Below, piece after piece: positions 1 through 64,000 of a stretch of 64,000 nucleotides of DNA. The position numbers and the translations under genes were made by a program. The notes under the pieces are model-generated. The model saw only the letters and a list, made by a program, of their open reading frames with translations. It ran no database searches and was not told the origin of the DNA. How positions within the stretch are numbered: the stretch's first letter is position 1; every line of letters starts with the position of its first letter. The stretch is from Gammaproteobacteria bacterium (lineage in GTDB: Bacteria > Pseudomonadota > Gammaproteobacteria > Steroidobacterales > GCA-2729495), in assembly GCA_030746435.1 (NCBI GenBank), contig JASLMV010000016.1:1-64000 (forward strand). Direction: 5' to 3'.

Positions 1-852
1 GCTCCGCAGGTACTCCAGCGGCACCCGGGGGTCGCTCTCGTCCACGAAGTTACCTTGTTCATCAAACTTCGGCGGCAGAATCGGCGGCACATAAAAAATA
101 TTTGGCCCCGTGCCGTACTCCGGGTGTAGTGGCAGGGCCACCTGCCACTGGTTCACCAGCTTGTCGATCGGGCCGTCGACATCCTCCAGGAAACCCACGA
201 AGCGCAGCCGCCCCGGGCATTGCCGGGCACAGGCCGGCGCCACGCCCTCCTCCAGCCGCGGAAAACAGAATATGCACTTCTGGCTCTTGCCGGTCACGTA
301 GTTAAAGTACACCTTGTCGTACGGGCAGGCCTTGTTGCACTCCCGGAAACCCTGGCACGCGTCCTGGTCCACCAGTACCACCCCGTCAGCCGCGCGCTTG
401 TAGATCGCCCGCACCGGGCAGGCCTCCAGGCACGCAGGCTTGGTGCAGTGGTTACACAGCCTTGGAACGTAAAAATGGTAGTTGTTCGGGTAATCACCGC
501 TGGAGGTGTCCTCGTCCCAGTTGGCCCCCTTGCCCATCGGCCGTTCCTGCTGTAACCGCGCCTCGGTACCCTCGAAGTACACCGCCCGGTGGTTTAAGGC
601 GATCTCCTCGCCGTGGTCTTCCTTCGCCGCCAATACCCCGGGCTTTAAGCCCGTGCCCGCCTCGTTCCAGCCACCCCCACCGTCTTCCCAGTAGCGCGGA
701 TAACCCGGCCCCGGCTTGGTCTCCACGTTGTTCCACAGCATGTACTCCTGGCCCGGCTCGTCCGTCCACAGGCTCTTGCACGCCGCCGTGCACGCCTGAC
801 AACCGATGCACTTGTTCAGGTCTATTACCATGGCTACTTGCTTGTCGGTCAT
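1..852 (-). CDS. Type II DMSO-reductase-family iron-sulfur (beta) subunit, partial
   Basis: The protein would pass electrons between a molybdenum catalytic subunit and a haem or cytochrome acceptor. The first 284 residues are visible and the C-terminus lies beyond the window edge. Four cysteine groups are seen: C15/18/21/25, C133/136/141/145, C166/172/176 with Phe169 where a fourth Cys is expected, and C193/196/208/212. The third group reads CQGFRECNKACP, which aligns with the NarH motif that has Trp at this position and binds a [3Fe-4S] cluster. The EbdB/DdhB/SerB/NarH class is therefore the best fit, rather than DmsB. The start is ATG at 852, preceded by GAGGTAGGAAGGT. It lies 182 bases downstream of the alpha subunit gene on the same strand, so the two probably form one complex. 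A gamma subunit and a TorD-like chaperone would be expected outside the window. Confidence 0.9.
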   Translation of the reverse strand, partial: MTDKQVAMVIDLNKCIGCQACTAACKSLWTDEPGQEYMLWNNVETKPGPGYPRYWEDGGGGWNEAGTGLKPGVLAAKEDHGEEIALNHRAVYFEGTEARLQQERPMGKGANWDEDTSSGDYPNNYHFYVPRLCNHCTKPACLEACPVRAIYKRAADGVVLVDQDACQGFRECNKACPYDKVYFNYVTGKSQKCIFCFPRLEEGVAPACARQCPGRLRFVGFLEDVDGPIDKLVNQWQVALPLHPEYGTGPNIFYVPPILPPKFDEQGNFVDESDPRVPLEYLRS

Positions 853-867
853 ACCTTCCTACCTCGG

Positions 868-940
868 TGGGTTCGCGCCTCGTCGCTCTCGGCCATCCAT
901 GGCCTTCGCGACATTCAGGCATCCTGCCCAGCAAAGCCGC
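868..940. repeat. REP-like palindromic repeat, copy 1
   Basis: This segment contains the imperfect palindrome GGCCATCCATGGCC followed by CGCGACATT and CCAGCAAAGCCGC. A close copy is at about 39205-39279 in the same orientation. It sits in the gap between the alpha and beta genes of the molybdoenzyme, just upstream of the beta start. Nothing coding is seen in 853-1034. Confidence 0.6.
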
Positions 941-1034
941 AAATATAAATTTTATTTAGCCCTTTCCTCGTGTATTACACCCGGCAAAGCGCTCCTACAA
1001 ATATTCTCCAAACCCCAAAATATGTTTGTTGGCG

Positions 1035-3788
1035 TCAGGAAATATATTTTTCAAAGTCCATCGTAAAGTCTGCAATAGTTAAATTCGGTTCAAACGCTAA
1101 TGAACGATACGCAATGTGTCCATAACCAAAAGCAACCGATGTCGGTTTTATCAGTCCGGACGTCGGGATCACCGCACCAAAATTCTTGCGGCCACGGAAC
1201 ATCATCGGGTCCCAGCCATGGTACATAAAAGTCATCCCGGGCTGCATCGCCGACGTGACATGCGCCATTGCGATGAATGAGCCGAAGGAATTGAAAGCGC
1301 GAAGCAAATCGCCATCCTCGACGCCCCGGCTGGCAGCATCGTCGGGGTTCACGTAAATGTCGGGCTCGCCGCGCTGCAGGCTGACGAGCAGCGGGTCATC
1401 ACGCCACATACTGTGGATTCCGTGCCGGGCATGGCCCATCAGCATGCGCAACGGATAGCCGGCGACTTCCAGCGGCTCTCGGTACCCGGGCAAGGCCTCA
1501 CCTTCCTCCAGGAACCAGTCGTGGTCTATATAAAATTGCTGGCGGCCCGTTAGTGTCTTGTACGGTTTCTTATCGCGGGTACTGCGGATTATCGTGTCGT
1601 GATAAGCAGAATGCTCACCGTATATAACGTCTTCGGCATCATTAGTCTTCATAATTCCATGGCGCGCCATCTCTTCGAACGGTACCTGCGGCAATCCCTC
1701 GTTCAGGGGAATCATGAAATTGAGGATGTCTTCGGTCGATTTAACTGTGCCGTTCTTCGTGTACAGCGTATGGAACTGCTTGAAGTCGCGGCTGACCGGA
1801 ATCTGGTAATTGTCCTGAACCGGTGGAACATCGCGCTCGGTCGCACGCTCGCTGATTGCGCGGGCAAGGGCTTCCAGCACGGCAAAATCGTCTTTGGCCT
1901 CACCGAGTGGCGGCACAGCCTCGTCCATCGCCTGCACATAAGGCGTGCGCGGCTCCAGCAACATATCCATGCGCTCGTAATGTCCGGCGGCAGGCAGAAT
2001 GTAATCGGCGTACATCGGTGTTGTACCCATATCCGGTGCCGCCACGACTATCGTTTCCAGCTCCTCGAGTGCATCTTTGCGCCAGCGCTCTGAGGAACCG
2101 CGCCAGTTGGCCGGGTTGAGCCCCATGAACACACCCATCTTCCAGTCAATATCGTCGTAATTCGGGTAGTTACCTTCGGTCTGCGCTATCCGGTTGTACT
2201 TGTCATGGTGCTCTGCCAGCTCGTTGCCGTAAATCTCGCGGTTCAACTCGATGGCATTTGTCTGGCTGTAATCCCAGCGTGCCATCGTCGCCACCCGCAG
2301 CGTCGGCGGAATCCCCTCGAACGCAAAAGCTGCAATATCTTCGTCCCTGGGCATGTTCCAGAGTTGTAAGCCGGTACCCGGACGACCAAGGTTACCGGTC
2401 ACCGAGAGCAACAACATGAATGCGCGTTGCATCAGGTCGCCGTGTAACCACTTGCAGACTCGATAGCCCGAAAAAATCATCGATGCCTCGGATTCGGCAA
2501 AGGTACGCGCGACCTGACGAATCACTGAGTGTGCAACGCCCGTGATTCCGGATACGGTTTCCGGTGTATAACGCCCGTCACACTCGGTCTTGAGTGCCTG
2601 GAATACAGTCGTGACTTCGACCGGACCGTTTGGCGTATCTACCGTCCACTTGCCGTCTAGCTCCGGATCGAGGTCGCCGAGTTCCAGCGAGCGGGTCTCG
2701 GGAACCGGCGGCGCACCCGGGATGGGCATCGTGAAACCTGTGCCGGGAGCCAGCTGTATCGCGTTGGTATTTTTGTCGTGGATATAAAAGAGCTGGTCGG
2801 CATTGTCCTCGGTAAGGCCGAGGTCCGTTCCGCGCAGGAACTTGCCGTTATCTATCCGCACGAGGAAGGGCAGATCGCTCTGCTCCTTGATAAAGGCGGC
2901 ATCGTGCAGACCCTCCGACAGAACAACCTGCACCATCGACATCGCCAATGCTGCGTCAGTACCCGGTTTAGGGTTCACCCACTTACTCGAGTGCAGCGCC
3001 GTCGGGTTAAATTCCGGCACAATGGTGATGACTTCCGTACCGTTGTAACGCGCCTCCCAGAAAAAGTGCGCATCAGGGATGCGTGTCACGGCAGGATTGC
3101 AGTACCAGATCAGGCAACATTTCGACTTGAATACCGATGCCATGGTGTCGCCGAGCAACGGCTCACCGACAGTCATGTATATGCCGGTCGGCAAATCGCC
3201 CACGCCTGCAAAACTCTCGGGCAGCTCCGCCCCCGTTATGCACTGGAAACGCGCGAAAGCCGCAAAAGTTGCACGCTTCAGGAGCATCTGCGTGCCCAGC
3301 CCGAAGGTTACCGAGCGCGGGCCCGTAGCCACGACATGATCGATGTAACGGTCTGCTATCTCGCTGGCCGCCTGCTCCCAGGTAATGCGTTCCCATTGAC
3401 CTGCGCCGCGCTCACCCACCCGTTTCAGCGGATAGAGTATGCGCTGGTTGCCGTACATGTATTTCGCATGGCGCAAGCCTTTCTGGCAACCGCGCGGACC
3501 GTAATCCGGTGTGTCCGGAGTTGAGGGTGCATATTCAGCCTGCTGTTCTTCCCGCCAGACGATACCGTTGCGGACATAGACATTAAACGCACAGTTGCCG
3601 GTACAGTTCGTCCCATGACTGCCGCGCACGACCCGGTCCCAGGTCCACTTGTTGCGCATGATGTCTTCCCAGCGCCGGTAAGCACCGCCGGCATGTCCAG
3701 TGGCGCCCAGACTCCCGTATCTGAGCGTCAGCAGCGCACCGCCGCTGCCTGCCAGAAAACTGCGTCGGCTGGTACTAAGGCTAGGCAT
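1035..3788 (-). CDS. Type II DMSO-reductase-family molybdopterin catalytic (alpha) subunit
   Basis: This is a 917-residue bis-MGD molybdenum oxidoreductase, expected in the periplasm after Tat export (twin-Arg SRRSFLAGSGG near the N-terminus). The FS0 iron-sulfur ligands are H58-x3-C62-x3-C66-x34-C101, the same spacing as NarG. D198 in GVGDLP aligns with the NarG YCDLPP aspartate that ligates molybdenum, which defines the type II branch. Relatives include ethylbenzene, p-cymene and steroid C25 dehydrogenases, which hydroxylate hydrocarbons with water, and DMS dehydrogenase. The exact substrate cannot be read from the sequence. Start is the ATG at 3788 with GGAGAG seven bases upstream. The beta subunit follows immediately downstream. 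A paralogue is at 32006-34756. Confidence 0.92.
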   Translation of the reverse strand: MPSLSTSRRSFLAGSGGALLTLRYGSLGATGHAGGAYRRWEDIMRNKWTWDRVVRGSHGTNCTGNCAFNVYVRNGIVWREEQQAEYAPSTPDTPDYGPRGCQKGLRHAKYMYGNQRILYPLKRVGERGAGQWERITWEQAASEIADRYIDHVVATGPRSVTFGLGTQMLLKRATFAAFARFQCITGAELPESFAGVGDLPTGIYMTVGEPLLGDTMASVFKSKCCLIWYCNPAVTRIPDAHFFWEARYNGTEVITIVPEFNPTALHSSKWVNPKPGTDAALAMSMVQVVLSEGLHDAAFIKEQSDLPFLVRIDNGKFLRGTDLGLTEDNADQLFYIHDKNTNAIQLAPGTGFTMPIPGAPPVPETRSLELGDLDPELDGKWTVDTPNGPVEVTTVFQALKTECDGRYTPETVSGITGVAHSVIRQVARTFAESEASMIFSGYRVCKWLHGDLMQRAFMLLLSVTGNLGRPGTGLQLWNMPRDEDIAAFAFEGIPPTLRVATMARWDYSQTNAIELNREIYGNELAEHHDKYNRIAQTEGNYPNYDDIDWKMGVFMGLNPANWRGSSERWRKDALEELETIVVAAPDMGTTPMYADYILPAAGHYERMDMLLEPRTPYVQAMDEAVPPLGEAKDDFAVLEALARAISERATERDVPPVQDNYQIPVSRDFKQFHTLYTKNGTVKSTEDILNFMIPLNEGLPQVPFEEMARHGIMKTNDAEDVIYGEHSAYHDTIIRSTRDKKPYKTLTGRQQFYIDHDWFLEEGEALPGYREPLEVAGYPLRMLMGHARHGIHSMWRDDPLLVSLQRGEPDIYVNPDDAASRGVEDGDLLRAFNSFGSFIAMAHVTSAMQPGMTFMYHGWDPMMFRGRKNFGAVIPTSGLIKPTSVAFGYGHIAYRSLAFEPNLTIADFTMDFEKYIS

Positions 3789-3818
3789 CAAAGAACTCTC
3801 CGCATAAGACTTAAATTA

Positions 3819-4481
3819 TCAAAACTTGTCGTGCTGGCCGGGCATGACAAAATCTTCCTGCCCGACAGGCCCCAGTATGAACTCCACCAGGGCCATCCGG
3901 TCGTTGCCAAACAGCAACTCGTTATCAACCAGCATCGAAGGCGTGCCGAAGCCACCTTTCTGCAACAAATCGTCAACGTTCTTCGCCACAGCGGCAACCG
4001 TTTCGGGCGCATTCAACTGCTCTTCGAACAGCTCCCTTTCCATACCCGCCGCTGCCGCAAGCTTGGTAACAACCTGCGTATCGCAGATATCGGCACCGGC
4101 ACCGAAACAGGCCTCGAATACCCCGTAGGTGTACCCCTCTGCCATGCCCTGGGCCGCAGCCACTACCCCGCCTTGCAACGCAGCCGCCGGATCGAACGGC
4201 CAGTTAGCCGGAAGGTTCATGGGGAGCCCCCAGAACCTTGCCCACTCACCCAGATCCCTGAGCTGCCACGCGGCCTTGGCCGGGTTAGCAGACAGGCGTG
4301 TTGCCTGCAGCCCGGGATTCTCGGTCGCCAGGATCTTCGTGACCGAAACCGGCCGGTAATTTATCCGGGTCCGGTTACGTGTGGCCACATCGAGCAGTCT
4401 GACGAAGCCTATAAAACTCCACGGGCACGAATAGTCAAAAAAAAAGTCAAGTTCGCCGCCCTCGGGCATGGTATCCGTCAT
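3819..4481 (-). CDS. DsbA-family / 2-hydroxychromene-2-carboxylate isomerase-like protein
   Basis: The 220-residue thioredoxin-fold protein belongs to the DsbA/KGST/HCCA-isomerase superfamily. The N-terminal strand LDFFFDYSCPWSF holds a Cys19-Pro-Trp-Ser site. This resembles the FrnE-type CPWC motif with the second Cys replaced by Ser, as in the glutathione-dependent isomerases, which use a Ser. The C-terminal GGFGTPSMLVDNELLFGNDR is the conserved closing motif of the family. HCCA isomerases act in naphthalene-type aromatic degradation and relatives are glutathione S-transferases. No signal peptide is seen, so it is cytoplasmic. It lies 9 bases after the acyl-CoA synthetase gene and 30 bases before the molybdoenzyme alpha gene, suggesting a shared transcript. 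A true disulfide role is unlikely without the second Cys. Confidence 0.8.
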   Translation of the reverse strand: MTDTMPEGGELDFFFDYSCPWSFIGFVRLLDVATRNRTRINYRPVSVTKILATENPGLQATRLSANPAKAAWQLRDLGEWARFWGLPMNLPANWPFDPAAALQGGVVAAAQGMAEGYTYGVFEACFGAGADICDTQVVTKLAAAAGMERELFEEQLNAPETVAAVAKNVDDLLQKGGFGTPSMLVDNELLFGNDRMALVEFILGPVGQEDFVMPGQHDKF

Positions 4482-4490
4482 GCAACGGTC

Positions 4491-6017
4491 TCACATCTCA
4501 CGCAATTCGGTCTTCAGTATCTTGCCGCTCGCATTCCTCGGCATCATGTCGATAAATGCGACTTCCTTGGGCGTCTTGACACTGGATATCTTGCCGTCGC
4601 AGTACTCGATAACCCCCTCGTCCTGCAATTCTGACCCGGGTGAACGCACGACAAAAGCCTTGAGCTTTTCGCCCCACTTTTCATCCGGAATGCCAACGAC
4701 GGCAACATCGATAATTTCCGGATGCCTGATCAGGGTTTCCTCAACTTCGCGCGGGTATACGTTGATGCCGCCCGTAATCACCATGTCCTTGATACGATCA
4801 ACTATGTAGACATGGCCTTCATCATCTCTCTTGGCGAGATCGCCGACGGTAACCCAGCCGTCCCGATAAGACTCGGCCGTTTCTTCGGGCCGGTTCCAGT
4901 AACCATTGAACAGGCTCGGCCCGTTGACGAACAGTTCGCCGACTTCCTCGGGGCCACATTCGCTGCCGTCCGGGTTGCGAATCTCGACCAGCGTTCCCGG
5001 AAAGGGCTGCCCGACACATGCGACCTTGCGTAACTGGTCGCCCGTCCGCAGGTTCGCGACGAAGCCGCACTCGGTCGAGCCGTAAGTTTCGTGCAGGATC
5101 TGGCCAAAATGCCCGATGATTTTTTCCTTCATCTTCTGCGCCAGCGGGGCCGCGTTAGAAATGATGGTGTGCAGGGTTTCGCTGCGGTACTTGTCGAGCA
5201 CTTCCTGGCCCAGCGTGAATATGACGTTGAAGTGAGTCGGCACTCCGAAAAAACCGGTAATTTCGGATTCCTTGAACCGGCGCACGATATCTTCCGGGTC
5301 AAACTTATCCGTGATCTCGACATAGCCGCCGAAAAAGATCGGTGCCAGTACGAAGGCCATGCCCGCCCCGTGACATATAGGCGCGATAGCCAGGAACCGG
5401 TCATCAGGGCCGAAGCACCCGTACTCAACTGATATCTGGTAGAGCGCGATCACGCGCGAACGATGCGTAACCAGTACGCCCTTCGGCTGGCCCGTCGTGC
5501 CCGAGGTATAGGGAATGGTGAAGGTATCCCACTCGTCAACTACCGGGAGCTCTGCTATAGGCGATTGTTTCGCCAGCCAGTCTTCATACTCGGCACCGAT
5601 TTCTATGATCGTTTTGACCGTCGCAAAATCCTGGTCACGGAGTACAGGCGCCACATCCGAGTCCGCAAATACAACCTGCGCCTCGGCATCGTCGCAGATT
5701 GCAACCAGTTCCGGCGGAGCAAGCTTGGGGTTGATCGTCGCAATCCCGACGCCGGCCTGCGACGAGCCGAGTACGATCTCAACAAATTCTATGCAGTTCC
5801 TCGAGATGACCGCTGCGTGCTGGCCGGAGGCAACACCGAGGCCATTCAAAATACCGCTCGTCACCCGGTCGAAGCGCTCAACGAGTTCGGTGTAGGTGCG
5901 TTGGTTATCGTTACAGCGCGCCGCAATCTTCGTGGGATTGCGTTTCATCGCAGCCCGTACACCGCCGGGCAACGACAGGTGCTGAAAGGAAAACGGCAGT
6001 TCGGCTTTCTGACCCAT
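4491..6017 (-). CDS. Acyl-CoA synthetase (AMP-binding enzyme)
   Basis: This 508-residue ANL-superfamily ligase would activate a carboxylic acid to its CoA thioester with ATP. Visible motifs are the P-loop YTSGTTGQPKGVLVTH, the YGSTECG motif, the hinge region GDLAKRDDEGHVYIVDRIKD, GGINVYPREVEE and the C-terminal catalytic lysine motif NASGKILKTEL. The ATG at 6017 is chosen because an upstream in-frame start would run into the preceding gene, which ends at 6022. It is flanked by an amidohydrolase-fold gene and a thioredoxin-fold isomerase. Together with the 4-hydroxybenzoyl-CoA-reductase-like enzyme upstream, it is a candidate to make the CoA substrate of that enzyme. Substrate specificity is not readable. 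Confidence 0.92.
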   Translation of the reverse strand: MGQKAELPFSFQHLSLPGGVRAAMKRNPTKIAARCNDNQRTYTELVERFDRVTSGILNGLGVASGQHAAVISRNCIEFVEIVLGSSQAGVGIATINPKLAPPELVAICDDAEAQVVFADSDVAPVLRDQDFATVKTIIEIGAEYEDWLAKQSPIAELPVVDEWDTFTIPYTSGTTGQPKGVLVTHRSRVIALYQISVEYGCFGPDDRFLAIAPICHGAGMAFVLAPIFFGGYVEITDKFDPEDIVRRFKESEITGFFGVPTHFNVIFTLGQEVLDKYRSETLHTIISNAAPLAQKMKEKIIGHFGQILHETYGSTECGFVANLRTGDQLRKVACVGQPFPGTLVEIRNPDGSECGPEEVGELFVNGPSLFNGYWNRPEETAESYRDGWVTVGDLAKRDDEGHVYIVDRIKDMVITGGINVYPREVEETLIRHPEIIDVAVVGIPDEKWGEKLKAFVVRSPGSELQDEGVIEYCDGKISSVKTPKEVAFIDMMPRNASGKILKTELREM

Positions 6018-6021
6018 AGCT

Positions 6022-6879
6022 TTAACCAGGCAGATTGAAAACCCGCAATGCGTTCTCACGCATCAGCATCTTCTTCGAGTCTTCTTTCAGGCCCAGCTCA
6101 TCAACTTCCTTAACGGCACGCTCCGGGTCAATTACGGGCCAGTCAGTACCGAACATGACCTTGTGCTTGCCGTAGCTATTGGCGTAGTGCACATACGCTT
6201 CCGGCCAGTACTTCGGCGCGTAGGCATCGCCCGCTGTGTAGATATTCTCATGCTTCCAGCACATCGAAATCATTTCATCCGTCCACGGGATACCGATATG
6301 GATACCGATTAACCTCAATTCTGGAAAATCGATCGCGACCTGGTCAAGCGTAATCGGCCTCGCAACACTCGGAAGCCGGCGCTCGCGTGAATAGATGAGG
6401 TTGTGCCCGACCTGCATCATGATTGGAATATCGAGTTCACAACATTTCGCATAGTAGGGGTAATACTGGGCCGCATCGGGCGCGAGTCCGCACCAGTGCG
6501 GGTACAGGTGCGCGCCGACAAAACCGTATTCCTTTACCGCCTCTTCGAGATCGCGCAGACCCTGCATACCGCGGAAGGGGTCCACGCCCGCCAGGCCGGA
6601 AAAGCGGTCGGGGTATTGTTCACAGATCGTGTGCACGTCGGCGTAGGGAATCTCGAAACCACCCTGCATGCGGATATCGCCGGCGCGGACCGCGATCAGC
6701 AGCGACCGCTCGATGCCAGCCGCATCCATCTTCGGCAGGTAATCCTCGATGGATACACCGCCGCACATGTCTTCGGGCATGCGTATCTGTGCCTTGAACT
6801 CGTCATCCAGGCCGGTCTGGCCCTTGCTGACGGTATCGGGCGTAAACAAATTGCAGACGATATCAATAACGCCTGGCAT
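6022..6879 (-). CDS. Amidohydrolase-2 family (ACMSD-like) protein lacking HxH
   Basis: The 285-residue TIM-barrel protein belongs to the amidohydrolase-related family that includes ACMS decarboxylase and 4-oxalomesaconate hydratase. The barrel signatures HLYPHW, QVGHN, GIHIG and the C-terminal FGTDWP (metal/general-base Asp) are present, with the usual ending RENALRVFNL. The N-terminal strand, normally DxHxH, reads IDIVCNLF, so both metal-binding histidines are missing. It may bind metal differently or act without one. It is cytoplasmic (no signal). It lies four bases upstream of the acyl-CoA synthetase start, so the two are probably translationally linked. Family assignment is firm and the reaction is unknown. 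Confidence 0.85.
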   Translation of the reverse strand: MPGVIDIVCNLFTPDTVSKGQTGLDDEFKAQIRMPEDMCGGVSIEDYLPKMDAAGIERSLLIAVRAGDIRMQGGFEIPYADVHTICEQYPDRFSGLAGVDPFRGMQGLRDLEEAVKEYGFVGAHLYPHWCGLAPDAAQYYPYYAKCCELDIPIMMQVGHNLIYSRERRLPSVARPITLDQVAIDFPELRLIGIHIGIPWTDEMISMCWKHENIYTAGDAYAPKYWPEAYVHYANSYGKHKVMFGTDWPVIDPERAVKEVDELGLKEDSKKMLMRENALRVFNLPG

Positions 6880-6938
6880 AGCTTCCCTTTCCTGTACCAG
6901 GAGCAGGGCCGCTTAGCGCGCCCCGCCCGATTTAGCGA

Positions 6939-7850
6939 CTACTGACCCTCGAGGTCCCACGGACCCACGGAACGCGACCGTACCGGAATACCCGATATCA
7001 CGGGTGGGTTCACGGCCGGATCATAATTAATGGCATCGCCCTCGATAACTACTTTCGAGTTGATGGTAATCCAGTTGATCAGGTCACCGTCCAGCCGGAA
7101 AACCCCCCACCAGCCTTTTTCTTCACCCGCAACGAAATGGCCGTGCTTGACCATCGCGGGACGGAAGAAATAGGTGCCGGCTTCGGCATGACCGAAGTTG
7201 TAATCCAGGCTGCCTTCGAGGCTATAGGCCTCTTCGAATACCGGGTGATGCACCAGGCGGTTGTCTGACCAGCCCGGTGGTGCCCATGCCAGCATCGTAA
7301 TAAAGCCGGTGTTGTTGTTTTTCGGCGACGCCGGATCGTGGAACAGCGGTTTCAGTTTCAGGAAGCGTTGCGTATCGCCTTCGTAGGCGTTCGGCATCCA
7401 CTCCATCCGGTTCGAGTCCACGACGGTCAGTTCGCCGCGCGCTTTGGACACCGTATTCTGGCCACGGGAAATAAACTTGGCGCGGTCTTGCTTCGAAACG
7501 CTAAAGCCCCAGTCACCGTACTCGCGGAACAGCAGGATGTCGGTGCCGGCATCGACCTGGACGGGAGGAACTGCAAGCCCTGCCGGCGCACGCCAGTAGC
7601 AGCCCTTCGTCAATATCCGGTTGCCGAGTTTGACCCGGCCGCCCATGATGTACCACTCCGTGTCAGCATCATGAAACCCGCCGGGGCGGCTCCACGCTTT
7701 CCTGAAGTGCAGCCGGGTAGATGCCGAACCGTCTTCTTCGTCAAACGAGAGGTTCCGCTGCACGACGTGTTGATTACCGGAGCCCTTCGGCAGCTCGACC
7801 TGGTGCCAGACGAGATCAGCGTCCTGGATTGCTTCTACGTGCGGTCTCAC
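6939..7850 (-). CDS. Two-domain cupin-like protein (DUF4437-like)
   Basis: This 303-residue cytoplasmic protein appears to hold two cupin folds. The first is around residues 45-120 (ADTEWYIMGGRVKLG, then CYWRAPAGLAVPP). The second is around 185-275 (VFEEAYSLEGSLDYN, then AGTYFFRPAMVKHGHF). Histidines that could bind metal remain in the second half (HHPVFEE, KHGHF), whereas the first half has few. Such bicupins include dioxygenases and isomerases of aromatic metabolism, but no particular activity can be assigned. Its start overlaps the stop of the preceding lysine-tailed gene by 4 bases (ATGA), indicating translational coupling. Confidence 0.7.
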   Translation of the reverse strand: MRPHVEAIQDADLVWHQVELPKGSGNQHVVQRNLSFDEEDGSASTRLHFRKAWSRPGGFHDADTEWYIMGGRVKLGNRILTKGCYWRAPAGLAVPPVQVDAGTDILLFREYGDWGFSVSKQDRAKFISRGQNTVSKARGELTVVDSNRMEWMPNAYEGDTQRFLKLKPLFHDPASPKNNNTGFITMLAWAPPGWSDNRLVHHPVFEEAYSLEGSLDYNFGHAEAGTYFFRPAMVKHGHFVAGEEKGWWGVFRLDGDLINWITINSKVVIEGDAINYDPAVNPPVISGIPVRSRSVGPWDLEGQ

Positions 7851-8194
7851 TTGCGTTTACCCCTCTTCTTGGCCTTCTTCTTAGCCTTTTTCCTGGCTTT
7901 CTTTTTAGCTTTCCTCTTTGCTTTCTTTCTTGCCTTCTTCTTAGCGGTCGGCTTGCACTCGGCGAGGATGAATAAATCGTCGGTCATTCCCTTGGCCTGG
8001 TAAATTGCCTCGATGAATGCTTCGGTGGTTTCGCCATCGACGGGCACCTGGCCTTTCTTGCGCGATGATGCTTTCATTTCACGCCAGAGCTTGTTCGCGC
8101 GCTTCAGCGTTTGGTCCATCGCGTGGGCCACGTAGCGCGAATGGAAATCCCAGTCCCCGCGAATCTGGGACAGATCTACCTTTTTTTCAGACAT
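7847..8194 (-). CDS. Small protein with lysine-rich C-terminal tail
   Basis: The 115-residue protein has an ordered, helical-looking N-terminal part of about 80 residues (WDFHSRYVAHAMDQTLKRANKLW, shown here only as a landmark). It ends in a tail of about 30 residues made almost only of Lys, Arg and Ala in AKKK/ARKKAKK units. Such tails are known from histone-H1-like bacterial proteins and some ribosome- or nucleic-acid-binding proteins, but also occur as simple-sequence expansions. The N-terminal part is not recognised. Its ATGA overlap with the cupin gene suggests it belongs to the catabolic operon rather than to chromatin. The gene is real by context and coupling; the function is unknown. 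Confidence 0.65.
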   Translation of the reverse strand: MSEKKVDLSQIRGDWDFHSRYVAHAMDQTLKRANKLWREMKASSRKKGQVPVDGETTEAFIEAIYQAKGMTDDLFILAECKPTAKKKARKKAKRKAKKKARKKAKKKAKKRGKRK

Positions 8195-8344
8195 ACCTGA
8201 GTCTCGGTGAATGTTGATGTAATGCCGGCCCCCCTGGTTCGACCCGGGCTACGCCGGGCTGTCTTCTTTAAAGAGCCAGCTTCTTCACCACGAATTTAAG
8301 CAACCCTGTAGGGTTAAACAAGCTTGTTCGCACAATGGGCAGCG

Positions 8345-8362
8345 GCCGCACCACTGTGCGGC
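8345..8362. other. Hairpin downstream of the molybdenum hydroxylase genes
   Basis: A perfect 7-bp stem GCCGCAC/GTGCGGC with a CACT loop lies 35 bases past the end of the large-subunit gene. There is no T-run on the 3' side in the minus-strand sense, so a classical terminator is not supported. The surrounding 202-base gap (8195-8396) may hold a separate promoter for the lysine-tail/cupin genes. Confidence 0.35.
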
Positions 8363-8396
8363 GAAAAAATGGTGAAATGCCTGAACTACGGACCTC

Positions 8397-10742
8397 TCAG
8401 GCTGCGGTGCGACCTGCGGCTTCCTGCCGCTGAGCCCTCTTAATGTGCTTGAGCACGCGCCAGGGCGCCATGGGCATTTCGCCGATGAACTCGCCACCCA
8501 ATGCATCCGACACCGCTGCTGCGATTGCTCCGCCGGAGACAACAATAATGCCTTCACCGATTTCCTTGGCGCCGAAAGGCCCGAAGGGATCGATGGTCTC
8601 GATCAGGTAGTAATCAATTTCCGGCATCTCGTAAGAACGCGGCACTTTATATTCCAGCCGTGACGGGTTCAGGTACAAACCCGCATCGGTCTGTACTTCT
8701 TCATACAGTATCTGGCTCATCGCGGAATAGACCTGGCCATCGATCTGACCTTCGCACGCAAGCGGATTAATAGCTCGCCCGAGGTCATGCGCCACCCACA
8801 CTTTCAGGACCTGCACCTCGCCGGTATCGGGATCAACTTTTACTTCGGCGATCTGTGCGCCGAAAGACCACGAAGTCGTACCAAACTGTAGCGGTGAATT
8901 ATAGAAACCCCGGCCCATGACCGAACGGCCTTCCTTGCCGTGCAGGGTCTTGTAGACCAGGTCCTTAAAATTCATCAACTTGTCGGGCGCGCTCTGCGCA
9001 TACACCTTGCCGCCCCGGAACACGAGGTCGTCCTTGTCGACTTCGAGTTTCCCGGCTGCATAAACCGTGAGTTGCTCGCGGGCATCGAGTGCCGCGTTAC
9101 GCGCCGCGTTACCCGTCTGTATCGTGCCGCGCTGCGCGAATGCGCCGACATCGATCGGCGTCAGGTCCGTATCCCCGGCGACTACTTTCATATCATTCGG
9201 ATCGATACCGAGCACCTCGGCGACGATCACCGCCATCGTGGTGTGCGTGCCCTGCCCCATGTCCGGTATGCCGGTGTACACCGTTACGATGCCATCTTCG
9301 CTGACGCGGACCATGACCGCGGACGTGTCGTGCCGGAACGCGCCTTTCGCGCCGGCCGCCATGGAACCGATACCGATGCCCAGCCCGTGATAAGGCTCGA
9401 GCTTGCCGTAGCGGTTGTCCCAGTCGGACGCCTTGCGGACCGTTTCTATGCATTCCCTGAGACCGCAGCTTGCAAACCATTCCCCCGACAAACCGGTATG
9501 GCCTTCCTCGATGGCGTTCTGGTACATGATATCCATCGGGTCGCGGTCGATCTTCTTTGCAACCGTATTGATGAGTTGCATGATCGCCGCGTTGGTGGAC
9601 AGCATCAGGCCGCCGTGGCCCAGGAAGTTAGGCCGGTTGTTGGTCAGCACGCAGCGCCGGCGCATGCGCAGGCCTTCCAGCGGGAACACCCAGCTGTTGC
9701 ACAACCCTGCCATCCAGCCGAAATAACCGACCTCGGTGCCGACGGCACCGCCATCCATCTCGGCTTCCATGTCGAAAGCCGTGATGGTGCCGTCCTTCTT
9801 CATTGCCATGCGCATCTTGTATTTATTCTCACCCAGTGCGCGGCATACCAGGAACTCCTCATCACCCGTCGCAAATATTTTTACCGGGCGCCGGGTCTCA
9901 CGCGACAGGAGTATCGCAATGTAGTGATGTGGGCGCACAGAGCCGCGACCGGAGAACGCACCGCCGGTATTCAGGTGAATAATCTGCACCTGGCTCAGCG
10001 TTAAGCCGAACGCAGGGGCAAGCGCATGTTGCATCAGGTAACTGGTTTGCGTCGGTGTGTAAAGGGTAAGTTTATCGGGCAGGGAAAAGTCGACTACGGC
10101 GACATGGAACTCGGCGAACAGGTTGTGCGTTACACCTGCCTCGTACTTTTCTTCGAAGATGTAATCGGCAGCCTCGAATGCGGGTTCGACTTCGCCGTAG
10201 TTATCGATATCGTCCGACCAGACATTGCCCTCGGTCTTGCCATCGACCAGCGGCGCGCCTTCCTTGAGTGCACGGCGCATGCTCATGACCGCCGGCAACT
10301 CTTCGTATTCTATTTCGATCAGATCCAGCGCTTTCTCGGCCGTCAGTTCATCGAGCGCGGCGACCGCAGCAATTTCTTCACCGATGTAGGTGACCACATC
10401 AGAGGCAAATACCGGCTCACGGCCGTTTACATCGATTTCGCCTGCGTCTGTAGCCGTAATTACGGCCTTGACGCCCGGCAGTGCCTCGGCCCTGGAGGTA
10501 TCAATACCAAGAATCCGGGCATGCGCGTAACGGCTGCGCAGAATCTTGCCGCACAACATGCCGGGCAGTTGCACGTCATCCGCGAAAACAGAACGGCCGG
10601 ACACTTTCTCCGGCCCGTCCAGGCGAGGCTGACGTTTACCGATGACATCCAGGTCAATTTTTTCCCGGCTTCCAAGCTCACCATCAAATTTAGGGCGACG
10701 ACGGCTACGATCCGGCGTGCCTATTTCAGTCTTGCGTGCCAC
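8397..10742 (-). CDS. Molybdenum hydroxylase large subunit, 4-hydroxybenzoyl-CoA reductase/xanthine dehydrogenase family
   Basis: This 781-residue protein is the molybdopterin-binding catalytic subunit of a three-gene Mo-hydroxylase. The N-terminal aldehyde-oxidase a/b-hammerhead domain starts near GKRQPRLDGPEKVSGRSVFADD. Mo-cofactor motifs follow: GQGTHTTMAVIVAE, FAQRGTIQTGNAARN, and near the C-terminus GPFGAKEIGEG with the conserved catalytic glutamate. The partner FAD subunit has the additional Fe-S insert of 4-hydroxybenzoyl-CoA reductase, so a reductive dehydroxylation of an aromatic CoA thioester is a reasonable guess. Hydroxylation in the oxidative direction is the general family reaction. 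There is no signal peptide, so it is cytoplasmic. The start overlaps the end of the [2Fe-2S] subunit gene by 17 bases. Confidence 0.9.
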   Translation of the reverse strand: MARKTEIGTPDRSRRRPKFDGELGSREKIDLDVIGKRQPRLDGPEKVSGRSVFADDVQLPGMLCGKILRSRYAHARILGIDTSRAEALPGVKAVITATDAGEIDVNGREPVFASDVVTYIGEEIAAVAALDELTAEKALDLIEIEYEELPAVMSMRRALKEGAPLVDGKTEGNVWSDDIDNYGEVEPAFEAADYIFEEKYEAGVTHNLFAEFHVAVVDFSLPDKLTLYTPTQTSYLMQHALAPAFGLTLSQVQIIHLNTGGAFSGRGSVRPHHYIAILLSRETRRPVKIFATGDEEFLVCRALGENKYKMRMAMKKDGTITAFDMEAEMDGGAVGTEVGYFGWMAGLCNSWVFPLEGLRMRRRCVLTNNRPNFLGHGGLMLSTNAAIMQLINTVAKKIDRDPMDIMYQNAIEEGHTGLSGEWFASCGLRECIETVRKASDWDNRYGKLEPYHGLGIGIGSMAAGAKGAFRHDTSAVMVRVSEDGIVTVYTGIPDMGQGTHTTMAVIVAEVLGIDPNDMKVVAGDTDLTPIDVGAFAQRGTIQTGNAARNAALDAREQLTVYAAGKLEVDKDDLVFRGGKVYAQSAPDKLMNFKDLVYKTLHGKEGRSVMGRGFYNSPLQFGTTSWSFGAQIAEVKVDPDTGEVQVLKVWVAHDLGRAINPLACEGQIDGQVYSAMSQILYEEVQTDAGLYLNPSRLEYKVPRSYEMPEIDYYLIETIDPFGPFGAKEIGEGIIVVSGGAIAAAVSDALGGEFIGEMPMAPWRVLKHIKRAQRQEAAGRTAA

Positions 10743-11229
10743 TACCCGTCTCCCGTTTGTGGCGGAATCTATGGTCTTCGCGTATGGCTTCCTTCACCTT
10801 GATCTGCCCGGTGCAGCGGCAGTTCACACCCGCCAAACCGGCATTGATCTGCTCCTCGGTTGGCTCGGGGTGGGCGTTGACTATAGCCCTGGCCGACATG
10901 ATCACACCCGGCGTGCAGAAACCACACTGCACAGCCCCGTATTCGATAAAGGCTTTCTGCATGGCATCGAGTTCGCCGTCAGCCTCGAGCCCTTCGATGG
11001 TGGTGATTTCCTCACCATCCCATTCCAGTGCATGGGTCAGACAGGAAAGCACCGCCTCGCCCTTCGCGTTGTTGATGCAGCAGACACCGCATGAACCTGT
11101 CGTGCAGCCGCGCTTGGTCCCCTTCAGGTTCACTTCGTCACGGATAACATCCAGCAGCGTCTGGTTGTCGGACACCACCAGGTCATAGGTGTCGCCATTA
11201 ACCGTGAGTGTCACCAGGTGTTTAGCCAT
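10726..11229 (-). CDS. Molybdenum hydroxylase [2Fe-2S] small subunit
   Basis: The 167-residue electron-transfer subunit has two [2Fe-2S] sites. The plant-ferredoxin-type site is C42-x4-C47-x2-C50 and C63. The helical second site is C102-x2-C105 and C137-x-C139 (CGFCTPG, CRCTG). Length and motif order match the CoxS/HcrC/XdhA class. It lies between the FAD subunit (2-base gap) and the large subunit (17-base overlap), so the order FAD, [2Fe-2S], Mo is a single operon. Electrons would run between the molybdenum centre and the FAD subunit. Confidence 0.95.
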   Translation of the reverse strand: MAKHLVTLTVNGDTYDLVVSDNQTLLDVIRDEVNLKGTKRGCTTGSCGVCCINNAKGEAVLSCLTHALEWDGEEITTIEGLEADGELDAMQKAFIEYGAVQCGFCTPGVIMSARAIVNAHPEPTEEQINAGLAGVNCRCTGQIKVKEAIREDHRFRHKRETGSGTQD

Positions 11230-11231
11230 AC

Positions 11232-12209
11232 CTAAAGTTCCCTCAATTGCACCAAGGCACGTTTGACCAGCACAATCGCTATCTGCCGTTTGTAAATCGA
11301 GCGGCCGTACAGGTTGCTAACCTCGCCGAGCTCATCGCGTACCAGATCGGCCGCCTTCTCGATGGCGTCGTCGGTAAGTCCGGCCTCGAGGACCACTTGT
11401 GCAGGCTTGTCGAGCACGACGGGGGCGGTCACGAGCGAGCCCAGCACGATGGTAATGTTGCTGATCTGCTCACCCTGGCCGTCACAACGGGCCGCGACTG
11501 CGCCAAGGGAAAAGTCCATGCCTTTGCGCGGCGTGATCTTAATAAAGACCTGCCGGTCGCTGACGGGTGGAATGGTCACATGCGTGACGAGCTCACCAGG
11601 TTCCAGCACACTGAAATTGACGCCATCAGCCCGGTAAAACTCCGCGATCGGCACTTCGCGCGTCGCGCCTTCTTTCTGCAGTGTGAGCATCGCACCCAAC
11701 GCGATCAATGCAGGCGGGCTATCGGAGTTGTTAATGGCATGACATTTGGACGAACTCTTGATGACATGACAGAGCTCGCTATCAGTCTTGTAACAACCTT
11801 GCAAACCTTCACGCCACTGGTCCGAGTTGTTCGTGTACCAGCAGCGTGTTTCGAGACAGATATTGCCGCCGAGCGTGCCCATGTTGCGTATATGCGTCGA
11901 TGCAACGGCTTCGAGCGACTGTTTAAAGGCCGGGTAGCGCCCGCCGGCAAGGGGATGATCAATCAGGTCGGCTAACCGGCATGCGGCACCGATGCGTACA
12001 CTGCCGTCATCGAGTTCATCGACCTGCTGCAGGTCTTTAAGTCCGCGGATACTGACCGCTACTTCCGGCTGAAAGAGCTTCAGCCGCATGTTGAAAATGA
12101 CATCGGTGCCGCCCGCAACGACCTTCGCCTTCTCGCCCGTCTCCCGAAGTGTCTTCAGACACTCTTCCAGGCTCTTAGCTTTGACGTAACTGTGGTCAGG
12201 CAGCAGCAT
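11232..12209 (-). CDS. FAD subunit of HCR-type molybdenum hydroxylase with extra [4Fe-4S] insert
   Basis: The 325-residue CoxM/HcrB-family flavoprotein subunit has FAD motifs VVAGGTD near residue 30-36 and THIRNMGTLGGN near 105-116. Inserted directly after the second motif is a loop with C123-x15-C139-x7-C147-x8-C156. This is the same spacing as the four cysteines (122, 138, 146, 155 as I recall them) that bind a low-potential [4Fe-4S] cluster in Thauera HcrB, and even CHVI is shared. Ordinary xanthine dehydrogenases and CO dehydrogenases lack this loop. The ATG at 12209 is chosen over an upstream in-frame start because the protein then begins at the family N-terminus (MLLPDHSYV). The gene opens the operon; a divergent promoter region (12210-12382) separates it from the plus-strand genes. 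Confidence 0.92.
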   Translation of the reverse strand: MLLPDHSYVKAKSLEECLKTLRETGEKAKVVAGGTDVIFNMRLKLFQPEVAVSIRGLKDLQQVDELDDGSVRIGAACRLADLIDHPLAGGRYPAFKQSLEAVASTHIRNMGTLGGNICLETRCWYTNNSDQWREGLQGCYKTDSELCHVIKSSSKCHAINNSDSPPALIALGAMLTLQKEGATREVPIAEFYRADGVNFSVLEPGELVTHVTIPPVSDRQVFIKITPRKGMDFSLGAVAARCDGQGEQISNITIVLGSLVTAPVVLDKPAQVVLEAGLTDDAIEKAADLVRDELGEVSNLYGRSIYKRQIAIVLVKRALVQLREL

Positions 12210-12382
12210 GGCGATGAATACCCCCCGGCTCGGCAGCAGATGCAAGCAACCCATTTATCCTATAACCTGAGATTCGCCTTGAATAGCCGCCGGACCGGAC
12301 TGACCAAGTGTCAGATACCGCACCCGCTGCAGGGTTTGCCACAGGACAGCGAAAAGCGGCAGGCGTTACATAAGGATAAAGA

Positions 12383-12589
12383 ATGGCCACCGCTTCCGAC
12401 GTACACAAAGCCGTTACCCGGCTCGACGAGTCCATGAGCATTTCCGATGGTGCGGCAGAATTTATGACCCGGGCCGCACCCTACCAGTTCAATCGCATGA
12501 TCGAGGGCCTCGTGCGGGACGCGAAGCGCATGGGCGTGAGTTGCATCGATGTGGAGTTCCTGAAGGAAATCGAATTATGGGAAGAGTAA
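12383..12589 (+). CDS. Small hypothetical protein, 68 aa
   Basis: This 68-residue acidic, helical-looking protein was not recognised. It has an ATG preceded by AAGGATAAAGA. It ends one base before the TTG start of the PNPOx-fold gene, so the two are probably co-translated. It is transcribed divergently from the HCR-like operon across a 173-base gap. It has no Cys pairs, membrane segment or signal. It may be a partner of the flavoprotein that follows, but this is inference from adjacency only. Confidence 0.65.
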   Translation: MATASDVHKAVTRLDESMSISDGAAEFMTRAAPYQFNRMIEGLVRDAKRMGVSCIDVEFLKEIELWEE

Positions 12590-12590
12590 G

Positions 12591-13106
12591 TTGAGTTACC
12601 CCTACCCCTGGATCCGGCCCCCTTATCCCGACAAGGAACTGCCGCGCAATGAACTCGAGCGACGTATCCAGGAAACGCTGATGATGGCCAACACCTGCGT
12701 GCTTGCGACACTCAGCAATAAAGGCATGCCGGTCGCAAGCCCGATCGAGTATTACAACGACGGTTTTGATATCTACATGTTGCCGGATGCGGGTTCACCC
12801 AAGCTTAAGTACATGGAAAAGAATGCCGACGTATCGCTGGCGGTCCACAAGAACCACAATTCATGGGCACACTCACGCGGTGTCCAGTATTTTGGCAAGG
12901 CGGAGGTACTGCCGCCGGACAGTGACGGCTGGGAGCATGGCATGGAAGTGTTTCGCTGGCGGGTCTGGGCGGAGGAACTCGGGCAGGACCTCGACAAGCC
13001 ACCGAAGCAGACGCTGGTGAAAGTCCGGCCGCAGCGAATCTTGTATACCGATACGTACCTGTGGCGTGAGGGTTACGGCGCCCGACAAACCTGGCGAGCC
13101 GAATAG
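12591..13106 (+). CDS. Pyridoxamine 5'-phosphate oxidase-fold FMN-binding protein
   Basis: The 171-residue protein has the split-barrel flavin-binding fold (TLMMANTCVLATLSNKGMP near residues 30-48, then PIEYYNDGFDIYML). This is typical of PNPOx-like/general stress FMN proteins or F420-binding relatives. It is cytoplasmic. The TTG start at 12591 has GGAAGAG upstream inside the end of the previous gene; no ATG gives a full N-terminus. It probably reduces or oxidises a small molecule with flavin, with unknown substrate. Its stop is only three bases from the convergent PQQ dehydrogenase stop. Confidence 0.8.
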   Translation: MSYPYPWIRPPYPDKELPRNELERRIQETLMMANTCVLATLSNKGMPVASPIEYYNDGFDIYMLPDAGSPKLKYMEKNADVSLAVHKNHNSWAHSRGVQYFGKAEVLPPDSDGWEHGMEVFRWRVWAEELGQDLDKPPKQTLVKVRPQRILYTDTYLWREGYGARQTWRAE

Positions 13107-13109
13107 AGC

Positions 13110-14684
13110 TTAATCCCTGCCGGCCGGAGTAATCCGGATAATCTGACTGCCGGCCTTGTTCTCAAGCAACACGTACAGTTCGCCATTGGGGCCGAGTTCG
13201 ATATCCCTGAAGCGGGCAAGGTTTTCCAGCAGCATTTCGGTGTGCACAACACTATTTCCGACAACTTCCATGCGCAAGAGGTCGGTGGCGCGTAATGTTC
13301 CGGCGATGATGTTGCCATTCCACCCGGGAAACTCCGGGCTGTCATAAAAAATAAAACTTGAAATCGCGATGGCCGGCGTCCAGTCGACAACCGGGAACTC
13401 GGCATCATCCGGATCCAGTTCGATACCGAGCTTGTCTGCGACATCGACCGGCCTGCCGTCGTAGTTCACGCCGGAGGTAAATACCGGCCAGCCGTAGTTG
13501 CCGCCCCTGATAAGCCGGTTTAGTTCATCACCGCCGCGCGGACCCATCTCGGTTTCCCAGTGGTCTCCGGTCTTCGGGTTGTATTCGAGCCCCTGGCTGC
13601 TGCGGTGGCCTATAGTCCAGATGGTATCCAGGGCATCCGGGTTATCGGTGAAAGGATTGTCATCCGGGATGCTGCCGTCATCGTTCACACGATGAATCTT
13701 GCCGTACGGAAGACCGGGGTCCTGCATACCCATGGTGTCCAGTACGTCTTTCATGCCGACGCTGAAGTAGAGGTGGTTGTCGGCATCGAAACTCAGGCGT
13801 CCGCCAGCGGCGAGGTCCGAGGTATTCGTGTAAGTCTCGATATCAGCCTGCCAGATGACTTCTTCATCAACCCACTCGCCGTCTTTAATGCGGCCGCGCA
13901 CGACCCGGTTCATCGACACCGGCTGACCGCCACGGCGGCTGAATTCGTTGCAGCCCGTGCAGCGATCAGTGTGGTGGATGTAAACCCAGCCGTTGTCTTC
14001 GTAATCAGGATGGATGGCAACATCCAGCATCCAGCCGTTGCCCCTCACCTGGCCCAGGAACATACCGGAGTCTGCATACACGGTTGGTGTGCCTTTAATC
14101 AGTTCCGATTTTGTTCCGTCAACCGAAATAATGCTTAAGCCCCGCATCCGCTCCGACAGGAGGATGTGGCCGTCGGGCAATGGCTCGATAGAAAAAGGCA
14201 TCGGGTCGAGACCATCGGCAATGATTTCTATACGGAAACTGTGCCGCTCGCTGTTAACGGTTCCTTCCGGAATAAGCACCGCAATATCATCATTCTTTTC
14301 AAGTATCGTCGTGCCCTGCCTCTGCTCGGCAACATAGAGAGCAAGGTTCCATATCCGGTTTTCACTCAGCGTCTCGGACCAGGCCGGCATGCCATTCTCG
14401 GGAAAGCCGGTGGCGATACTGTTCGCAATTTCCTTAACACTGTCGCCGTGCTGCAGATCCACGCCGACCAGCGGTCCGCCAAGCGGGGCACCCTGCAGGT
14501 CTTCACCGTGGCAGGCACCGCAGTTTTCATTGAAATGCTTTATGAAACTGTCGCTCATCGGTATTTTGCCGATCTTTTCCCAGTCGACCTTGCTTGCGTC
14601 AAAACCCTGCGCAAGAGCTGCCCCCGGAAATACGATCAGGCAAGTAACCAGCAGTATCGGCAGGTTGCTCTTTACAGGAAGCAT
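13110..14684 (-). CDS. Exported cytochrome c-PQQ-dependent sugar dehydrogenase-like fusion
   Basis: This 524-residue periplasmic protein has a signal peptide (residues 1-25, ending ALA). A cytochrome c domain follows with haem motif C55-G-A-C58-H59 and a distal Met (GMPAW) near 100. The C-terminal part (about 140-520) is a six-bladed propeller of the soluble glucose dehydrogenase/YliI type: LDVAIHPDYEDNGWVYI, IGHRSSQGLEYNP and GGDELN are family signatures. PQQ would oxidise a sugar or alcohol and pass electrons to the fused haem. No PQQ synthesis genes are in the window, so PQQ comes from elsewhere in the genome or from outside. It is convergent with the PNPOx-fold gene. Confidence 0.88.
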   Translation of the reverse strand: MLPVKSNLPILLVTCLIVFPGAALAQGFDASKVDWEKIGKIPMSDSFIKHFNENCGACHGEDLQGAPLGGPLVGVDLQHGDSVKEIANSIATGFPENGMPAWSETLSENRIWNLALYVAEQRQGTTILEKNDDIAVLIPEGTVNSERHSFRIEIIADGLDPMPFSIEPLPDGHILLSERMRGLSIISVDGTKSELIKGTPTVYADSGMFLGQVRGNGWMLDVAIHPDYEDNGWVYIHHTDRCTGCNEFSRRGGQPVSMNRVVRGRIKDGEWVDEEVIWQADIETYTNTSDLAAGGRLSFDADNHLYFSVGMKDVLDTMGMQDPGLPYGKIHRVNDDGSIPDDNPFTDNPDALDTIWTIGHRSSQGLEYNPKTGDHWETEMGPRGGDELNRLIRGGNYGWPVFTSGVNYDGRPVDVADKLGIELDPDDAEFPVVDWTPAIAISSFIFYDSPEFPGWNGNIIAGTLRATDLLRMEVVGNSVVHTEMLLENLARFRDIELGPNGELYVLLENKAGSQIIRITPAGRD

Positions 14685-14700
14685 AGGAAATCCTTTCGGT

Positions 14701-15264
14701 TTATTGGCGAAAGCGCCTTCTTATTTCTATAACGATAACTGTGGGGAGCAATATCCACCAGCCCAGGTTGAATATCATCATGAACAGCATTTTGCAGTCG
14801 TGCATGACAGAGGCCGTTTGTGCGATCCACAACGGCTCATCGGGTACGCTGAGCACTACTGCGACGAAGCCGATATTCTCCAGCCAGTCGAACAGGACGG
14901 TTATGTAGGCAACCGTCACCAGCCACCAGAATCTCTGTTGCCACTTTTCGGCAAGAAAGGTCAGCAGCCAGGCGCAGATGAACAGGCTGGCGGTGAAGGT
15001 AATCAGCGGCCAGGCATAGTCAAAAACCGACCAGGCTACATAAAAAGAGACTGTTTCGGGGGTAAAAGAAGCAACCTGGGCGAACATCTCCCCGGGTGTC
15101 AGCCGACGCTGCATATCCATAAAAGACAGGCCGCCGGTCATTTCGGCAAACTTGTCGACGGAGTAAAACAGCCCATACCAGGTTGTTGCGAGAGCGAGGA
15201 CCAGCAGCGGCAGGAATACCCGCAGGTTGAGGTTGGCCTGTATCAGTTCCGCAATACGTTTCAT
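14701..15264 (-). CDS. Multipass membrane protein, unknown
   Basis: The 187-residue protein has about four hydrophobic segments (near residues 15-35, 70-95, 100-130 and 150-180) and a basic C-terminal end RRRFRQ. It is not recognised. The ATG at 15264 (MKRIAEL) avoids overlap with the amidohydrolase gene that ends at 15293. It is followed after 16 bases by the cytochrome-PQQ gene, so it may be co-transcribed with it. Confidence 0.7.
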   Translation of the reverse strand: MKRIAELIQANLNLRVFLPLLVLALATTWYGLFYSVDKFAEMTGGLSFMDMQRRLTPGEMFAQVASFTPETVSFYVAWSVFDYAWPLITFTASLFICAWLLTFLAEKWQQRFWWLVTVAYITVLFDWLENIGFVAVVLSVPDEPLWIAQTASVMHDCKMLFMMIFNLGWWILLPTVIVIEIRRRFRQ

Positions 15265-15292
15265 AACTAACCCGGCAGCCTGCCACCCCAGT

Positions 15293-16693
15293 TCAGTCGC
15301 CTGTCGCATACCTCGTCGCGATTAATTCGAGTCCGGTTTGCAACTCTTCACCGGTCATCCAGAAACCCTGCAACATCACGCCCAAAGGGTTCCGTAACGA
15401 AGCATGTTCCCGTAACGGATTTTCCGCAACCAGCACAAGATCGGCATCGAGACCTTCTTTTACCTGGCCGAAGGTGCCTTCAGCATCGAAAAAGACTGCC
15501 GGGTTTAGCGTACCGGTGGTCAGCGCTTCGGCCCTTGTCAGTCCGGCTTCCACCATCAGGTCCAACTCGTTGTGCAGGGAAAACCCCGGCACATTAAAAA
15601 TCTGCGGTGCATCCGACCCGAGCAGCAGGCCGGCACCCTCGTCATGCAGCGCCTTCACGAGACGCTTTCTATAACCTAGAAAGCGTTGTGCCACCTCCGG
15701 GTCCGGGATACTTTTCTGGTAAACAGTTGCGAGCCCGACCCAGCTGCGCACAATTTTTGGCGGCATGTACTCCGCGCCGGTCAAAGGCCGGGATTCGTCA
15801 TAGGGCCCCACAAAATTTTCTGCCAGCGTCAGCGTGGGCACATTCCAGGTTCCGGCATCCTTTGTTGCGCGTGCGACGGCCGCAATTTTGCTTTCGTCCA
15901 CGAAAGGGGTGTATGGAGAACCAAGCAACCCGTCGTCAAGGCCGCTTACGTCTGCATCGTCAGCTGTGAGTGCCTGCATGTAGGAATCGAGGTGATCGAT
16001 GGTGGCCTGCCCTGCCTCCAGCGCATGCCACAAACCGATATCCGGAGCAACGTGGCCGGCAACCGGAATATCATGCTCCGCCGCTGTGGCTACGACGCCG
16101 TCGTAGGCAACTCGCGTTAACCCCATATGCACTTTCAGAAAATCGTAACCGGCGGCCACCTGCTCATCGACGATCGCACCTGCTTCTGCTTGTGTCTTGA
16201 TTCTTCTGCCCATGAAGCGCGGGCCGGCGGTATACATGCGCGGCCCCAGTATTTGCCTGCTTGCTATCTCTTCACGCAGTTCCAGGTGTGACGCCTCGCC
16301 GCTCATATTGCGAATGGTGGTTATGCCGTTCGCAACCCACAGGAACAATACCTCCTCAACATACTCCCGACCCTGTTTCGTGCCCGGAACGTGTGCATGC
16401 ATTTCAACGAGCCCCGGCACCAGGTAGCGACCCTTTCCCTCAATAACCAGCGCATCCGCAGGCACCGAAACCTTATTTGCAGCACCGATACGGCTTATCT
16501 TCGTGCCGGTTACGATGACGGTACGGGATTTATCGACGCTGTTAGTCTCCGGACGCACCACGTTCACATTCACGAATGCGGTGATACCAGTTTCCTCATC
16601 CGCAACTACCGGACTGGTAATCAGTACTGCCAGCAGACCTGTGCAACAAATTTTTCGATGAATTTTTCGATAAAGTTTTCTGGTTGTAATCAT
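15293..16693 (-). CDS. Exported metal-dependent amidohydrolase (imidazolonepropionase-like)
   Basis: This 466-residue protein has a signal peptide (basic start, hydrophobic core, cleavage near VVA-DEE), so it acts outside the cytoplasm. Full amidohydrolase metal ligands are visible: HAH in VEMHAHVPG, Lys in FLKVHMG, His in VAGHV, His in TIDHLD and Asp in LLGSDAP. The ending LDADLVLVAENPL is the composite-domain closure of the family. Relatives include exported dipeptidase-like and aryldialkylphosphatase-like amidohydrolases, and the substrate is unknown. In contrast to the protein at 6022-6879 the catalytic set is intact. It lies one base after the NTF2-like gene, so they are an operon. Confidence 0.88.
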   Translation of the reverse strand: MITTRKLYRKIHRKICCTGLLAVLITSPVVADEETGITAFVNVNVVRPETNSVDKSRTVIVTGTKISRIGAANKVSVPADALVIEGKGRYLVPGLVEMHAHVPGTKQGREYVEEVLFLWVANGITTIRNMSGEASHLELREEIASRQILGPRMYTAGPRFMGRRIKTQAEAGAIVDEQVAAGYDFLKVHMGLTRVAYDGVVATAAEHDIPVAGHVAPDIGLWHALEAGQATIDHLDSYMQALTADDADVSGLDDGLLGSPYTPFVDESKIAAVARATKDAGTWNVPTLTLAENFVGPYDESRPLTGAEYMPPKIVRSWVGLATVYQKSIPDPEVAQRFLGYRKRLVKALHDEGAGLLLGSDAPQIFNVPGFSLHNELDLMVEAGLTRAEALTTGTLNPAVFFDAEGTFGQVKEGLDADLVLVAENPLREHASLRNPLGVMLQGFWMTGEELQTGLELIATRYATGD

Positions 16694-16694
16694 G

Positions 16695-17219
16695 TTAAAA
16701 ACCTTCCTTGCCGGTCACGTCTCTGTAGAAATCGGCGTAATCGTCAGGTACTGCATTTTCTATCAAACTCTGGAAATACATTGTCGGCGACTGGAAACCC
16801 TCGGCATAACAAATATAGCGCCACCCTTCTGGCTTGCGTCGCAGAACCGAAGTCGCGCGCAACTTGCTGATGAACGGTTTGGGTGCAAATACAAGCTTCA
16901 TCTCCGAACTCATGTGGTAGGCCGCATACGCGATGTCGTCAGCGAGCCAGCGGGTGCTGACATCGGAGAATGTCACCCGGATAGCTTCAGTCACCTGTGT
17001 AGCACCCTCGGGGTCCAGGTATTTCTCAAGCTGTTCGCGGCGCCTGAAGAAGTCTTTCTCTTCCGCCGCGAGGTAGAAGGGCCGTGCATCGTCGGCATCC
17101 CAGAGAGCCAGCCAGCGGTAGTAGTCCTGTGAATTCCAGGCAGCTTCCGTCTCCCGGAGGAGTGCCTCTATTTCACTCGTCAGCTGCGGGTCATCTATAT
17201 CGTCAGTTTGCTGCTGCAT
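16695..17219 (-). CDS. SnoaL/NTF2-like protein
   Basis: The 174-residue protein has the NTF2-like pattern: an N-terminal helix LLRETEAAWNSQDYYRWLALW, then RREQLEKYL, then a beta-rich end (WLADDIAYAAYHM, RRKPEGWRYICYAEGF). The family covers polyketide cyclases, ketosteroid isomerases and aromatic dioxygenase small subunits, with no fixed reaction. The start at 17219 (MQQQT) has a strong AAAGGGGGCGAA site; the in-frame upstream extension has none. It is first in the unit with the exported amidohydrolase and divergent from PadR. Confidence 0.65.
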   Translation of the reverse strand: MQQQTDDIDDPQLTSEIEALLRETEAAWNSQDYYRWLALWDADDARPFYLAAEEKDFFRRREQLEKYLDPEGATQVTEAIRVTFSDVSTRWLADDIAYAAYHMSSEMKLVFAPKPFISKLRATSVLRRKPEGWRYICYAEGFQSPTMYFQSLIENAVPDDYADFYRDVTGKEGF

Positions 17220-17291
17220 TTCGCCCCCTTTGGCGCCGCCAGGCGAACCGAATCCAGATTGCAACAGCCGCGCCCGGATGGCCAGCTTGCA

Positions 17292-17345
17292 TTGACCCGC
17301 TAGACCCTCTTAGTATTCATAAAATAAATAGTCATAATTAGACTA
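17292..17345 (+). promoter_or_regulatory. Candidate padR promoter and operator
   Basis: TTGACC at 17292-17297 could be a -35 box with TATTCA 16 bases downstream as a poor -10. An inverted repeat TAGTC-N7-GACTA occupies 17329-17345, ending at the base before the padR ATG. A PadR protein binding here would block its own promoter and perhaps the divergent 17219 gene. It is an inference; the match to classical PadR boxes is not close. Confidence 0.35.
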
Positions 17346-17894
17346 ATGCTAAAAAAGCTTCTACTCCTCGGCCTCCTCAGAGACCAGCGCATGCACGGCT
17401 ACGGCCTGATGGGCTACCTTAAGCTGCATGAAACCAGCGGCTCTGCGATCGGCAAGTCGAATGCCTATCGCCTGCTGCGCGTGATGGAAGATGAGGGGCT
17501 GATAAAAAGCTCCGCAGAAAAAGAAGGGAACAGGCCCGAGCGGCGTGTATACGAAGTAACGGCGAAGGGCGACGAGTATTTTCTCGACAATCTCCGCGAG
17601 ATGCTGGCGACGGATACAACCTCCGACCAGCCTGGTATTTCGGTACTGGAATTTGTCGATTCTCTTGCCCCCGATGTAGCCGCCGAACATTTAGCGGCGC
17701 GGCGGGCGCACGTGGCCGCACGACACTCCGTACTCGCCGGGCTGCCGGATGACGTCAAGGCATATTTACCGGCACTCGAACTGAAGCTGCGCATAACCGA
17801 GGTAGAACTCGAATGGCTCGATGCCAAGTTGGCGAAACTGCATGCGCTGCTCGACACTGAATCATCCGTAAACCGGAAACTGGGAACGGGATAA
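17346..17894 (+). CDS. PadR-family transcriptional regulator
   Basis: This 182-residue cytoplasmic DNA-binding repressor has the PadR winged-helix in residues 1-85 (LLLLGLLRDQRMHGYGLM, then NAYRLLRVMEDEGLI, then RRVYEVTAKG). A C-terminal dimerisation helix region follows to 175. Members typically respond to phenolic or other small hydrophobic molecules. Its stop and the start of the DUF1838 gene share TAATG, so it heads the downstream catabolic operon. It is the only intact, clearly recognised transcriptional regulator in the window. Confidence 0.9.
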   Translation: MLKKLLLLGLLRDQRMHGYGLMGYLKLHETSGSAIGKSNAYRLLRVMEDEGLIKSSAEKEGNRPERRVYEVTAKGDEYFLDNLREMLATDTTSDQPGISVLEFVDSLAPDVAAEHLAARRAHVAARHSVLAGLPDDVKAYLPALELKLRITEVELEWLDAKLAKLHALLDTESSVNRKLGTG

Positions 17895-18808
17895 TGAACG
17901 CAGACCAGGGCAATAGCCAAGGTGACGGTAAGCAAATTGCTTACGGTTACGGGCCGGCTATCGAAGGCCCGTACCTCGACCTCCGCACAGGCCGGGGCAA
18001 CCAGCTCGCTTATGCGCGCATCCAGGGCGACATTAATTTTGGTGCGCAGAAGTACTACTGGTTCAAAGGATCGGTCATGGCGAACCGGCCCGGCGAGAAA
18101 ATCCAGGACCTGTTCGGCGCCGAAGGCTTCGGTGTTATCAGGCTTAAGGAACTCGAGGACGGCGGCATACAACGGATGGCGCGGCAGATAGGCCTTATAA
18201 CCGACCTGCGCTCCCGGGAAATCCTGCACGAATGGCACAACCCCTATATCGATGAAACGGTCGAGGTTGTGCATGTAGCGATGGAGCCCGTGCATTACAA
18301 GATCGAGGAGTTTTTCCCCACGCCACCCACCTACGGCACCGTGAACGGCGAGCCACCGCCCAAAATTCCGTTTGTACTCCCGTGGTATCAGCACGGCGAC
18401 TGGCTGGACATGCAGCTGAACCTGCACATGGCCTACCCCAATCCCCTGCAGCCGGAAGAATGGCCCCGCGAGTCAGCGGGAGAAACCGCGATTGCTTCGG
18501 AGTTATTTACCCACCATGTGCGGGCTGACGACATGCAAAATCCGGGTATCACCTCGCTCGACTACCTGGGCAGCTGGTCAAGGGTTACCCCCTGGCTACC
18601 GTGGATGCTGATGGGTCAGCAACCGGGCCACTGCAGCTATGTCGCATTTATGGGTACCTGTGCTCATCCCGCGGACGTGCTGAGTAAACCGGTTATGGAT
18701 TACGCGGAAAAGCACTACGGTCGGTATTTCGACGCCCCCGAGAGCGTCGACGGACCGAGCCTTTCAGACCTGCAGCACTACGCGAAGGATCGCAAACCAG
18801 CACCGTGA
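17894..18808 (+). CDS. DUF1838 family protein, cytoplasmic copy
   Basis: The 304-residue protein of unknown function aligns along most of its length with the protein at 38021-39016. Shared landmarks are FGAEGFGVIR/FGVQGFGVVR, the block EEWPRESAG/EVWPRESAG and LGSWSRVTPWLPWM versus SGTWTRVGPWLPWM. These match the DUF1838 family, which often accompanies catabolic genes. Unlike its paralogue it has no signal peptide and would stay in the cytoplasm. It overlaps padR by TAATG and precedes a GST gene by 26 bases. Confidence 0.75.
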   Translation: MNADQGNSQGDGKQIAYGYGPAIEGPYLDLRTGRGNQLAYARIQGDINFGAQKYYWFKGSVMANRPGEKIQDLFGAEGFGVIRLKELEDGGIQRMARQIGLITDLRSREILHEWHNPYIDETVEVVHVAMEPVHYKIEEFFPTPPTYGTVNGEPPPKIPFVLPWYQHGDWLDMQLNLHMAYPNPLQPEEWPRESAGETAIASELFTHHVRADDMQNPGITSLDYLGSWSRVTPWLPWMLMGQQPGHCSYVAFMGTCAHPADVLSKPVMDYAEKHYGRYFDAPESVDGPSLSDLQHYAKDRKPAP

Positions 18809-18834
18809 GCGACAACTAAAGAGGCGTAACGCAA

Positions 18835-19554
18835 ATGATAGACCTGTATTTCTGGCCCACGCCAAACGGATGGAAAATTTCCATCATGCTCGAGGAATGC
18901 GGCCTGCCGTATAACGTCGTTAAAACCGATATCGGACGCGGAGACCAGTTCAAACCCGAGTTCATCGAAATATGTCCGAATAACAAGATTCCGGCGATCG
19001 TCGATCACGACGGTCCGGACGGGCCAATATCGATTTTTGAATCCGGCGCGATTCTTATTTACCTGGCTGAGAAATCAGGCCAGTTCATGCCGGAAGACCC
19101 CCGGGGCCGTAATGAAGTACTGCAATGGCTGTTCTGGCAGGTCGGCAACATCGGACCCATGGCGGGTCAGTTCGGATACTTCCGCAACTACGCCGAAGAA
19201 AAAGTTGAACACGCCATTCAACGCTATGCGAAGGAATACGATCGCTGCCTGGGCGTCATGAACCGGCGGCTGGAAGACCGGGAGTATCTCGCCGGTGACT
19301 ATTCGATTGCGGACATGGCTACGGTCCCATGGACGCGCTCCTACGAGCGACTGGGCGTGGATATTGCTCCATTCCCCAAAGTGAAACGCTGGCTCGATGC
19401 GATCAACGAACGACCAGCGATAGCAAGGGCCTACGAGATCGGGCTCGACTGGTTCCGAAATAAGGGTATGCCGGACAAGGAAAGCCGCAAGCATTTATTC
19501 AATCAAAGTGCGGACAGCGTTGATCAGGCTATCGACAAGGCTGCGGACGCCTGA
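18835..19554 (+). CDS. Glutathione S-transferase (YfcG/GstB-like)
   Basis: This 239-residue two-domain cytosolic GST has an N-terminal thioredoxin fold starting MIDLYFWPTPNGWK. It contains the cis-Pro motif NNKIPAIVDHDGPDG and glutathione-binding FESGAILIYLAEKSG. The all-helical C-terminal domain contains YLAGDYSIADMATVPW with the N-capping Asp. The motifs around PTPNGWK resemble YfcG/Ure2p-type enzymes, which act as disulfide-bond oxidoreductases. It has an AGAGGCG ribosome site eight bases before ATG. It lies between the DUF1838 and Rieske genes and could open or isomerise a product of the oxygenase. Confidence 0.92.
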   Translation: MIDLYFWPTPNGWKISIMLEECGLPYNVVKTDIGRGDQFKPEFIEICPNNKIPAIVDHDGPDGPISIFESGAILIYLAEKSGQFMPEDPRGRNEVLQWLFWQVGNIGPMAGQFGYFRNYAEEKVEHAIQRYAKEYDRCLGVMNRRLEDREYLAGDYSIADMATVPWTRSYERLGVDIAPFPKVKRWLDAINERPAIARAYEIGLDWFRNKGMPDKESRKHLFNQSADSVDQAIDKAADA

Positions 19555-19570
19555 CAGGGGAGAAACAATC

Positions 19571-20719
19571 ATGTTTATTAATTTCTGGTATGTAGCAGAG
19601 AAGAGCGAGAACGTCACCGACGAACCGGTAGGCGTACGCATGCTGGGTCAGGACTTCGTCCTGTTCCGGGATTCGACAGGCGAAGTGCGTTGCCTGAGCA
19701 ACATTTGCACACATCGCGGCGGCGCACTGGCGGGCGGCAAAGTAGTCGATGGCTGTGTGGAGTGCCCGTATCACGGCTGGCAGTTCGACGGGGATGGCAA
19801 CTGTACACGCATTCCGTCACTCGGCCTCGACGGAAAGATTCCCAAGCGCACACGGGTGGATTCATACCCAACGCAGGAGCGTTACGGCCTGGTCTTTGCA
19901 TTTCTGGGCGACCTGCCGGAAGAAGAACGGCCGCCGATCATGGAATGCAAGGAGTGGGGTCAGGAAGGCTGGCGCGCCACGACTTTGGTTTTTGACTGGG
20001 ATTACGACTACAAGCGTTCAGTCGAAAATGCGCTCGATCCCGCGCACAACGAATTTGTGCATACGACGCATATAGACAGGAAAAAGAACAAACCGTTTCA
20101 GGTTCCCGATCTTGACCTGATTAACACCGACTGGGGCACGGGCTTTCATATTGAAATGCCGGCACCGGCCATGTTCGAGGAGAAAATGGCCGACACGGCC
20201 GACCGTCATGAGCCAAGTATTTTCCATATACGTGCGGGTTACCACGGGGTATCGAGTTTCTGGACGTACATCGAGCCGACACCCAAGTTCATCCGCCGGC
20301 AACATTTCTATGAAACGCCGGTTGAACGGGGCAAGACCCGGATTTTTGCCATAGACATGCGCAATGCCATGCTGAATCCTTACGACGACAAGCGCATGGT
20401 TTACATGGACACGCTTGTGGCTAACGAGGACGGTGACGTGCTGCTCGATGTCCGGCCGGTATTGCAACCAACCAACAATATCAAGGAAAATTTTGTGCCT
20501 GCCGACAAGCATATTGCTCACTACCGCGAGAAAATTAAGGAATGGGAGGCAATGGGCTGGCGCATCGACCAGGACGAGGTTGCGCGCAACGAGCATCAGG
20601 TTGCCTACGCTATACCCTGCCCTGACCGGCGCAACTCGAAGAACTGGACCCTGGACCCGGTGCCCCTCATACAGGCAACAAGCGGTGGCGCGGATATGAA
20701 GATAGCAAGCGCCAATTAA
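19571..20719 (+). CDS. Rieske non-haem iron oxygenase, copy 1
   Basis: The 382-residue oxygenase has a Rieske [2Fe-2S] site C46-T-H48 and C65-P-Y-H68. The catalytic iron region NALDPAHNEFVH gives the two His ligands and the bridging Asp. It resembles the PaO/VanA-type single-component oxygenases in length and layout. Two paralogues are at 30464 and 62151; shared landmarks are the N-terminal INFWY and the C-terminal CPxRRNSxNW. A start at 19571 is preceded by GGGGAG, and an in-frame upstream start would overlap the GST gene. No reductase or ferredoxin is encoded next to it, so electrons come from elsewhere. It is probably cytoplasmic. Confidence 0.92.
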   Translation: MFINFWYVAEKSENVTDEPVGVRMLGQDFVLFRDSTGEVRCLSNICTHRGGALAGGKVVDGCVECPYHGWQFDGDGNCTRIPSLGLDGKIPKRTRVDSYPTQERYGLVFAFLGDLPEEERPPIMECKEWGQEGWRATTLVFDWDYDYKRSVENALDPAHNEFVHTTHIDRKKNKPFQVPDLDLINTDWGTGFHIEMPAPAMFEEKMADTADRHEPSIFHIRAGYHGVSSFWTYIEPTPKFIRRQHFYETPVERGKTRIFAIDMRNAMLNPYDDKRMVYMDTLVANEDGDVLLDVRPVLQPTNNIKENFVPADKHIAHYREKIKEWEAMGWRIDQDEVARNEHQVAYAIPCPDRRNSKNWTLDPVPLIQATSGGADMKIASAN

Positions 20720-20764
20720 AACCGGACCCGAACCGGCCAGAAAAACAAGACAAGGGGAAATCAC

Positions 20765-21235
20765 ATGAGTGACGACTGGCGATATCACAAAATCACCCGC
20801 GAGACCGCGGAAACTTACAAGGTACCGAGCGGCGAAATAACCTATTTTCTTTCCACTGCGGCGGAAACAGATGGCAAGATCACCGTGTTTGATGCGTACT
20901 TTCCCAAAGGCAGCGGCGTTCCCTGGCATATACACAAGATAGACGAAGAGTTATTTTTTGTTATCTCGGGAAAATACAAGATCGGCGTCGGGGAGGAAGA
21001 ATTCGAACTGGGAGTCGGAGAGATGGCGATTGCGGGCATCGATGTGCCACGGATGTTCGAAGCAATTACCGACGATGCGTGGATAATTGTTATTAATTCA
21101 CCCGCAGGGCCGGCAGAAAATTTCATTCGTTATATGCAGAACCTGGAACTGACAGGCCCGCCAGGGCCTGAAGTGTTCGAGCACTGTGAGAAGGAGTTTG
21201 GGGTTGTTTTCGGTAAAGGCGACGAATCCTGGTAG
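20765..21235 (+). CDS. Single-domain cupin protein
   Basis: The 156-residue protein has a clear cupin barrel in residues 40-110: PWHIHKIDEELFFVISGKY supplies the H-x-H and Glu metal ligands and ELGVGEMAIAGIDVPRMFE closes the barrel. Metal-dependent isomerase, dioxygenase or sensor roles all occur in the family. AGGGGA precedes the ATG. It follows the Rieske gene by 45 bases in the same operon. The aligned metal ligands make an enzyme or metal-binding role more likely than for the bicupin at 6939. Confidence 0.82.
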   Translation: MSDDWRYHKITRETAETYKVPSGEITYFLSTAAETDGKITVFDAYFPKGSGVPWHIHKIDEELFFVISGKYKIGVGEEEFELGVGEMAIAGIDVPRMFEAITDDAWIIVINSPAGPAENFIRYMQNLELTGPPGPEVFEHCEKEFGVVFGKGDESW

Positions 21236-21401
21236 AGAAACCCCAGGCGGCAAAGTACTAGTATCCGCGCAGGACAGGATGTCCCAGTGCCGCGGAGCAC
21301 AAGGATGTGCGAAAGCGGCCTTTTTCGCCGACGCTCGCCTTGTCTTGCATCCACATACCGACGTTTCATCACAACTGCCAGCTGATTCAGAGACCTGAGT
21401 T

Positions 21402-22223
21402 ATGCGAAAGCTTGTGATTTGTAGTCCGATTTTGATATTAGTCGGTGCTCTCTCTGCTTGTGCGACAACCAATAGTACACAGCAGGTGAGTTTCGACCCT
21501 GATGCACCCACGGTATTTATCGCCGGTTCCAGTCGTGGTCTCGGGCTGGAGTTTGCCCGCCAGTATGCGGCCAGGGGTTGGAACGTCATCGCGACCGCGC
21601 GCCGGCCGGAAGCCTCGGAAGGACTGCAGGCGCTGGTCGCAGAATATCCGAATGTCGTCCTCGATGTCCTCGATGTCACGAAGCAGGCAGATGTTCAACG
21701 GGTTGCCGAACGCTTCCGGGATCAACCCATCGACGTACTGATAAACAGCGCGGGCATCTGGGGCGACCTGCAGGCACAAACCTTCGGCACGCTCGACTAC
21801 GAAGCTTATGAGTGGATTTACGAGGTCAATGCGCTTGGGCCACTCAGGGTTACCGAGGCGCTGATCGAGAACATCAAAGCCAGCAAGCAGAAAAAGGTAA
21901 TTACGCTGGGCGGCGGCATGGGCACACGAAAGACCGTTGAGCAGGCGCCACCGGGCCACTACTGGTATCGCATGTCCCGTGCGGCTAACCTGATATCGAT
22001 GGCAATTATTCAGAGACAATACAAAAAGCAGGGCATAATCATCGGGATTATTTCACCGGGTAAAGTCGATACCCAGATGTTGAAAGATTCCGGCTGGCCT
22101 GCACATTTCAAGAAAATCAGTGCTAAAGACAGCGCCGGGTATGTCATTGAACAGATTGCTCAGCTCACACCCGAGAAAGGCGGTGAGTTAATCAACTATG
22201 ATGGGAATGTTATTGGCTGGTAA
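21402..22223 (+). CDS. Predicted outer-membrane lipoprotein of the short-chain dehydrogenase fold, degenerate active site
   Basis: This 273-residue protein starts with a lipoprotein signal ending in the lipobox LSAC (Cys20), followed by Ala, which by the Lol rule favours the outer membrane. The rest is a Rossmann SDR: GSSRGLGLEF nucleotide loop near 45-55 and INSAG. The active site is altered: the catalytic Ser region reads ITLGGGMG and the YxxxK motif is YRMSR, with Arg for Lys. An NAD(P)-using enzyme outside the cytoplasm is unexpected, so it may be a binding or scaffold protein. A paralogue with intact YxxxK and its own lipobox is at 56802. It is in the PadR operon, after a 166-base gap. 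Confidence 0.85.
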   Translation: MRKLVICSPILILVGALSACATTNSTQQVSFDPDAPTVFIAGSSRGLGLEFARQYAARGWNVIATARRPEASEGLQALVAEYPNVVLDVLDVTKQADVQRVAERFRDQPIDVLINSAGIWGDLQAQTFGTLDYEAYEWIYEVNALGPLRVTEALIENIKASKQKKVITLGGGMGTRKTVEQAPPGHYWYRMSRAANLISMAIIQRQYKKQGIIIGIISPGKVDTQMLKDSGWPAHFKKISAKDSAGYVIEQIAQLTPEKGGELINYDGNVIGW

Positions 22224-22229
22224 CTCGTC

Positions 22230-22910
22230 ATGCCTGACAACATACTACTGTTCGGTGGTACCGGGAGAACGGGACTGGAGATCGCGAAGCTGCTCGTCGC
22301 ACGCGGTGACAAAGTTACTGCGGTCGTGCGCCCCGGCTCCGATTCAGCCGAACTCGAAACGGTGGGGGTAAGCCTGCTTACCGGCAATCCGCTCGAGGAG
22401 GGTCCGGTGCAGCAGGCTTTTGGATCGGATACCTATAGAGCGGTGATCAGCACGCTGGGTCACCGGCGCGGCGAACCGGCGCCGCGTGCGGACCTTGCGG
22501 GTACGGAACTGATCGTCGATGCGGCCGTGCAGTATGGTGTTACCAGGATGCTGATGGTCACCATGATAGGTACAGGGGACAGTATTGGTGCCGTATCGGA
22601 CAAGGTCATCGAATTCCTCGGCGATGCCATCGAAGCGAAGACAGCGGCCGAGGCGAAGCTAAAAGACAGCGGCCTGGATTTCACGATCCTGAGACCGGGT
22701 GGACTAACCGGAGACCCCGCCACCGGCACCGGAGAGAAAATTCTTGATACCAGTGTGATGGGCGTAATCACCGCAGCGGATCTTGCCCGCCTGGTTGTCG
22801 AATGTCTGGACGATGACGACACAATCGGTCAGACCTATCACACTATCGATCCGGAAATAAAACAACCCGCACCCTTGCAGCGTGGCGAAGATTTACCGGC
22901 AAAGAAATAA
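22230..22910 (+). CDS. NmrA-like NAD(P)-binding protein
   Basis: The 226-residue cytoplasmic protein has a Rossmann loop LFGGTGRTGLEIAK at the N-terminus and the atypical-SDR ending TILRPGGLTGDP near residue 150. The sequence matches the NAD(P)H-binding NmrA/HSCARG class (redox sensors, flavin reductases and isomerases). There is no YxxxK. It begins six bases after the lipoprotein SDR stop and ends 31 bases before the nitrilase start. A flavin- or quinone-reductase role in this operon is possible but unproven. Confidence 0.85.
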   Translation: MPDNILLFGGTGRTGLEIAKLLVARGDKVTAVVRPGSDSAELETVGVSLLTGNPLEEGPVQQAFGSDTYRAVISTLGHRRGEPAPRADLAGTELIVDAAVQYGVTRMLMVTMIGTGDSIGAVSDKVIEFLGDAIEAKTAAEAKLKDSGLDFTILRPGGLTGDPATGTGEKILDTSVMGVITAADLARLVVECLDDDDTIGQTYHTIDPEIKQPAPLQRGEDLPAKK

Positions 22911-22941
22911 TACTCAAAACCACTATCTATAGAGGAAAGCA

Positions 22942-23997
22942 ATGATTCAATCGTGGACGGCGACCTGCGTACAGGTTTTGAACCATACCGTAAATCACGT
23001 ACAGACCCGCGAAGAAGCGATGGAAATCGTAAACCGCAGTCTTGACCGCTGGGAAATACTGATCCTCGGCGGTATCGCACCGGGGCAGGCACGCCCTAAC
23101 AACCCAAACCAGTTATTGCTCTTTCCCGAGTTTGCGCTAACGGGTTTTCCTATTCTTGAAAGTGCAGATGAGTGGATTGAAAAAGCCTGTTTCGAAATTC
23201 CCGGCCCGCAAACCGAACGGCTACAGAAAATTGCCCAGACCCACAGACTCTACATTGGAGCTAACTCTTACGAACGTGACGAAGCCTGGCCCGGAATCTA
23301 TTTCAACTGCTCCTACCTGATCGACCCGACGGGTGAGATTATTTTGAAGTACCGGCGCATCAACACGCTGCACTCAGTATCGCCACATGACCTGATGGAC
23401 AAGTACCTCGATATGTACGGTATCGAGGGTACCTTCCCGGTTGCCGACTGCGAACTCGGCAAGATCGCGATGATGCCCTGTGCCGAGATCATGTACCCCG
23501 AAGCAGCCCGCGCTTTCATGATGCGTGGTGCAGAAGTCATCCTGCATCCGACCAGCGACAGCGGCGCGATGGACCTCTGGGCCTGGGAATCGGCTAAACG
23601 AGTGCGGGCCGCCGAAAACATGGTTTACCTCGTGTCCTGTAACGCCGGTGGCTCGGTCGGGGGGGCAATCCCCGGCAACTTCAACATGGGCCATTCGAAA
23701 ATTTTCGATTTCAACGGCCGCCTGCTCGGAGAATCGGGCGGTCCCGGCGAAACGGTATTGCCATCGGCGACCATCGATATCGAGGAACTGCGGCGTGAAC
23801 GTACCGATTGCATGGCTTACAACCGCATACTGAGCCAGCGCCATGATATCTACCGCGCTGTTTACGATGCGGCGCTGTTTATTGCGCCGAACGCCTACCT
23901 GGAGAACCGTATGCCTTCACGCAAGGCATCAGTCGACCTGCTTCGGGACAGCCTTAAAAATGCAACCGAACGTGGCAGCGTTACAGCACCAGAATAA
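22942..23997 (+). CDS. Nitrilase/carbon-nitrogen hydrolase family protein, intact catalytic triad
   Basis: This 351-residue protein has the E-K-C triad: Glu in FPEFALTGFP, Lys in ILKYRRIN and Cys in CAEIMYPEAAR. The end GHSKIFDFNGRLLGESGG resembles aliphatic amidase/nitrilase members. The reaction would be hydrolysis of a nitrile or amide C-N bond. It is cytoplasmic, and GAGGAAAGCA precedes the ATG. The paralogue at 34850-35923 has Ser at the Cys position. It is in the PadR operon with the unknown 24013 gene following by 15 bases. Confidence 0.93.
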   Translation: MIQSWTATCVQVLNHTVNHVQTREEAMEIVNRSLDRWEILILGGIAPGQARPNNPNQLLLFPEFALTGFPILESADEWIEKACFEIPGPQTERLQKIAQTHRLYIGANSYERDEAWPGIYFNCSYLIDPTGEIILKYRRINTLHSVSPHDLMDKYLDMYGIEGTFPVADCELGKIAMMPCAEIMYPEAARAFMMRGAEVILHPTSDSGAMDLWAWESAKRVRAAENMVYLVSCNAGGSVGGAIPGNFNMGHSKIFDFNGRLLGESGGPGETVLPSATIDIEELRRERTDCMAYNRILSQRHDIYRAVYDAALFIAPNAYLENRMPSRKASVDLLRDSLKNATERGSVTAPE

Positions 23998-24012
23998 GTG
24001 GAGGATATAAAT

Positions 24013-24615
24013 ATGTCAGACAAAAAACCTGCTATCGAAAGCCTGATGGGCGAGCGGGGCCGTTTACGCACCGCCCACGAAATGCTGAAAGCCGCATTGG
24101 AAACCGACACCCGCGACTATTCCTTTATCCCCTTCTATATTGCAGTCGCCAACTACATGGAAGCATCTATGGGTCGGCTTAATGAGCAGGATATAAAAAT
24201 GCTCGGCCGGCTTACCGAGAAACTTGGCAGCGCTACCCCGGAGGAGGAAGAAATCATCGCCGAAGTACACCGGCGGCTTGACGGCAACCGGGAACATCTG
24301 AAGAAATTCCTTGCATGCAGGACAGCCCTGGCATCCAACCAGGATGATGATAAAAGTATCGCCGATTATGAGGTGACGAGTCACGCTTATATCGACTACA
24401 TCCACAACCGGATGGGCCACCATGCGCCGAGTACCGACATTGCACGAAAGCTATTTGATGAATCCGACTGGATCGATATTGCAGATATAGATGAAGAATA
24501 TTTCGCAAGAGAAAAGGAGCTCTATAAAGAGCTGCTTGAGACGCGCCCGGAAAGTGTACCGCTCGGTATGGCAGCCGAGGAGTACGTAGAACAGTACCGC
24601 ACCGACAGAGGCTAA
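24013..24615 (+). CDS. Hypothetical protein, 200 aa
   Basis: This protein is not recognised. It looks largely helical and charged, with clusters such as TPEEEEIIAEVHRRLDGN and a His-rich stretch NRMGHHAPSTD near the middle. There is no signal or membrane segment. ATG at 24013 has GGAGG eight bases upstream. It is the last gene of the putative PadR operon, directly after the nitrilase gene, and converges with the minus-strand gene at 24625. A metal- or cofactor-binding helper for the preceding enzyme is possible. Confidence 0.65.
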   Translation: MSDKKPAIESLMGERGRLRTAHEMLKAALETDTRDYSFIPFYIAVANYMEASMGRLNEQDIKMLGRLTEKLGSATPEEEEIIAEVHRRLDGNREHLKKFLACRTALASNQDDDKSIADYEVTSHAYIDYIHNRMGHHAPSTDIARKLFDESDWIDIADIDEEYFAREKELYKELLETRPESVPLGMAAEEYVEQYRTDRG

Positions 24616-24624
24616 GAGTCAGCG

Positions 24625-27081
24625 CTATTTGCTAACTGCTGTGGAATTGCCTACACCGAGAAATACCAGCGTTGCCGGAATCAACGCGATATAACAGAAA
24701 GCGCCGATTGACAGCGTCGCAGATATGCCACCGGCGATATTCAAAGCAACTGCGGCGATCGATGCCACGACTCCGGTAGCCCCGTTTATTCCCCAGAACC
24801 AGGGTGTAGGGCGTCGATCCAGGCTTGAAATAATCCGCATACCTGTCGGAAATCCATAACCCATCAGCAGACCGGCAGGTGCAATAAGAGCAACAGCTAT
24901 CGTCGCGCGCTCAACCAATGCCGCGCTGTCGAAAGCCAGGAATACCCCGGGCGTCCAGACAGGCAAACTGGCGATATAGAGGCCGGTCAGTAACGCCCAG
25001 GCGGTGAAACGAACGCGCGTGTTTAACACAAACCAGTCGCTCAGGAGGCTGCCGATACCGGTCGTCAGTATCAGCGAAAACAACAACACGCTGAGGGAAT
25101 AAAAAGGGTGGCCGAGGAACACGCTAAGCCGCTGCAGCAACGCAATCTCGACTACCATGAAGCCGACACCGATCAGCATGAAATAAAGGGTACCGCCGGT
25201 AACCAGCTTACGGCCGACGTCTTCCAGTGCGTGCCGCATCGGTATCACGATCGTCGCGATCACCAGCATAAGGGCCAGCAGGAATAAGATAATCAGCGTG
25301 ACGGTCGCAGCCAGGTTGCCGCCAACAACGCCGGCACCCTCGGGGAGTCCACGCTCAAGTGCGATCTTTAATGCCTGGGCCGGCTTATGCAGCGGAAGCT
25401 GATTAAAGAAAAACGGGCGGTCGTCCGTAGGTGGGCTAAGGTCCAGTTCGAAGCCATCGGTTACCTTCTGTAATTCTTCCGGACTCATAACGCTGACTAT
25501 CGAATTAAGCGTACCGGATTCCGATTTTCGACTTGGAGTTAAGAGCACCTCATGATCGAGGTCAGCCGATGCTTTTTCCAATGCCGCGATATCGTGATCT
25601 CGAAACTCGGACACCGACAATACCAGTGTCGCAACCATCTGCTGACTGGCCATGAAGATATGCTTGCGCGGCTCCGTGACACCCAGTTCCATCAGTGCAG
25701 CTGCGGCAAGACTGATCATGCGACCGGACTCGTCAAGGTTGTCCGGGCTGTACCAGCGGCTGACAGTAAATACACCATCGGCAGATAAGCGGGACAAGAT
25801 GGTCTTCCACGCCTCTACCGTATAGAGCCCGTTTTCGCTGAGCGTAAACGCGCCTGCACCGGTTGCAGCCCAGGTATCTATCAGGCTCATTTCTATGATG
25901 TCGAAGTTTTCGGAACTACGCGCGAACCAGCTCCGGCCCTCATCGACGATGAGTCGAACACCGGGTATTGCATCCAGGTTGGTGAAATCGCCAAATCCTG
26001 GTTGCTGCTCCAGCAGTTTTACGATGATCGGATTAATCTCAACAGCAGTGATGTCCTTGATACCGAACAGGGCAGCCGACTGTATATCGCGACCTCCGCC
26101 GACCCCGATAATTGCTGCGGACTCACGGTCTGGCAGGTAGTAAGCAAGGTTGCTAATGTCGTAACGTAGCCAATCGAGTTCACTGATATCCTCTTTCAGA
26201 CGGTACGAAGGCGTTCCCGCCGCCCCATCGATAGTCGCGTAACGGATATCAACCCTCGTATTCCGCGGAAACTTCGGTGACGGCCCCCAGAGGGGCGGTA
26301 ACTTGTAACCTATATCCATCAATGAAATTCGTGAGAAGGAATTCCACTCCTTAAAAATATGGGTGCGTGGAGTTTCAAGCAGGTCTTTAACGACCAACGG
26401 TTGCAAACCGCGGTCAGTCAGGCCGTTACCGAACGCCACCACAACCAGAACAAGCGAGATTAGAATGTGACGATTGAACAGGCCCGATAATAATGGCTTC
26501 GCTTCAGGTTCCCCGCCAATGGCTGAGCCGGAAAACAGCCAGGCCCCCACTGATGCGATTGCCGCAATCCACAACATCGTGGACGGACCATCGGTCATGC
26601 TAAGCAACCACAGCACACCCAGGCACCCGACCGCAGCACCGAGCAGATCAAAACCGTAGACACGGCCAATGGGGAAGGGGCTGCGTGTCAGCGCCAGGCT
26701 GACGACTATCCCCGAAAAGAAAAAGGGGATGGCTATTGCTACCGAAAGCTCGAGCCACGCCCAGATATTACCCAGCGTTGTATGCAGCCCGGGTGACTGC
26801 AGCGCCAGTGACATCTGAAAAGCAAAACAGACTGCGATGGATGCCGCAAACAGACTGCTGAAATACCCCAGATCGTAAGTCAGTGTCTTCTCGGTAAAAC
26901 GATCCCGTTGTAAATAGACCCAGATCGCTCCTGCTGTAAGGCCGAACATCGCCATACTGATGGCAAAAAAGGCAAGATAGTACCAGGCGACAACGGAAAG
27001 AATTCGTGTCTGCGTTAGCTGCAGCATCAATGTGCAGGCTGTTATAAGAAACAGACCGGAGTAGAAGCGGATATTTGCCAT
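24625..27081 (-). CDS. Spermidine-synthase-like membrane protein (methyltransferase domain between membrane segments)
   Basis: The 818-residue protein has about seven membrane segments at the N-terminus (residues 1-215). A soluble Rossmann domain of the spermidine-synthase/SAM-methyltransferase fold follows (AIIGVGGGRDIQSAALFG, AVEINP, about 290-500), then a second membrane region of about six segments (about 590-815). This arrangement occurs in bacterial spermine/spermidine-synthase-family membrane proteins of unclear activity. No polyamine genes are nearby. It is convergent with the 24013 gene and shares an upstream divergent region with the GT-C-like gene. Confidence 0.85.
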   Translation of the reverse strand: MANIRFYSGLFLITACTLMLQLTQTRILSVVAWYYLAFFAISMAMFGLTAGAIWVYLQRDRFTEKTLTYDLGYFSSLFAASIAVCFAFQMSLALQSPGLHTTLGNIWAWLELSVAIAIPFFFSGIVVSLALTRSPFPIGRVYGFDLLGAAVGCLGVLWLLSMTDGPSTMLWIAAIASVGAWLFSGSAIGGEPEAKPLLSGLFNRHILISLVLVVVAFGNGLTDRGLQPLVVKDLLETPRTHIFKEWNSFSRISLMDIGYKLPPLWGPSPKFPRNTRVDIRYATIDGAAGTPSYRLKEDISELDWLRYDISNLAYYLPDRESAAIIGVGGGRDIQSAALFGIKDITAVEINPIIVKLLEQQPGFGDFTNLDAIPGVRLIVDEGRSWFARSSENFDIIEMSLIDTWAATGAGAFTLSENGLYTVEAWKTILSRLSADGVFTVSRWYSPDNLDESGRMISLAAAALMELGVTEPRKHIFMASQQMVATLVLSVSEFRDHDIAALEKASADLDHEVLLTPSRKSESGTLNSIVSVMSPEELQKVTDGFELDLSPPTDDRPFFFNQLPLHKPAQALKIALERGLPEGAGVVGGNLAATVTLIILFLLALMLVIATIVIPMRHALEDVGRKLVTGGTLYFMLIGVGFMVVEIALLQRLSVFLGHPFYSLSVLLFSLILTTGIGSLLSDWFVLNTRVRFTAWALLTGLYIASLPVWTPGVFLAFDSAALVERATIAVALIAPAGLLMGYGFPTGMRIISSLDRRPTPWFWGINGATGVVASIAAVALNIAGGISATLSIGAFCYIALIPATLVFLGVGNSTAVSK

Positions 27082-27390
27082 ACAGTTTTATGCTTTTTTT
27101 AACGGCTGGCTGGCAGAGTCAGCCCGGCCGCGGATGGGGAGCAAATATACCGGTCGCCGCTGGAAGTGTCCAACAAATAAGTCTTTGAAGCAGCAAGCAT
27201 ATTGTGTAAGGGCGAGGCATAAGACATAAAGCCACATCTATTCTTTTCTGCCCTGCTCTTATCTGTTAGCTTTCGGTCAGCATCAGGCTCCAGATTACCG
27301 GAAACAGAACCAGTCAGCAGATGAAATGACTCCGGAAAGGCACTTTAAAAAATTACCGGTAGCGGTCACCGGTCAGGGGAACTCTTCCCT
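27082..27390. other. Gene-free divergent region, 309 bases
   Basis: This sits between two divergently transcribed membrane-protein genes and should hold both promoters. There is a T-rich stretch at 27091-27098. I see no convincing -35/-10 pair, palindrome, RNA structure or small reading frame with a ribosome site. Confidence 0.5.
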
Positions 27391-28965
27391 GTGAATTCTG
27401 TAACTTTTCTGCAGCGCGCGCTGATCATTCTATTTGCACTATTGTTTGCTGCCGAGGCGGTACTGGCACTGCAATGGCGCCTGGTGCAGGATGCACCGCT
27501 GCTCCATTACGTTGCCTGGCTGGCTAACGAACACGACTATGTCGTGTATCGCGATATATTCGAAACCAGCATGCCGGGGACCTTTCTGGTACACATGTTT
27601 ATCGGCCGGCTCTTCGGTTACGGCGACCTGGCCTTCCGCCTGGTCGACCTGGCCTGGCTTGCGAGCCTGATGACCGTGAGCTGGTTACTTATCCGTCGCA
27701 TCAACCCGGTTGTCGCCTGGGCGAGCACCCTGGGATTTGCCATCACATACATTGCTTACGGCCCGGGCATGACCATGCAGCGGGACTACCTCGGCCTGTT
27801 GCCCATAGCTGGCGCCATGCTGATCGCTGCCGGGTCTCGTTACAGTACCGGCACGCGTGCAGCACTGGTGGGCGGCCTGTTCGCTACCGCGGTTACCCTG
27901 AAACCGCATCTCGGCCTGGGCCTGCCCTTCGTGCTTATCTACATGACGGTCCGTGAAAATGAAGACTGGAAGAACGACTACAGCGCAGCATTCAAATCGC
28001 TAATCAGGATCGGATTACTCGCTTCCACCGGTTTTCTGCCGGTACTTTTGTTACCGGTGTTATGGCTTTGGTTAACAGGGGGACTCGAAACTTTCTGGGA
28101 AATGGCCACCCGTTATCTACCCCTGCATGTGGACATGACCGGTTCCATCGAAACGGTGACACCCGAAAAATACTTCGACTACACGGTAAGAAAATATATA
28201 CACGGTATCCGTTTCTACGTGCCGCCCGCGATACTGGGTATTTTTTTCGCGCTCCGCTTCGGTGGGCTGGAACGGGATCAACGCCGGCTGGTTTACCTGT
28301 TCGCCTGCCTCATCTTCGTGTACAGCATTTATACCGTTATTGGTGGCAAGTACTGGCTATATCACTGGATTCCGTTCCGTTACATGGTAATGGTCTGCAC
28401 CGCACTCGTGCTGCTACCATTAGTGCAACTCAACAGGCGCAAGTTGATAGAAAGCGGCTGTGTTGTCTTGTTTGCAGCCATGTTATTCATCTGGGTATCA
28501 CTCTGGGGATACGACAAACAGACGCTAAGGTTCCCGGCCAGTTTTGTACACCAGGTGAGTGGTTTGCCGCCCCCGTCGCCCAGGGATGGCATGGTCGATG
28601 AAATTGCCGACTTCCTGATTGCCGCAGAACTGGGGCCCGATGAAAAAGTACAACCCCTCGACTGGGTCGCTGGCGCGGTACACGCCATGCTGATCGCAGA
28701 GGCGTTACCGGCCACCCCCTACGTGTACGATTATTATTTCTATCACTACATTTCGAATCCCTACATCCAGAAAATCCGGCAGGAATATATAGCAGCGCTG
28801 CAGACTGACTTACCCCGCTACATGATCGATATAACGTTTAAAGTCAGGCCTACCGGGCTTGATACGACTGATACCTTCCCGGAGCTGGAAGCGATTATTG
28901 AAAGCCAATACCGGGTTGCACAGAAAGGCACGAACTACCGGATACTGGAACGTATAGCCGATTAA
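27391..28965 (+). CDS. GT-C-type membrane glycosyltransferase-like protein
   Basis: The 524-residue protein has about ten to eleven hydrophobic segments. An acidic/His-containing first loop reads DYVVYRDIFETSMPGTF, like the donor-binding loop of GT39/ArnT-type enzymes, which transfer sugars from polyprenyl phosphate at the outer face of the inner membrane. A soluble part of about 130 residues is at the C-terminus. The start is GTG at 27391 with AGGGGA upstream. Its stop (TAA) overlaps the stop of the convergent MFS gene in the shared TTAA at 28962-28965. The assignment to a glycosyltransferase is from layout. Confidence 0.65.
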   Translation: MNSVTFLQRALIILFALLFAAEAVLALQWRLVQDAPLLHYVAWLANEHDYVVYRDIFETSMPGTFLVHMFIGRLFGYGDLAFRLVDLAWLASLMTVSWLLIRRINPVVAWASTLGFAITYIAYGPGMTMQRDYLGLLPIAGAMLIAAGSRYSTGTRAALVGGLFATAVTLKPHLGLGLPFVLIYMTVRENEDWKNDYSAAFKSLIRIGLLASTGFLPVLLLPVLWLWLTGGLETFWEMATRYLPLHVDMTGSIETVTPEKYFDYTVRKYIHGIRFYVPPAILGIFFALRFGGLERDQRRLVYLFACLIFVYSIYTVIGGKYWLYHWIPFRYMVMVCTALVLLPLVQLNRRKLIESGCVVLFAAMLFIWVSLWGYDKQTLRFPASFVHQVSGLPPPSPRDGMVDEIADFLIAAELGPDEKVQPLDWVAGAVHAMLIAEALPATPYVYDYYFYHYISNPYIQKIRQEYIAALQTDLPRYMIDITFKVRPTGLDTTDTFPELEAIIESQYRVAQKGTNYRILERIAD

Positions 28966-30338
28966 ACCGAATCCGCCCCGGCCGGCCCCCTGCCGAGCCA
29001 GTTCTCGGCTTCCTCGATGCTCGCCCGGTAAGGCTTCAGGCCCAGCGTCAAAAGACACAGCGACGGAATCGCGACCAGGGCCGTCATCAGCGCGAGCGAA
29101 TCGTTAATGCGCTCCGGCGCGCCGAACACATAATCGGTCAGCAGGGCAACCGTAGTCGCGCCGAGTCCCAGGCCGAACACATTTGTGATCAACAGGAATA
29201 CTGCGGATACCTGCGCGCGCATTTCGTTCGGCGTAATGAGCTGGAACGCGGCAACGTTGGTGCCCTGCGGGAAAGTCAGGAAAAAGACGAGCACCGCAAT
29301 CAGGGCAAGCGAGAGATCGACATCCCCTGCCAGTGGCGCAGCTATCCCGCAGGGTATCGCTATCCATAAAGAGTGAACGGCTGTTCGCAACGGTGCATCG
29401 ATCCGGCCCCGCTTCGCGAGCCATGTACACCAGAAACTCCCTGCCAGCACCCCGGCAACGCCGCCGATGATAGCGACCGGGCCGAACAAGCTGCCTACCT
29501 CGCTTTCATCCAGCCCATGCGTACGTACAAAAAAGGGGGCGATCCAGCCGAAATAGCCCAGCGTAAACATCGCACTCAACGACATGCCGCTGAGCAATGT
29601 TCCGTAGGTCGTCCAGCGGCCGCGCGCGAACTCCAGCACCGCGCGCAAAGACAACTGCTTAGCCTCCCGCGAAGTCTGCATCAAGCCAGTGCGTAGCGGT
29701 TCACGCACGGTCAGCAGTGCCCAGAGCGCGAGTGCAATGCCGGGTAAACCCGTAATCAGGAAAACGAGTTGCCAGGAACGAATCTCGCCCAAAACGGGAA
29801 ACTCTACAACCCCTACATTTTCTGCGTAAGACATGATCATGCCGCCTACCACGAACGCCAGCCCGGAACCGATCGGCGCGCCCAACATCATCACCGCATA
29901 AGCGCGCGGCAGTTTCTTCCTGGGAAAATAGTCGCTGATCATCGAGTACGCAGATGGCATCAGCGTAGCTTCACCGATGCCGAGCCCGACACGCGCGAAA
30001 AAAAGTTGTGCGTAGGTCTGGGCAATGCCACACAGACTTGCCATGACACCCCAGAAGGTCGCACCGATGCCGATAATCCAGCGGCGCGAACGACGGTCTG
30101 CGAGCCTTCCTACCGGTATCCCGATCACGCTGTAGAAGAGCGCGAACGCCAACCCTGACAGCAGGCTGACCTGGGTGTCTGTTACGCCGAGGTCTGCCTT
30201 CAGCGGATCAATTACCAGGGAAATAACCGTACGGTCGAGAAAAGACACTATGTACAAAAGTGTCAGCACGAACACCACGTACCAGGAGTAAGCCGATGAC
30301 GGACTAGCTGGGGTCTTTAGGGATGAGTTTCCGGCCAC
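28962..30338 (-). CDS. MFS transporter (spinster-like)
   Basis: This 458-residue inner-membrane transporter has 12 expected segments. The MFS signature GRLADRRSRRW lies between segments 2 and 3, and ARVGLGIGEATLMPSAYSMISDYFP matches the spinster-type subfamily. The GTG at 30338 is preferred as start because GGAAGG lies five bases upstream; an earlier in-frame ATG at 30446 would add 36 residues without a good ribosome site. It is divergent from the second Rieske gene (125-base gap). It could import the substrate or export a product of the neighbouring oxygenase. Confidence 0.88.
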   Translation of the reverse strand: MAGNSSLKTPASPSSAYSWYVVFVLTLLYIVSFLDRTVISLVIDPLKADLGVTDTQVSLLSGLAFALFYSVIGIPVGRLADRRSRRWIIGIGATFWGVMASLCGIAQTYAQLFFARVGLGIGEATLMPSAYSMISDYFPRKKLPRAYAVMMLGAPIGSGLAFVVGGMIMSYAENVGVVEFPVLGEIRSWQLVFLITGLPGIALALWALLTVREPLRTGLMQTSREAKQLSLRAVLEFARGRWTTYGTLLSGMSLSAMFTLGYFGWIAPFFVRTHGLDESEVGSLFGPVAIIGGVAGVLAGSFWCTWLAKRGRIDAPLRTAVHSLWIAIPCGIAAPLAGDVDLSLALIAVLVFFLTFPQGTNVAAFQLITPNEMRAQVSAVFLLITNVFGLGLGATTVALLTDYVFGAPERINDSLALMTALVAIPSLCLLTLGLKPYRASIEEAENWLGRGPAGADSV

Positions 30339-30463
30339 TGCTGCCTTCCGAAGGATTTGCCCCGCACAGCCTAACCTATACGCGGACGCGCCGCATTGCA
30401 GCCAACTCCCGGCCGGCACCGGTTTGATACGATGAGGCTCTTCCAACGGAGGGCTGCAACGCC

Positions 30464-31588
30464 ATGTATATCAACTTCTGGTATCCCATCTGCACGACCG
30501 AAGAACTGGTTGCAGAAAAACCATTGCGTTCTCAACTGCTCGGTCTGACTTTCGTGGCCTTCCGCGATACCGACGGCAAGGCACACGTACTGCACGACAT
30601 TTGCGTACACAGAGGCGGATCTCTGAGTATGGGAAAGGTAATTGGCGATTGCGTCGAGTGCCCTTACCACGGCTGGCAATTCGCCGGAGACGGCAAGTGC
30701 AAGCTGATACCGTCACTCGGAGCCGATGGTAACCCCCCTGCTCGCGCAAAAGTAGATACTTATCCCGTCGAAGAAAAATATGGCATCGTGTTTGCCTTTC
30801 TCGGTGACCTGCCGGAAGCGGAACGCCCGCCGCTATACGAGATCGAAGAATACGAAGATCCGGCGTGGCGCCAGCATGAGCTGGTTCTCATGGAGATTAA
30901 TTGTTTCTATGAGCGGTCGATGGAGAACGGTATCGATCCCCAGCATAACGAGTTCGTGCATCCCGCGCAGGGCAACCCGACACCTATACCCGGCTCGGTC
31001 GAACATCCGGTTAGCGAGTGGGGCTCGGGAGTTACCAGCAAGTACACGGAATTAACCACCAAGCAATCCGAGGATGCTGGCATGAAGAGCAATCCGGCGG
31101 AACTTGGTGCCGGCACCTGGTACCACGGCCCGAATACCCTGATTACCTGGGTAACCTTCAAGAAAAATACCAGCCTGCACCAGTACTTTTTCGAGGCGCC
31201 GATAGATGGCAACCATACGAAAATCTACTTTATAAATATGCGGAGTTTCAGGTTGGATCCGAAATACGATGACAGCATTCGCGATGCCAACCTGAATGTA
31301 ATAAGCGAAGATATAGGTGTCCTTGAAACCCTGTACCCGGTCAGGACGCCCGAAACCCGCACCAAGGAAGTAATGACCGAAGGTGACAGAGCGATAGTGC
31401 GCTATCGCGATCACCTCGATGAATGGAACGCCAATGGCTGGCGCCTTGACTGGAATGCGATGCAGGAGAACGAGGGCGACATAGCTTACGCGATTCCCTG
31501 TCCGGAACGGCGCAACTCGGGAAACTGGGTGCTGGATGAGGTTCCGCTGAAACGGGTCGCGCAGAAATCCGTAGAAAGCGCCGCCTGA
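30464..31588 (+). CDS. Rieske non-haem iron oxygenase, copy 2
   Basis: The 374-residue oxygenase has Rieske ligands C47-V-H49 and C66-P-Y-H69 and iron ligands in NGIDPQHNEFVH. It is closer to copy 3 (62151) at the N-terminus (MYINFWYP) and to copy 1 at the C-terminus (YAIPCPERRNSGNW). No electron-transfer partner is adjacent. It is preceded by a divergent MFS gene and faces a small convergent gene, beyond which lies the second molybdoenzyme subunit. This places an oxygen-dependent and an oxygen-independent oxidation enzyme side by side. Confidence 0.92.
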   Translation: MYINFWYPICTTEELVAEKPLRSQLLGLTFVAFRDTDGKAHVLHDICVHRGGSLSMGKVIGDCVECPYHGWQFAGDGKCKLIPSLGADGNPPARAKVDTYPVEEKYGIVFAFLGDLPEAERPPLYEIEEYEDPAWRQHELVLMEINCFYERSMENGIDPQHNEFVHPAQGNPTPIPGSVEHPVSEWGSGVTSKYTELTTKQSEDAGMKSNPAELGAGTWYHGPNTLITWVTFKKNTSLHQYFFEAPIDGNHTKIYFINMRSFRLDPKYDDSIRDANLNVISEDIGVLETLYPVRTPETRTKEVMTEGDRAIVRYRDHLDEWNANGWRLDWNAMQENEGDIAYAIPCPERRNSGNWVLDEVPLKRVAQKSVESAA

Positions 31589-31590
31589 AG

Positions 31591-31980
31591 CTAGTCTGTG
31601 TTTTGACGCATCGCCCGCAGCTTGTCTGCGAGTTCGCGATATTGTTGTGTATTGTTCTCCAGCGCCTTCTCGTCGAGCCAGGCACAAACTTCACTGTCAA
31701 CAGCTGCAATCACCTTCGCTCCTTCAGGCAGCAGGCCTGGCTTGCCTTCGGCGCAGACAAATCCCCGCTCGCACAATTCGGTCAGCAGCTCATCGCTGTT
31801 GGCCTCAGCAATGCCTGCAATACGCGACAACAGGCTGTAACTCGCATAGTCCAGATTTTGCGACCGGGCGGCCGCATCGATGCGCTGACGGAGCACATCA
31901 CCCAATTGATCGGCTTCTTCGAGCAGTCCTTTAAGGGCAGCGCCCGCTATGGTTCCAGGATGGCTTGAACATGCAGTCAC
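31591..31980 (-). CDS. Small protein, possibly degenerate MarR-like
   Basis: This 129-residue helical protein has a middle section LLTELCERGFVCAEGKPGLLPEGAKVIAAV (given here as a landmark), spaced like the recognition helix and wing of MarR proteins. A C-terminal dimerisation-like helix follows. The match is weak and no operator is seen. It ends two bases from the convergent Rieske stop and lies directly downstream of the alpha subunit gene on the same strand. A beta subunit is absent from this position. Confidence 0.5.
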   Translation of the reverse strand: MTACSSHPGTIAGAALKGLLEEADQLGDVLRQRIDAAARSQNLDYASYSLLSRIAGIAEANSDELLTELCERGFVCAEGKPGLLPEGAKVIAAVDSEVCAWLDEKALENNTQQYRELADKLRAMRQNTD

Positions 31981-32005
31981 GGCAATCCCGGGCTAAGCCA
32001 GATCG

Positions 32006-34756
32006 CTAAGCGGCTTCCGTGTACTTCTCGAAATCGACAGTCGAGTCACTATATGTCTGGTTGGGCACCGATTCCGGCGCGCGGTGATTGAGCTGCCCGT
32101 AACCGCCAACCATCTGCACCGGTTTTATCAGGCCGCCAGTAGGTATGACCGAGTTAAAGTTTTTCCGGTCACGGAACAGCATCGGATCCCAGCCGTGATA
32201 CATGAACATCTGTTTCGGCTGCATGCTCGAACTCACGTGCGCCATGGCCACAAAATCACCAAGTCCGTTAAAGATACGGATCAGGTCGCCGTCTTCTACA
32301 CCACGCTCCGCCGCATCATCCGGGTTCACATAGATGTCCGGCTCACCGCGCTGCAGGCTTAAAAGCAATGAGTCGTCACGCCACAGGCTATGGATTCCGT
32401 GCCGTGCATGGCCCATGGTCAGGCGTATGTCATAACCGGGGTTCGACAACGGCGATTTATACATAGGTAGCTGTTCACCTTCGGCAAGAAAGGTTGCTTC
32501 ATCGAGGTAAAACTGCTGTCGACCGGTAATGGTTTTGTAAGGCTTCTTGTCTTTAGTACTGGCCAGCGTTCGATAACTGAATGGCGAAGCCGGTCCGAAC
32601 TGTACATCGTCGCAATCGTCGCCGCGCATCATGCCCTGTCTTGCGAGTTCATCGAACTTGACTTTCGGCGTACCCAGCGAATTTTCCAGGAGATATTCAA
32701 CGGCATCAGAATCCTGCATAAGCCGGCCGCCCAGCGTGTACTGATCGTAAGCCAGGCTGTAGTCGCGTGGTAACGGATTGCCAAACAACATGTCCTGAAC
32801 CGGCTCCAGGTTGCGTGCCAAAGCGATCTGGCTGATACGTTGACAAAGCCTGGCCATGATGTCCCAGTCGCTGAGCGATTCACCGACCGGAGATACTGCC
32901 TGGTCCATCACCTGTATGTACGGCGTACGCCCCTCTAGCGTGATGTCACGCTTCTCGTACTGGTGCGCGACAGGTAACACGTAATCCGAATACATGGCCG
33001 ATACACTCATGTCGGGCGTCATTGCAACGAGTGTCTTAACTTTCGACATCGCGCTTTCATAAAAACGCTCACCGGAGGCGCGCCAGTTCATCGGGTTGTG
33101 GCCTGCCAGTATTGCCATATTCCAGGGCTTGGCACCGAAGTCCGGCAACCAGCGGTTTAAAAGCGCTTTCCGGTAATGCTGATCGATATGCTCGGCCATT
33201 TCCTCGCCATACATGGCGGCATTCAGCTCCCTGCCATTGGCCTTGGCGTAATCCCAGACAGCCAGTGAAGCAATGCGCAGCTGCGGGCCCATGCCATCGA
33301 ATACCAGTTTGAACAGGCCGTCAGGCCGCGGCAGGTTGGTCGTCTGCACACCGCCGCCCGCTCGTCCGGTGTTTGCAGTCAATGCTGACATCAGGAGCCA
33401 CGCGCGGTTCAGCAGATCGCTGTGTAACCATTTATTCACTCGATAGCCCGCAAAAATCATCCCCGGAGGCGATGCTGCAAACTTGCGCGCGACCTGGCGT
33501 ATTACATCCGCACTGATTCCGGTCTCTTCGGCAACGTCTTCAGGGCGATAACGGTTAGCGGTTTCACGGGCCAGTTCGAACACGGTGGTGACTTCAACGG
33601 GTCCTTCCCCGGTTTCAACCGTCCAGCTGCCTTCCAGTGCGGGTTTCAGATTACCGAGCTCAAGGTTCTCCTCCACGGGGGAAAACTCGGGGTTGTACAT
33701 CTCATCGTACCGGGTCGATGTTGCCGGCGCTTTGGCAATCGAATCCGTCGCTTCATCCCAGACAAAGAAACCATGCTCACCGATACCCATCTCCCTTGCA
33801 CGCAGAAAGCGCTGGTTATCCTTGCGCACCAGGAACGGCAGATCAGTCTGTTCGCGAATGTAATCCCATTCAATTTTGCCGTCTTCGAAAATTACCTGCA
33901 CCATTGCCATGGCGAGCGCCAGGTCGGTGCCGGGTTTTACATTCAGCCACTTCGAAGCATGAATTGCACTGGCATTGAATTCGGGTGAGATAACAATGAC
34001 CTCGGTGCCGTTGTATCTCGCTTCCCAGAAAAAGTGCGCGTCCGGAATGCGTGTCGCAGCCGGGTTACACGCCCAAACGAGGCAGGTACGCGACTTGTAG
34101 ATTGCCGCCATGCTGTCGCCCGGTAAGGGATGGCCGATAGTCTGCTGGGCGCCCAGGGGCAAATCACCTACACCTGCAAAAGTTTCGGGCACGGTTATGC
34201 CGGTAATATTGGCAAAGCGGAAGAAACCGGCGAAGGTCGCACGCTTCAGGATCATGGCAGTACCCATTGCCATCGTGATCGTCTCCGGCCCGTCTTCGAC
34301 CGCGTAATCGACTATTTTTTCGGCGACTTCTTCTATCGCCTGGGTCCAGGTAATCCGTTGCCACTTGCCTTCGCCGCGCTCGCCCGCACGCTTCATCGGG
34401 TACAGCACCCGTTGCTGCCCGTACATGTACTTGGCCTGCCGCAAACCCTTCTGACAACCGCGCGGCCCGTAATCGGGAGTATCTTCACCCGACGCACCGT
34501 ATTCGCCCTGCTGTTCCTCGCGCCAGACGATGCCGTTGCGCACGTAAATGTTAAAAGCGCAGTGACCCGTACAGTTAATGCCGCGACTACCCCGTACAAC
34601 CCGGTCCCAGGTCCACTTGTTACGCGCGATATCTTCCCACCGCCGGTAAGCTCCACCTTCATGACCTGCAGCACCCGCTGCACCGTACTTGAGAGATAGC
34701 GCCAATGCGCCGCTACCTGCCAGGAAAGTTCTCCGATCAGTTGAGATTGAGTTCAT
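32006..34756 (-). CDS. Type II DMSO-reductase-family molybdopterin catalytic subunit, copy 2, altered FS0 site
   Basis: This 916-residue paralogue of the 1035-3788 protein has the same Tat signal (DRRTFLAGSG) and the same Mo-ligand position D198 in GVGDLP. The FS0 site differs: H58 is Arg (GSRGINCTGHC), whereas C62, C66 and C101 are retained. The codon is CGC, one base from His. A His or Cys at this position binds the FS0 cluster in NarG-type enzymes, so FS0 may be altered or lost. The start is ATG at 34756 with GGAG nine bases upstream. No beta or gamma gene adjoins it, so it may use the beta subunit at 1-852 or another acceptor. Relatives act on hydrocarbons or small sulfur/nitrogen compounds. 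Confidence 0.9.
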   Translation of the reverse strand: MNSISTDRRTFLAGSGALALSLKYGAAGAAGHEGGAYRRWEDIARNKWTWDRVVRGSRGINCTGHCAFNIYVRNGIVWREEQQGEYGASGEDTPDYGPRGCQKGLRQAKYMYGQQRVLYPMKRAGERGEGKWQRITWTQAIEEVAEKIVDYAVEDGPETITMAMGTAMILKRATFAGFFRFANITGITVPETFAGVGDLPLGAQQTIGHPLPGDSMAAIYKSRTCLVWACNPAATRIPDAHFFWEARYNGTEVIVISPEFNASAIHASKWLNVKPGTDLALAMAMVQVIFEDGKIEWDYIREQTDLPFLVRKDNQRFLRAREMGIGEHGFFVWDEATDSIAKAPATSTRYDEMYNPEFSPVEENLELGNLKPALEGSWTVETGEGPVEVTTVFELARETANRYRPEDVAEETGISADVIRQVARKFAASPPGMIFAGYRVNKWLHSDLLNRAWLLMSALTANTGRAGGGVQTTNLPRPDGLFKLVFDGMGPQLRIASLAVWDYAKANGRELNAAMYGEEMAEHIDQHYRKALLNRWLPDFGAKPWNMAILAGHNPMNWRASGERFYESAMSKVKTLVAMTPDMSVSAMYSDYVLPVAHQYEKRDITLEGRTPYIQVMDQAVSPVGESLSDWDIMARLCQRISQIALARNLEPVQDMLFGNPLPRDYSLAYDQYTLGGRLMQDSDAVEYLLENSLGTPKVKFDELARQGMMRGDDCDDVQFGPASPFSYRTLASTKDKKPYKTITGRQQFYLDEATFLAEGEQLPMYKSPLSNPGYDIRLTMGHARHGIHSLWRDDSLLLSLQRGEPDIYVNPDDAAERGVEDGDLIRIFNGLGDFVAMAHVSSSMQPKQMFMYHGWDPMLFRDRKNFNSVIPTGGLIKPVQMVGGYGQLNHRAPESVPNQTYSDSTVDFEKYTEAA

Positions 34757-34849
34757 GCAGGGGGTCTCCGCAGGAGTTTCCATGAATTGTGGTTAGTGCA
34801 GAAAATACACCATCCGGACAGGCAGTGTAAGGTTTGCTTACGGCAGACC

Positions 34850-35923
34850 TCAGAGCAAACCTGCGTCCGTCAGTCGTTGGAGGATATTGTCCTGGCGCTC
34901 GCGGAACCAATCGCGGTCGGGCGGCTCCTGTACTTTCCCGTCACGCAGCAAACCATTGCCGGTACGAATGGGGTAGGTCGAATACATCAGCGCATAGATA
35001 TCAGTGGGCTGGCGTGACAACAGGTTAGCCATCCCGAGGCGGCGGCGCTGCTCACGCTGTGCATTAATATCGATTACCGCGTGCGCGAGCATGCTCTCGC
35101 CGCCTTCGGCCGCCGCAGCCATCGTGTCGCCATGGTAGTCGACAACTTTCGACATGCCGCTGCAGGTATACGCGGGTATCGGGATGTCATCGATAGAAGC
35201 TGTATTGGCTGAGATAATATAGATGGCATTCTCGATAGCGCGCGCCTTTCGGCATGCCTCACGGTCGGTGGTCTTCGGGCTGCCGGGTTCACTCGTCGGG
35301 TGAATGAGCACTTCGGCGCCACGTAGTACATTGGCACGCACCAGCTCCGGCCACATGATTTCTTCCGAAGCAATACAGGCCAGATTGCCGATCTCGGTCT
35401 TCGCAACAGGGAACACTCCCTCGATTCCGTAAACCTCGAGGTACTTGTCCCAGATATCGTGCGGCGTCACTTCGAAGCTCGATGACAACCGGCGGTATCG
35501 AAGCACAACATCTCCGTTCGGGCCGACGATAAAACTGGTCTGGAAATACAGTTCCGGAAAATTCGGGTCGATTTCGTAGACATTGCCTGACAGATAGATA
35601 TTGTTTTTCTGGGCGAGTTCCCCGAGGAATTCATACTCCGGGCCGTCATAGTCGATCGCGGCTTTGGCGCGCCATTCTTCATGACTGTTACCCAGCGGGA
35701 ACCCGGAAAGAAAGTACTCCGGCAACACAACCAGCCGCACGGTGCTGCCGTTATGGAAGTGCACGAACTGAACGTTGGTAGTCACGTAAGCAGCGATGCG
35801 TTCCAGCGACGCCATGCGTACCTTCGCCGCCGCTTCGGCATCAGGACAGAGATTCACCGTCTTGCAGGCAATCTGCAGTGCGGTGGCCGTGTAGAGGGGA
35901 ACCGTCTCGATCGTATCTGACAT
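34850..35923 (-). CDS. Nitrilase-fold protein with Ser in place of catalytic Cys
   Basis: This 357-residue nitrilase-superfamily protein is paralogous to 22942-23997. Glu (LPEYFLSGFP) and Lys (LRYRRLSS) are kept, but the nucleophile site reads SEEIMWPELVR where the paralogue has CAEIMYPEAAR. Catalytic Cys is thus Ser. Such a change usually abolishes or greatly reduces amide/nitrile hydrolysis, so it may be a non-catalytic or acyl-transfer variant. ATG at 35923 follows GAGAAAG. It is 93 bases upstream of the molybdoenzyme alpha gene on the same strand, and convergent with nothing on its right side. Confidence 0.88.
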   Translation of the reverse strand: MSDTIETVPLYTATALQIACKTVNLCPDAEAAAKVRMASLERIAAYVTTNVQFVHFHNGSTVRLVVLPEYFLSGFPLGNSHEEWRAKAAIDYDGPEYEFLGELAQKNNIYLSGNVYEIDPNFPELYFQTSFIVGPNGDVVLRYRRLSSSFEVTPHDIWDKYLEVYGIEGVFPVAKTEIGNLACIASEEIMWPELVRANVLRGAEVLIHPTSEPGSPKTTDREACRKARAIENAIYIISANTASIDDIPIPAYTCSGMSKVVDYHGDTMAAAAEGGESMLAHAVIDINAQREQRRRLGMANLLSRQPTDIYALMYSTYPIRTGNGLLRDGKVQEPPDRDWFRERQDNILQRLTDAGLL

Positions 35924-36082
35924 GCTGCTTTCTCGTTGTTTAGCGGGGCGCACAGGAATGGCACAACCTTTTAGTCGAGTCTGGCCAATTTTGAGAGACC
36001 TGCTCAAGTACTACAGCAGGTGTGCTTTACCAGATGGTCACGCCTGTATAATTCCCCGGTTCTTCGCTACCGGGAAACTCGC

Positions 36083-37252
36083 TTGAGCGGTTTCAGCGAC
36101 ATAAAAACAGCACTGGATGAACGTGAGCAGCTCGGGCTTTACCGTCGTCGGCGGACTGTCGCCTCGGCACAGGGGCGGGAACTGGTCGTGAATGGCAAGC
36201 AACTCCTGAACTTCTGCAGCAACGACTATCTCGGGCTCGCAAATGACGAGCGTGTCCGGGCAGCTTTCAAACAGGGTATCGACGACTGGGGCGCCGGCAG
36301 TGGCGCGGCCCACCTCGTCAGCGGGCACACTTCCGCCCATCACGAACTTGAAACTGCGCTGGCGGAATTCACCGGTCGGCCCCGCGCCCTGCTGTTTGCG
36401 AGTGGCTATGCGGCCAACCTGGGCACCATCAATGCGCTTGTGGGCAACGGCGATCACGTCCTGGAAGACCGGCTGAACCATGCCTCACTGCTCGACGGCG
36501 GCCTCATCAGCGGCGCACGTTTCCAGCGTTACCAGCATCGCAACACCGAAGACCTGGCGGGCAAACTCGAGCAACTTGACCCTGCTGACAAGCGTGTACT
36601 GGTGGTCAGCGATGGCACATTCAGCATGGACGGCACGACCTGCGATATAGCAACGACTGCAGGTATCTGTGGCCGTAACGGTGCGTGGTTCATGGTCGAC
36701 GAAGCGCACAGCCTCGGCGTAACCGGTGACCGGGGCCAAGGGCTGGTCGACCCGCAGCAACACGGCACAGAATCGGTACAGATCCTGATCGGAACACTGG
36801 GTAAAGCTTTCGGTACCCAGGGTGGGTTCGCCGCCGGCAGCGAGGAGTTGATCGAAACCCTGATCCAGCAGGCGCGTACTTATATATACAGTACTGCACT
36901 GCCCGCCGCCGTTGCGGTTGCCACGCTTGCGAGCCTGGAGATCGTTGCGGAAGAAAGCTGGCGACGCCAACGCCTGGCGGAACTTAGCGGGCGCTTCCGT
37001 GAAGGCGCGCGGGAGCTGGGCCTGGAGTTGTCAGACTCCCCGACACCCATTCAACCCGTGATACTCGGCGACGAACGCAGTGCACTGCAGATGAGCGCAT
37101 TACTGGAAGAACAGGGACTCATGGTTACGCCGATCCGGCCGCCGACTGTACCGGCGGGCACATCACGGTTACGAATTACGTTCATGGCCACACATACCGA
37201 TGACGATCTGGATAAATTGCTGACCGCACTTGCCACGGTTTCAGACACATGA
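36083..37252 (+). CDS. bioF: 8-amino-7-oxononanoate synthase
   Basis: The 389-residue PLP enzyme condenses pimeloyl-thioester with L-alanine in biotin synthesis. N-terminal LSGFSDIKTALDEREQLG and NFCSNDYLGLA are BioF signatures. The PLP lysine is in LIGTLGKAFGTQGG, and SGHTSAHHELE, DEAHSLGVTG are also seen. TTG at 36083 gives the normal N-terminus; a GTG at 36020 would add 21 residues not typical of the family. It overlaps bioD by ATGA (37249-37252). Confidence 0.95.
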   Translation: MSGFSDIKTALDEREQLGLYRRRRTVASAQGRELVVNGKQLLNFCSNDYLGLANDERVRAAFKQGIDDWGAGSGAAHLVSGHTSAHHELETALAEFTGRPRALLFASGYAANLGTINALVGNGDHVLEDRLNHASLLDGGLISGARFQRYQHRNTEDLAGKLEQLDPADKRVLVVSDGTFSMDGTTCDIATTAGICGRNGAWFMVDEAHSLGVTGDRGQGLVDPQQHGTESVQILIGTLGKAFGTQGGFAAGSEELIETLIQQARTYIYSTALPAAVAVATLASLEIVAEESWRRQRLAELSGRFREGARELGLELSDSPTPIQPVILGDERSALQMSALLEEQGLMVTPIRPPTVPAGTSRLRITFMATHTDDDLDKLLTALATVSDT

Positions 37253-37929
37253 GCAACGCATTCTTTGTAACGGGCACAGATACGGCGGTCGGTAAAACAC
37301 TGATCGCACGAGCCCTGCTGAAACTAGCCCGTGATGCAGGCCAAGATACACTCGGGCTGAAACCGGTATCGGCCGGCTGCGAGTTACGTGGCGATATCCT
37401 GGCAAATGACGATGCGTGGAAGCTGATGCACGAGTCATCATGCAAGCCGTCTTACGAAGCTGTGAACCCGGTAGCCCTGAAAGAGGCCATGGCGCCGCAC
37501 ATCGCGGCCACGCGTGAGGGCCGTACCCTTGCGGTTGACAGTCTCGTCAAACACTGCAGGCCCCTGATCGACGGAGCCGATTTTACGGTTATCGAAGGCG
37601 CCGGAGGCTGGGACGTGCCGCTTAACCAAACCGAAAGCATGGCCGACCTGGCAGCCGCACTGGGTTGCCCGGTCATCCTGGTCGTCGGTGTCCGGCTGGG
37701 TTGCCTGAATCACTCGTTGCTGACCGCGCGCGCGATCCGGGAACACGGGCTGGAACTGGCGGGCTGGGTGGCCAACCGCATCGATCCGCACATGCCGGTC
37801 GCGGAGGAGAATATTGCGGCCCTGAAGGACCGGTTGCCCTGCCCGTTGCTCGGTACAGTCCCGTGGCAGGATGACGTCAGCATCGCAGGCGTCGCTGCAT
37901 CGCTCGACATCTCACAGCTGATGGACTGA
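37249..37929 (+). CDS. bioD: Dethiobiotin synthetase
   Basis: The 226-residue cytoplasmic ATP-dependent ligase closes the ureido ring of dethiobiotin. The P-loop is GTDTAVGKTLIA, with LKPVSAGC and EGAGGWDVPL as the other nucleotide and substrate loops. It is translationally coupled to bioF through ATGA. bioA is 3.4 kb downstream, separated by unrelated genes. bioB, bioC and bioH are not in the window. Confidence 0.96.
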   Translation: MSNAFFVTGTDTAVGKTLIARALLKLARDAGQDTLGLKPVSAGCELRGDILANDDAWKLMHESSCKPSYEAVNPVALKEAMAPHIAATREGRTLAVDSLVKHCRPLIDGADFTVIEGAGGWDVPLNQTESMADLAAALGCPVILVVGVRLGCLNHSLLTARAIREHGLELAGWVANRIDPHMPVAEENIAALKDRLPCPLLGTVPWQDDVSIAGVAASLDISQLMD

Positions 37930-37958
37930 GTGACAGGATCCAACATAAATAGTAGTTT

Positions 37959-37976
37959 TAAGGGATTGTTCCCTTA
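37959..37976. other. Short hairpin downstream of bioD
   Basis: The 7-bp stem TAAGGGA/TCCCTTA with a TTGT loop lies 29 bases after bioD. No T-run follows, so it is not a classical terminator. It could be an attenuating hairpin or operator ahead of the DUF1838 gene. Confidence 0.35.
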
Positions 37977-38020
37977 TGATAGGGACATATCAGAATAAAA
38001 AATCTCTAGCGGAGGGGACC

Positions 38021-39016
38021 ATGGACAGTAACTGGATGATGAAGCCACGCAGCCGGCGCGATGCGCTGCTCGGCATCGGCGGTGTCACAGCGGGCAGCAT
38101 GCTGCTCGGCGCTTGCGAACCGTCGGCCGAAAAACCATCGGGTGGCGTTGAGAGGGTTTCGGCTGATTTCAGCGACCCCAAGCAAAGCCTCGATGCCTTT
38201 ATAAAGCTTACGGGCGACCTTGACCCGAAGAAAGAAACGCCCGGGTGGTTCGGCGGCATGGTATTCGGCGATACCCGGCGCGACCGCCCGCTACGGCCGC
38301 TTTTCGGAGTACAGGGTTTCGGCGTGGTACGAACGGAAGAACAGCCCGATGGCTCGTTCAAAGTTTTTAACCGTGAACTCGCCTTCTACACCGACCCCAA
38401 GACAGGTAAATTTATTGACAGGTGGAAGAACGCATATACAGGTGAAATGTGTGACGTTAAACCGATCCATAATATGACTGTAAACGCACACCTCATCGTC
38501 AGCGAAAAAGTCGGCACCGCGATCGAGATGGACTTTGACGGCACGTTGATGGAGGTTCCGTTACCGTTGGGATGGGATACCTTTGGCGACAAGGTATTTT
38601 CCAACTTCGAAGTGCACACGGCATTTCCGAACGAACTCAAGCCCGAAGTCTGGCCACGGGAATCGGCCGGCAAAGTATTGCGCATTGCCGAGATTTTCCA
38701 GCGTGTAGCAAGCCTTTCCGATGTCGAGAACAGCAAAACGACCAGTGCCGACTATTCTGGCACCTGGACCCGGGTTGGCCCCTGGTTGCCGTGGATGCGC
38801 CAGGGCCAGGCCGACGGCAGCCTCATATTCCGCACCTTCATGACCAAGCTCGAGTCGGTCGATCAGATACCGCCCGACCTCAAGGCGATCACCGAGGAAC
38901 GCCTGCCGGATTATTTCCAGGCGCCGCCCCCGGAAACCTGGGGGGGCAAGAACGACTCAAGCTTCAGCGTCTACGTGCGGGAAAACGATCCGCTGCCGCC
39001 ATTAGACAAGGAGTAG
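38021..39016 (+). CDS. DUF1838 family Tat-exported lipoprotein
   Basis: This 331-residue protein has a twin-arginine signal (RSRRDALLGIGG) and a lipobox LLGAC (followed by Glu), so it is predicted to be a Tat-dependent lipoprotein. The mature part aligns with the cytoplasmic copy at 17894-18808 (FGVQGFGVVR, PEVWPRESAGK, TWTRVGPWLPWM). Function is unknown. The start is ATG at 38021 with GGAGGGG upstream. Tat export suggests that the fold is completed, possibly with a cofactor, before secretion. It interrupts the biotin genes. Confidence 0.78.
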   Translation: MDSNWMMKPRSRRDALLGIGGVTAGSMLLGACEPSAEKPSGGVERVSADFSDPKQSLDAFIKLTGDLDPKKETPGWFGGMVFGDTRRDRPLRPLFGVQGFGVVRTEEQPDGSFKVFNRELAFYTDPKTGKFIDRWKNAYTGEMCDVKPIHNMTVNAHLIVSEKVGTAIEMDFDGTLMEVPLPLGWDTFGDKVFSNFEVHTAFPNELKPEVWPRESAGKVLRIAEIFQRVASLSDVENSKTTSADYSGTWTRVGPWLPWMRQGQADGSLIFRTFMTKLESVDQIPPDLKAITEERLPDYFQAPPPETWGGKNDSSFSVYVRENDPLPPLDKE

Positions 39017-39204
39017 GAGTCGGCTTTAAATGACGACAGGCTTCCGGGTGGCAGAAAAACACTTGGAAGGCTGGCGTCGGAATTTATTTCGGAGAATCCA
39101 CAGGATTCGGAGATAGCCGCGAAGCAACCTGGTGCAGATGGCCCGACAATGGGTTTTGTGTCGCTACGCGACGGTCAAATATGCGTGTCCGAATACACGC
39201 AAAT

Positions 39205-39279
39205 TCGGTTCGCGGCCGGTCACTCTCGGCCATCCATGGCCTGCGCGACATTAGGAGACATCCTGTCCAGCAAAGCCGC
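39205..39279. repeat. REP-like palindromic repeat, copy 2
   Basis: This segment matches 868-940: GGTTCGCG, CTCTCGGCCATCCATGGCCT, CGCGACATT, CATCCTG and CCAGCAAAGCCGC, in the same order and orientation, with a few mismatches. It lies in the 278-base gap between the DUF1838 gene and the convergent lamin-tail gene. Related words (GGACAGGATGTC) also occur at about 21270 in the opposite sense. Confidence 0.6.
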
Positions 39280-39294
39280 TCCTACAGGGCGTTC

Positions 39295-39942
39295 CTAAGA
39301 GTCCGCCACAGGCTGCAACCGGCGGCGCATCCCCAGCAGCCCCAGGCCAGACGCAAACAACCACGCGGCTGCAGGAATGGGCACGACCGCCGGACCTGTA
39401 CCCGGCGTCGGCGCTACCGCGCTGAAGTCGAGAGCATTGTCGCCCGTATCGGTCCCAAACAGGTCACGCGACAGGCTGGTCGCGCCTGTCACATCGACGG
39501 CGTAATTCCCCTCACCTGCATTAAACATTCCGGCATCGCCGTACTGGAGCGCATCGATCAGCATCTCGCCCTCGAACAGCCTTACCGCATCCGGGCCGTT
39601 TTGCCAGTCTACGTTGGCAACAAAATCACGTACCGCCGCAAGCGAAGCGCTGGCAGAATCAGTAGCAATTACAAAAATGCCATCGACTGGAATTACCGTA
39701 CCGCTCAGGTCGATGGTTCGATATACATCGCCGTTCAGACCGTTGATCCCGGCCAGGCTCCAACCATCGAGCAGGGTTCCGGGCGCCCCGAATAATTCGA
39801 TAAATACATCGTCTGCATCGGACCCGGGGCCGTCATAAAGGACTTCCTGAATAACCACCGCAGCCTGCGCTGCCGGTGCCGATAACAAAAACAATACAAG
39901 CAAAAGTCCCGTACCTGCACAGGTGAATCTATAACGCTTCAT
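39295..39942 (-). CDS. Exported lamin-tail-like protein with PEP-CTERM-type ending
   Basis: This 215-residue protein has a Sec signal (residues 1-27, cleavage near AQA-AVV). A lamin-tail-domain-like beta sandwich follows (VIQEVLYDGPGSDADDVFIELF at the start). It ends with a PEP-CTERM-like tripartite sequence: VPIPAAAWLF, a short hydrophobic stretch, and RRR. Such tails are processed by exosortase, and members are typically exopolysaccharide-associated surface proteins. No exosortase gene is in the window. It interrupts the biotin genes. Confidence 0.82.
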   Translation of the reverse strand: MKRYRFTCAGTGLLLVLFLLSAPAAQAAVVIQEVLYDGPGSDADDVFIELFGAPGTLLDGWSLAGINGLNGDVYRTIDLSGTVIPVDGIFVIATDSASASLAAVRDFVANVDWQNGPDAVRLFEGEMLIDALQYGDAGMFNAGEGNYAVDVTGATSLSRDLFGTDTGDNALDFSAVAPTPGTGPAVVPIPAAAWLFASGLGLLGMRRRLQPVADS

Positions 39943-40254
39943 TTTTTAGCTCCGCTTTGACCAGTGACTGCCATCTGACAGGCAATCCTGCGGAACTCTG
40001 CCGGTCACGGCAGCACAAGAAAGTTATGAATCGACCCGGAAACTCACTGAAGCTGTATAAATTTGTCCGGCTTACGGACTTTTCCGGAGGTGGTGCGGGG
40101 AATGCGGATAAAGTTATTCGAAGTAACCGGCAACACTTAGGAGACTATTCCGGATATACAAATCAGAGACTTGCTTGACGGCGGTGCCGGAAAGAGCTTC
40201 GCTGCGATCATACGTGCAGAGCCGGATGCTGCGCACGGAAGCTAAATCCGGTTA
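39943..40254. other. Gene-free region, 312 bases
   Basis: The stretch between the lamin-tail gene and the glycosyltransferase-like gene contains no reading frame with convincing ribosome site or composition. It includes the promoter region of the minus-strand lamin-tail gene (around 39943-40000). I see no palindrome or RNA structure. Confidence 0.45.
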
Positions 40255-41085
40255 TTACTTTCCTGCTACTGCGGCATGTGCGCCTTCGCCGCCTGATACG
40301 CCAGCCTCCATATCATTATATGCCTGCAATTCTTCTCGGCTGCCGTGTTGAAAATAGAAATATTTATCCTGAAAATTAATTGGTCTGTTTCGGCCATAGC
40401 CTAATGGAAGATCCTGGTAGCTCCTAAATTTTCTATATAGCCAGTTATCAAATTTTTTAATCAATTTATTTTTTCTTCGCATTCTCAGGAAAATCAAGAA
40501 TGAGACTGGAAGCTGTGAGGATGCAATATAGAATTTAGTTTCAGGCGAAATTTCTCCATCTGTCTGGTCAATTGCATGATAGCGCTGAATAAATCGTCGC
40601 ACGCCGGGCCGGGCAATAATAAATAGCGATTGTTGAACTATCTGCGGCGTCCCCTCGCCTGAACCAAACATATAATTTCCAGCCATCCTCGATATGCAAT
40701 GCTCAATAATCTTTCTTCCATGCAGCAGTGCATCCTGCTCAACATATACAAAATAATCTGCATCACTACACATCATGTATTCCAGACCAAGAAACCAGCA
40801 TCTGGTACAACCGGCATATTTACCCTTTAAATCAGTTGCGTGTCCCGCATTGAAGTTCAAGCTGATGAATTCAATTCTGTTGTCGGCCCGGTTCAGATTC
40901 GGCCTGACCGGTGATGCACTATCGACGATGAGGATTTTTTCAGGATCTGTATTGTTATCTACAGACTGATACCAGAGTTCATGAAAATCTTTTCCACGGA
41001 TTTCATCGCTGCCAAGCAGCTTCTCCCTTGTATCTTCTTCCCTGTTTTCCGGGCACCACCAACCTGTACAAATAATGTATTTCAT
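40255..41085 (-). CDS. Glycosyltransferase-like protein, AT-rich gene
   Basis: The 276-residue cytoplasmic protein has features of a GT-A fold: a central acidic motif MMCSDADYFVYVEQDALL, preceded by CTRCWFLGLE. This is similar to the D-x-D metal site of nucleotide-sugar transferases. The gene is clearly richer in A+T than its neighbours and uses more AAA/ATA codons, a sign of recent acquisition. Family assignment is tentative. It lies between bioD and bioA without close operon partners. Confidence 0.5.
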   Translation of the reverse strand: MKYIICTGWWCPENREEDTREKLLGSDEIRGKDFHELWYQSVDNNTDPEKILIVDSASPVRPNLNRADNRIEFISLNFNAGHATDLKGKYAGCTRCWFLGLEYMMCSDADYFVYVEQDALLHGRKIIEHCISRMAGNYMFGSGEGTPQIVQQSLFIIARPGVRRFIQRYHAIDQTDGEISPETKFYIASSQLPVSFLIFLRMRRKNKLIKKFDNWLYRKFRSYQDLPLGYGRNRPINFQDKYFYFQHGSREELQAYNDMEAGVSGGEGAHAAVAGK

Positions 41086-41339
41086 ATGAGATGTACTGAA
41101 AAAGGCCCCTGACTGATTTGCAAAGAATAACCAAGTAATAATTCTATCTTAAACACCTTGTTGGTTTGCGGCTCATCACTACTGTATATTTCCACTCTGC
41201 GACAGGGCACTGCCTGACACAAAATTATGGATATCTTATATTTCCACCACCAACCGCAGCGGCGTTAGAATACACCCGCTGAACCTGCTTGCTGCGCACT
41301 TTGCAAAAGTCAGTTATTGCCCCGCCTTGCCGTCATACC

Positions 41340-42602
41340 ATGAAAGCATTCGACCGCAAACATATCTGGCATCCCTACACTTCGATAACTGATCCGCTGC
41401 CGGCCTACCCGGTTGCAAGGGCCGAAGGCGTACGCCTTCAACTGGAGGATGGCCGCGAATTGATCGACGGCATGTCGTCATGGTGGTGTGCGATCCACGG
41501 GTACAACCATCCTGTACTGAATGACGCTGCCCGGTCTCAACTGGAGCAGATGGCGCACGTCATGTTCGGCGGCCTGACGCACGAGCCGGCCATCCGGCTT
41601 GCCGAGCGCCTGATCGAGATCACACCGGAATCTCTCAGGTACATATTTTTTAGTGATTCGGGTTCTGTCAGCGTAGAGATCGCCCTGAAAATGGCGGTCC
41701 AGTACTGGCACAACCTGGGTAAGCCGGCAAAGCGATGCATGCTTACCGTGCGGGGCGGTTACCACGGCGATACCTTCGGCGCGATGTCGGTTTGTGACCC
41801 GGTTACCGGGATGCACAGCCTGTTCGGCGGGATTGTGCAGGAGCAACTGTTTGCGCCCCGGCCCGAAACGCCCTTCGGCGAGGCATTGCGCGACGGCGAT
41901 ACCGATGAGTTGCAGGTGTTATTCGAAGAAAATCACGCTCAAATCGCAGCCGTCATCCTCGAACCCGTCGTACAGGGCGCAGGCGGTATGTGGTTTTACT
42001 CCGCCGATTACCTGCGCACTGTTGCCCGGCTCTGTAAGGAATACGACGTATTACTGATACTCGATGAGATAGCGACCGGCTTCGGCCGCGCGGGGAAACT
42101 ATTCGCGGCTGAATATGCGGACATAGAGGCCGATATCCTGTGCCTGGGTAAAGCACTGACGGGCGGCTACCTGAGCCTTGCCGCCACGCTGGCCAATGAC
42201 CGGATACGTGACGGCATTTCAGCTAATGAAGGCATATTGATGCACGGCCCCACGTTCATGGGGAACCCCCTGGCCTGCAGTATCGCCTCGGCAAGCGTAG
42301 ACCTGCTCCTGGAATCGAACTGGCAGGGCCGGGTCAGCCGTATCGAAACCCGGTTGCAGACCGAACTGGGCAAATACCGGGACCACCCGGGCGTGAGCGA
42401 CGTCAGGGTACTCGGCGCAATCGGCGTGGTCGAGCTCGACAGCGACATTGATGTAGCTGAAGTACAGAAACGCTTTGTCGAGGCCGGTGTCTGGATCCGG
42501 CCCTTCGGGAAGCTGGTGTACCTGATGCCCCCCTATGTTATAGGCGAAGACGACCTGACCCGTCTGACGGCAGCGGTAGAACTCGCCCTGGAGAGGGATT
42601 AG
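41340..42602 (+). CDS. bioA: Adenosylmethionine-8-amino-7-oxononanoate aminotransferase
   Basis: The 420-residue class-III PLP aminotransferase converts KAPA to DAPA. BioA signatures are IWHPYTSITDPLP at the start, DGMSSWWCAIHGYNHP, RGGYHGDTFGAMSVCDP and DEIATGFGRAGKLFA (PLP Asp). The PLP lysine is in CLGKALTGGYL. The ATG at 41340 fits the family N-terminus. It overlaps or abuts the following GT2 gene. bioF-bioD are 3.4 kb upstream on the same strand with unrelated genes between. Confidence 0.96.
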   Translation: MKAFDRKHIWHPYTSITDPLPAYPVARAEGVRLQLEDGRELIDGMSSWWCAIHGYNHPVLNDAARSQLEQMAHVMFGGLTHEPAIRLAERLIEITPESLRYIFFSDSGSVSVEIALKMAVQYWHNLGKPAKRCMLTVRGGYHGDTFGAMSVCDPVTGMHSLFGGIVQEQLFAPRPETPFGEALRDGDTDELQVLFEENHAQIAAVILEPVVQGAGGMWFYSADYLRTVARLCKEYDVLLILDEIATGFGRAGKLFAAEYADIEADILCLGKALTGGYLSLAATLANDRIRDGISANEGILMHGPTFMGNPLACSIASASVDLLLESNWQGRVSRIETRLQTELGKYRDHPGVSDVRVLGAIGVVELDSDIDVAEVQKRFVEAGVWIRPFGKLVYLMPPYVIGEDDLTRLTAAVELALERD

Positions 42603-42700
42603 TGCCTACGGACTATTCCTGCGAAACCGCGTACAACGCCCTTTACAACCGCCGCATTTGTACTAAGGTTGCTTTCAATCGGCGGTTATTTGTTACGAAC

Positions 42701-43630
42701 ATGCAGCTCAATAACATCGAAATTGCAATACTGGTGCCCTGTTACAATGAAGAGGCCGCCATTGCCGGTGTCGTGCACGATTTTCGGAAAGTGCTTCCGC
42801 AGGCTTCGATTTACGTTTACGACAATAACTCGACGGACGACACTGTCGAGGCAGCGCGTTCTGCGGGTGCCGTCGTCCGCTCCGAGCCTTTGCAGGGCAA
42901 AGGTAATGTCGTCCGGCGCATGTTTGCCGATATCGAGGCCGATGTTTACGTCATGGTTGACGGGGATAACACTTACGATTCCACTGCCGCCCCGGTACTA
43001 ATACAAAAACTACTTGATGAGTCACTGGATCTCGTCAACGGCAAACGTGTACACACAGAGACCGAGGCTTACCGGCCCGGCCACCAGTTTGGCAACGTGC
43101 TGCTTACTTCGCTCGTTGCAATGATATTCGGCAAGCGCTTCGAGGATATGCTGTCTGGTTACAAGATTTTCTCACGCCGATTCGTCAAGTCTTTCCCCAG
43201 CCTGTCCAGCGGCTTTGAGATCGAGACGGAACTCACGGTCCATGCGCTGGAACTGCGCATGCCGGTGGCGGAAGTCGAAACCCGGTACGGTACGCGCCCG
43301 GAAGGTTCGGAAAGCAAACTGAGTACCTTCACGGACGGTTTCCGGATACTGAAAACGATCGCGATTCTGATCAAGGAAGAACGCCCGCTACAGTTCTTTT
43401 CCGGCTTATTTGGCCTGTTTTCCGTCACGTCGATCATCCTGGCAATACCGGTGCTCACCACCTACCTGGAAACAGGGCTGGTACCGCGCTTTCCCACCGC
43501 GATACTTGCCACCGGCATGATGCTGCTGGGCTTTATGAGCCTCGCGTGCGGACTTATTCTGGATACGGTAACTCGCGGACGGCAGGAACTGAAGCGCCTG
43601 CAATACCTGAACGTAAGCCGGTCCGGTTAA
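42701..43630 (+). CDS. Family-2 glycosyltransferase, polyprenyl-phosphate type (GtrB-like)
   Basis: The 309-residue enzyme has the GT-A fold (IAILVPCYNEE, VYDNNSTDDT, MVDGDNTY) and two membrane segments at the C-terminus (about 235-260 and 265-290). This is the layout of GtrB/dolichol-phosphate-sugar synthases, which load a sugar onto polyprenyl phosphate. The ATG at 42701 gives the compact family start; a GTG overlapping the bioA stop would add 33 unmatched residues. Its stop is shared with the convergent 43627 gene in TTAA. Confidence 0.85.
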   Translation: MQLNNIEIAILVPCYNEEAAIAGVVHDFRKVLPQASIYVYDNNSTDDTVEAARSAGAVVRSEPLQGKGNVVRRMFADIEADVYVMVDGDNTYDSTAAPVLIQKLLDESLDLVNGKRVHTETEAYRPGHQFGNVLLTSLVAMIFGKRFEDMLSGYKIFSRRFVKSFPSLSSGFEIETELTVHALELRMPVAEVETRYGTRPEGSESKLSTFTDGFRILKTIAILIKEERPLQFFSGLFGLFSVTSIILAIPVLTTYLETGLVPRFPTAILATGMMLLGFMSLACGLILDTVTRGRQELKRLQYLNVSRSG

Positions 43631-45657
43631 CCCCCGTGCCTTTCCGGATCCAGCACAGGATCCGCAATAGGCGCACCGAAAGTTTCCGGCGGTGCCTCAG
43701 CCGGTACGGCATCCGGTTCTTCAGTACGCTCTTCGAGTGGCGCCAGTAATTCTTCGGGTAACGCCTCTTCCAACGACTCACGTGATACCTGTTCCTGCGG
43801 CGCTTCTGTTATCGGCTCCACAATCGGTGCAGTGATAGGCGTGCCATAGTCTGACTCCTCCGCATCCGGCGCCGGACTGCGGGCGGACTGCATCGGCAGC
43901 GTCACCGGCCGGCTGACCCGGAACTTGCTTTCACGTACCGCGGGCATACTGACAGTTGCATCGGGCTGTTCCTGTGCGAGTGGCTCCGGCATTGCAGGCG
44001 CAGCGACGTATGCTGAGGCCATGAGCCTGTACATGCGGTAGTCGCCGACGGCCGCCGATAACCGGGCATGCTGCTGCAACCAGTCGTAAACACCACTGGT
44101 AATCGATGTATCACCAAGACTGGTCAATACATGTGTAGCGCCATAGCGTTTCGCAATACCCGACCTGGTCGGATCTGCAACCTGGTCATGGAAAAAATAT
44201 ACTGTTGAAGTGTAACGTTCCTCCTGATCGTCCAGCATCGGGTTTTCCCGGTAGAGCGAAACGACCTTGCCTTTTACAGTAGGCAGGGGCCAGCCAAGCT
44301 GTGCAGTCGTCAGAACGACATCCGAATAATCCATTCGTTCGGTCAGTCGCTCGTATACGTCGACGACATTCATGCCTTCGGGAAGCCTCGACTTGCGTTC
44401 GACCACCTTGAGGGTCTGCGGGCTGAGGGCCTGATTGTCGAATTCAAGCGACAGTGCCCATATATTGAACCCGGTCAACGCAAGCATAATGGCGAGAACG
44501 GTTACTAACACAGGGGTAGCAAGAGCCGATCTTGGCTCTGTCTGCCAGGCATCTATCACGGCCAGGATTCCGCAAATGACCGCAAGCTGCAGGTAAACCA
44601 CAACGAATAACAGGAATTGATGCGCTTCAGGCACCTCGAAAAATAAGTTCAGGAGACACGGAATACCCATCAGTACCGCACCCCAGACGATAAACTTGCG
44701 CTCACCCCTGCGCCATAACCAGATGCATGCAGGCAACCCCAGCAAACTCGGCCCCAGCACGGTCAGCAACAGTTTCGGGTCATAAAAACTGTTCTTCCAC
44801 GCCCCGGAAGTAAGGTGCCCAATGGGATCGAAGGCGGTAAAGCCTGCCCAAACCTCGCCGCCTTCTCCATAGAGCCCCAGGAGGATTTTCCACGCAGAGA
44901 AATACGGCCAGAGTTCCACAAGCACCATTCCCAAAACCAGCGACGCGATCACGAGCTCCCGGCGCTGGCGCGAATCTGCCGGTTCCGTTAAAGCCAGTAC
45001 ACCGCAACCGGCCAGCCCGAAAACCGCTGTAAGCGGATCACACAACAGCATCAACGCGGCGAGCACCATTAGCAGCAACGTATGGATAAACAGCGACTCA
45101 TCTGTCCGCATCAGCCGGATTACTACGGAGAAGGAGATGAGGCTCAGGCCGAATACGAATGTGGATGGATAACCGGCTATATAAAAGAAACTGCGGAGCT
45201 GGAACAGGTTGGGCCAGGTCAGGCTGACGCCCCACAACATGAAAATTGCGAAGAACCCGACCACCGGAGCCCAGGAGTCGTTAAAGTAATCATTCAGGAA
45301 GCGGCGGAGACCAAAAACAATTAACACGAAGTTGGTAACGGCGCTTATACCCATCAGATCGATAGGGTCAAGCTGGAAAAGCAGGCCGATAAATGTGAGT
45401 ACCCAGAAATAGGGCATAAAGCGCGAACTTAAACCGGGGTCACCGACATGTGGATTGCCCGGGGTAGAGAAGTTCTGCATCCACTCCGCAAATACCGCGG
45501 TGTGTTCCCAGTAGTTCCCGTAGGGAGTGAAACTCGCCAGACGAAAGAATGTGGCATCCCATAGCAACCAGGTTCCGATTGCCACGGCAAAAATGACATA
45601 CAGAACGTTGGCGAATACATCGCTCACCGAACTCGTCCGTCGTGCGTAATTACTCAC
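43627..45657 (-). CDS. Large multipass membrane protein, GT-C-like, with Pro/Glu-rich tail
   Basis: The 676-residue protein has a dozen or so hydrophobic segments in residues 15-430 and a soluble domain of about 130 residues. It ends in a tail of about 110 residues rich in Pro, Glu and Ala (PEEL, APLEERTEEP, APPET). The first loop after segment 1 (YGNYWEHTAVFAEWM) resembles the acidic substrate loop of oligosaccharyl/polyprenyl-sugar transferases. With the neighbouring GtrB-like and GtrA genes it would form a gtr-type cassette. A direct family match was not recognised. Confidence 0.65.
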   Translation of the reverse strand: MSNYARRTSSVSDVFANVLYVIFAVAIGTWLLWDATFFRLASFTPYGNYWEHTAVFAEWMQNFSTPGNPHVGDPGLSSRFMPYFWVLTFIGLLFQLDPIDLMGISAVTNFVLIVFGLRRFLNDYFNDSWAPVVGFFAIFMLWGVSLTWPNLFQLRSFFYIAGYPSTFVFGLSLISFSVVIRLMRTDESLFIHTLLLMVLAALMLLCDPLTAVFGLAGCGVLALTEPADSRQRRELVIASLVLGMVLVELWPYFSAWKILLGLYGEGGEVWAGFTAFDPIGHLTSGAWKNSFYDPKLLLTVLGPSLLGLPACIWLWRRGERKFIVWGAVLMGIPCLLNLFFEVPEAHQFLLFVVVYLQLAVICGILAVIDAWQTEPRSALATPVLVTVLAIMLALTGFNIWALSLEFDNQALSPQTLKVVERKSRLPEGMNVVDVYERLTERMDYSDVVLTTAQLGWPLPTVKGKVVSLYRENPMLDDQEERYTSTVYFFHDQVADPTRSGIAKRYGATHVLTSLGDTSITSGVYDWLQQHARLSAAVGDYRMYRLMASAYVAAPAMPEPLAQEQPDATVSMPAVRESKFRVSRPVTLPMQSARSPAPDAEESDYGTPITAPIVEPITEAPQEQVSRESLEEALPEELLAPLEERTEEPDAVPAEAPPETFGAPIADPVLDPERHGG

Positions 45658-45887
45658 TTGCTGTCACCGCGCAGCCACACAATCCACATCCACACGTGAG
45701 TTTGCCCGATAAGCAATACTGAAAATAGTACACAGGTCACGCCTGAAGTGTTGTATTTACTGGGTTTTGGGCAAATCTGTGGGTTAATTCAAGGCCCAAT
45801 AGCTATGGCCGGGCACCCCCCTGACGTGGGTCATGGAAGTTGCCGGACTAACAGAGTTACAGTGTGGCTATACGGTTACTTAAAATA

Positions 45888-46310
45888 ATGATCTCGATAA
45901 TTAAAAAATATCTGCCGCACGGCTTTCCGGCATTCGTCGTTGTCGGCGGAATCGGATTTATTGTCGACGCCAGCATACTCGCAACGCTGATACACGGTTA
46001 CGGATGGGGTGACTATACGGCAAGGATAGTTTCTTTCACTGTTGCGGTTACGGTTACCTGGTACCTGAACCGCCGCTATGCTTTCCCGGCAACCCAGACC
46101 CCTGACCGCAAAAAGGAATACACACGCTACCTGACCGTGCAGGGTTCAGGCATGGCGATTAATATCCTGGTATATAGCCTGTGTATCTCTACCAGCGAAC
46201 TCATGGATACGTGGCCTGTACTTGCACTCGCGGTCGGTTCGGCCGTTGCGCTGATATTCAACTACGTGGGTTCACGATTATTTGTATTCGTCGGCAGCCC
46301 TGCTGATTAG
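45888..46310 (+). CDS. GtrA-family membrane protein
   Basis: The 140-residue protein has four membrane segments and the GtrA signatures FVVVGGIGFIVDASILA, WYLNRRYAFPA and NYVGSRLFVF. GtrA proteins are thought to flip polyprenyl-phosphate-linked sugars across the inner membrane. ATG at 45888 is preferred; a GTG at 45864 would add eight residues. It is divergent from the large membrane protein gene, with the GT2 gene on its other side. Confidence 0.88.
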   Translation: MISIIKKYLPHGFPAFVVVGGIGFIVDASILATLIHGYGWGDYTARIVSFTVAVTVTWYLNRRYAFPATQTPDRKKEYTRYLTVQGSGMAINILVYSLCISTSELMDTWPVLALAVGSAVALIFNYVGSRLFVFVGSPAD

Positions 46311-46343
46311 CAGCCGTTTGAAAAACCCTCGGCCGGCCTCAGG

Positions 46344-47144
46344 TTACAACCCCAAGGGCGTAAACACATCACGTTTTTTAAAGTATGACATTAACTTGCG
46401 CTGCATGATTTTCTGTGGGGTAAGCCAACGTACCGCTTCACCACCTTCTTTCACATTCAGCATGCCCTCAACAAGAAAGGGCGTAACCGTTTCAACCGTA
46501 TCGGCGAGCAGATTCAGGATTTTCTTTGACTCTTCCCAGCCGGGGCCGCGCTTTTCAGGCGGCGGGACCAGCAAATCGGTGATGACAATTCCCGGACTCA
46601 GGTAACAGACTTTGACCTTGCTGCCCTTGAGTTCGAGGGCCATTGATTTGGTGAAGTGGCGTACCGCACGTTTTGTGGAGCCGTAAACACTGACCCGGGG
46701 CCGGACCATACCGTTGCTGCCAAAGCCTTCCATATTGAAAATCTTGCCGCCGCGCTCCTGCCGGTACATGCCGTTTATTGCGATCTGGTTGCAGTACATG
46801 AGCCCTATCAGGTTGGTCGCGACAGTGCGCGCGATGGTCTCGCGCTCCTGCTTATAAAAAAGGTCTGCGCCGGTTTCGACGCCCGCATTATTTACCCAGA
46901 TATCGACGGAGCCCAGTATTTCTGAAGACCGATCCCACAGGTTTTGTACCTGACCATAGTCTGCAACGTCACAGACCCGCCCGCCTATATTTTGCTCGGG
47001 CCATTCCGCACGGAGGTCCGACACAATCTGGTCAACCGCCTGGGGACGCCGGCTGGATATCATTACATCGTGACCGCGGCGCAGAAATTCACGCGCCAGG
47101 CCCAGACCTATCCCCTGCGTACTGCCCGTAATGACTGCGTTCAT
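46344..47144 (-). CDS. Short-chain dehydrogenase resembling NYC1/NOL chlorophyll b reductases
   Basis: The 266-residue cytoplasmic SDR has GSTQGIGLGLA, VNNAG, YGSTK (YxxxK intact) and LSPGIVITDLL. The central segment GGKIFNMEGFGSNGMVRPRVSVYGSTKRAV is closer to NYC1/NOL than to common SDRs (landmarks RGG-IFN, GAGSDG, YGATKR). Bacteria without chlorophyll also carry this subgroup, so the substrate is open. The upstream gap to the LLM gene is 64 bases, so they may be co-transcribed. Confidence 0.83.
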   Translation of the reverse strand: MNAVITGSTQGIGLGLAREFLRRGHDVMISSRRPQAVDQIVSDLRAEWPEQNIGGRVCDVADYGQVQNLWDRSSEILGSVDIWVNNAGVETGADLFYKQERETIARTVATNLIGLMYCNQIAINGMYRQERGGKIFNMEGFGSNGMVRPRVSVYGSTKRAVRHFTKSMALELKGSKVKVCYLSPGIVITDLLVPPPEKRGPGWEESKKILNLLADTVETVTPFLVEGMLNVKEGGEAVRWLTPQKIMQRKLMSYFKKRDVFTPLGL

Positions 47145-47208
47145 AAGCTCAACCGATATCTATGGCCGCCAGTTTGAGTGCTGGCAGCAGATTTGCCAAG
47201 CCTCCGCC

Positions 47209-48225
47209 CTAGCCCAGCGCCGGAATCAGCCGCGCGCCTATCAGGCGGATTGCTTCGCGCGCATCACCATGAATTTTCAGCGTCACCTCGTCGAGGCCTG
47301 CTGCCGCAAAATCCCGAAGATGATCCAGGACCCGGTCGATATCACCGGGGCCGCCGGTGAAGGTCAGGTTGTCCACCAGGGTATCCACTAATTCTTCAGG
47401 CACGCCCTCGATTTTCGGGTTGCGGGTTAGGAAGGCCTGCAGGAATGCGTCGCGGTTTGCATCGACAAAAGCGGCGTCCTCGTCCCCAAGGAAAGGCGAC
47501 GTGTGCGAGGGTAGTAAAAGACCACGCCAGATCAGTTCCATGCGCGCCTCATCCATCGCTTCCTGCCGGTCCTCCTTGATGTGCCAGGCAAAAAAGTTTG
47601 CGATCTTTAATGACGGGCCGTCGCGCCCCGCCCCTGCTCTGCCGGTATCAATTTGTGCCAGCACTTCACCCATGCGGGACAATGGCATATCGCTAAGCAT
47701 GATGCCATCTGCAACCTCGCCCGCCATCTTCAGCATTGCGGGTCCGTTGGCGCCGACATATATCGGGGGTGGCGGCAGGTCCGCCGCCCACCCCGCCTGG
47801 TAATTCGTGAGCGTATAAACTTCGCCCTGGTAATCGACCGGCTCGCCGCTGGTAGCCGCTTGCAAGATTTCCACACACTCGCGCACTGCCGTTACGCGAT
47901 GCACAGGTTCAAGTGCCGTTACGCGCATTACCGAATGACCCATGCCGCCGATTGTAATCGTGCCATGGCCACCCGAAAGCTCGTGCAGCGTCAGCAGTGA
48001 GTCAGCAATCTTCAGCGGGTGCTGTTCATAAGGACTGACTGGCACAACCCCCAGCCGCAAACCGGTACGCCGGGCCGCGAGTCCTGACAGGCACATGAAC
48101 GGCTCCCGGGCGGCTGGAAAGCTGGATGCCCAGAGCGTCTGTATTCCACAGGCATGCGCCAGTTCGCCGAGTTCTGCGACTTCTCCCGGAGGGATACCCG
48201 CCTGCAGGAAAACCTGTACCTGCAT
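47209..48225 (-). CDS. LLM-class flavin-dependent oxidoreductase
   Basis: The 338-residue TIM-barrel protein belongs to the luciferase-like family (F420- or FMNH2-dependent). GLAARRTGLRLGVVPVSPYEQHPLKIA, LSGGHGTITIGG and PPIYVGANGPAMLKMAGEVADG are the family blocks. These residues are typical of mer/F420-dependent reductase-like members. Which cofactor it uses is undecided. It lies between an SDR and a membrane protein gene on the same strand (4-base gap upstream), a likely three-gene unit. Confidence 0.88.
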   Translation of the reverse strand: MQVQVFLQAGIPPGEVAELGELAHACGIQTLWASSFPAAREPFMCLSGLAARRTGLRLGVVPVSPYEQHPLKIADSLLTLHELSGGHGTITIGGMGHSVMRVTALEPVHRVTAVRECVEILQAATSGEPVDYQGEVYTLTNYQAGWAADLPPPPIYVGANGPAMLKMAGEVADGIMLSDMPLSRMGEVLAQIDTGRAGAGRDGPSLKIANFFAWHIKEDRQEAMDEARMELIWRGLLLPSHTSPFLGDEDAAFVDANRDAFLQAFLTRNPKIEGVPEELVDTLVDNLTFTGGPGDIDRVLDHLRDFAAAGLDEVTLKIHGDAREAIRLIGARLIPALG

Positions 48226-48228
48226 GAA

Positions 48229-48915
48229 CTATGAACGGGCCGCCAGCGCCCTGAACTGCAGACCCAGCCAGATCAACCAGATCGGCACGAGCGACAGGTA
48301 AGTAAAGCCAAATACCGGGTTGATCAGGCCGCCGATGCCGGGCACGAGCAGGATAAAACCAAACCACGCCCCCCACTTCGAGAAGCTGCCGCTACGGAGT
48401 GCGGCGCGACCGGTAAATGCTGCGAACAACCCCAGGCCCGTTATTGCGATGATGTTCACGATACTGCGTATGGAAGTCATCATGAGCAGGATTGCGGTGT
48501 TGTGGTCAGGGTTCTGCGCGCGGAGCAACGCTGACAATGCGTTTCCCGGGATATCGTTGATGCCCGTGGCCAGGAAGCCCAGGCCACACAGGAATCCAGC
48601 TACATAGCACAATTGTGCAAGCACCGCGTTCGACTGCCGGAACGCCTCTCGCACGGCGACCGCTAGCAATAAAATAAGCAGCCCGTTAATCATATGCGCG
48701 AAACCGCTGTAGGTGAACGAGCACATGTGCAATGCATCCATGCCGCACGATTCAAAAGCGTTCTGAATTTTGGACATATCCGCGTAGTCTTTGCTCGGAT
48801 CCACAAAACCCAGGTAGGTTGGCTCAAGCCAGAAAGCATTCATAAGATGAACGCACATACCAACGGTCACAATAAATGCGGCTACACTTGCCGCTTTGTA
48901 AAGGCTCTTCATCAC
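48229..48915 (-). CDS. Multipass membrane protein, unknown
   Basis: The 228-residue protein has about six hydrophobic segments, with the first acting as an anchor, and a Cys/His-containing external loop near residues 45-75 (FESCGMDALHMCS). It is not recognised. It stops four bases upstream of the LLM gene start, so the two are probably one unit. Confidence 0.65.
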   Translation of the reverse strand: MMKSLYKAASVAAFIVTVGMCVHLMNAFWLEPTYLGFVDPSKDYADMSKIQNAFESCGMDALHMCSFTYSGFAHMINGLLILLLAVAVREAFRQSNAVLAQLCYVAGFLCGLGFLATGINDIPGNALSALLRAQNPDHNTAILLMMTSIRSIVNIIAITGLGLFAAFTGRAALRSGSFSKWGAWFGFILLVPGIGGLINPVFGFTYLSLVPIWLIWLGLQFRALAARS

Positions 48916-49031
48916 TGCCCCCTAACGATATTACTGCCCATCACAAAACAAGTTTTATTCCTGCGCCGGAACGGTTTGCGGAAAAGTATAGATCACACCC
49001 AGGCCCGCATCGGTTATCCCTGCAAAAAATA

Positions 49032-50990
49032 TCATTCTTCCGGAAGCGCGAATGCGAGCAGGTAATCATCTATTTCCCAGGCATCGATCATCTGGTGTGC
49101 ACCGGCGGCGATAACCACGTACTGGCGGCCATTGATGGCATAGGTCATGGGTGTCGCGTGCGCCGAACTCGGCAAATCCGTTACCCACAGTTCCTCGCCG
49201 GTTTCTACGTCGAAAGCGCGCAGGCGCCTGTCCGCAGTACTACCGATAAAGATGAGGCCGGAGGCCGTGATGATCGGGCCGCCAGCCGCCGGAGTACCCC
49301 ACTTGAGTGGCAGCGGGATGCGCGCCATGTGGTCGATTACGCCAAACGGCACGCTCCAGACGATTTCGCCTTCCGCCATATCCACTGCTACGAGCGAGGA
49401 CCAGGGCGGCTTGGTACACGGCATCATCAGCGGACTGAGCAGTACCTTCTGCTGCAGGGAATAACCGGTACCGCGTACCGGGGCGGGTGGCCCCATCGGC
49501 GCGCCGTCGAAGGGATTAAAGGGTTTTGTTTCAGCGGCGTCTTCGGGCCCGAATTTAAGCCATATACCTACTTCGGAAATATTTGTAATCAGCAGATTAC
49601 GTTCCTTATCGAATGCTCCGCCACCCCAGTTGGGCCCGCCTGCCGTGCTCGGATACATGATCCAGCCATCGGTGCTCGGCGGGGTAAATAACGGGCCGTG
49701 CCGGGACTCCTCAATCCAGTCGCGGCATGCGCCCGTGTCGAACGGGGTCAGGCCCCACGCATCGTCAACACTCAGTTCGGAACGAAGTATCGGCGGAGGT
49801 TTAACCGGGAAGGGCTGCGTTGGCGACAGCGTGTCGCCCGGAACGCCGTCGGTGGGAACCGGGCGCTCCTCGATCGGGAAAAAGGGTTCACCCGTTTCCC
49901 GGTTAAACGCAAATACAAGCCCCTGCTTGGTGAGTTGTATAACGACAGGAACAGTCTCGCCATCACGTTCTATATCGACGAGTATCGGTTGTGACGCTAA
50001 ATCCCAGTCCCACACGTCGTGGTGAATAGTCTGGAAGTGCCAGACCATTTCGCCGGTCTTGCCGCGCAATGCGACCAGGGAATTGCCATAACGATTGTCG
50101 CCGGGCCGTGTACCGCCATAAAAATTGGGCGACGTGCTTGCGGTCGGCAAAAATACGAGGTCGCGCTCGTGGTCTACCGACAACAGGCTCCAGACGTTGC
50201 CACCGCCGGTATTTTTTAGCGCCTCCGGGTCCCAGTTGGCTGCCTCCGGATCGCCAGGATTGCGCGGCACCGGGTCGAAGTCCCAGAGAAACTCCCCGGT
50301 GCGCGCATGGAAAGCACGTATGGAACCGTTCGCGGCATTGGGCCACTGATTTTTCATGTTATTGATGTTGCCGATCACCAGCACGTCATTTACAAGTACG
50401 GGCGGCGCTGAATAGACCATACCCCAGTGACTTTCCGGAACGGGCGGTGTCCGCGCGATAATCGGATTCACGTCGACCTGTCCGCCAGCGCCGAAACTCT
50501 CGCATGGCTTACCGTCCCTGGCATCGACGGAAATAATCCTGCGGTCACTCGTACCCACATACACGCGGTGCTTACATGCCGAGTCTTGTGATGCTTGCTT
50601 GTCTTCCCAGTACGCAACACCCAGACACTTGAGCCGGGTCTTGAACGGCCCGTAGGTCACTTTCGGATCATATGACCAGCGCTCTTCCCCGGTTTCCGGA
50701 TCGAGTGCGAATATGCGGTGGAAGGGCGTGCAGGCAACCAGCGAACGTCCCGCCGCCTCGGGTAACAGCAAAGGCGTAACCTGGTAGCCGGTATGGCTCT
50801 TCCGGTCGGGGTTCCGCTCGAGGTCGCCGTGCTCGTGCGACCAGACAAGCTCGAGCTCGTTTACGTTGTCAGCATTGATCTGGGTTAACGGACTATAGCG
50901 GGAGCCGCCGGGATCATAGCCGTAATAGGGCCAGTCCTGGGCAGCGAGTGAAGTGGCAACCAGGCAGAACGTCAGAAACAATACACGCAT
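49032..50990 (-). CDS. PQQ-dependent dehydrogenase (eight-bladed quinoprotein), periplasmic
   Basis: This 652-residue protein has a signal peptide (residues 1-17, AA-QDW). An eight-bladed propeller follows with repeated tryptophan-docking motifs such as FALDPETGEERWSYDP and FHARTGEFLWDFDP. There is no haem motif and no membrane N-terminus, so it resembles soluble-type PQQ glucose/alcohol dehydrogenases that need an external electron acceptor. ATG at 50990 follows a GGGGGG site. No PQQ biosynthesis genes are present here. Confidence 0.88.
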   Translation of the reverse strand: MRVLFLTFCLVATSLAAQDWPYYGYDPGGSRYSPLTQINADNVNELELVWSHEHGDLERNPDRKSHTGYQVTPLLLPEAAGRSLVACTPFHRIFALDPETGEERWSYDPKVTYGPFKTRLKCLGVAYWEDKQASQDSACKHRVYVGTSDRRIISVDARDGKPCESFGAGGQVDVNPIIARTPPVPESHWGMVYSAPPVLVNDVLVIGNINNMKNQWPNAANGSIRAFHARTGEFLWDFDPVPRNPGDPEAANWDPEALKNTGGGNVWSLLSVDHERDLVFLPTASTSPNFYGGTRPGDNRYGNSLVALRGKTGEMVWHFQTIHHDVWDWDLASQPILVDIERDGETVPVVIQLTKQGLVFAFNRETGEPFFPIEERPVPTDGVPGDTLSPTQPFPVKPPPILRSELSVDDAWGLTPFDTGACRDWIEESRHGPLFTPPSTDGWIMYPSTAGGPNWGGGAFDKERNLLITNISEVGIWLKFGPEDAAETKPFNPFDGAPMGPPAPVRGTGYSLQQKVLLSPLMMPCTKPPWSSLVAVDMAEGEIVWSVPFGVIDHMARIPLPLKWGTPAAGGPIITASGLIFIGSTADRRLRAFDVETGEELWVTDLPSSAHATPMTYAINGRQYVVIAAGAHQMIDAWEIDDYLLAFALPEE

Positions 50991-51094
50991 AAAGACCCCC
51001 CGAATTAGAGCGGTCATTGTAGTAGGCCAGCTATGACGCTGTGGACAGCCCGGTTGCTACGTCCGAACGCTGGTCGCACACGGCAGAGCGACTT

Positions 51095-52129
51095 ATGATC
51101 AGCCGCATGCGAACACACTGCCAGGCGCTTTTCCTTCTGCTGGCCACGGCCGGGCTGCTCGGCTCCTGCTCGGACACGGGCCGGGAGTGGCAGCACGGCG
51201 GCACAATCATGGGAACCCGCTACACGGTAACGATTGCTGACTGCCCTCCGAATACGTGTACCGGTAAGCTCACCGGCAAAATCGACGGGGAACTCAAAAA
51301 TATTAATCGGCAGATGTCACATTTCGATGGCGATTCGGAACTGTCAGGTTTTAATAAACTGGAGAGTACGGACTGGTATCCGGTATCACCCGAACTCGCA
51401 ACCGTTGTCGAACTGGCGCTTTCTATCAGTGAACTCAGTGACGGCATGTTTGATATCACGGTTGCACCAGCAGTGAATGCCTGGGGATTCGGCTCGCAGG
51501 ACGTTGTTGCAGAGGCGCCATCTGAAGAAATTATTGCGGAAGCGGTCAGGCACAGCGGCTGGCAAAAAATACAAATCCGGAGCGCACCACCGGCGCTGCG
51601 CAAGACCGATCCGAAGGTGACGCTGGACCTGTCAGCAATAGCGAAGGGTTTTGCTGTTGACCGGCTTGCATACCTGCTCGAGTTCGACGGGGTGCAGAAC
51701 TTCCTTGTTGAAATCGGCGGCGAGATTCGTACGGTCGGTTTGCGCGGCGACGGTAAACCCTGGCGTATCGGCGTCGAACGGCCGGGCACGGGACTTGATA
51801 TCAGTTTCGTAATCACGCCCCGCGAAAATGCGGTTGCAACCTCGGGTGACTATCGTAATTACCGGATGCTGGGCAGCAGGCGTATATCACACGTGATCAA
51901 TCCACAAACCGGCATGCCTGCCGCAACCGAACTGGCCTCCGTCACCGTGGTGGACGCCTCGGCCAGTAACGCCGATGCGCTGGCGACCACGCTCATGGTG
52001 ATGGGGGCAAAAAAAGGTGTCGAGTTCGCTGCCCAAAACAATATCCCCGCGCTGTTCATAGTGCGCGACGGAGATACCTTCCGGCCTATAGTTATGGCGG
52101 AGTTTGAACCCTACCTGGCCTTCGACTAG
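51095..52129 (+). CDS. apbE: FAD:protein FMN transferase (ApbE family), lipoprotein
   Basis: The 344-residue protein has a lipoprotein signal ending in LLGSC. The ApbE fold follows: GTIMGTRYTVTI, HFDGDSELSGFN, the substrate-binding DISAIAKGFAVDRLA-type segment (here DLSAIAKGFAVDRLA) and RISHVINPQTGMPA. It attaches FMN to a Thr/Ser of target proteins such as NqrB/C or RnfD/G. None of these targets is in the window. Start choice between ATG 51095 and 51107 is open. Its stop is shared with the convergent MFS gene (CTAG at 52126-52129). Confidence 0.93.
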   Translation: MISRMRTHCQALFLLLATAGLLGSCSDTGREWQHGGTIMGTRYTVTIADCPPNTCTGKLTGKIDGELKNINRQMSHFDGDSELSGFNKLESTDWYPVSPELATVVELALSISELSDGMFDITVAPAVNAWGFGSQDVVAEAPSEEIIAEAVRHSGWQKIQIRSAPPALRKTDPKVTLDLSAIAKGFAVDRLAYLLEFDGVQNFLVEIGGEIRTVGLRGDGKPWRIGVERPGTGLDISFVITPRENAVATSGDYRNYRMLGSRRISHVINPQTGMPAATELASVTVVDASASNADALATTLMVMGAKKGVEFAAQNNIPALFIVRDGDTFRPIVMAEFEPYLAFD

Positions 52130-53271
52130 TAGCCTGCTGCTTTAAGTCTTGCTGACAGGGGTATAAACATGGCCAGCGCAACCACGCAGAATCCAATCGT
52201 GGTGTAAGTAACGGCTACCAGGCCGGTACCTTCAAGGAATATTCCGACTACTGCCGGGCCAATGAAAAATCCACTGGTCTGGGCGGCTGGCATCAATACG
52301 CTGACCTTGCCGCCCGAATCCGATGCCGCGATACCGCCCATGAAAAACGGGCCTGTCATGTTCCAGAAAATCTGGAATATGGAGGCCTTTATGGCCATCT
52401 CCGCCAGGTTCATTTCGCCCTGCAGGAACCACGCCATGATCATCTGCATAACTAATGCAATCGTGACCGGCATGAAGCGGTTGACGCCTTTTGCCGCCAG
52501 CGCTGCGGCACCCAGCGAACCGGTAATTGCGACCGCAGAGCTAATGGAAAGAGCGCGCAGCGACAGCACCGAGTCAAGGCCGCCCGCCTCGCCGATCAGC
52601 GCGATGAAACCCCACATAGCGCCAAGACCACAGCACCAGATCAGCATGGCCACCAGCCCGGTAATGGGCAGTGCGAGCGAGCCTCCGGGAGAATCGCTGG
52701 CGACAGCTTCCCGATGTGCCGGTCCGGCGGGCACAAACTTGATGAATAACAAGCCCACCGCGGCGAGCGCCGCCAGCGGCATGTACATGCCGCCGATATT
52801 CGCGAACTGAGCCGTAAGCAACGGCAGCGTCGCGAGGGCGACGACGCCGAATGCAACCTGGCATGAAATCACGAAGCCAAAGTTTCGGTCGGGGTCGCTC
52901 GTGTTGCCGATAATAGAAATGCCGATCGCGAACGCGGTGCCCTGACCCAGGAAGCCGACGATGAGGCGTATCCACATTATCGTGGCCGGATCGGTTTGCA
53001 CCGTCGTGAGCAGGTTGCCTACGATGACACAGACCAGCGCTACCGTGGTCGCCAGCCGCCAGTTGATCTTGTTGATCCAGAAAATGGCGATGATCGATGC
53101 GAGTGCACCGCCGCCGACTTCGGCAATGAGTATGTTTAATCCTTCCTGATCCGTGAACCCGAGCAGTCCGGCATAGATAGGGATGATCATCGGCTGAATC
53201 ATCAGTGCGAAAACACCGACCACGCTGACGACAATGGCCGTTACTATAGAAATCGGTGCATTCCTGTCCAT
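52126..53271 (-). CDS. MFS transporter
   Basis: The 381-residue protein has about 12 membrane segments and the general MFS layout (GFLGQGTAFAIGISIIGNTS after segment 4). The sequence gives no substrate. It converges with apbE, sharing the CTAG stop. It lies 93 bases downstream of btuB on the same strand and could be part of the riboswitch transcript, which would hint at cobalamin-related transport. This is inference. Confidence 0.85.
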   Translation of the reverse strand: MDRNAPISIVTAIVVSVVGVFALMIQPMIIPIYAGLLGFTDQEGLNILIAEVGGGALASIIAIFWINKINWRLATTVALVCVIVGNLLTTVQTDPATIMWIRLIVGFLGQGTAFAIGISIIGNTSDPDRNFGFVISCQVAFGVVALATLPLLTAQFANIGGMYMPLAALAAVGLLFIKFVPAGPAHREAVASDSPGGSLALPITGLVAMLIWCCGLGAMWGFIALIGEAGGLDSVLSLRALSISSAVAITGSLGAAALAAKGVNRFMPVTIALVMQMIMAWFLQGEMNLAEMAIKASIFQIFWNMTGPFFMGGIAASDSGGKVSVLMPAAQTSGFFIGPAVVGIFLEGTGLVAVTYTTIGFCVVALAMFIPLSARLKAAGY

Positions 53272-53303
53272 GCGTCCCCCTTCAAGGCCCGGATGCCGAC
53301 TGG

Positions 53304-53324
53304 GTGCGGCAGGAAACGCCGCAC
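53304..53324. other. Hairpin between btuB and the MFS gene
   Basis: The perfect 7-bp stem GTGCGGC/GCCGCAC with a 7-base loop lies 40 bases after the btuB stop. No T-run follows on the minus strand. It may reduce read-through or stabilise the mRNA end. The same stem sequence recurs at 8345-8362. Confidence 0.35.
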
Positions 53325-53364
53325 AGAACAGCCTTCATATCACGCCGGCAAAGGCTCAGCAACA

Positions 53365-55365
53365 TTACAACCTGAAGCGAACACCCGCGTAAGCTGCGCG
53401 GCCCGGGGTGTTATAGGTAAACACCTCTTCGTACTCTTCATCTGTCAGGTTGTTTATGCGCCCGTACACACTGATATCCGGAGAGATCTTGTAGTCAGCC
53501 GTAAAGTCGATAACCCGGTAGCTGTCCAGTTCGACACGGGTTGGACTGAAGAACGGCGGCGGGAAATAGATATCATCCTGCCTGTCCGTCCATGCCATAT
53601 TCAGGTTCAGGTTCAGTTTGCTGTCCAGAAGTTTCTGGTTCAGGTTCAGGCTCAGGATATTTCGCGGGCGGCGAACCTCGGACTCACGGCCGACGACATC
53701 AATCTCATTGTCGATAAAGTCGAGCTCGAGAATAACGGCATCGGTATCCAGGTAGGTATAGGCCAGCCGTGCCATCGTGTCGTCTCCGAGTACAGCGTTC
53801 AACGCTATCTCAACCCCCTTGCGCTTCGTCGTCCCCGGTGCATTGGTAACCGAGGGGAGAAACTCGCCAGGGTTATCCGGATCTTCCGCACTGATACTCG
53901 CGATCTGGTCCTCCAGGCGCTCCTTAAAATAGGTCAGCGATGTCTCATATTTTCCATCTGCAAACTCTTTATCTATACCGATTTCCCAGCCCCGCGATTC
54001 TTCAGGCTGCAAGCCGGGATTACCCTGAAACGAGGTGCCAAACCCGTACAGCTCTGTCGATGTCGGTGCCTTTTGCCCCGTACCTGCAGCACCCCTAAGG
54101 CGGATACCCAATCTGACAAAGTCATAAGCGCTGGTTACACGCCAGGTTGTTTTGTCCTGATAGTCACTGTTCCGGCCGCGCCTGAGTGAGCCGGTCAGGC
54201 TTAACGCTTCCCCGATTACGGTACGCCCTTCGACGACCAGTCCCGTCATATACGAACGCTCGTCCACACCACCGGAGGTCTTGATATCACGCTCCTGGTA
54301 ATCAACCGCAACAGTGACAAGATCTGTTCCGTCGGCGCGACCGTTGCGTGCGAAATCCCAGGTCGTCTGGTACTTGAATTCCGATAATTCACCGTCCGAA
54401 GTAAAGGTCTTGAAACCGTCATCGAAGAATTTATTGTCCGTGTCGGTCTGTCCGGCAAACACCTTGTGCTTCCAGCGATCGTCCATGAATGCTGCATTGG
54501 CAGTCAGTGCAAAGTAGGACTGCGTAACATCGTTGCTCCGGTCACCGTCTGCGATAAAACCGGTACCTGTGCAGGGGAAAAAATCGGGTGGCGGGCAGAC
54601 GATATCTTCGGGATCGACGTCGGTTTTTGCATCGGTATAGCGCCCGACGAAATCAATACTTGTATTTTCGGCAGGTTTGAAACCGAGGCTGATCGACGTT
54701 GAACGGTTTTCAGACTTATCGTCCTCGTCTCCCGCCTGCGCGGTATTGAATCCATCCTGCGTAATGCGGGAATGGCTGAACCCCCATCTGAAATCCTCAT
54801 CGGAGCTACCGGCGCGTAGCCCGACAGCATCGGACTCATAAGAACCGCCCTCAAAAAATATGTTCAGGTCGACCTCGCCGGATGGCCGGGTCGTCATTAT
54901 ATTAATAACTCCCGAGTTAGCATCCGCACCCCAGAGTGCGCTTTGCGGACCGCGAATGATTTCGATCTGCTCGATATCATGGGTGGTCAGATACTGCCAC
55001 TGAAACTGATCCCCTGAGGCGGGATCGTTTGCACGGACACCGTCAATCATCACGACGACCTGGTTCGTCTCGCCGCCGCGGATGCGGACCTCGGTCAGGC
55101 CGCCCTTCAAGCCCGAGCGTGTTACCGCCAGCCCGGGTACATCCCGCAACAGGTCGCCGACAAACATAGCTTGCCGGGCCTCGATTTCCTGCCGCCCGAT
55201 AACCGTTACCGAACTGGCAACTTTTGCCAGGTCCATTTCAGTGCGGGATGCCGAAACGACCATTACCTCGGGTTTCTTTTCCTGCCAGCCAGATGCCACG
55301 ACGGGAAGGGCCGGGCACAGACAGCCGGCAAGACCTGCAATCAAACAAAAAGTTTTTGTGTTCAC
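53365..55365 (-). CDS. btuB: TonB-dependent vitamin B12 receptor
   Basis: The 666-residue outer-membrane receptor imports cobalamin with TonB energy. A signal peptide (1-23) is followed by the TonB box region VMVVSASRTEMDLAKVASSVTVI and plug motifs VGDLLRDVPGLAV, IRGGETNQVVVMIDGVR and IEIIRGPQSALWGADANSGVI. The C-terminus ends in aromatic-rich strand YAGVRFRL. The GTG at 55365 (AGAGGGAATAACA before it) starts the signal; an upstream ATG would add 21 non-signal residues. The transcript begins at a cobalamin riboswitch (about 55527-55722). Confidence 0.94.
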   Translation of the reverse strand: MNTKTFCLIAGLAGCLCPALPVVASGWQEKKPEVMVVSASRTEMDLAKVASSVTVIGRQEIEARQAMFVGDLLRDVPGLAVTRSGLKGGLTEVRIRGGETNQVVVMIDGVRANDPASGDQFQWQYLTTHDIEQIEIIRGPQSALWGADANSGVINIMTTRPSGEVDLNIFFEGGSYESDAVGLRAGSSDEDFRWGFSHSRITQDGFNTAQAGDEDDKSENRSTSISLGFKPAENTSIDFVGRYTDAKTDVDPEDIVCPPPDFFPCTGTGFIADGDRSNDVTQSYFALTANAAFMDDRWKHKVFAGQTDTDNKFFDDGFKTFTSDGELSEFKYQTTWDFARNGRADGTDLVTVAVDYQERDIKTSGGVDERSYMTGLVVEGRTVIGEALSLTGSLRRGRNSDYQDKTTWRVTSAYDFVRLGIRLRGAAGTGQKAPTSTELYGFGTSFQGNPGLQPEESRGWEIGIDKEFADGKYETSLTYFKERLEDQIASISAEDPDNPGEFLPSVTNAPGTTKRKGVEIALNAVLGDDTMARLAYTYLDTDAVILELDFIDNEIDVVGRESEVRRPRNILSLNLNQKLLDSKLNLNLNMAWTDRQDDIYFPPPFFSPTRVELDSYRVIDFTADYKISPDISVYGRINNLTDEEYEEVFTYNTPGRAAYAGVRFRL

Positions 55366-55526
55366 TGTTATTCCCTCTCCACACTCACACCCGAGTGCGG
55401 GATATGCGGGAATCAGAAGGACAGGCACCTGCCGACAGTCAGAGACTGACGAGAAAGTGTTAACGAAGAGGACCGGCTAAAGTCACAACTCGTCTCCCAC
55501 CGAGACCCGATGTTGTTACAAGAAAA

Positions 55527-55722
55527 GCTGCAGGCCGGTCTCCGGACTTACGAGGGAGTATTGTTATGTAGCAATCGCCTTCCCATGCTTAAAGCACAGT
55601 GGCCAGATTGACTGCCACAAACCTCGATCACCGTTGCGGGGGCAGTGACGGAATTGCCATAAAGCAGCGCACCGTCTTCCCGATTAACGCCGGACCAAAT
55701 GGTCTGGCGGCACCTGTAGCAC
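55527..55722 (-). ncRNA. Cobalamin riboswitch
   Basis: On the minus strand the order is GGTGCC, TTAATCGGGAAG, the core CACTGCCCCCGCAACGGT, the B12-box-like GGCCACTGTG, GGGAAGGCG, and the closing AAGTCCGGAGACCGGCC. This is the textbook order of the class. It lies about 160 bases before the btuB start, so cobalamin would repress btuB expression. The boundaries are approximate. Confidence 0.94.
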
Positions 55723-55871
55723 CGCGGGCAAAATAACCGCTGGCTGAATCCGGGTCAAGAAATACCTGCCCCGGAGCCTGTTAATGGCCGAGGTGCAACC
55801 CACGTCACACCTTTGGCATGGCCGCTTGCGTAGGGTTAAGGAGTTTAGAACCCGGAAATGCTCGTACCGAT

Positions 55872-56639
55872 ATGTTCGAACTGCTGCGCAAATTTCTCCT
55901 GCTGATGATTTTGTTTGTCGTCGGTATGGGTACTTACCTCTCCATGTCGAATAGCACCGACTGGCGGGAACCGCTGTGGGTGGAGATGTACCCGATTAAC
56001 GGCGACGGACGTGAAAAAACCCAAAAATATATCGGCAGGCTCGAAAAGGACGACTTCAAGTCCATTGAGCTTTTCATGCTTCACGAGGCCGAAAAATTCG
56101 GGGTCGATATAGACAAGCCCGTTAAAGTCATTATGGGACAGCCCATCGGTGAGTTACCTCCTGCTCCGCCGCAGAGTGCGAACCCCTTTAGCATCGGGTA
56201 CTGGAGCCTGAAGCTGCGCTGGTGGGCGAATAAGGTTACCGGGGATCAGCCCGGCCCGACACCGGATATCCGCCTGTTCCTGGTCTATTTCGACCCGGAG
56301 GAAAGTTCCACAGTTGCCCATTCACTGGGCCTTCAGAAGGGACTGATAGGGATCGTTAATGTCTTCGCTTCGCGTCACCAGTCGGCGACGAACAACTTCG
56401 TTATCGCCCACGAAATGCTGCATACACTGGGTGCCACCGATAAATATGCTGCGGGCAATTTGCCTGCCTTCCCGGATGGGTACGCGGATCCGGAAAAAAC
56501 ACCCCTCTATCCCCAGGCACAGGCAGAAATCATGGGAGGAAGAATCCCGGTATCGCAATCGGAGGCGGCGATCCCCCGGGGCCTGAAGCAAGTGGTTGTA
56601 GGCCCCACAACTGCAAAAGAAATCCGCTGGATCCAATAG
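55872..56639 (+). CDS. Membrane-anchored putative zinc protease
   Basis: The 255-residue protein has one N-terminal membrane segment (residues 7-25) and a soluble domain with HEMLHTLGATDKY, an HExxH zincin motif with a downstream Asp as possible third ligand. A conserved-looking SRHQSATNNFVIAHE precedes it. It is unlike the major annotated peptidase families in detail. ATG at 55872 is preferred over an earlier start. It is upstream of the lipoprotein SDR gene. Confidence 0.75.
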   Translation: MFELLRKFLLLMILFVVGMGTYLSMSNSTDWREPLWVEMYPINGDGREKTQKYIGRLEKDDFKSIELFMLHEAEKFGVDIDKPVKVIMGQPIGELPPAPPQSANPFSIGYWSLKLRWWANKVTGDQPGPTPDIRLFLVYFDPEESSTVAHSLGLQKGLIGIVNVFASRHQSATNNFVIAHEMLHTLGATDKYAAGNLPAFPDGYADPEKTPLYPQAQAEIMGGRIPVSQSEAAIPRGLKQVVVGPTTAKEIRWIQ

Positions 56640-56801
56640 CGCGCCACGCAAGCCCGATCAATCACCAGTTATTAAAGGCTTCCGTATGTATCGGCAAGAT
56701 AAGTTGCCCACGGCGGCTGTCGGATATAAAGTCTGCCACCGGAAAAGCCGCAGACTATATGACAAGGCCTGTGTAGTTAATAAATTCCTGGAGATTTTGC
56801 A

Positions 56802-57611
56802 ATGCCACGTTCAATCGCGCTTGTCGCGTGCATCACCTTGTTTACGCTCAGCTCCTGTACAACTATTCAGGTTGCTCCCACTGCAAACTTAGCGGCAGAC
56901 AAGCCAACCGTGCTGATTACCGGCAGTAACCGGGGCATCGGACTTGAGTTCGTTAAACAATTTTCGGAACGCGGCTGGAACATCATTGCAACCGCCCGTA
57001 AGCCCGAGGAAGCCGCAGACCTGCAGGCAATTGCGGACAACTATGACCGGCTCGCGATCGAACAGCTCGATGTCACCGACTTCGACCGGGTTAAGGAATT
57101 GCAAACGGTCTACCAGGATCAGCCGATTGACATCCTTCTTAGTAATGCAGGCATCACGCCCAAATACAAAAGTGCATTCAAAAAAGTATCCGGAGTTGAC
57201 TGGGATATGGCGCGCAAGAGCATAGATGTCAATGCCATAGCTCCGCTACAAATTGCCCATATATTCATGGGCAACGTCGCCGCTTCGGACCAGAAGAAAA
57301 TTGTGGTGATCTCCAGCAAAGGCGGCTCCTTCGCAGTCGGGCCCGAAATGCCAATGATGTACAGCTACCGGGCAAGCAAAGCAGCACTGAACATGTACAT
57401 GTACACGCTGTCATTCGAGACACCGAAAAAGGACGTTATCCTCACGCTGCTCTCACCTGGACAGGTCAACACCGTCCCCGGCATGAAACTGCCCAACGCC
57501 ATTGAAACGGATGAATCGGTCAGCAAGATGCTGGCCGTGATCGATAACCTGACTCCCCAACACAATGGCAAATTCCTCGACTACGAGGATGGCAGTGAAA
57601 TAGGCTGGTAA
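56802..57611 (+). CDS. Predicted lipoprotein of the short-chain dehydrogenase fold, intact active site
   Basis: The 269-residue protein has a lipoprotein signal ending LSSC (Cys19), then Thr, which favours the outer membrane. An SDR with GSNRGIGLEF, LSNAG, VVISSKGG (Ser) and YRASK (YxxxK) follows. It is paralogous to 21402-22223. The active site is complete, so it could bind NAD(P) if it met it in the envelope, or the signal could be an inherited oddity. No partner gene is adjacent; the next gene is on the other strand. Confidence 0.87.
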   Translation: MPRSIALVACITLFTLSSCTTIQVAPTANLAADKPTVLITGSNRGIGLEFVKQFSERGWNIIATARKPEEAADLQAIADNYDRLAIEQLDVTDFDRVKELQTVYQDQPIDILLSNAGITPKYKSAFKKVSGVDWDMARKSIDVNAIAPLQIAHIFMGNVAASDQKKIVVISSKGGSFAVGPEMPMMYSYRASKAALNMYMYTLSFETPKKDVILTLLSPGQVNTVPGMKLPNAIETDESVSKMLAVIDNLTPQHNGKFLDYEDGSEIGW

Positions 57612-57622
57612 TCCCGGCGCGG

Positions 57623-58399
57623 CTAGTTCGCCGGCTTGTCCTGCGGCAGCTGCATACTTAACTGGTGAACCTGCGTCTGCGCCTGGTGCCTGCGGAAGTC
57701 GCGTGGCGTTAAGGGTGTTTCAAGTTTCTCTTCAAGCCAGTTGAATATTGGCTCCCAGCGCTCAGTATCGAGCTTCGCCCTGGCCGTGTGCATTTCGTGA
57801 ATCGAAATTCCCTGCTCCGCCGAATGCACGTAGTTCTGGCTGTCCCTGAGCACCCCAATGACCGAAATGGAAAGACTGTGCAGGAAACGCATGAGTTTCC
57901 TGTACGCCAGTGTGTTCTCACGCACCCGGTTTGCGATCACTCCGATGCGGCCCATGCGGCGGCTGACCTTCGCAATAAGCAGCAGGTCCTTCATGAGTTG
58001 CGATGCCGCGTGAACGTCGATCTCGGATGGCAGTACCGGGATCAGGATTGCATGTGCCCCGCTGGTCAGTTCGGCCAGGTTCTCCGGCGGCACAGAGGCG
58101 GGCGAATCGACGACCAGATAACGAATGCCGGGCGGCACTCTTAACTGCCAGCTCCGGGTCGCGCTCGTGCGCACATCGAATGCGGAAATCCCGTGGATGG
58201 GGGCTGTGTTCCCGGGGCGCAGTTTCAGCCAGCGTATCGATGAGCCCTGCGGATCGAAGTCCATGATAGCAACGCTGTTTCCATGCGAGGCCAGGTAGCC
58301 CGCCAGATTAACAGCCAGCGTTGATTTGCCGCAGCCGCCCTTGGGGTTAAGGACGACTATCTTGCGCAGGTCTTTGTGACCTGGCACGTTCAGCCGCAT
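57623..58399 (-). CDS. ParA-family ATPase
   Basis: The 258-residue protein has the deviant Walker A KGGCGKST, IMDFDPQGSS and the DSPAS switch region, matching MinD/ParA/Soj-type ATPases that form nucleotide-dependent dimers. No ParB gene is adjacent, so it is an orphan. A start at 58399 has GGAG nine bases upstream; a GTG at 58408 would add three residues. Orphan ParAs often position protein complexes rather than chromosomes. Its gene follows a broken TetR gene on the same strand. Confidence 0.88.
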   Translation of the reverse strand: MRLNVPGHKDLRKIVVLNPKGGCGKSTLAVNLAGYLASHGNSVAIMDFDPQGSSIRWLKLRPGNTAPIHGISAFDVRTSATRSWQLRVPPGIRYLVVDSPASVPPENLAELTSGAHAILIPVLPSEIDVHAASQLMKDLLLIAKVSRRMGRIGVIANRVRENTLAYRKLMRFLHSLSISVIGVLRDSQNYVHSAEQGISIHEMHTARAKLDTERWEPIFNWLEEKLETPLTPRDFRRHQAQTQVHQLSMQLPQDKPAN

Positions 58400-58426
58400 G
58401 AAGCGCACTCCGTTGGCATCGTATAT

Positions 58427-59075
58427 CTAGTCCGTCAGATACTTAATGGTGATGTCGCGCACAGTATCGCGCAAAAACTCCCAGGATTCACCGTCTTTGA
58501 GATCTATCCCGATGTAGTTCGGGCTGGTGAACTCGCGTATGGCCAAATAGACAGCCATTGCGTTGACCACCAGCGCGAGCCGCCAAACTCTGTCGCTCAG
58601 CTCTGCATCATCGGCCTGGTCCAGAAGCACGTAATCGGTCAACTCCTTGCCATAAACACCCAGGCCTTCCGCGATCGCGCGGGTTATGGCGTTCTCGGTC
58701 TGGAAGCCTACCCGCCAGTAGCTGTACCGTCCGCGGGCGCGACCTGATCGCATCCAGGTAGTTGCACAGGACTGTGGATACCCGGTCGATCACCGGGAGT
58801 TCGGCGAAGGCCTCCGGATCATTGCCGATCAATTCGGTATCGGTCGGCCAGAAGGTACTGTGGCTGGCCCAGTGTTTCGCCAGCCCTGGCAGGCCCTGGA
58901 AATAACGGTAAATAAGGACCTTATTGACGGCGGCTTCCTCGGCAACGGCATTCACCCCCAAACCCTGCATACCGTCCCGCAAGAGAACCCGCTCGAACGC
59001 GGCAACGATCTTGTCTTCAGTTACCTTACGGTCGCGCTTGTTGTTCTTCGGTTCGAGTTTGGAAACGTCTGCCAT
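58427..59075 (-). pseudogene. TetR-family regulator broken by a +1 frameshift
   Basis: The first 120 or so codons (59075 to about 58715) encode a TetR helix-turn-helix (DKIVAAFERVLLRDGMQGLGV, VNKVLIYRYF) and the start of the ligand domain up to QLLAG. The rest of the ligand domain (VGFQTENAITRAIAEGLGVYG onward) continues in another frame to 58427. Removing one base from the GGG complementary to 58711-58713 would restore QLLAVGFQTEN. It is a mutation, or a sequencing or assembly error. Confidence 0.8.
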
Positions 59076-59180
59076 AAGCTACTCTGCTTGTCCCAGCGAC
59101 ATTGTAAAACACCTGCGCAATGCAACAAACAGAGAGATTGTAGCTGTCACTAATAAGTGACACTTTGCAGCCAGCCGGGT

Positions 59181-61070
59181 TCACTCCCCGCGACCGGTTT
59201 CCCCGGCAAGTTCAGCAACCGCCCCGTGCAGGCCGGCCGCATCTGCCTCGGGGCCGGGCACCGCGGACCCGATTCGCAGGACCACCCTGTACCAGAGCGG
59301 TTTCGGCAGGCGCCGCATCGCCCCGGCGCCCTTACGGCTAAAAAAGGTCCCCCACAAACCGGTCAATGCGATCGGCACGACCGGGACAGGTGTCGTCGCC
59401 AGGATTTTCTCGATCCCTGGCCTGAAAGGGTTGATCTCTCCGGTCCTGGTTAATGCACCTTCGGGGAAAATGCACACGACTTCGCCCCGCCCGAGCGCCG
59501 CCTCTATGCGCTCGAAGGCGCGGGCCAGTAACTCGGGGTCTTCTCGTGAACCGGCTATGGGTATTACCCGCGCCGTTTTAAACAGCGATCGCAGGACCGG
59601 AATATTGAAATACTTGTAGTACATGACAAACCGGACCGGGCGGCGGATACAACCTCCGATTACGAGTGCATCGACATAACTCACGTGATTGCAGGCAAGC
59701 AGCACCGGGCCCTTCTCAGGGATATTCCCGGCACCTTCCACGCGTATACGGTAAATGGTGTGAATCAGAATCCAGGTACAGAAACGCAATATAAACTCGG
59801 GAGCCTGCCGGAAAATATAAAAAGCCACACACCCGTTCAGCACCGATACGAGCAAAAATAACTCACCTATGGAGTAGCCGCTTCCAAGTACGCTTATTGC
59901 AAGACCCGCCGCCACTACCATCAGAAGAGCATTGAGCACATTGTTGGCAGCAATGACCCTGGAGCGGTGCTGTGCGTCTGTACGTTGTTGCACAGATGCA
60001 TAAAGCGGCACGATATAGAAACCGCCGAACATACCCAGCAGCAATATATCCAGCATGATTCGCGGCGCGCCCGGCCGGCTTGTCCAGCCCAATGCATCCA
60101 GCAGCTCACCGCCACCCTGTGCATCGACAAAGGCCAGGTCCAGCCCGAATATGGTCAGCCCTATCGCGCCGAACGGGACCAACCCTATGTCGATACGGTG
60201 CCCGGACAGCCGCTCGCAAAGCAACGATCCGGTGCCGACACCGATGGAGAACAGGGCGAGCAGCAGCGTGACGACCTCTTCGTTGCCACCCAGGTAAATC
60301 CTGGAAAAGTTGGGCAGCTGGGCCAGGTAAACTGCCCCAATAAACCAGAACCACGAAATACCGATAATGCAGAGGAACACGACACGGCTCCGGCGCGCGT
60401 AACCGAGTATTCGCCAGGTTTCCGTCACCGGGTTCCAGTTGATCCGCATACCGGGGTCGACCGCCTTGACCTTCGGAATACCCCGGGCACTGAAATAACC
60501 GGCACAGGCGATCAACACGACCGCGGCCGCCACTAGCAGACGGCCCACATCGTCAATACCGATCAGGATTCCCCCGCAAGCCGTCCCCAGCAGAATGGCG
60601 AGAAAAGTCCCCATTTCGACCAGACCGTTGCCACCGAGCAATTCGTCCTCGTCAAGCAATTGCGGAAGGATGCCGTACTTGACGGGGCCGAACAGTGTCG
60701 ACTGCATGCCCATCAGGAACAACAGGACGATAAGCGCGACCACGCTGTCAAGCCACAGCGCAACGGCAGCAAGTATCATGACACCGATCTCGAACAACTT
60801 GATCAGGCGGATCAGGATGGACTTCTCGTACTTGTCGGCTAGCTGACCGGCTGTCGCGGAAAACAGAAAAAAGGGCAGGATAAACAAGCCGGCGCTCAGG
60901 TTAATCAGTGTGTCGCTGCTCGCGCTGAACCGGTCGGCCGCATGAAAGGCTATGAGCAAAAGTAAGGCATTTTTGAAAACATTGTCGTTGAAGGCGCCGA
61001 GAAACTGGGCCGTGAAGTACGGGCCGAAACGCTTCTGACCCAGCAAGCTGTATTGACTATTGCCTGACAA
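59181..61070 (-). CDS. MFS transporter-acyltransferase fusion (LplT-PlsC-type)
   Basis: The 629-residue inner-membrane protein has an LplT-like MFS half (residues 1-400, FTAQFLGAFNDNVFKNALL, GQLADKYEKS). A PlsC acyltransferase domain follows (about 440-629) with NHVSYVDALV (HX4D) and FPEGALTRTG. It would flip lysophospholipid and re-acylate it. The AMP-binding domain of Aas found in some relatives is absent, so acyl-CoA or acyl-ACP must be supplied by another protein. It is divergent from the PHP phosphoesterase gene. Confidence 0.92.
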   Translation of the reverse strand: MSGNSQYSLLGQKRFGPYFTAQFLGAFNDNVFKNALLLLIAFHAADRFSASSDTLINLSAGLFILPFFLFSATAGQLADKYEKSILIRLIKLFEIGVMILAAVALWLDSVVALIVLLFLMGMQSTLFGPVKYGILPQLLDEDELLGGNGLVEMGTFLAILLGTACGGILIGIDDVGRLLVAAAVVLIACAGYFSARGIPKVKAVDPGMRINWNPVTETWRILGYARRSRVVFLCIIGISWFWFIGAVYLAQLPNFSRIYLGGNEEVVTLLLALFSIGVGTGSLLCERLSGHRIDIGLVPFGAIGLTIFGLDLAFVDAQGGGELLDALGWTSRPGAPRIMLDILLLGMFGGFYIVPLYASVQQRTDAQHRSRVIAANNVLNALLMVVAAGLAISVLGSGYSIGELFLLVSVLNGCVAFYIFRQAPEFILRFCTWILIHTIYRIRVEGAGNIPEKGPVLLACNHVSYVDALVIGGCIRRPVRFVMYYKYFNIPVLRSLFKTARVIPIAGSREDPELLARAFERIEAALGRGEVVCIFPEGALTRTGEINPFRPGIEKILATTPVPVVPIALTGLWGTFFSRKGAGAMRRLPKPLWYRVVLRIGSAVPGPEADAAGLHGAVAELAGETGRGE

Positions 61071-61175
61071 GAGCTGTGCTCCGTGCGTTTCAGCTATACG
61101 GTGTTGTCTCCGGCCATTCTACGCGCTTTAGATCACACCAAGTCACTGGCCGGCATGCCGGTATAAGCTAGGCAT

Positions 61176-61994
61176 ATGAAAGTAGACCTGCACACCCATA
61201 GCACCGCATCCGACGGAGAACTCAGCCCGGACGATCTCCTGCAGCACGCCGGCGAAGCAGGCGTCGGGCTGCTCGCAATTACGGACCATGACACGCTGGA
61301 CGGTTATACAAAACTTTGCGCAGGCAAGTCCGATTGCGGGGTTGTAGCCGGTATCGAGCTTTCGACCAACTGGCGCTCGCTCGGGATTCACGTAGTCGGG
61401 CTCAATGTTTCACCGGATAACCCTGTGCTGCTCGAAGGCATCCGGCAACAACGGCAGGCGCGGGCTGAACGCGCTGCAACCATAGCGAAAAAACTGGAGA
61501 AAGCAGGCTTCCCCGGCACCCTTCCGGAAGCGCAGCGTATTGCCGGCGAGTCGATACTGGGCAGACCGCATTTCGCGACACACCTGGTCGAGACCGGCCA
61601 GGTAAAGGACATACAAACCGCGTTCAGGAAATACCTGGGCCGCGGGAAGATCGGCGACGTGCGTGAAACATGGGCACCACTCAGCGACATCATCGCCTGG
61701 ATAACTGAAGCAGGCGGGCAGGCCATACTTGCGCACCCGGCCAAGTACAGGCTGACCAACCTCAAACTTGCAGAACTTGCGCGGGATTTTCGCGACCTGG
61801 GCGGCCATGGGATCGAAGTCATATCCGGCCGCCAGGATTCCGCGCTTACCCGCCGGCTGGCAAGCCTTGCCGGGCGGCATGACCTGCTCGCGTCAGTAGG
61901 CTCCGATTTTCACCAGTACGGCTCGCACAATGCGGGGCCGGGTGAGGTCGACCGGCTGCCCGGGAGTTGCAACCCCGTGTGGGAGGCCTGGTAG
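61176..61994 (+). CDS. PHP-domain phosphoesterase (YciV/RNase AM-like)
   Basis: The 272-residue cytoplasmic enzyme has DLHTHSTASDGELSPDDLL, AITDHDTLDGY, GIELSTNWRS and a closing GSDFHQYG, all metal-ligand motifs of the PHP family. The closest class is the 3',5'-nucleoside bisphosphate phosphatase/RNase AM group (YciV). ATG at 61176 gives the family N-terminus. It lies upstream of the third Rieske gene by 156 bases. Confidence 0.92.
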   Translation: MKVDLHTHSTASDGELSPDDLLQHAGEAGVGLLAITDHDTLDGYTKLCAGKSDCGVVAGIELSTNWRSLGIHVVGLNVSPDNPVLLEGIRQQRQARAERAATIAKKLEKAGFPGTLPEAQRIAGESILGRPHFATHLVETGQVKDIQTAFRKYLGRGKIGDVRETWAPLSDIIAWITEAGGQAILAHPAKYRLTNLKLAELARDFRDLGGHGIEVISGRQDSALTRRLASLAGRHDLLASVGSDFHQYGSHNAGPGEVDRLPGSCNPVWEAW

Positions 61995-62150
61995 AAACCC
62001 GCGGTTCGCTTGCCGTTATTGGATATCCGCGATATCCGCCAGCCGGACATCTGGCGGAATTACCCCGCGGGATGGCACTATTTGAAACCCCCTGCGAGGA
62101 TAATTCTGCCGCCCGCACGGCATTCAGTAAATTAGTTCCGGGATCAAAGT

Positions 62151-63260
62151 ATGTACATCAATTTCTGGTACCCCGTCGCGACGAGCGATCAGGTCACAAA
62201 CGAAGAGCCACTGGAGGTTCAGATCATGGGTCTGAACTATGTTGCGTTCAGAGATACCAAAGGCACGGCACACGTATTGGCCAATACCTGCATCCATCGT
62301 GGTGGCGCGCTGGGCAAGGGCAAGGTTAACGGCGACTGTGTAGCCTGCCCTTACCACGGCTGGGAGTTCGCGGGTGACGGCAAATGCACCCTGATACCCA
62401 CGCAGCCTGACGACCAGAAAGTCCCGGCCCGCGGCAAGGTCGACTGTTATCCGACTGAGGAAAAGTACGGAATCGTGTTCGCATTTCTCGGTGACCTGCC
62501 GGAAGAGGAACGCCCGCCGATTTTCGAGATAACTGAATACGGCACCGAGGGATGGCGGGCCAACGAAGTCGTCGTATTCGAAGTTAATGCTTATTACCAG
62601 CGCTCGGTTGAAAACGGGCTCGACGGCGCCCACAACCAGTTCGTACACCCGTTGCAGGGTGCGCCATCTATTATCGAAAGTTTGCGCAAACTCCCGATCA
62701 AAGTCGACGATGTACCGCCGTGGGGCAGCGAGTTTTATTATCCCGCGAGCGGCAGCACCTCGGAAGACACCAAGGTGCTTGGCGCCGGCGAGGGCAGCAC
62801 CTGGGCAGGCTCCGCCCATCACGGTCCGAACACGCTGATAACGCGTATCGATTTCACCAAGGAAAAAGCCTTTCGGCAGTATTTTTTCGAGGCACCGGTG
62901 GACGACAGCCACACGCGCATCTTTTTTGTGAATATGCGCTGCTTCATGATGGAACCCGAGAACGATCAGAAACTGATTGATATCAACCTGCGCATCGCCC
63001 AGGAAGATATCGATATTCTCGAATCGCTCGACCCGGTGCGCACGCCGGAGAGCACCTCGAAGGAAATGCTGACGGAGGTGGACAAGCCGATTTATCGTTA
63101 CCGGGACTACCTGAAGGAATGGGATGACAAGGGTTGGCGTATAGACTGGCAGGAATTCGTAGCCAAACGCGGTAATGTTGCGATGACCGTCGCATGTCCG
63201 GCGCGGCGTACCGAGAAGAACTGGATACTCGATACCGTACCACTGATGACCGCAGACTAG
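62151..63260 (+). CDS. Rieske non-haem iron oxygenase, copy 3
   Basis: The 369-residue oxygenase has Rieske ligands C47-I-H49 and C66-P-Y-H69 and iron ligands in NGLDGAHNQFVH. The ending ACPARRTEKNWILDTVPL aligns with copies 1 and 2. The N-terminus MYINFWYP is nearly identical to copy 2. It has no adjacent reductase. It ends at a strong terminator, so it is probably a single-gene unit. Confidence 0.92.
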   Translation: MYINFWYPVATSDQVTNEEPLEVQIMGLNYVAFRDTKGTAHVLANTCIHRGGALGKGKVNGDCVACPYHGWEFAGDGKCTLIPTQPDDQKVPARGKVDCYPTEEKYGIVFAFLGDLPEEERPPIFEITEYGTEGWRANEVVVFEVNAYYQRSVENGLDGAHNQFVHPLQGAPSIIESLRKLPIKVDDVPPWGSEFYYPASGSTSEDTKVLGAGEGSTWAGSAHHGPNTLITRIDFTKEKAFRQYFFEAPVDDSHTRIFFVNMRCFMMEPENDQKLIDINLRIAQEDIDILESLDPVRTPESTSKEMLTEVDKPIYRYRDYLKEWDDKGWRIDWQEFVAKRGNVAMTVACPARRTEKNWILDTVPLMTAD

Positions 63261-63269
63261 CGGCCTGTT

Positions 63270-63302
63270 AAAAAAAAGCCCCGCTTCGCGGGGCTTTTTT
63301 TC
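63270..63302. terminator. Bidirectional rho-independent terminator
   Basis: AAAAAAAGCCCCGC-TTCG-GCGGGGCTTTTTTT: a GC-rich stem with an ultrastable TTCG loop, an A-run on one side and a T-run on the other. It serves the Rieske gene on the plus strand and the receptor gene on the minus strand. Confidence 0.95.
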
Positions 63303-63318
63303 TAGCTTGTCCTAATAC

Positions 63319-64000
63319 TTACAACCGGTACTCGACGCGCACCCCGTACTCGCGGCCGCGCTGCATAGGACCGGCATCGTATATCCCTGCGATCGACGTA
63401 ATATTGCCGTAGTTCGATTCATCGCCGAGGTTCTTGCCCCACAGTGTCACGCCCCAGGTCTCCTCGGGTGAGAGCCAGCTGACACTTGCGGCCAGGCGTG
63501 ACTGGCGGTCGAAGTAGTTCAGGTTACCGTCATCGTAGGCGTTGCTGTCGCGGGTGCCGTAATCCATGCGCAGGTTTACGAGGCCGCCCTGTTCGAGCGG
63601 TATATCCCAGCTGCCGCCCAGGCTGTAAGACCATTGCGCAAGCCGCGGCAGGTCGTCACCGATGGATCCCGGCGGCAGTCCCGCTGCCTTATTGTCATAT
63701 TCGCCGTCGAGGTAACCCACCGTACCGTAGAAGTTCAGGTAGTCGGTCGGCGCAGCCTGGAACTCGGCCTCGACACCCTTGATCGTGACGTCGCCGGCGT
63801 TAACCGTGGCCTGCAGCACGATGACATCGGGATCGCCGACATTCAGCTCGCGCTGCATATCGTCTATGTCGTTGTGGAAATAGGCGAGGTTCATACGCAG
63901 CTGGTTGTCGAACAACTCTGTCTTCAGGCCCATTTCGAAGGTGTTATGTTCTTCCTCTTTGGTGGGACCCGGCGGGATCACCATCGGCTTGGCGTTGCGG
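63319..64000 (-). CDS. TonB-dependent receptor, C-terminal part
   Basis: The last 226 residues of a TonB-dependent outer-membrane receptor are visible, the rest lying beyond the window. Beta-barrel strands follow the pattern FEMGLKTELFDNQLRMNLAYFHNDI, then IKGVEAEFQAAPTDYLNFYG. The protein ends REYGVRVEYRL with aromatic residues in the final strand. The aspect resembles the FecA/FhuA-like and catabolic-island receptors that import hydrophobic substrates. It could serve the substrate of the Rieske enzymes, by proximity only. Confidence 0.88.
   Translation of the reverse strand, partial: RNAKPMVIPPGPTKEEEHNTFEMGLKTELFDNQLRMNLAYFHNDIDDMQRELNVGDPDVIVLQATVNAGDVTIKGVEAEFQAAPTDYLNFYGTVGYLDGEYDNKAAGLPPGSIGDDLPRLAQWSYSLGGSWDIPLEQGGLVNLRMDYGTRDSNAYDDGNLNYFDRQSRLAASVSWLSPEETWGVTLWGKNLGDESNYGNITSIAGIYDAGPMQRGREYGVRVEYRL

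Follow-up and report, generated by a model that had tools for sequence, protein, structure and literature searches.

Repeated gene families in a 64-kb gammaproteobacterial window: a probable mosaic of modules with a recurrent type II-like molybdenum enzyme locus and its nitrilase-fold neighbour

The gene families repeated within the first 64,000 nucleotides of contig JASLMV010000016.1 (the window, i.e., the whole stretch of DNA analysed) very probably belong to several modules that were inherited independently and together form a mosaic, in a genome that is rich in Rieske and DUF1838 genes. Three modules can be distinguished: (i) a family-wide module around the molybdenum (Mo) alpha subunit MoA1 (module A), (ii) an island with a patchy distribution (island C), and (iii) a family-wide operon encoding Nit2, MoA2 and a beta subunit (module B). 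Two DUF1838 genes (D1838a and D1838b), one lipoprotein SDR gene (SDR2) and one Rieske gene (Rie3) are separate from all three. Mo alpha genes with nitrilase-fold neighbours are the sole parallel theme. Taken together, the mosaic and the readings of its modules are likely to be the best explanation of the region as a whole.

A sequence-only reading of this DNA had reported five families in two or three copies each, and Pfam assigns all eleven genes concerned, confirming three Rieske, two DUF1838, two nitrilase-fold, two type II-like Mo alpha and two lipoprotein SDR genes. The further claim that these copies exceed chance accumulation holds weakly. The genome (2.43 Mb) contains 15 full Rieske, 13 DUF1838 and 12 CN_hydrolase matches (a 16th Rieske match of 34.9 bits at C32:112563 was left out), giving expectations per 64 kb of 0.40, 0.34 and 0.32 against three, two and two observed (Poisson P 0.008, 0.047 and 0.041, values which disregard the approximately 38 windows in the genome). 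The modest excess of these three families in the window counts against the mosaic reading. Pairwise identity within the window is 56% for Mo alpha, 42-53% for Rieske, 35% for nitrilase-fold, 34% for SDR and 32% for DUF1838 proteins. Comparison with paralogues elsewhere in the genome, made with identity matrices and, for Mo alpha, with a tree, showed that Rie1 is nearer to copies on contigs C32 and C35 (53 and 52%) than to Rie2 and Rie3 (40 and 43%), and that Rie3 is closest to copies on C16 (54-55%) and C20 (54%). Similarly, the closest paralogue of D1838a is on C34 (39%, versus 30% for D1838b), that of SDR1 on C11 (50%, versus 35% for SDR2), and that of SDR2 at C36:29102 (44%); for Nit1 the best copy on C1 (37%) and Nit2 (34%) are nearly tied.

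Module A occupies the reverse strand at the start of the window. MoA1 (1035-3791) has directly downstream a beta (Fe-S) subunit of a type II-like Mo enzyme (1-852), overlooked in the sequence-only reading, which is cut by the contig end and matches TIGR03478 with 439.2 bits over model positions 1-279 of 321. A second copy of the beta gene (C35:49800-50801; 93% DNA identity over 853 columns), which is preceded by a Nitrate_red_del-type gene, scores 500.1 bits against a cut-off of 480.7 bits. The rest of the module (3819-7850; Pfam) comprises DsbA-like, AMP-binding CoA ligase, Amidohydro_2 and DUF4437/cupin genes. These recur on the same strand among 20 MoA1 loci of relatives (DsbA-like in 17, CoA ligase in 16, Amidohydro_2 in 15, and DUF4437/cupin in 12). 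Module A (cupin, amidohydrolase, CoA ligase, DsbA-like and MoA1) is a recurrent locus of a type II-like molybdenum enzyme.

Module B is likewise a recurrent locus of a type II-like molybdenum enzyme, carrying Nit2 (34850-36007, reverse strand, with a probable start Met at 35923), MoA2 (32006-34783, reverse strand) and beta. Nit2 and MoA2 share a strand, with 2.8-3.1 kb from stop to stop, in 20/20 loci from 20 genomes, which were picked after the adjacency was already visible in match listings; beta follows MoA2 in 18 of these, and the remaining two stop at contig ends. Match coordinates place Nit2 beside MoA2 in 14 of a further 19 relatives. The adjacency is not visible in G008, G012, G015, G154 and G155, where G015 has no match and most of the others present a contig-end piece. 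In the genome analysed here, beta follows MoA1 rather than MoA2. A nitrilase-fold gene also lies near MoA1 in 13 of its 20 loci, so that Mo alpha with nitrilase-fold is a repeated pairing, although not the gene pair that had been proposed from the sequence. Beyond Nit2, bioF and bioD (36020-37929, forward strand; Pfam, named from domain and order) adjoin Nit2-MoA2 in four related loci (L170-L173), which also contain parts of the flank at 41289-48225 (bioA, glycosyltransferase, membrane protein, SDR46 and luciferase-like oxidoreductase; Pfam); SDR46 is present at 15/20 MoA2 loci.

The best NCBIfam model for both alpha subunits is TIGR03479 (836.6 bits for MoA1 and 840.8 bits for MoA2), with scores below its curated cut-off of 984.75, and both fall short of the ethylbenzene dehydrogenase equivalog NF042978 (446.9 and 447.8 bits, respectively; cut-off 2000 bits). 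At E <= 1e-60 the two window Mo alphas are the only matches to MoA2 in the genome. In a tree with 21 rows of each and no outgroup, MoA1 and MoA2 fall on opposite sides of one branch (support 100/99) with seven genera on both sides; the separation of the two predates the family's sampled genera. The aligned Asp, which we take to be the Mo ligand in PcrA and EbdA, is kept in 42/42 rows. The FS0 ligands His, Cys, Cys and Cys are present in all 21 MoA1 rows. In MoA2 the three Cys are kept, the His is replaced by Arg (21/21), and a new His stands immediately before the second FS0 Cys (21/21). Thus, a Mo enzyme shared by members of one bacterial family deviates at an Fe-S ligand that, according to PMC8840923, seems to be fully conserved throughout the subfamily, and MoA2 is therefore treated as a type II-like variant, not as a standard member.

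The neighbouring gene is also unusual. Nit2 matches PF00795 with 93.1 bits (cut-off 23.2), and its predicted model (pLDDT 85.7) has as its top Foldseek match the aliphatic amidase 2uxy (E 3.1e-21), with 5g3p and relatives also matched. However, Glu-Arg-Ser replaces Glu-Lys-Cys in Nit2 and 20/20 orthologues, the catalytic Glu being kept, and the same triplet occurs in 5/5 homologues from other families and in Nonomuraea. No Mo alpha was found within 3-4 kb of these five other-family homologues or in the longer context of four, and three of them adjoin an aldehyde dehydrogenase; this lack of Mo genes around Nit2 outside the family, as far as those stretches extend, makes a role tied specifically to the Mo enzyme less likely. 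The five genomes also have no MoA2 match at E <= 1e-150, an absence which weighs little given that, in the class sample of 369 genomes, at most five Nit2 and at most two MoA2 candidates per genome were scored, with cut-offs of 1e-60 and 1e-150, respectively.

Island C begins on the forward strand (18835-24615; Pfam) with GST, Rie1 (19508-20719, Rieske and VanA_C, including the Met at 19571 taken as the start in the sequence-only reading), cupin, lipoprotein SDR1 (21402-22223, with a lipobox-like leader read by eye), NmrA-like and Nit1 (22942-23997, CN_hydrolase) genes and a gene for a 205-aa protein without assignment. In Nit1 and 5/5 orthologues the Glu-Lys-Cys triad is intact. The other end (28962-31588; Pfam) consists of an MFS transporter on the reverse strand and Rie2 (30464-31588) on the forward strand. 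The two genes in between (24625-28965, no Pfam family at E 0.001) interrupt the island; in a related locus (L210, genome G079) they do not separate the 205-aa gene from the MFS gene. There, the order GST-Rie1-cupin-SDR1-Nit1-205-aa protein-MFS-Rieske is found at 68-91% identity (82% for the MFS) with NmrA missing. The second Rieske slot is filled by a Rie3-type gene in L210 (70%) and by a Rie2-type gene in L211 (67%). Overall, two other genera carry the island in context (L210 and L211) and a third carries part of it (L212), with identities of 62-91%; GST, Rie1, cupin, SDR1, NmrA, Nit1, MFS and Rie2 form one patchily distributed cluster. MoA1, MoA2 and Nit2 are 60-61% identical between the window genome and G079, yet few genes support a horizontal origin of island C, since less diverged core proteins reach 77% (beta) and 63% (SDR46) in the same comparison. 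Functionally, the island would constitute an ordinary aerobic route, employing two Rieske oxygenases of the demethylase type alongside a genuine amidase.

The remaining repeated genes stand apart. A PadR regulator and D1838a (17346-18808, forward strand, Pfam; D1838a at 17894-18808) precede island C, and neither has a match in L210. D1838b (37976-39016, forward strand, Pfam) lies between bioD and bioA, which are directly adjacent in L170-L173 with no DUF1838 between them, indicating that D1838b was inserted here. Both DUF1838 proteins exceed the PF08894 gathering score of 25 bits (145.4 and 149.1 bits, respectively). Structure prediction gave a confident model (pLDDT 88.8) of a barrel-like fold rich in beta strands. 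It was not used to assign a function, given that Foldseek matches superposed poorly (top row E 8e-5, TM 0.22-0.26, rmsd 11.4) and the best VIA Z was a middling 8.3, lipocalin-like and other barrels being weakly matched; the best match of the D1838a sequence to solved structures was only E 0.32. DUF1838 genes occur near MoA2 in 6/20 loci (three of genus g9 and two of g4) versus 0/20 for MoA1 (Fisher P 0.02), and in 2/4 longer contexts of other-family Nit2; the DUF1838-Nit2 link is a lead only. SDR2 (56802-57611, forward strand, Pfam, lipobox-like leader read by eye) is unlinked to the modules, and Rie3 (62151-63260, forward strand, Pfam) lies beside a TonB-dependent receptor (63319-63984) that is cut by the window end. 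Among plasmid records, 264 have a match to Nit2, 11 to D1838a and 735 to MoA2; of four plasmid regions inspected, three are without annotation and the fourth names no function.

The sequence-only reading attributed these repeats to one ancestral five-family block that was duplicated and diverged into two pathways for related substrates, an account that is now highly improbable. In its favour are the two to three copies of each family within 64 kb, the 56% identity of the Mo alphas with nitrilase-fold neighbours at orthologues of both, and the correlation between Rieske and DUF1838 counts across 147 genomes (Spearman 0.56; 0.71 in the window genome's own family, n=27), where the best 17 DUF1838 candidates were scored in several genomes, whose counts are at least those given, and 85 of the 147 genomes have no DUF1838. 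The Mo alpha/nitrilase-fold pairing and the co-variation of Rieske and DUF1838 counts survive from the duplicated-pathway reading. The single five-family kit is not supported. For Rieske, DUF1838 and SDR, the copies in the window are not mutual closest paralogues, which contradicts the common age and phylogeny expected of duplicates; Rie1 and Rie2 share one island, and D1838b is an insertion. Nor do the five families travel together around the genes of relatives. Across 80 loci of D1838a homologues (named records, many without full flanks), Rieske occurred at 1, Nit1-like at 3, Nit2-like at 1, SDR1-like at 1 and SDR2-like genes at 12, while 40 loci of MoA1 and MoA2 orthologues had Rieske at 1, SDR1 or SDR2 at 1 and DUF1838 at 6. 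The five-family block was seen at none of the relatives' loci examined. The analysis thus removes the duplicated-kit story, which was tempting but almost certainly wrong. The same co-variation might instead mark DUF1838 proteins as functional partners of the expanded Rieske oxygenases, acting as ligand-binding barrels in one catabolic lifestyle. The confident barrel-like model with its weak lipocalin-like matches and the DUF1838 pair that follows a TonB receptor gene in Novosphingobium sp. P6W are consistent with such a role, which is nonetheless somewhat unlikely, given the single Rieske gene at the 80 D1838a-homologue loci and the possibility that both families simply follow a catabolic lifestyle. 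Furthermore, when seven families were each tested separately, only the window genome's own showed a clear correlation; it was weaker in three (f14 0.62, P 0.10; f6 0.43, P 0.06; f7 0.41, P 0.04), and in f2, f11 and f13 it was negative without reaching significance. Local linkage is weak: of the 13 DUF1838 copies in the window genome, 4 have a Rieske gene within 10 kb (P 0.04) and 1 has one within 5 kb (P 0.54). On these figures DUF1838-Rieske linkage was dropped as the main explanation of the window; the 10-kb excess over random, like the over-representation in the window, counts against the mosaic reading, and a functional tie may exist. The co-variation is a first lead on a protein family that one paper names in the literature searched.

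For Nit2, two further accounts were weighed against the proposed mechanism. Nit2 could serve MoA2 alone, as a maturation or docking factor (e.g., for cofactor loading before export) that replaces a function lost with the FS0 His, as the operon-like order in all 20 fetched loci, the fixed unusual substitutions in both proteins, and a Nit2 with no visible signal peptide next to a MoA2 with a twin-arginine leader (both read by eye) would suggest. This is decidedly unlikely, considering the other-family genomes that hold Glu-Arg-Ser Nit2 homologues without a MoA2 match or a nearby Mo alpha, and the Nitrate_red_del-type chaperone gene already present on contig C35. Alternatively, Nit2 may be a genuine hydrolase in which Ser serves as the nucleophile, its substrate being an amide or ester made from the product of MoA2. 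Homologues sharing 44-73% identity with the window protein all keep the Ser and the Arg, unlike what a decaying pseudogene would show, and the fold is intact with an aliphatic amidase as the top match. Serine alone is usually a poor stand-in for a nucleophilic cysteine. By their titles, 5h8l and 6ypa are ligand-bound structures of Cys-to-Ser and Cys-to-Ala variants of relatives, which points to the same conclusion and leaves the hydrolase fairly unlikely. In the proposed mechanism, MoA2-beta would be an exported enzyme that may oxidise a hydrophobic substrate with water at Mo, in the manner of the hydroxylating dehydrogenases of the type II group, but with an altered or missing FS0 cluster. 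Nit2, having no Cys-Lys pair, would act in the same pathway as a ligand-binding protein or non-hydrolytic enzyme rather than as a classical amidase. This mechanism is tentative and rather doubtful as a whole. It is a still bolder and less probable suggestion that Nit2-MoA2-beta represents a new kind of type II-like Mo enzyme system, with a rebuilt or missing FS0 and dependence on a repurposed Glu-Arg-Ser partner for new chemistry or for substrate or cofactor handling. Whatever its role, Nit2 is a fixed non-canonical nitrilase-fold protein that shares an operon with a Mo enzyme and also occurs in other gammaproteobacterial families and an actinomycete. The literature searched yielded no paper on a DMSO reductase family member with a nitrilase in one operon, on a gene cluster of carbon-nitrogen hydrolase and molybdopterin oxidoreductase, on nitrilase pseudoenzymes and the catalytic cysteine or triad, on a nitrilase together with ethylbenzene dehydrogenase and Rieske, or on Rieske paralog expansion in metagenome-assembled Gammaproteobacteria.

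Compared with known systems, MoA2 resembles type II molybdoenzymes (ethylbenzene dehydrogenase, perchlorate reductase and steroid C25 dehydrogenase) over its whole length (E 1.4e-155 to 5e7o, presumably PcrA, and E 5e-124 to EbdA, 2ivf), and shares with them the Mo-ligating Asp, as does MoA1, and a beta subunit of family TIGR03478. It differs in the absence of the FS0 His and in the nitrilase-fold gene of its operon; no gamma subunit was recognised by eye among gene families recurring in at least four of the 20 MoA2 loci. Nit2 is like members of the nitrilase superfamily (aliphatic amidase, formamidase and N-carbamoylputrescine amidase) in its fold, PF00795 match and catalytic Glu, and unlike them in its fixed Lys-to-Arg and Cys-to-Ser replacements. 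A three-subunit Mo hydroxylase encoded elsewhere in the window (8397-12254, reverse strand) resembles 4-hydroxybenzoyl-CoA reductase in its large subunit (best NCBIfam model TIGR03194), its FAD subunit (closest to 1rm6_B) and four aligned insert cysteines, but at 568.6 bits falls under the equivalog cut-off of 994.55 bits. Finally, all three window Rieske copies have Rieske and VanA_C domains above cut-off, the domain pair of VanA/NdmA-type Rieske monooxygenases, and the best solved relatives of Rie2 are NdmA and SxtDIOX/SxtT; the window genome departs from such systems in carrying 15 Rieske copies in 2.4 Mb.

All eleven genes that a sequence-only reading had taken to suggest one duplicated pathway, or two related substrates, are present in the window, with the families as stated: three Rieske genes (Rie1, Rie2 and Rie3, at 19571, 30464 and 62151), two DUF1838 genes (D1838a, 17894-18808; D1838b, 37976-39016), two nitrilase-fold genes (Nit1, 22942-23997, +; Nit2, 34850-36007, -), two type II-like Mo alpha subunits of the DMSO reductase family (MoA1, 1035-3791, -; MoA2, 32006-34783, -) and two lipoprotein SDRs (SDR1, 21402-22223; SDR2, 56802-57611). 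The contig (C7) has 69,905 bases, and the genome (2.43 Mb, 38 contigs, estimated completeness 96.84%) holds 16 Rieske matches (15 of them full genes), 13 DUF1838 genes, 12 CN_hydrolase matches, five Molybdopterin-family matches and, in the fetched stretches, eight SDRs similar in sequence to SDR1/SDR2. Given 0.3-0.4 expected per 64 kb, enrichment in the window is mild for Rieske (three; Poisson P 0.008), DUF1838 (two; P 0.047) and CN_hydrolase (two; P 0.041), these P values being uncorrected for many windows. The closest homologue of D1838a among named records is 86% identical and comes from a gammaproteobacterial MAG.

The proposed single duplication of the Rieske, DUF1838 and SDR genes is contradicted by the pairwise identities of the genome's own copies, a comparison in which a tree was built only for Mo alpha. 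Rie1 is nearest to C32:27481 and C35:73539 (53 and 52%), against 40% for Rie2 and 43% for Rie3; the nearest own copy to Rie2 is C1:92729 (54%), and those to Rie3 lie on C16 and C20 (54-55%). C34:21821 is nearest to both D1838a (39%) and D1838b (33%), which share 30% with each other, while SDR1 and SDR2 (35%) are nearest to C11:237121 (50%) and C36:29102 (44%), respectively. For the two nitrilase-fold genes the comparison is nearly even, since Nit1 is nearest to C1:80903 (37%) and Nit2 to Nit1 (34%). MoA1 and MoA2 are 56% identical and are each other's sole match in the genome at E <= 1e-60. SDR1 belongs with seven own paralogues to a set of SDRs that bear leader peptides, of which three look lipobox-like by eye; the catalytic YxxxK reads YxxxR in SDR1 and MxxxK in the C11 copy, and an extracytoplasmic location would be unusual for NAD-dependent enzymes.

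The supposed co-localisation of the five families also largely breaks down in relatives. Across 80 loci around D1838a homologues, each scored by its top match in the window with a query coverage of 50% and many of them short of full 10-kb flanks, Rieske genes were found in one, Nit1-like in three, Nit2-like in one, SDR1-like in one and SDR2-like in 12; the 40 Mo loci yielded Rieske in one, SDR1/SDR2 in one and DUF1838 in six, all at MoA2. Genome-wide counts of DUF1838 and Rieske are correlated (Spearman 0.56 in 147 genomes of the order, 0.71 in the own family, n = 27, and 0.78 over 16 family means), with DUF1838 numbers that are lower bounds in several genomes and genomes related by descent. 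The two families can expand apart, as indicated by one genome (G020) with 30 DUF1838 matches in one search, at least 18 in another, and 8 Rieske, and by the eight genomes of family f13 with 13-20 DUF1838 (mostly lower bounds) and 4-13 Rieske. Within the own genome the two families show marginal local linkage, with a Rieske gene within 10 kb of 4/13 DUF1838 genes (P 0.04) and within 5 kb of 1/13 (P 0.54). On a plasmid of Novosphingobium sp. P6W (NZ_CP030354.1, locus L237), two DUF1838 genes come after a TonB-dependent receptor gene, and the opposite strand bears a serine hydrolase gene. In three genomes (own contig C11:259398-264532, L160 and L166), a DUF1838 gene and an SDR gene share a stretch of about 5-17 kb with a Mo hydroxylase large subunit of the type at window 8397-10742.

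The arrangement Nit2-MoA2-beta (module B) recurs throughout the family. In 20/20 fetched loci from 20 genomes, picked after the adjacency was visible in match listings, Nit2 precedes MoA2 on one strand, with 2.8-3.1 kb from stop to stop; beta follows MoA2 in 18 (19 by clustering), and the remaining two stop at contig ends. Match coordinates place Nit2 and MoA2 side by side in 14 of the other 19 relatives; G015 lacks a MoA2 match; the gene beside MoA2 is out of view in G008, G012, G154 and G155, mostly because the MoA2 piece sits at a contig end. The flanking SDR (SDR46) is near MoA2 in 15/20 loci. In L170-L173, bioF-bioD-bioA adjoin Nit2 as in the window and bioD and bioA are directly adjacent, without an intervening DUF1838 gene; D1838b, which separates these two genes in the window, is therefore an insertion. 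In four loci of other records (L100, L111, L124 and L127), D1838a-type genes adjoin bioA; bioD is present in all four and bioF in three. In the own genome the beta behind MoA1 lies at a contig end, a second copy (93% DNA identity) lies on C35 behind a Nitrate_red_del-type gene, and a relative's MoA1 contig (L193, G006) likewise stops at the beta gene start; these breaks are probably explained by near-repeats of beta.

MoA2 matches occur in 39/40 family genomes (own included), with two or more in 35, counts that take in fragments and a third type (36-37%) in G005 and G013. Built from 42 rows without an outgroup, a maximum-likelihood tree divides 21 MoA1 from 21 MoA2 by one branch (support 100/99); seven genera are represented on both sides, and a long branch (L207, G007) sits basally among the MoA1 rows. 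Among 369 sampled genomes of the class (cut-off 1e-150, best two candidates scored per genome), close MoA2 matches were found solely in the two own-genus genomes, and 36% matches in two others. From this unrooted tree and class search, the divergence of MoA1 and MoA2 seems to predate the sampled genera, and within the sample the subfamily looks family-specific.

MoA2 and Nit2 of module B each carry unusual residues that are fixed. At the Fe-S cluster FS0, the His position, which PMC8840923 describes as seemingly invariant in this subfamily, is Arg in 21/21 MoA2 rows and His in 21/21 MoA1 rows; MoA2 keeps all three Cys and has a new His before the second (21/21). All 42 rows retain the Asp that ligates Mo, as well as the Lys at the position of EbdA Lys450. 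The Nit2 triad positions are Glu-Arg-Ser in the own copy, 20/20 orthologues, 5/5 homologues of 44-53% identity in gammaproteobacteria of other families (five of the 369 class genomes besides G000, the own genome, and G004, at E <= 1e-60), and a Nonomuraea gerenzanensis reading frame (47%). Residues fixed across 44-73% identity speak for a changed function of Nit2 rather than decay. Its AlphaFold2 model (pLDDT 85.7) has an amidase fold and matches 2uxy at E 3e-21. Where context was seen in the five non-family genomes, no Mo genes lie beside Nit2, and no MoA2 match was found at 1e-150 among the best two candidates per genome; three (L225-L227) adjoin an aldehyde dehydrogenase near a GntR/UTRA regulator (Pfam on one of each), and L227 and L228 have DUF1838 within a few kb.

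Around MoA1, module A recurs in 20 loci as DsbA-like (17), CoA ligase (16), Amidohydro_2 (15) and cupin (12) genes; close by are a nitrilase-fold gene with intact triad (13), a second with Cys replaced by Gly (11), a UbiD-family gene (11; Pfam on one) and a probable TonB-receptor gene (10; by eye). The own nitrilase pair of this type lies on C22 (C22:64174-66606) and relatives' pairs in L190-L208; Gly was seen in all 11 relatives' copies and the own copy. Mo alpha with nitrilase-fold neighbours is thus a repeated theme at MoA1 and MoA2 loci, but the Nit1 of the sequence-only reading is not part of it.

Nit1 belongs instead to island C (GST, Rie1, cupin, SDR1, NmrA, Nit1, MFS, Rie2), broken up in the window by two unrelated genes (24625-28965). 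Genera g4, g7 and g5 carry Nit1 orthologues of 86-91% identity; of the same-genus genomes, by contrast, two carry versions of only 57-59% and the other two none as similar. L210 (G079) carries GST (73%), Rie1 (75%), cupin (78%), SDR1 (71%), Nit1 (91%), an unknown gene (68%) and MFS (82%), followed by a Rieske gene closer to Rie3 (70%) than to Rie2 (50%); NmrA is missing, and D1838a and PadR have no match there. In L211 (G159) the contig end truncates Rie1 (73%); NmrA (65%), Nit1 (88%), the unknown gene (75%) and a Rie2-type gene (67%) are also present, but MFS is absent. The 4-kb contig L212 (G015) has Nit1 (86%), the unknown gene (63%) and MFS (69%). Between G000 and G079, MoA1, MoA2 and Nit2 share only 60-61% identity, but beta reaches 77% and SDR46 63%; compared with these values, island C looks horizontally or patchily inherited, with two Rieske oxygenases as members of a single cluster.

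The observed gene contents of the two modules and island C allow a scheme to be proposed, in which every reaction step is putative. MoA2-beta would be exported by the twin-arginine route (motif by eye), with water-dependent oxidation at Mo and electrons passing to beta via FS0, which may be modified or absent. Nit2 would remain cytoplasmic and bind or convert a pathway intermediate without Cys chemistry, and module A could contribute CoA activation. In island C, the MFS carrier would serve transport, Rieske oxygenases would carry out two mono-oxygenations or demethylations, SDR and GST would catalyse steps of their own, and Nit1 would cleave an amide.

Among known systems, EbdA has roles for both the Asp and the Lys that MoA1 and MoA2 keep, the Asp being its Mo ligand. 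The three-subunit Mo hydroxylase at 8397-12254 is nearest to 4-hydroxybenzoyl-CoA reductase, and four cysteines of its FAD-subunit insert align with that enzyme (1rm6_B); the adjacent genes look aerobic. Nitrilase-superfamily enzymes use Glu-Lys-Cys, whereas Nit2 has Glu-Arg-Ser.
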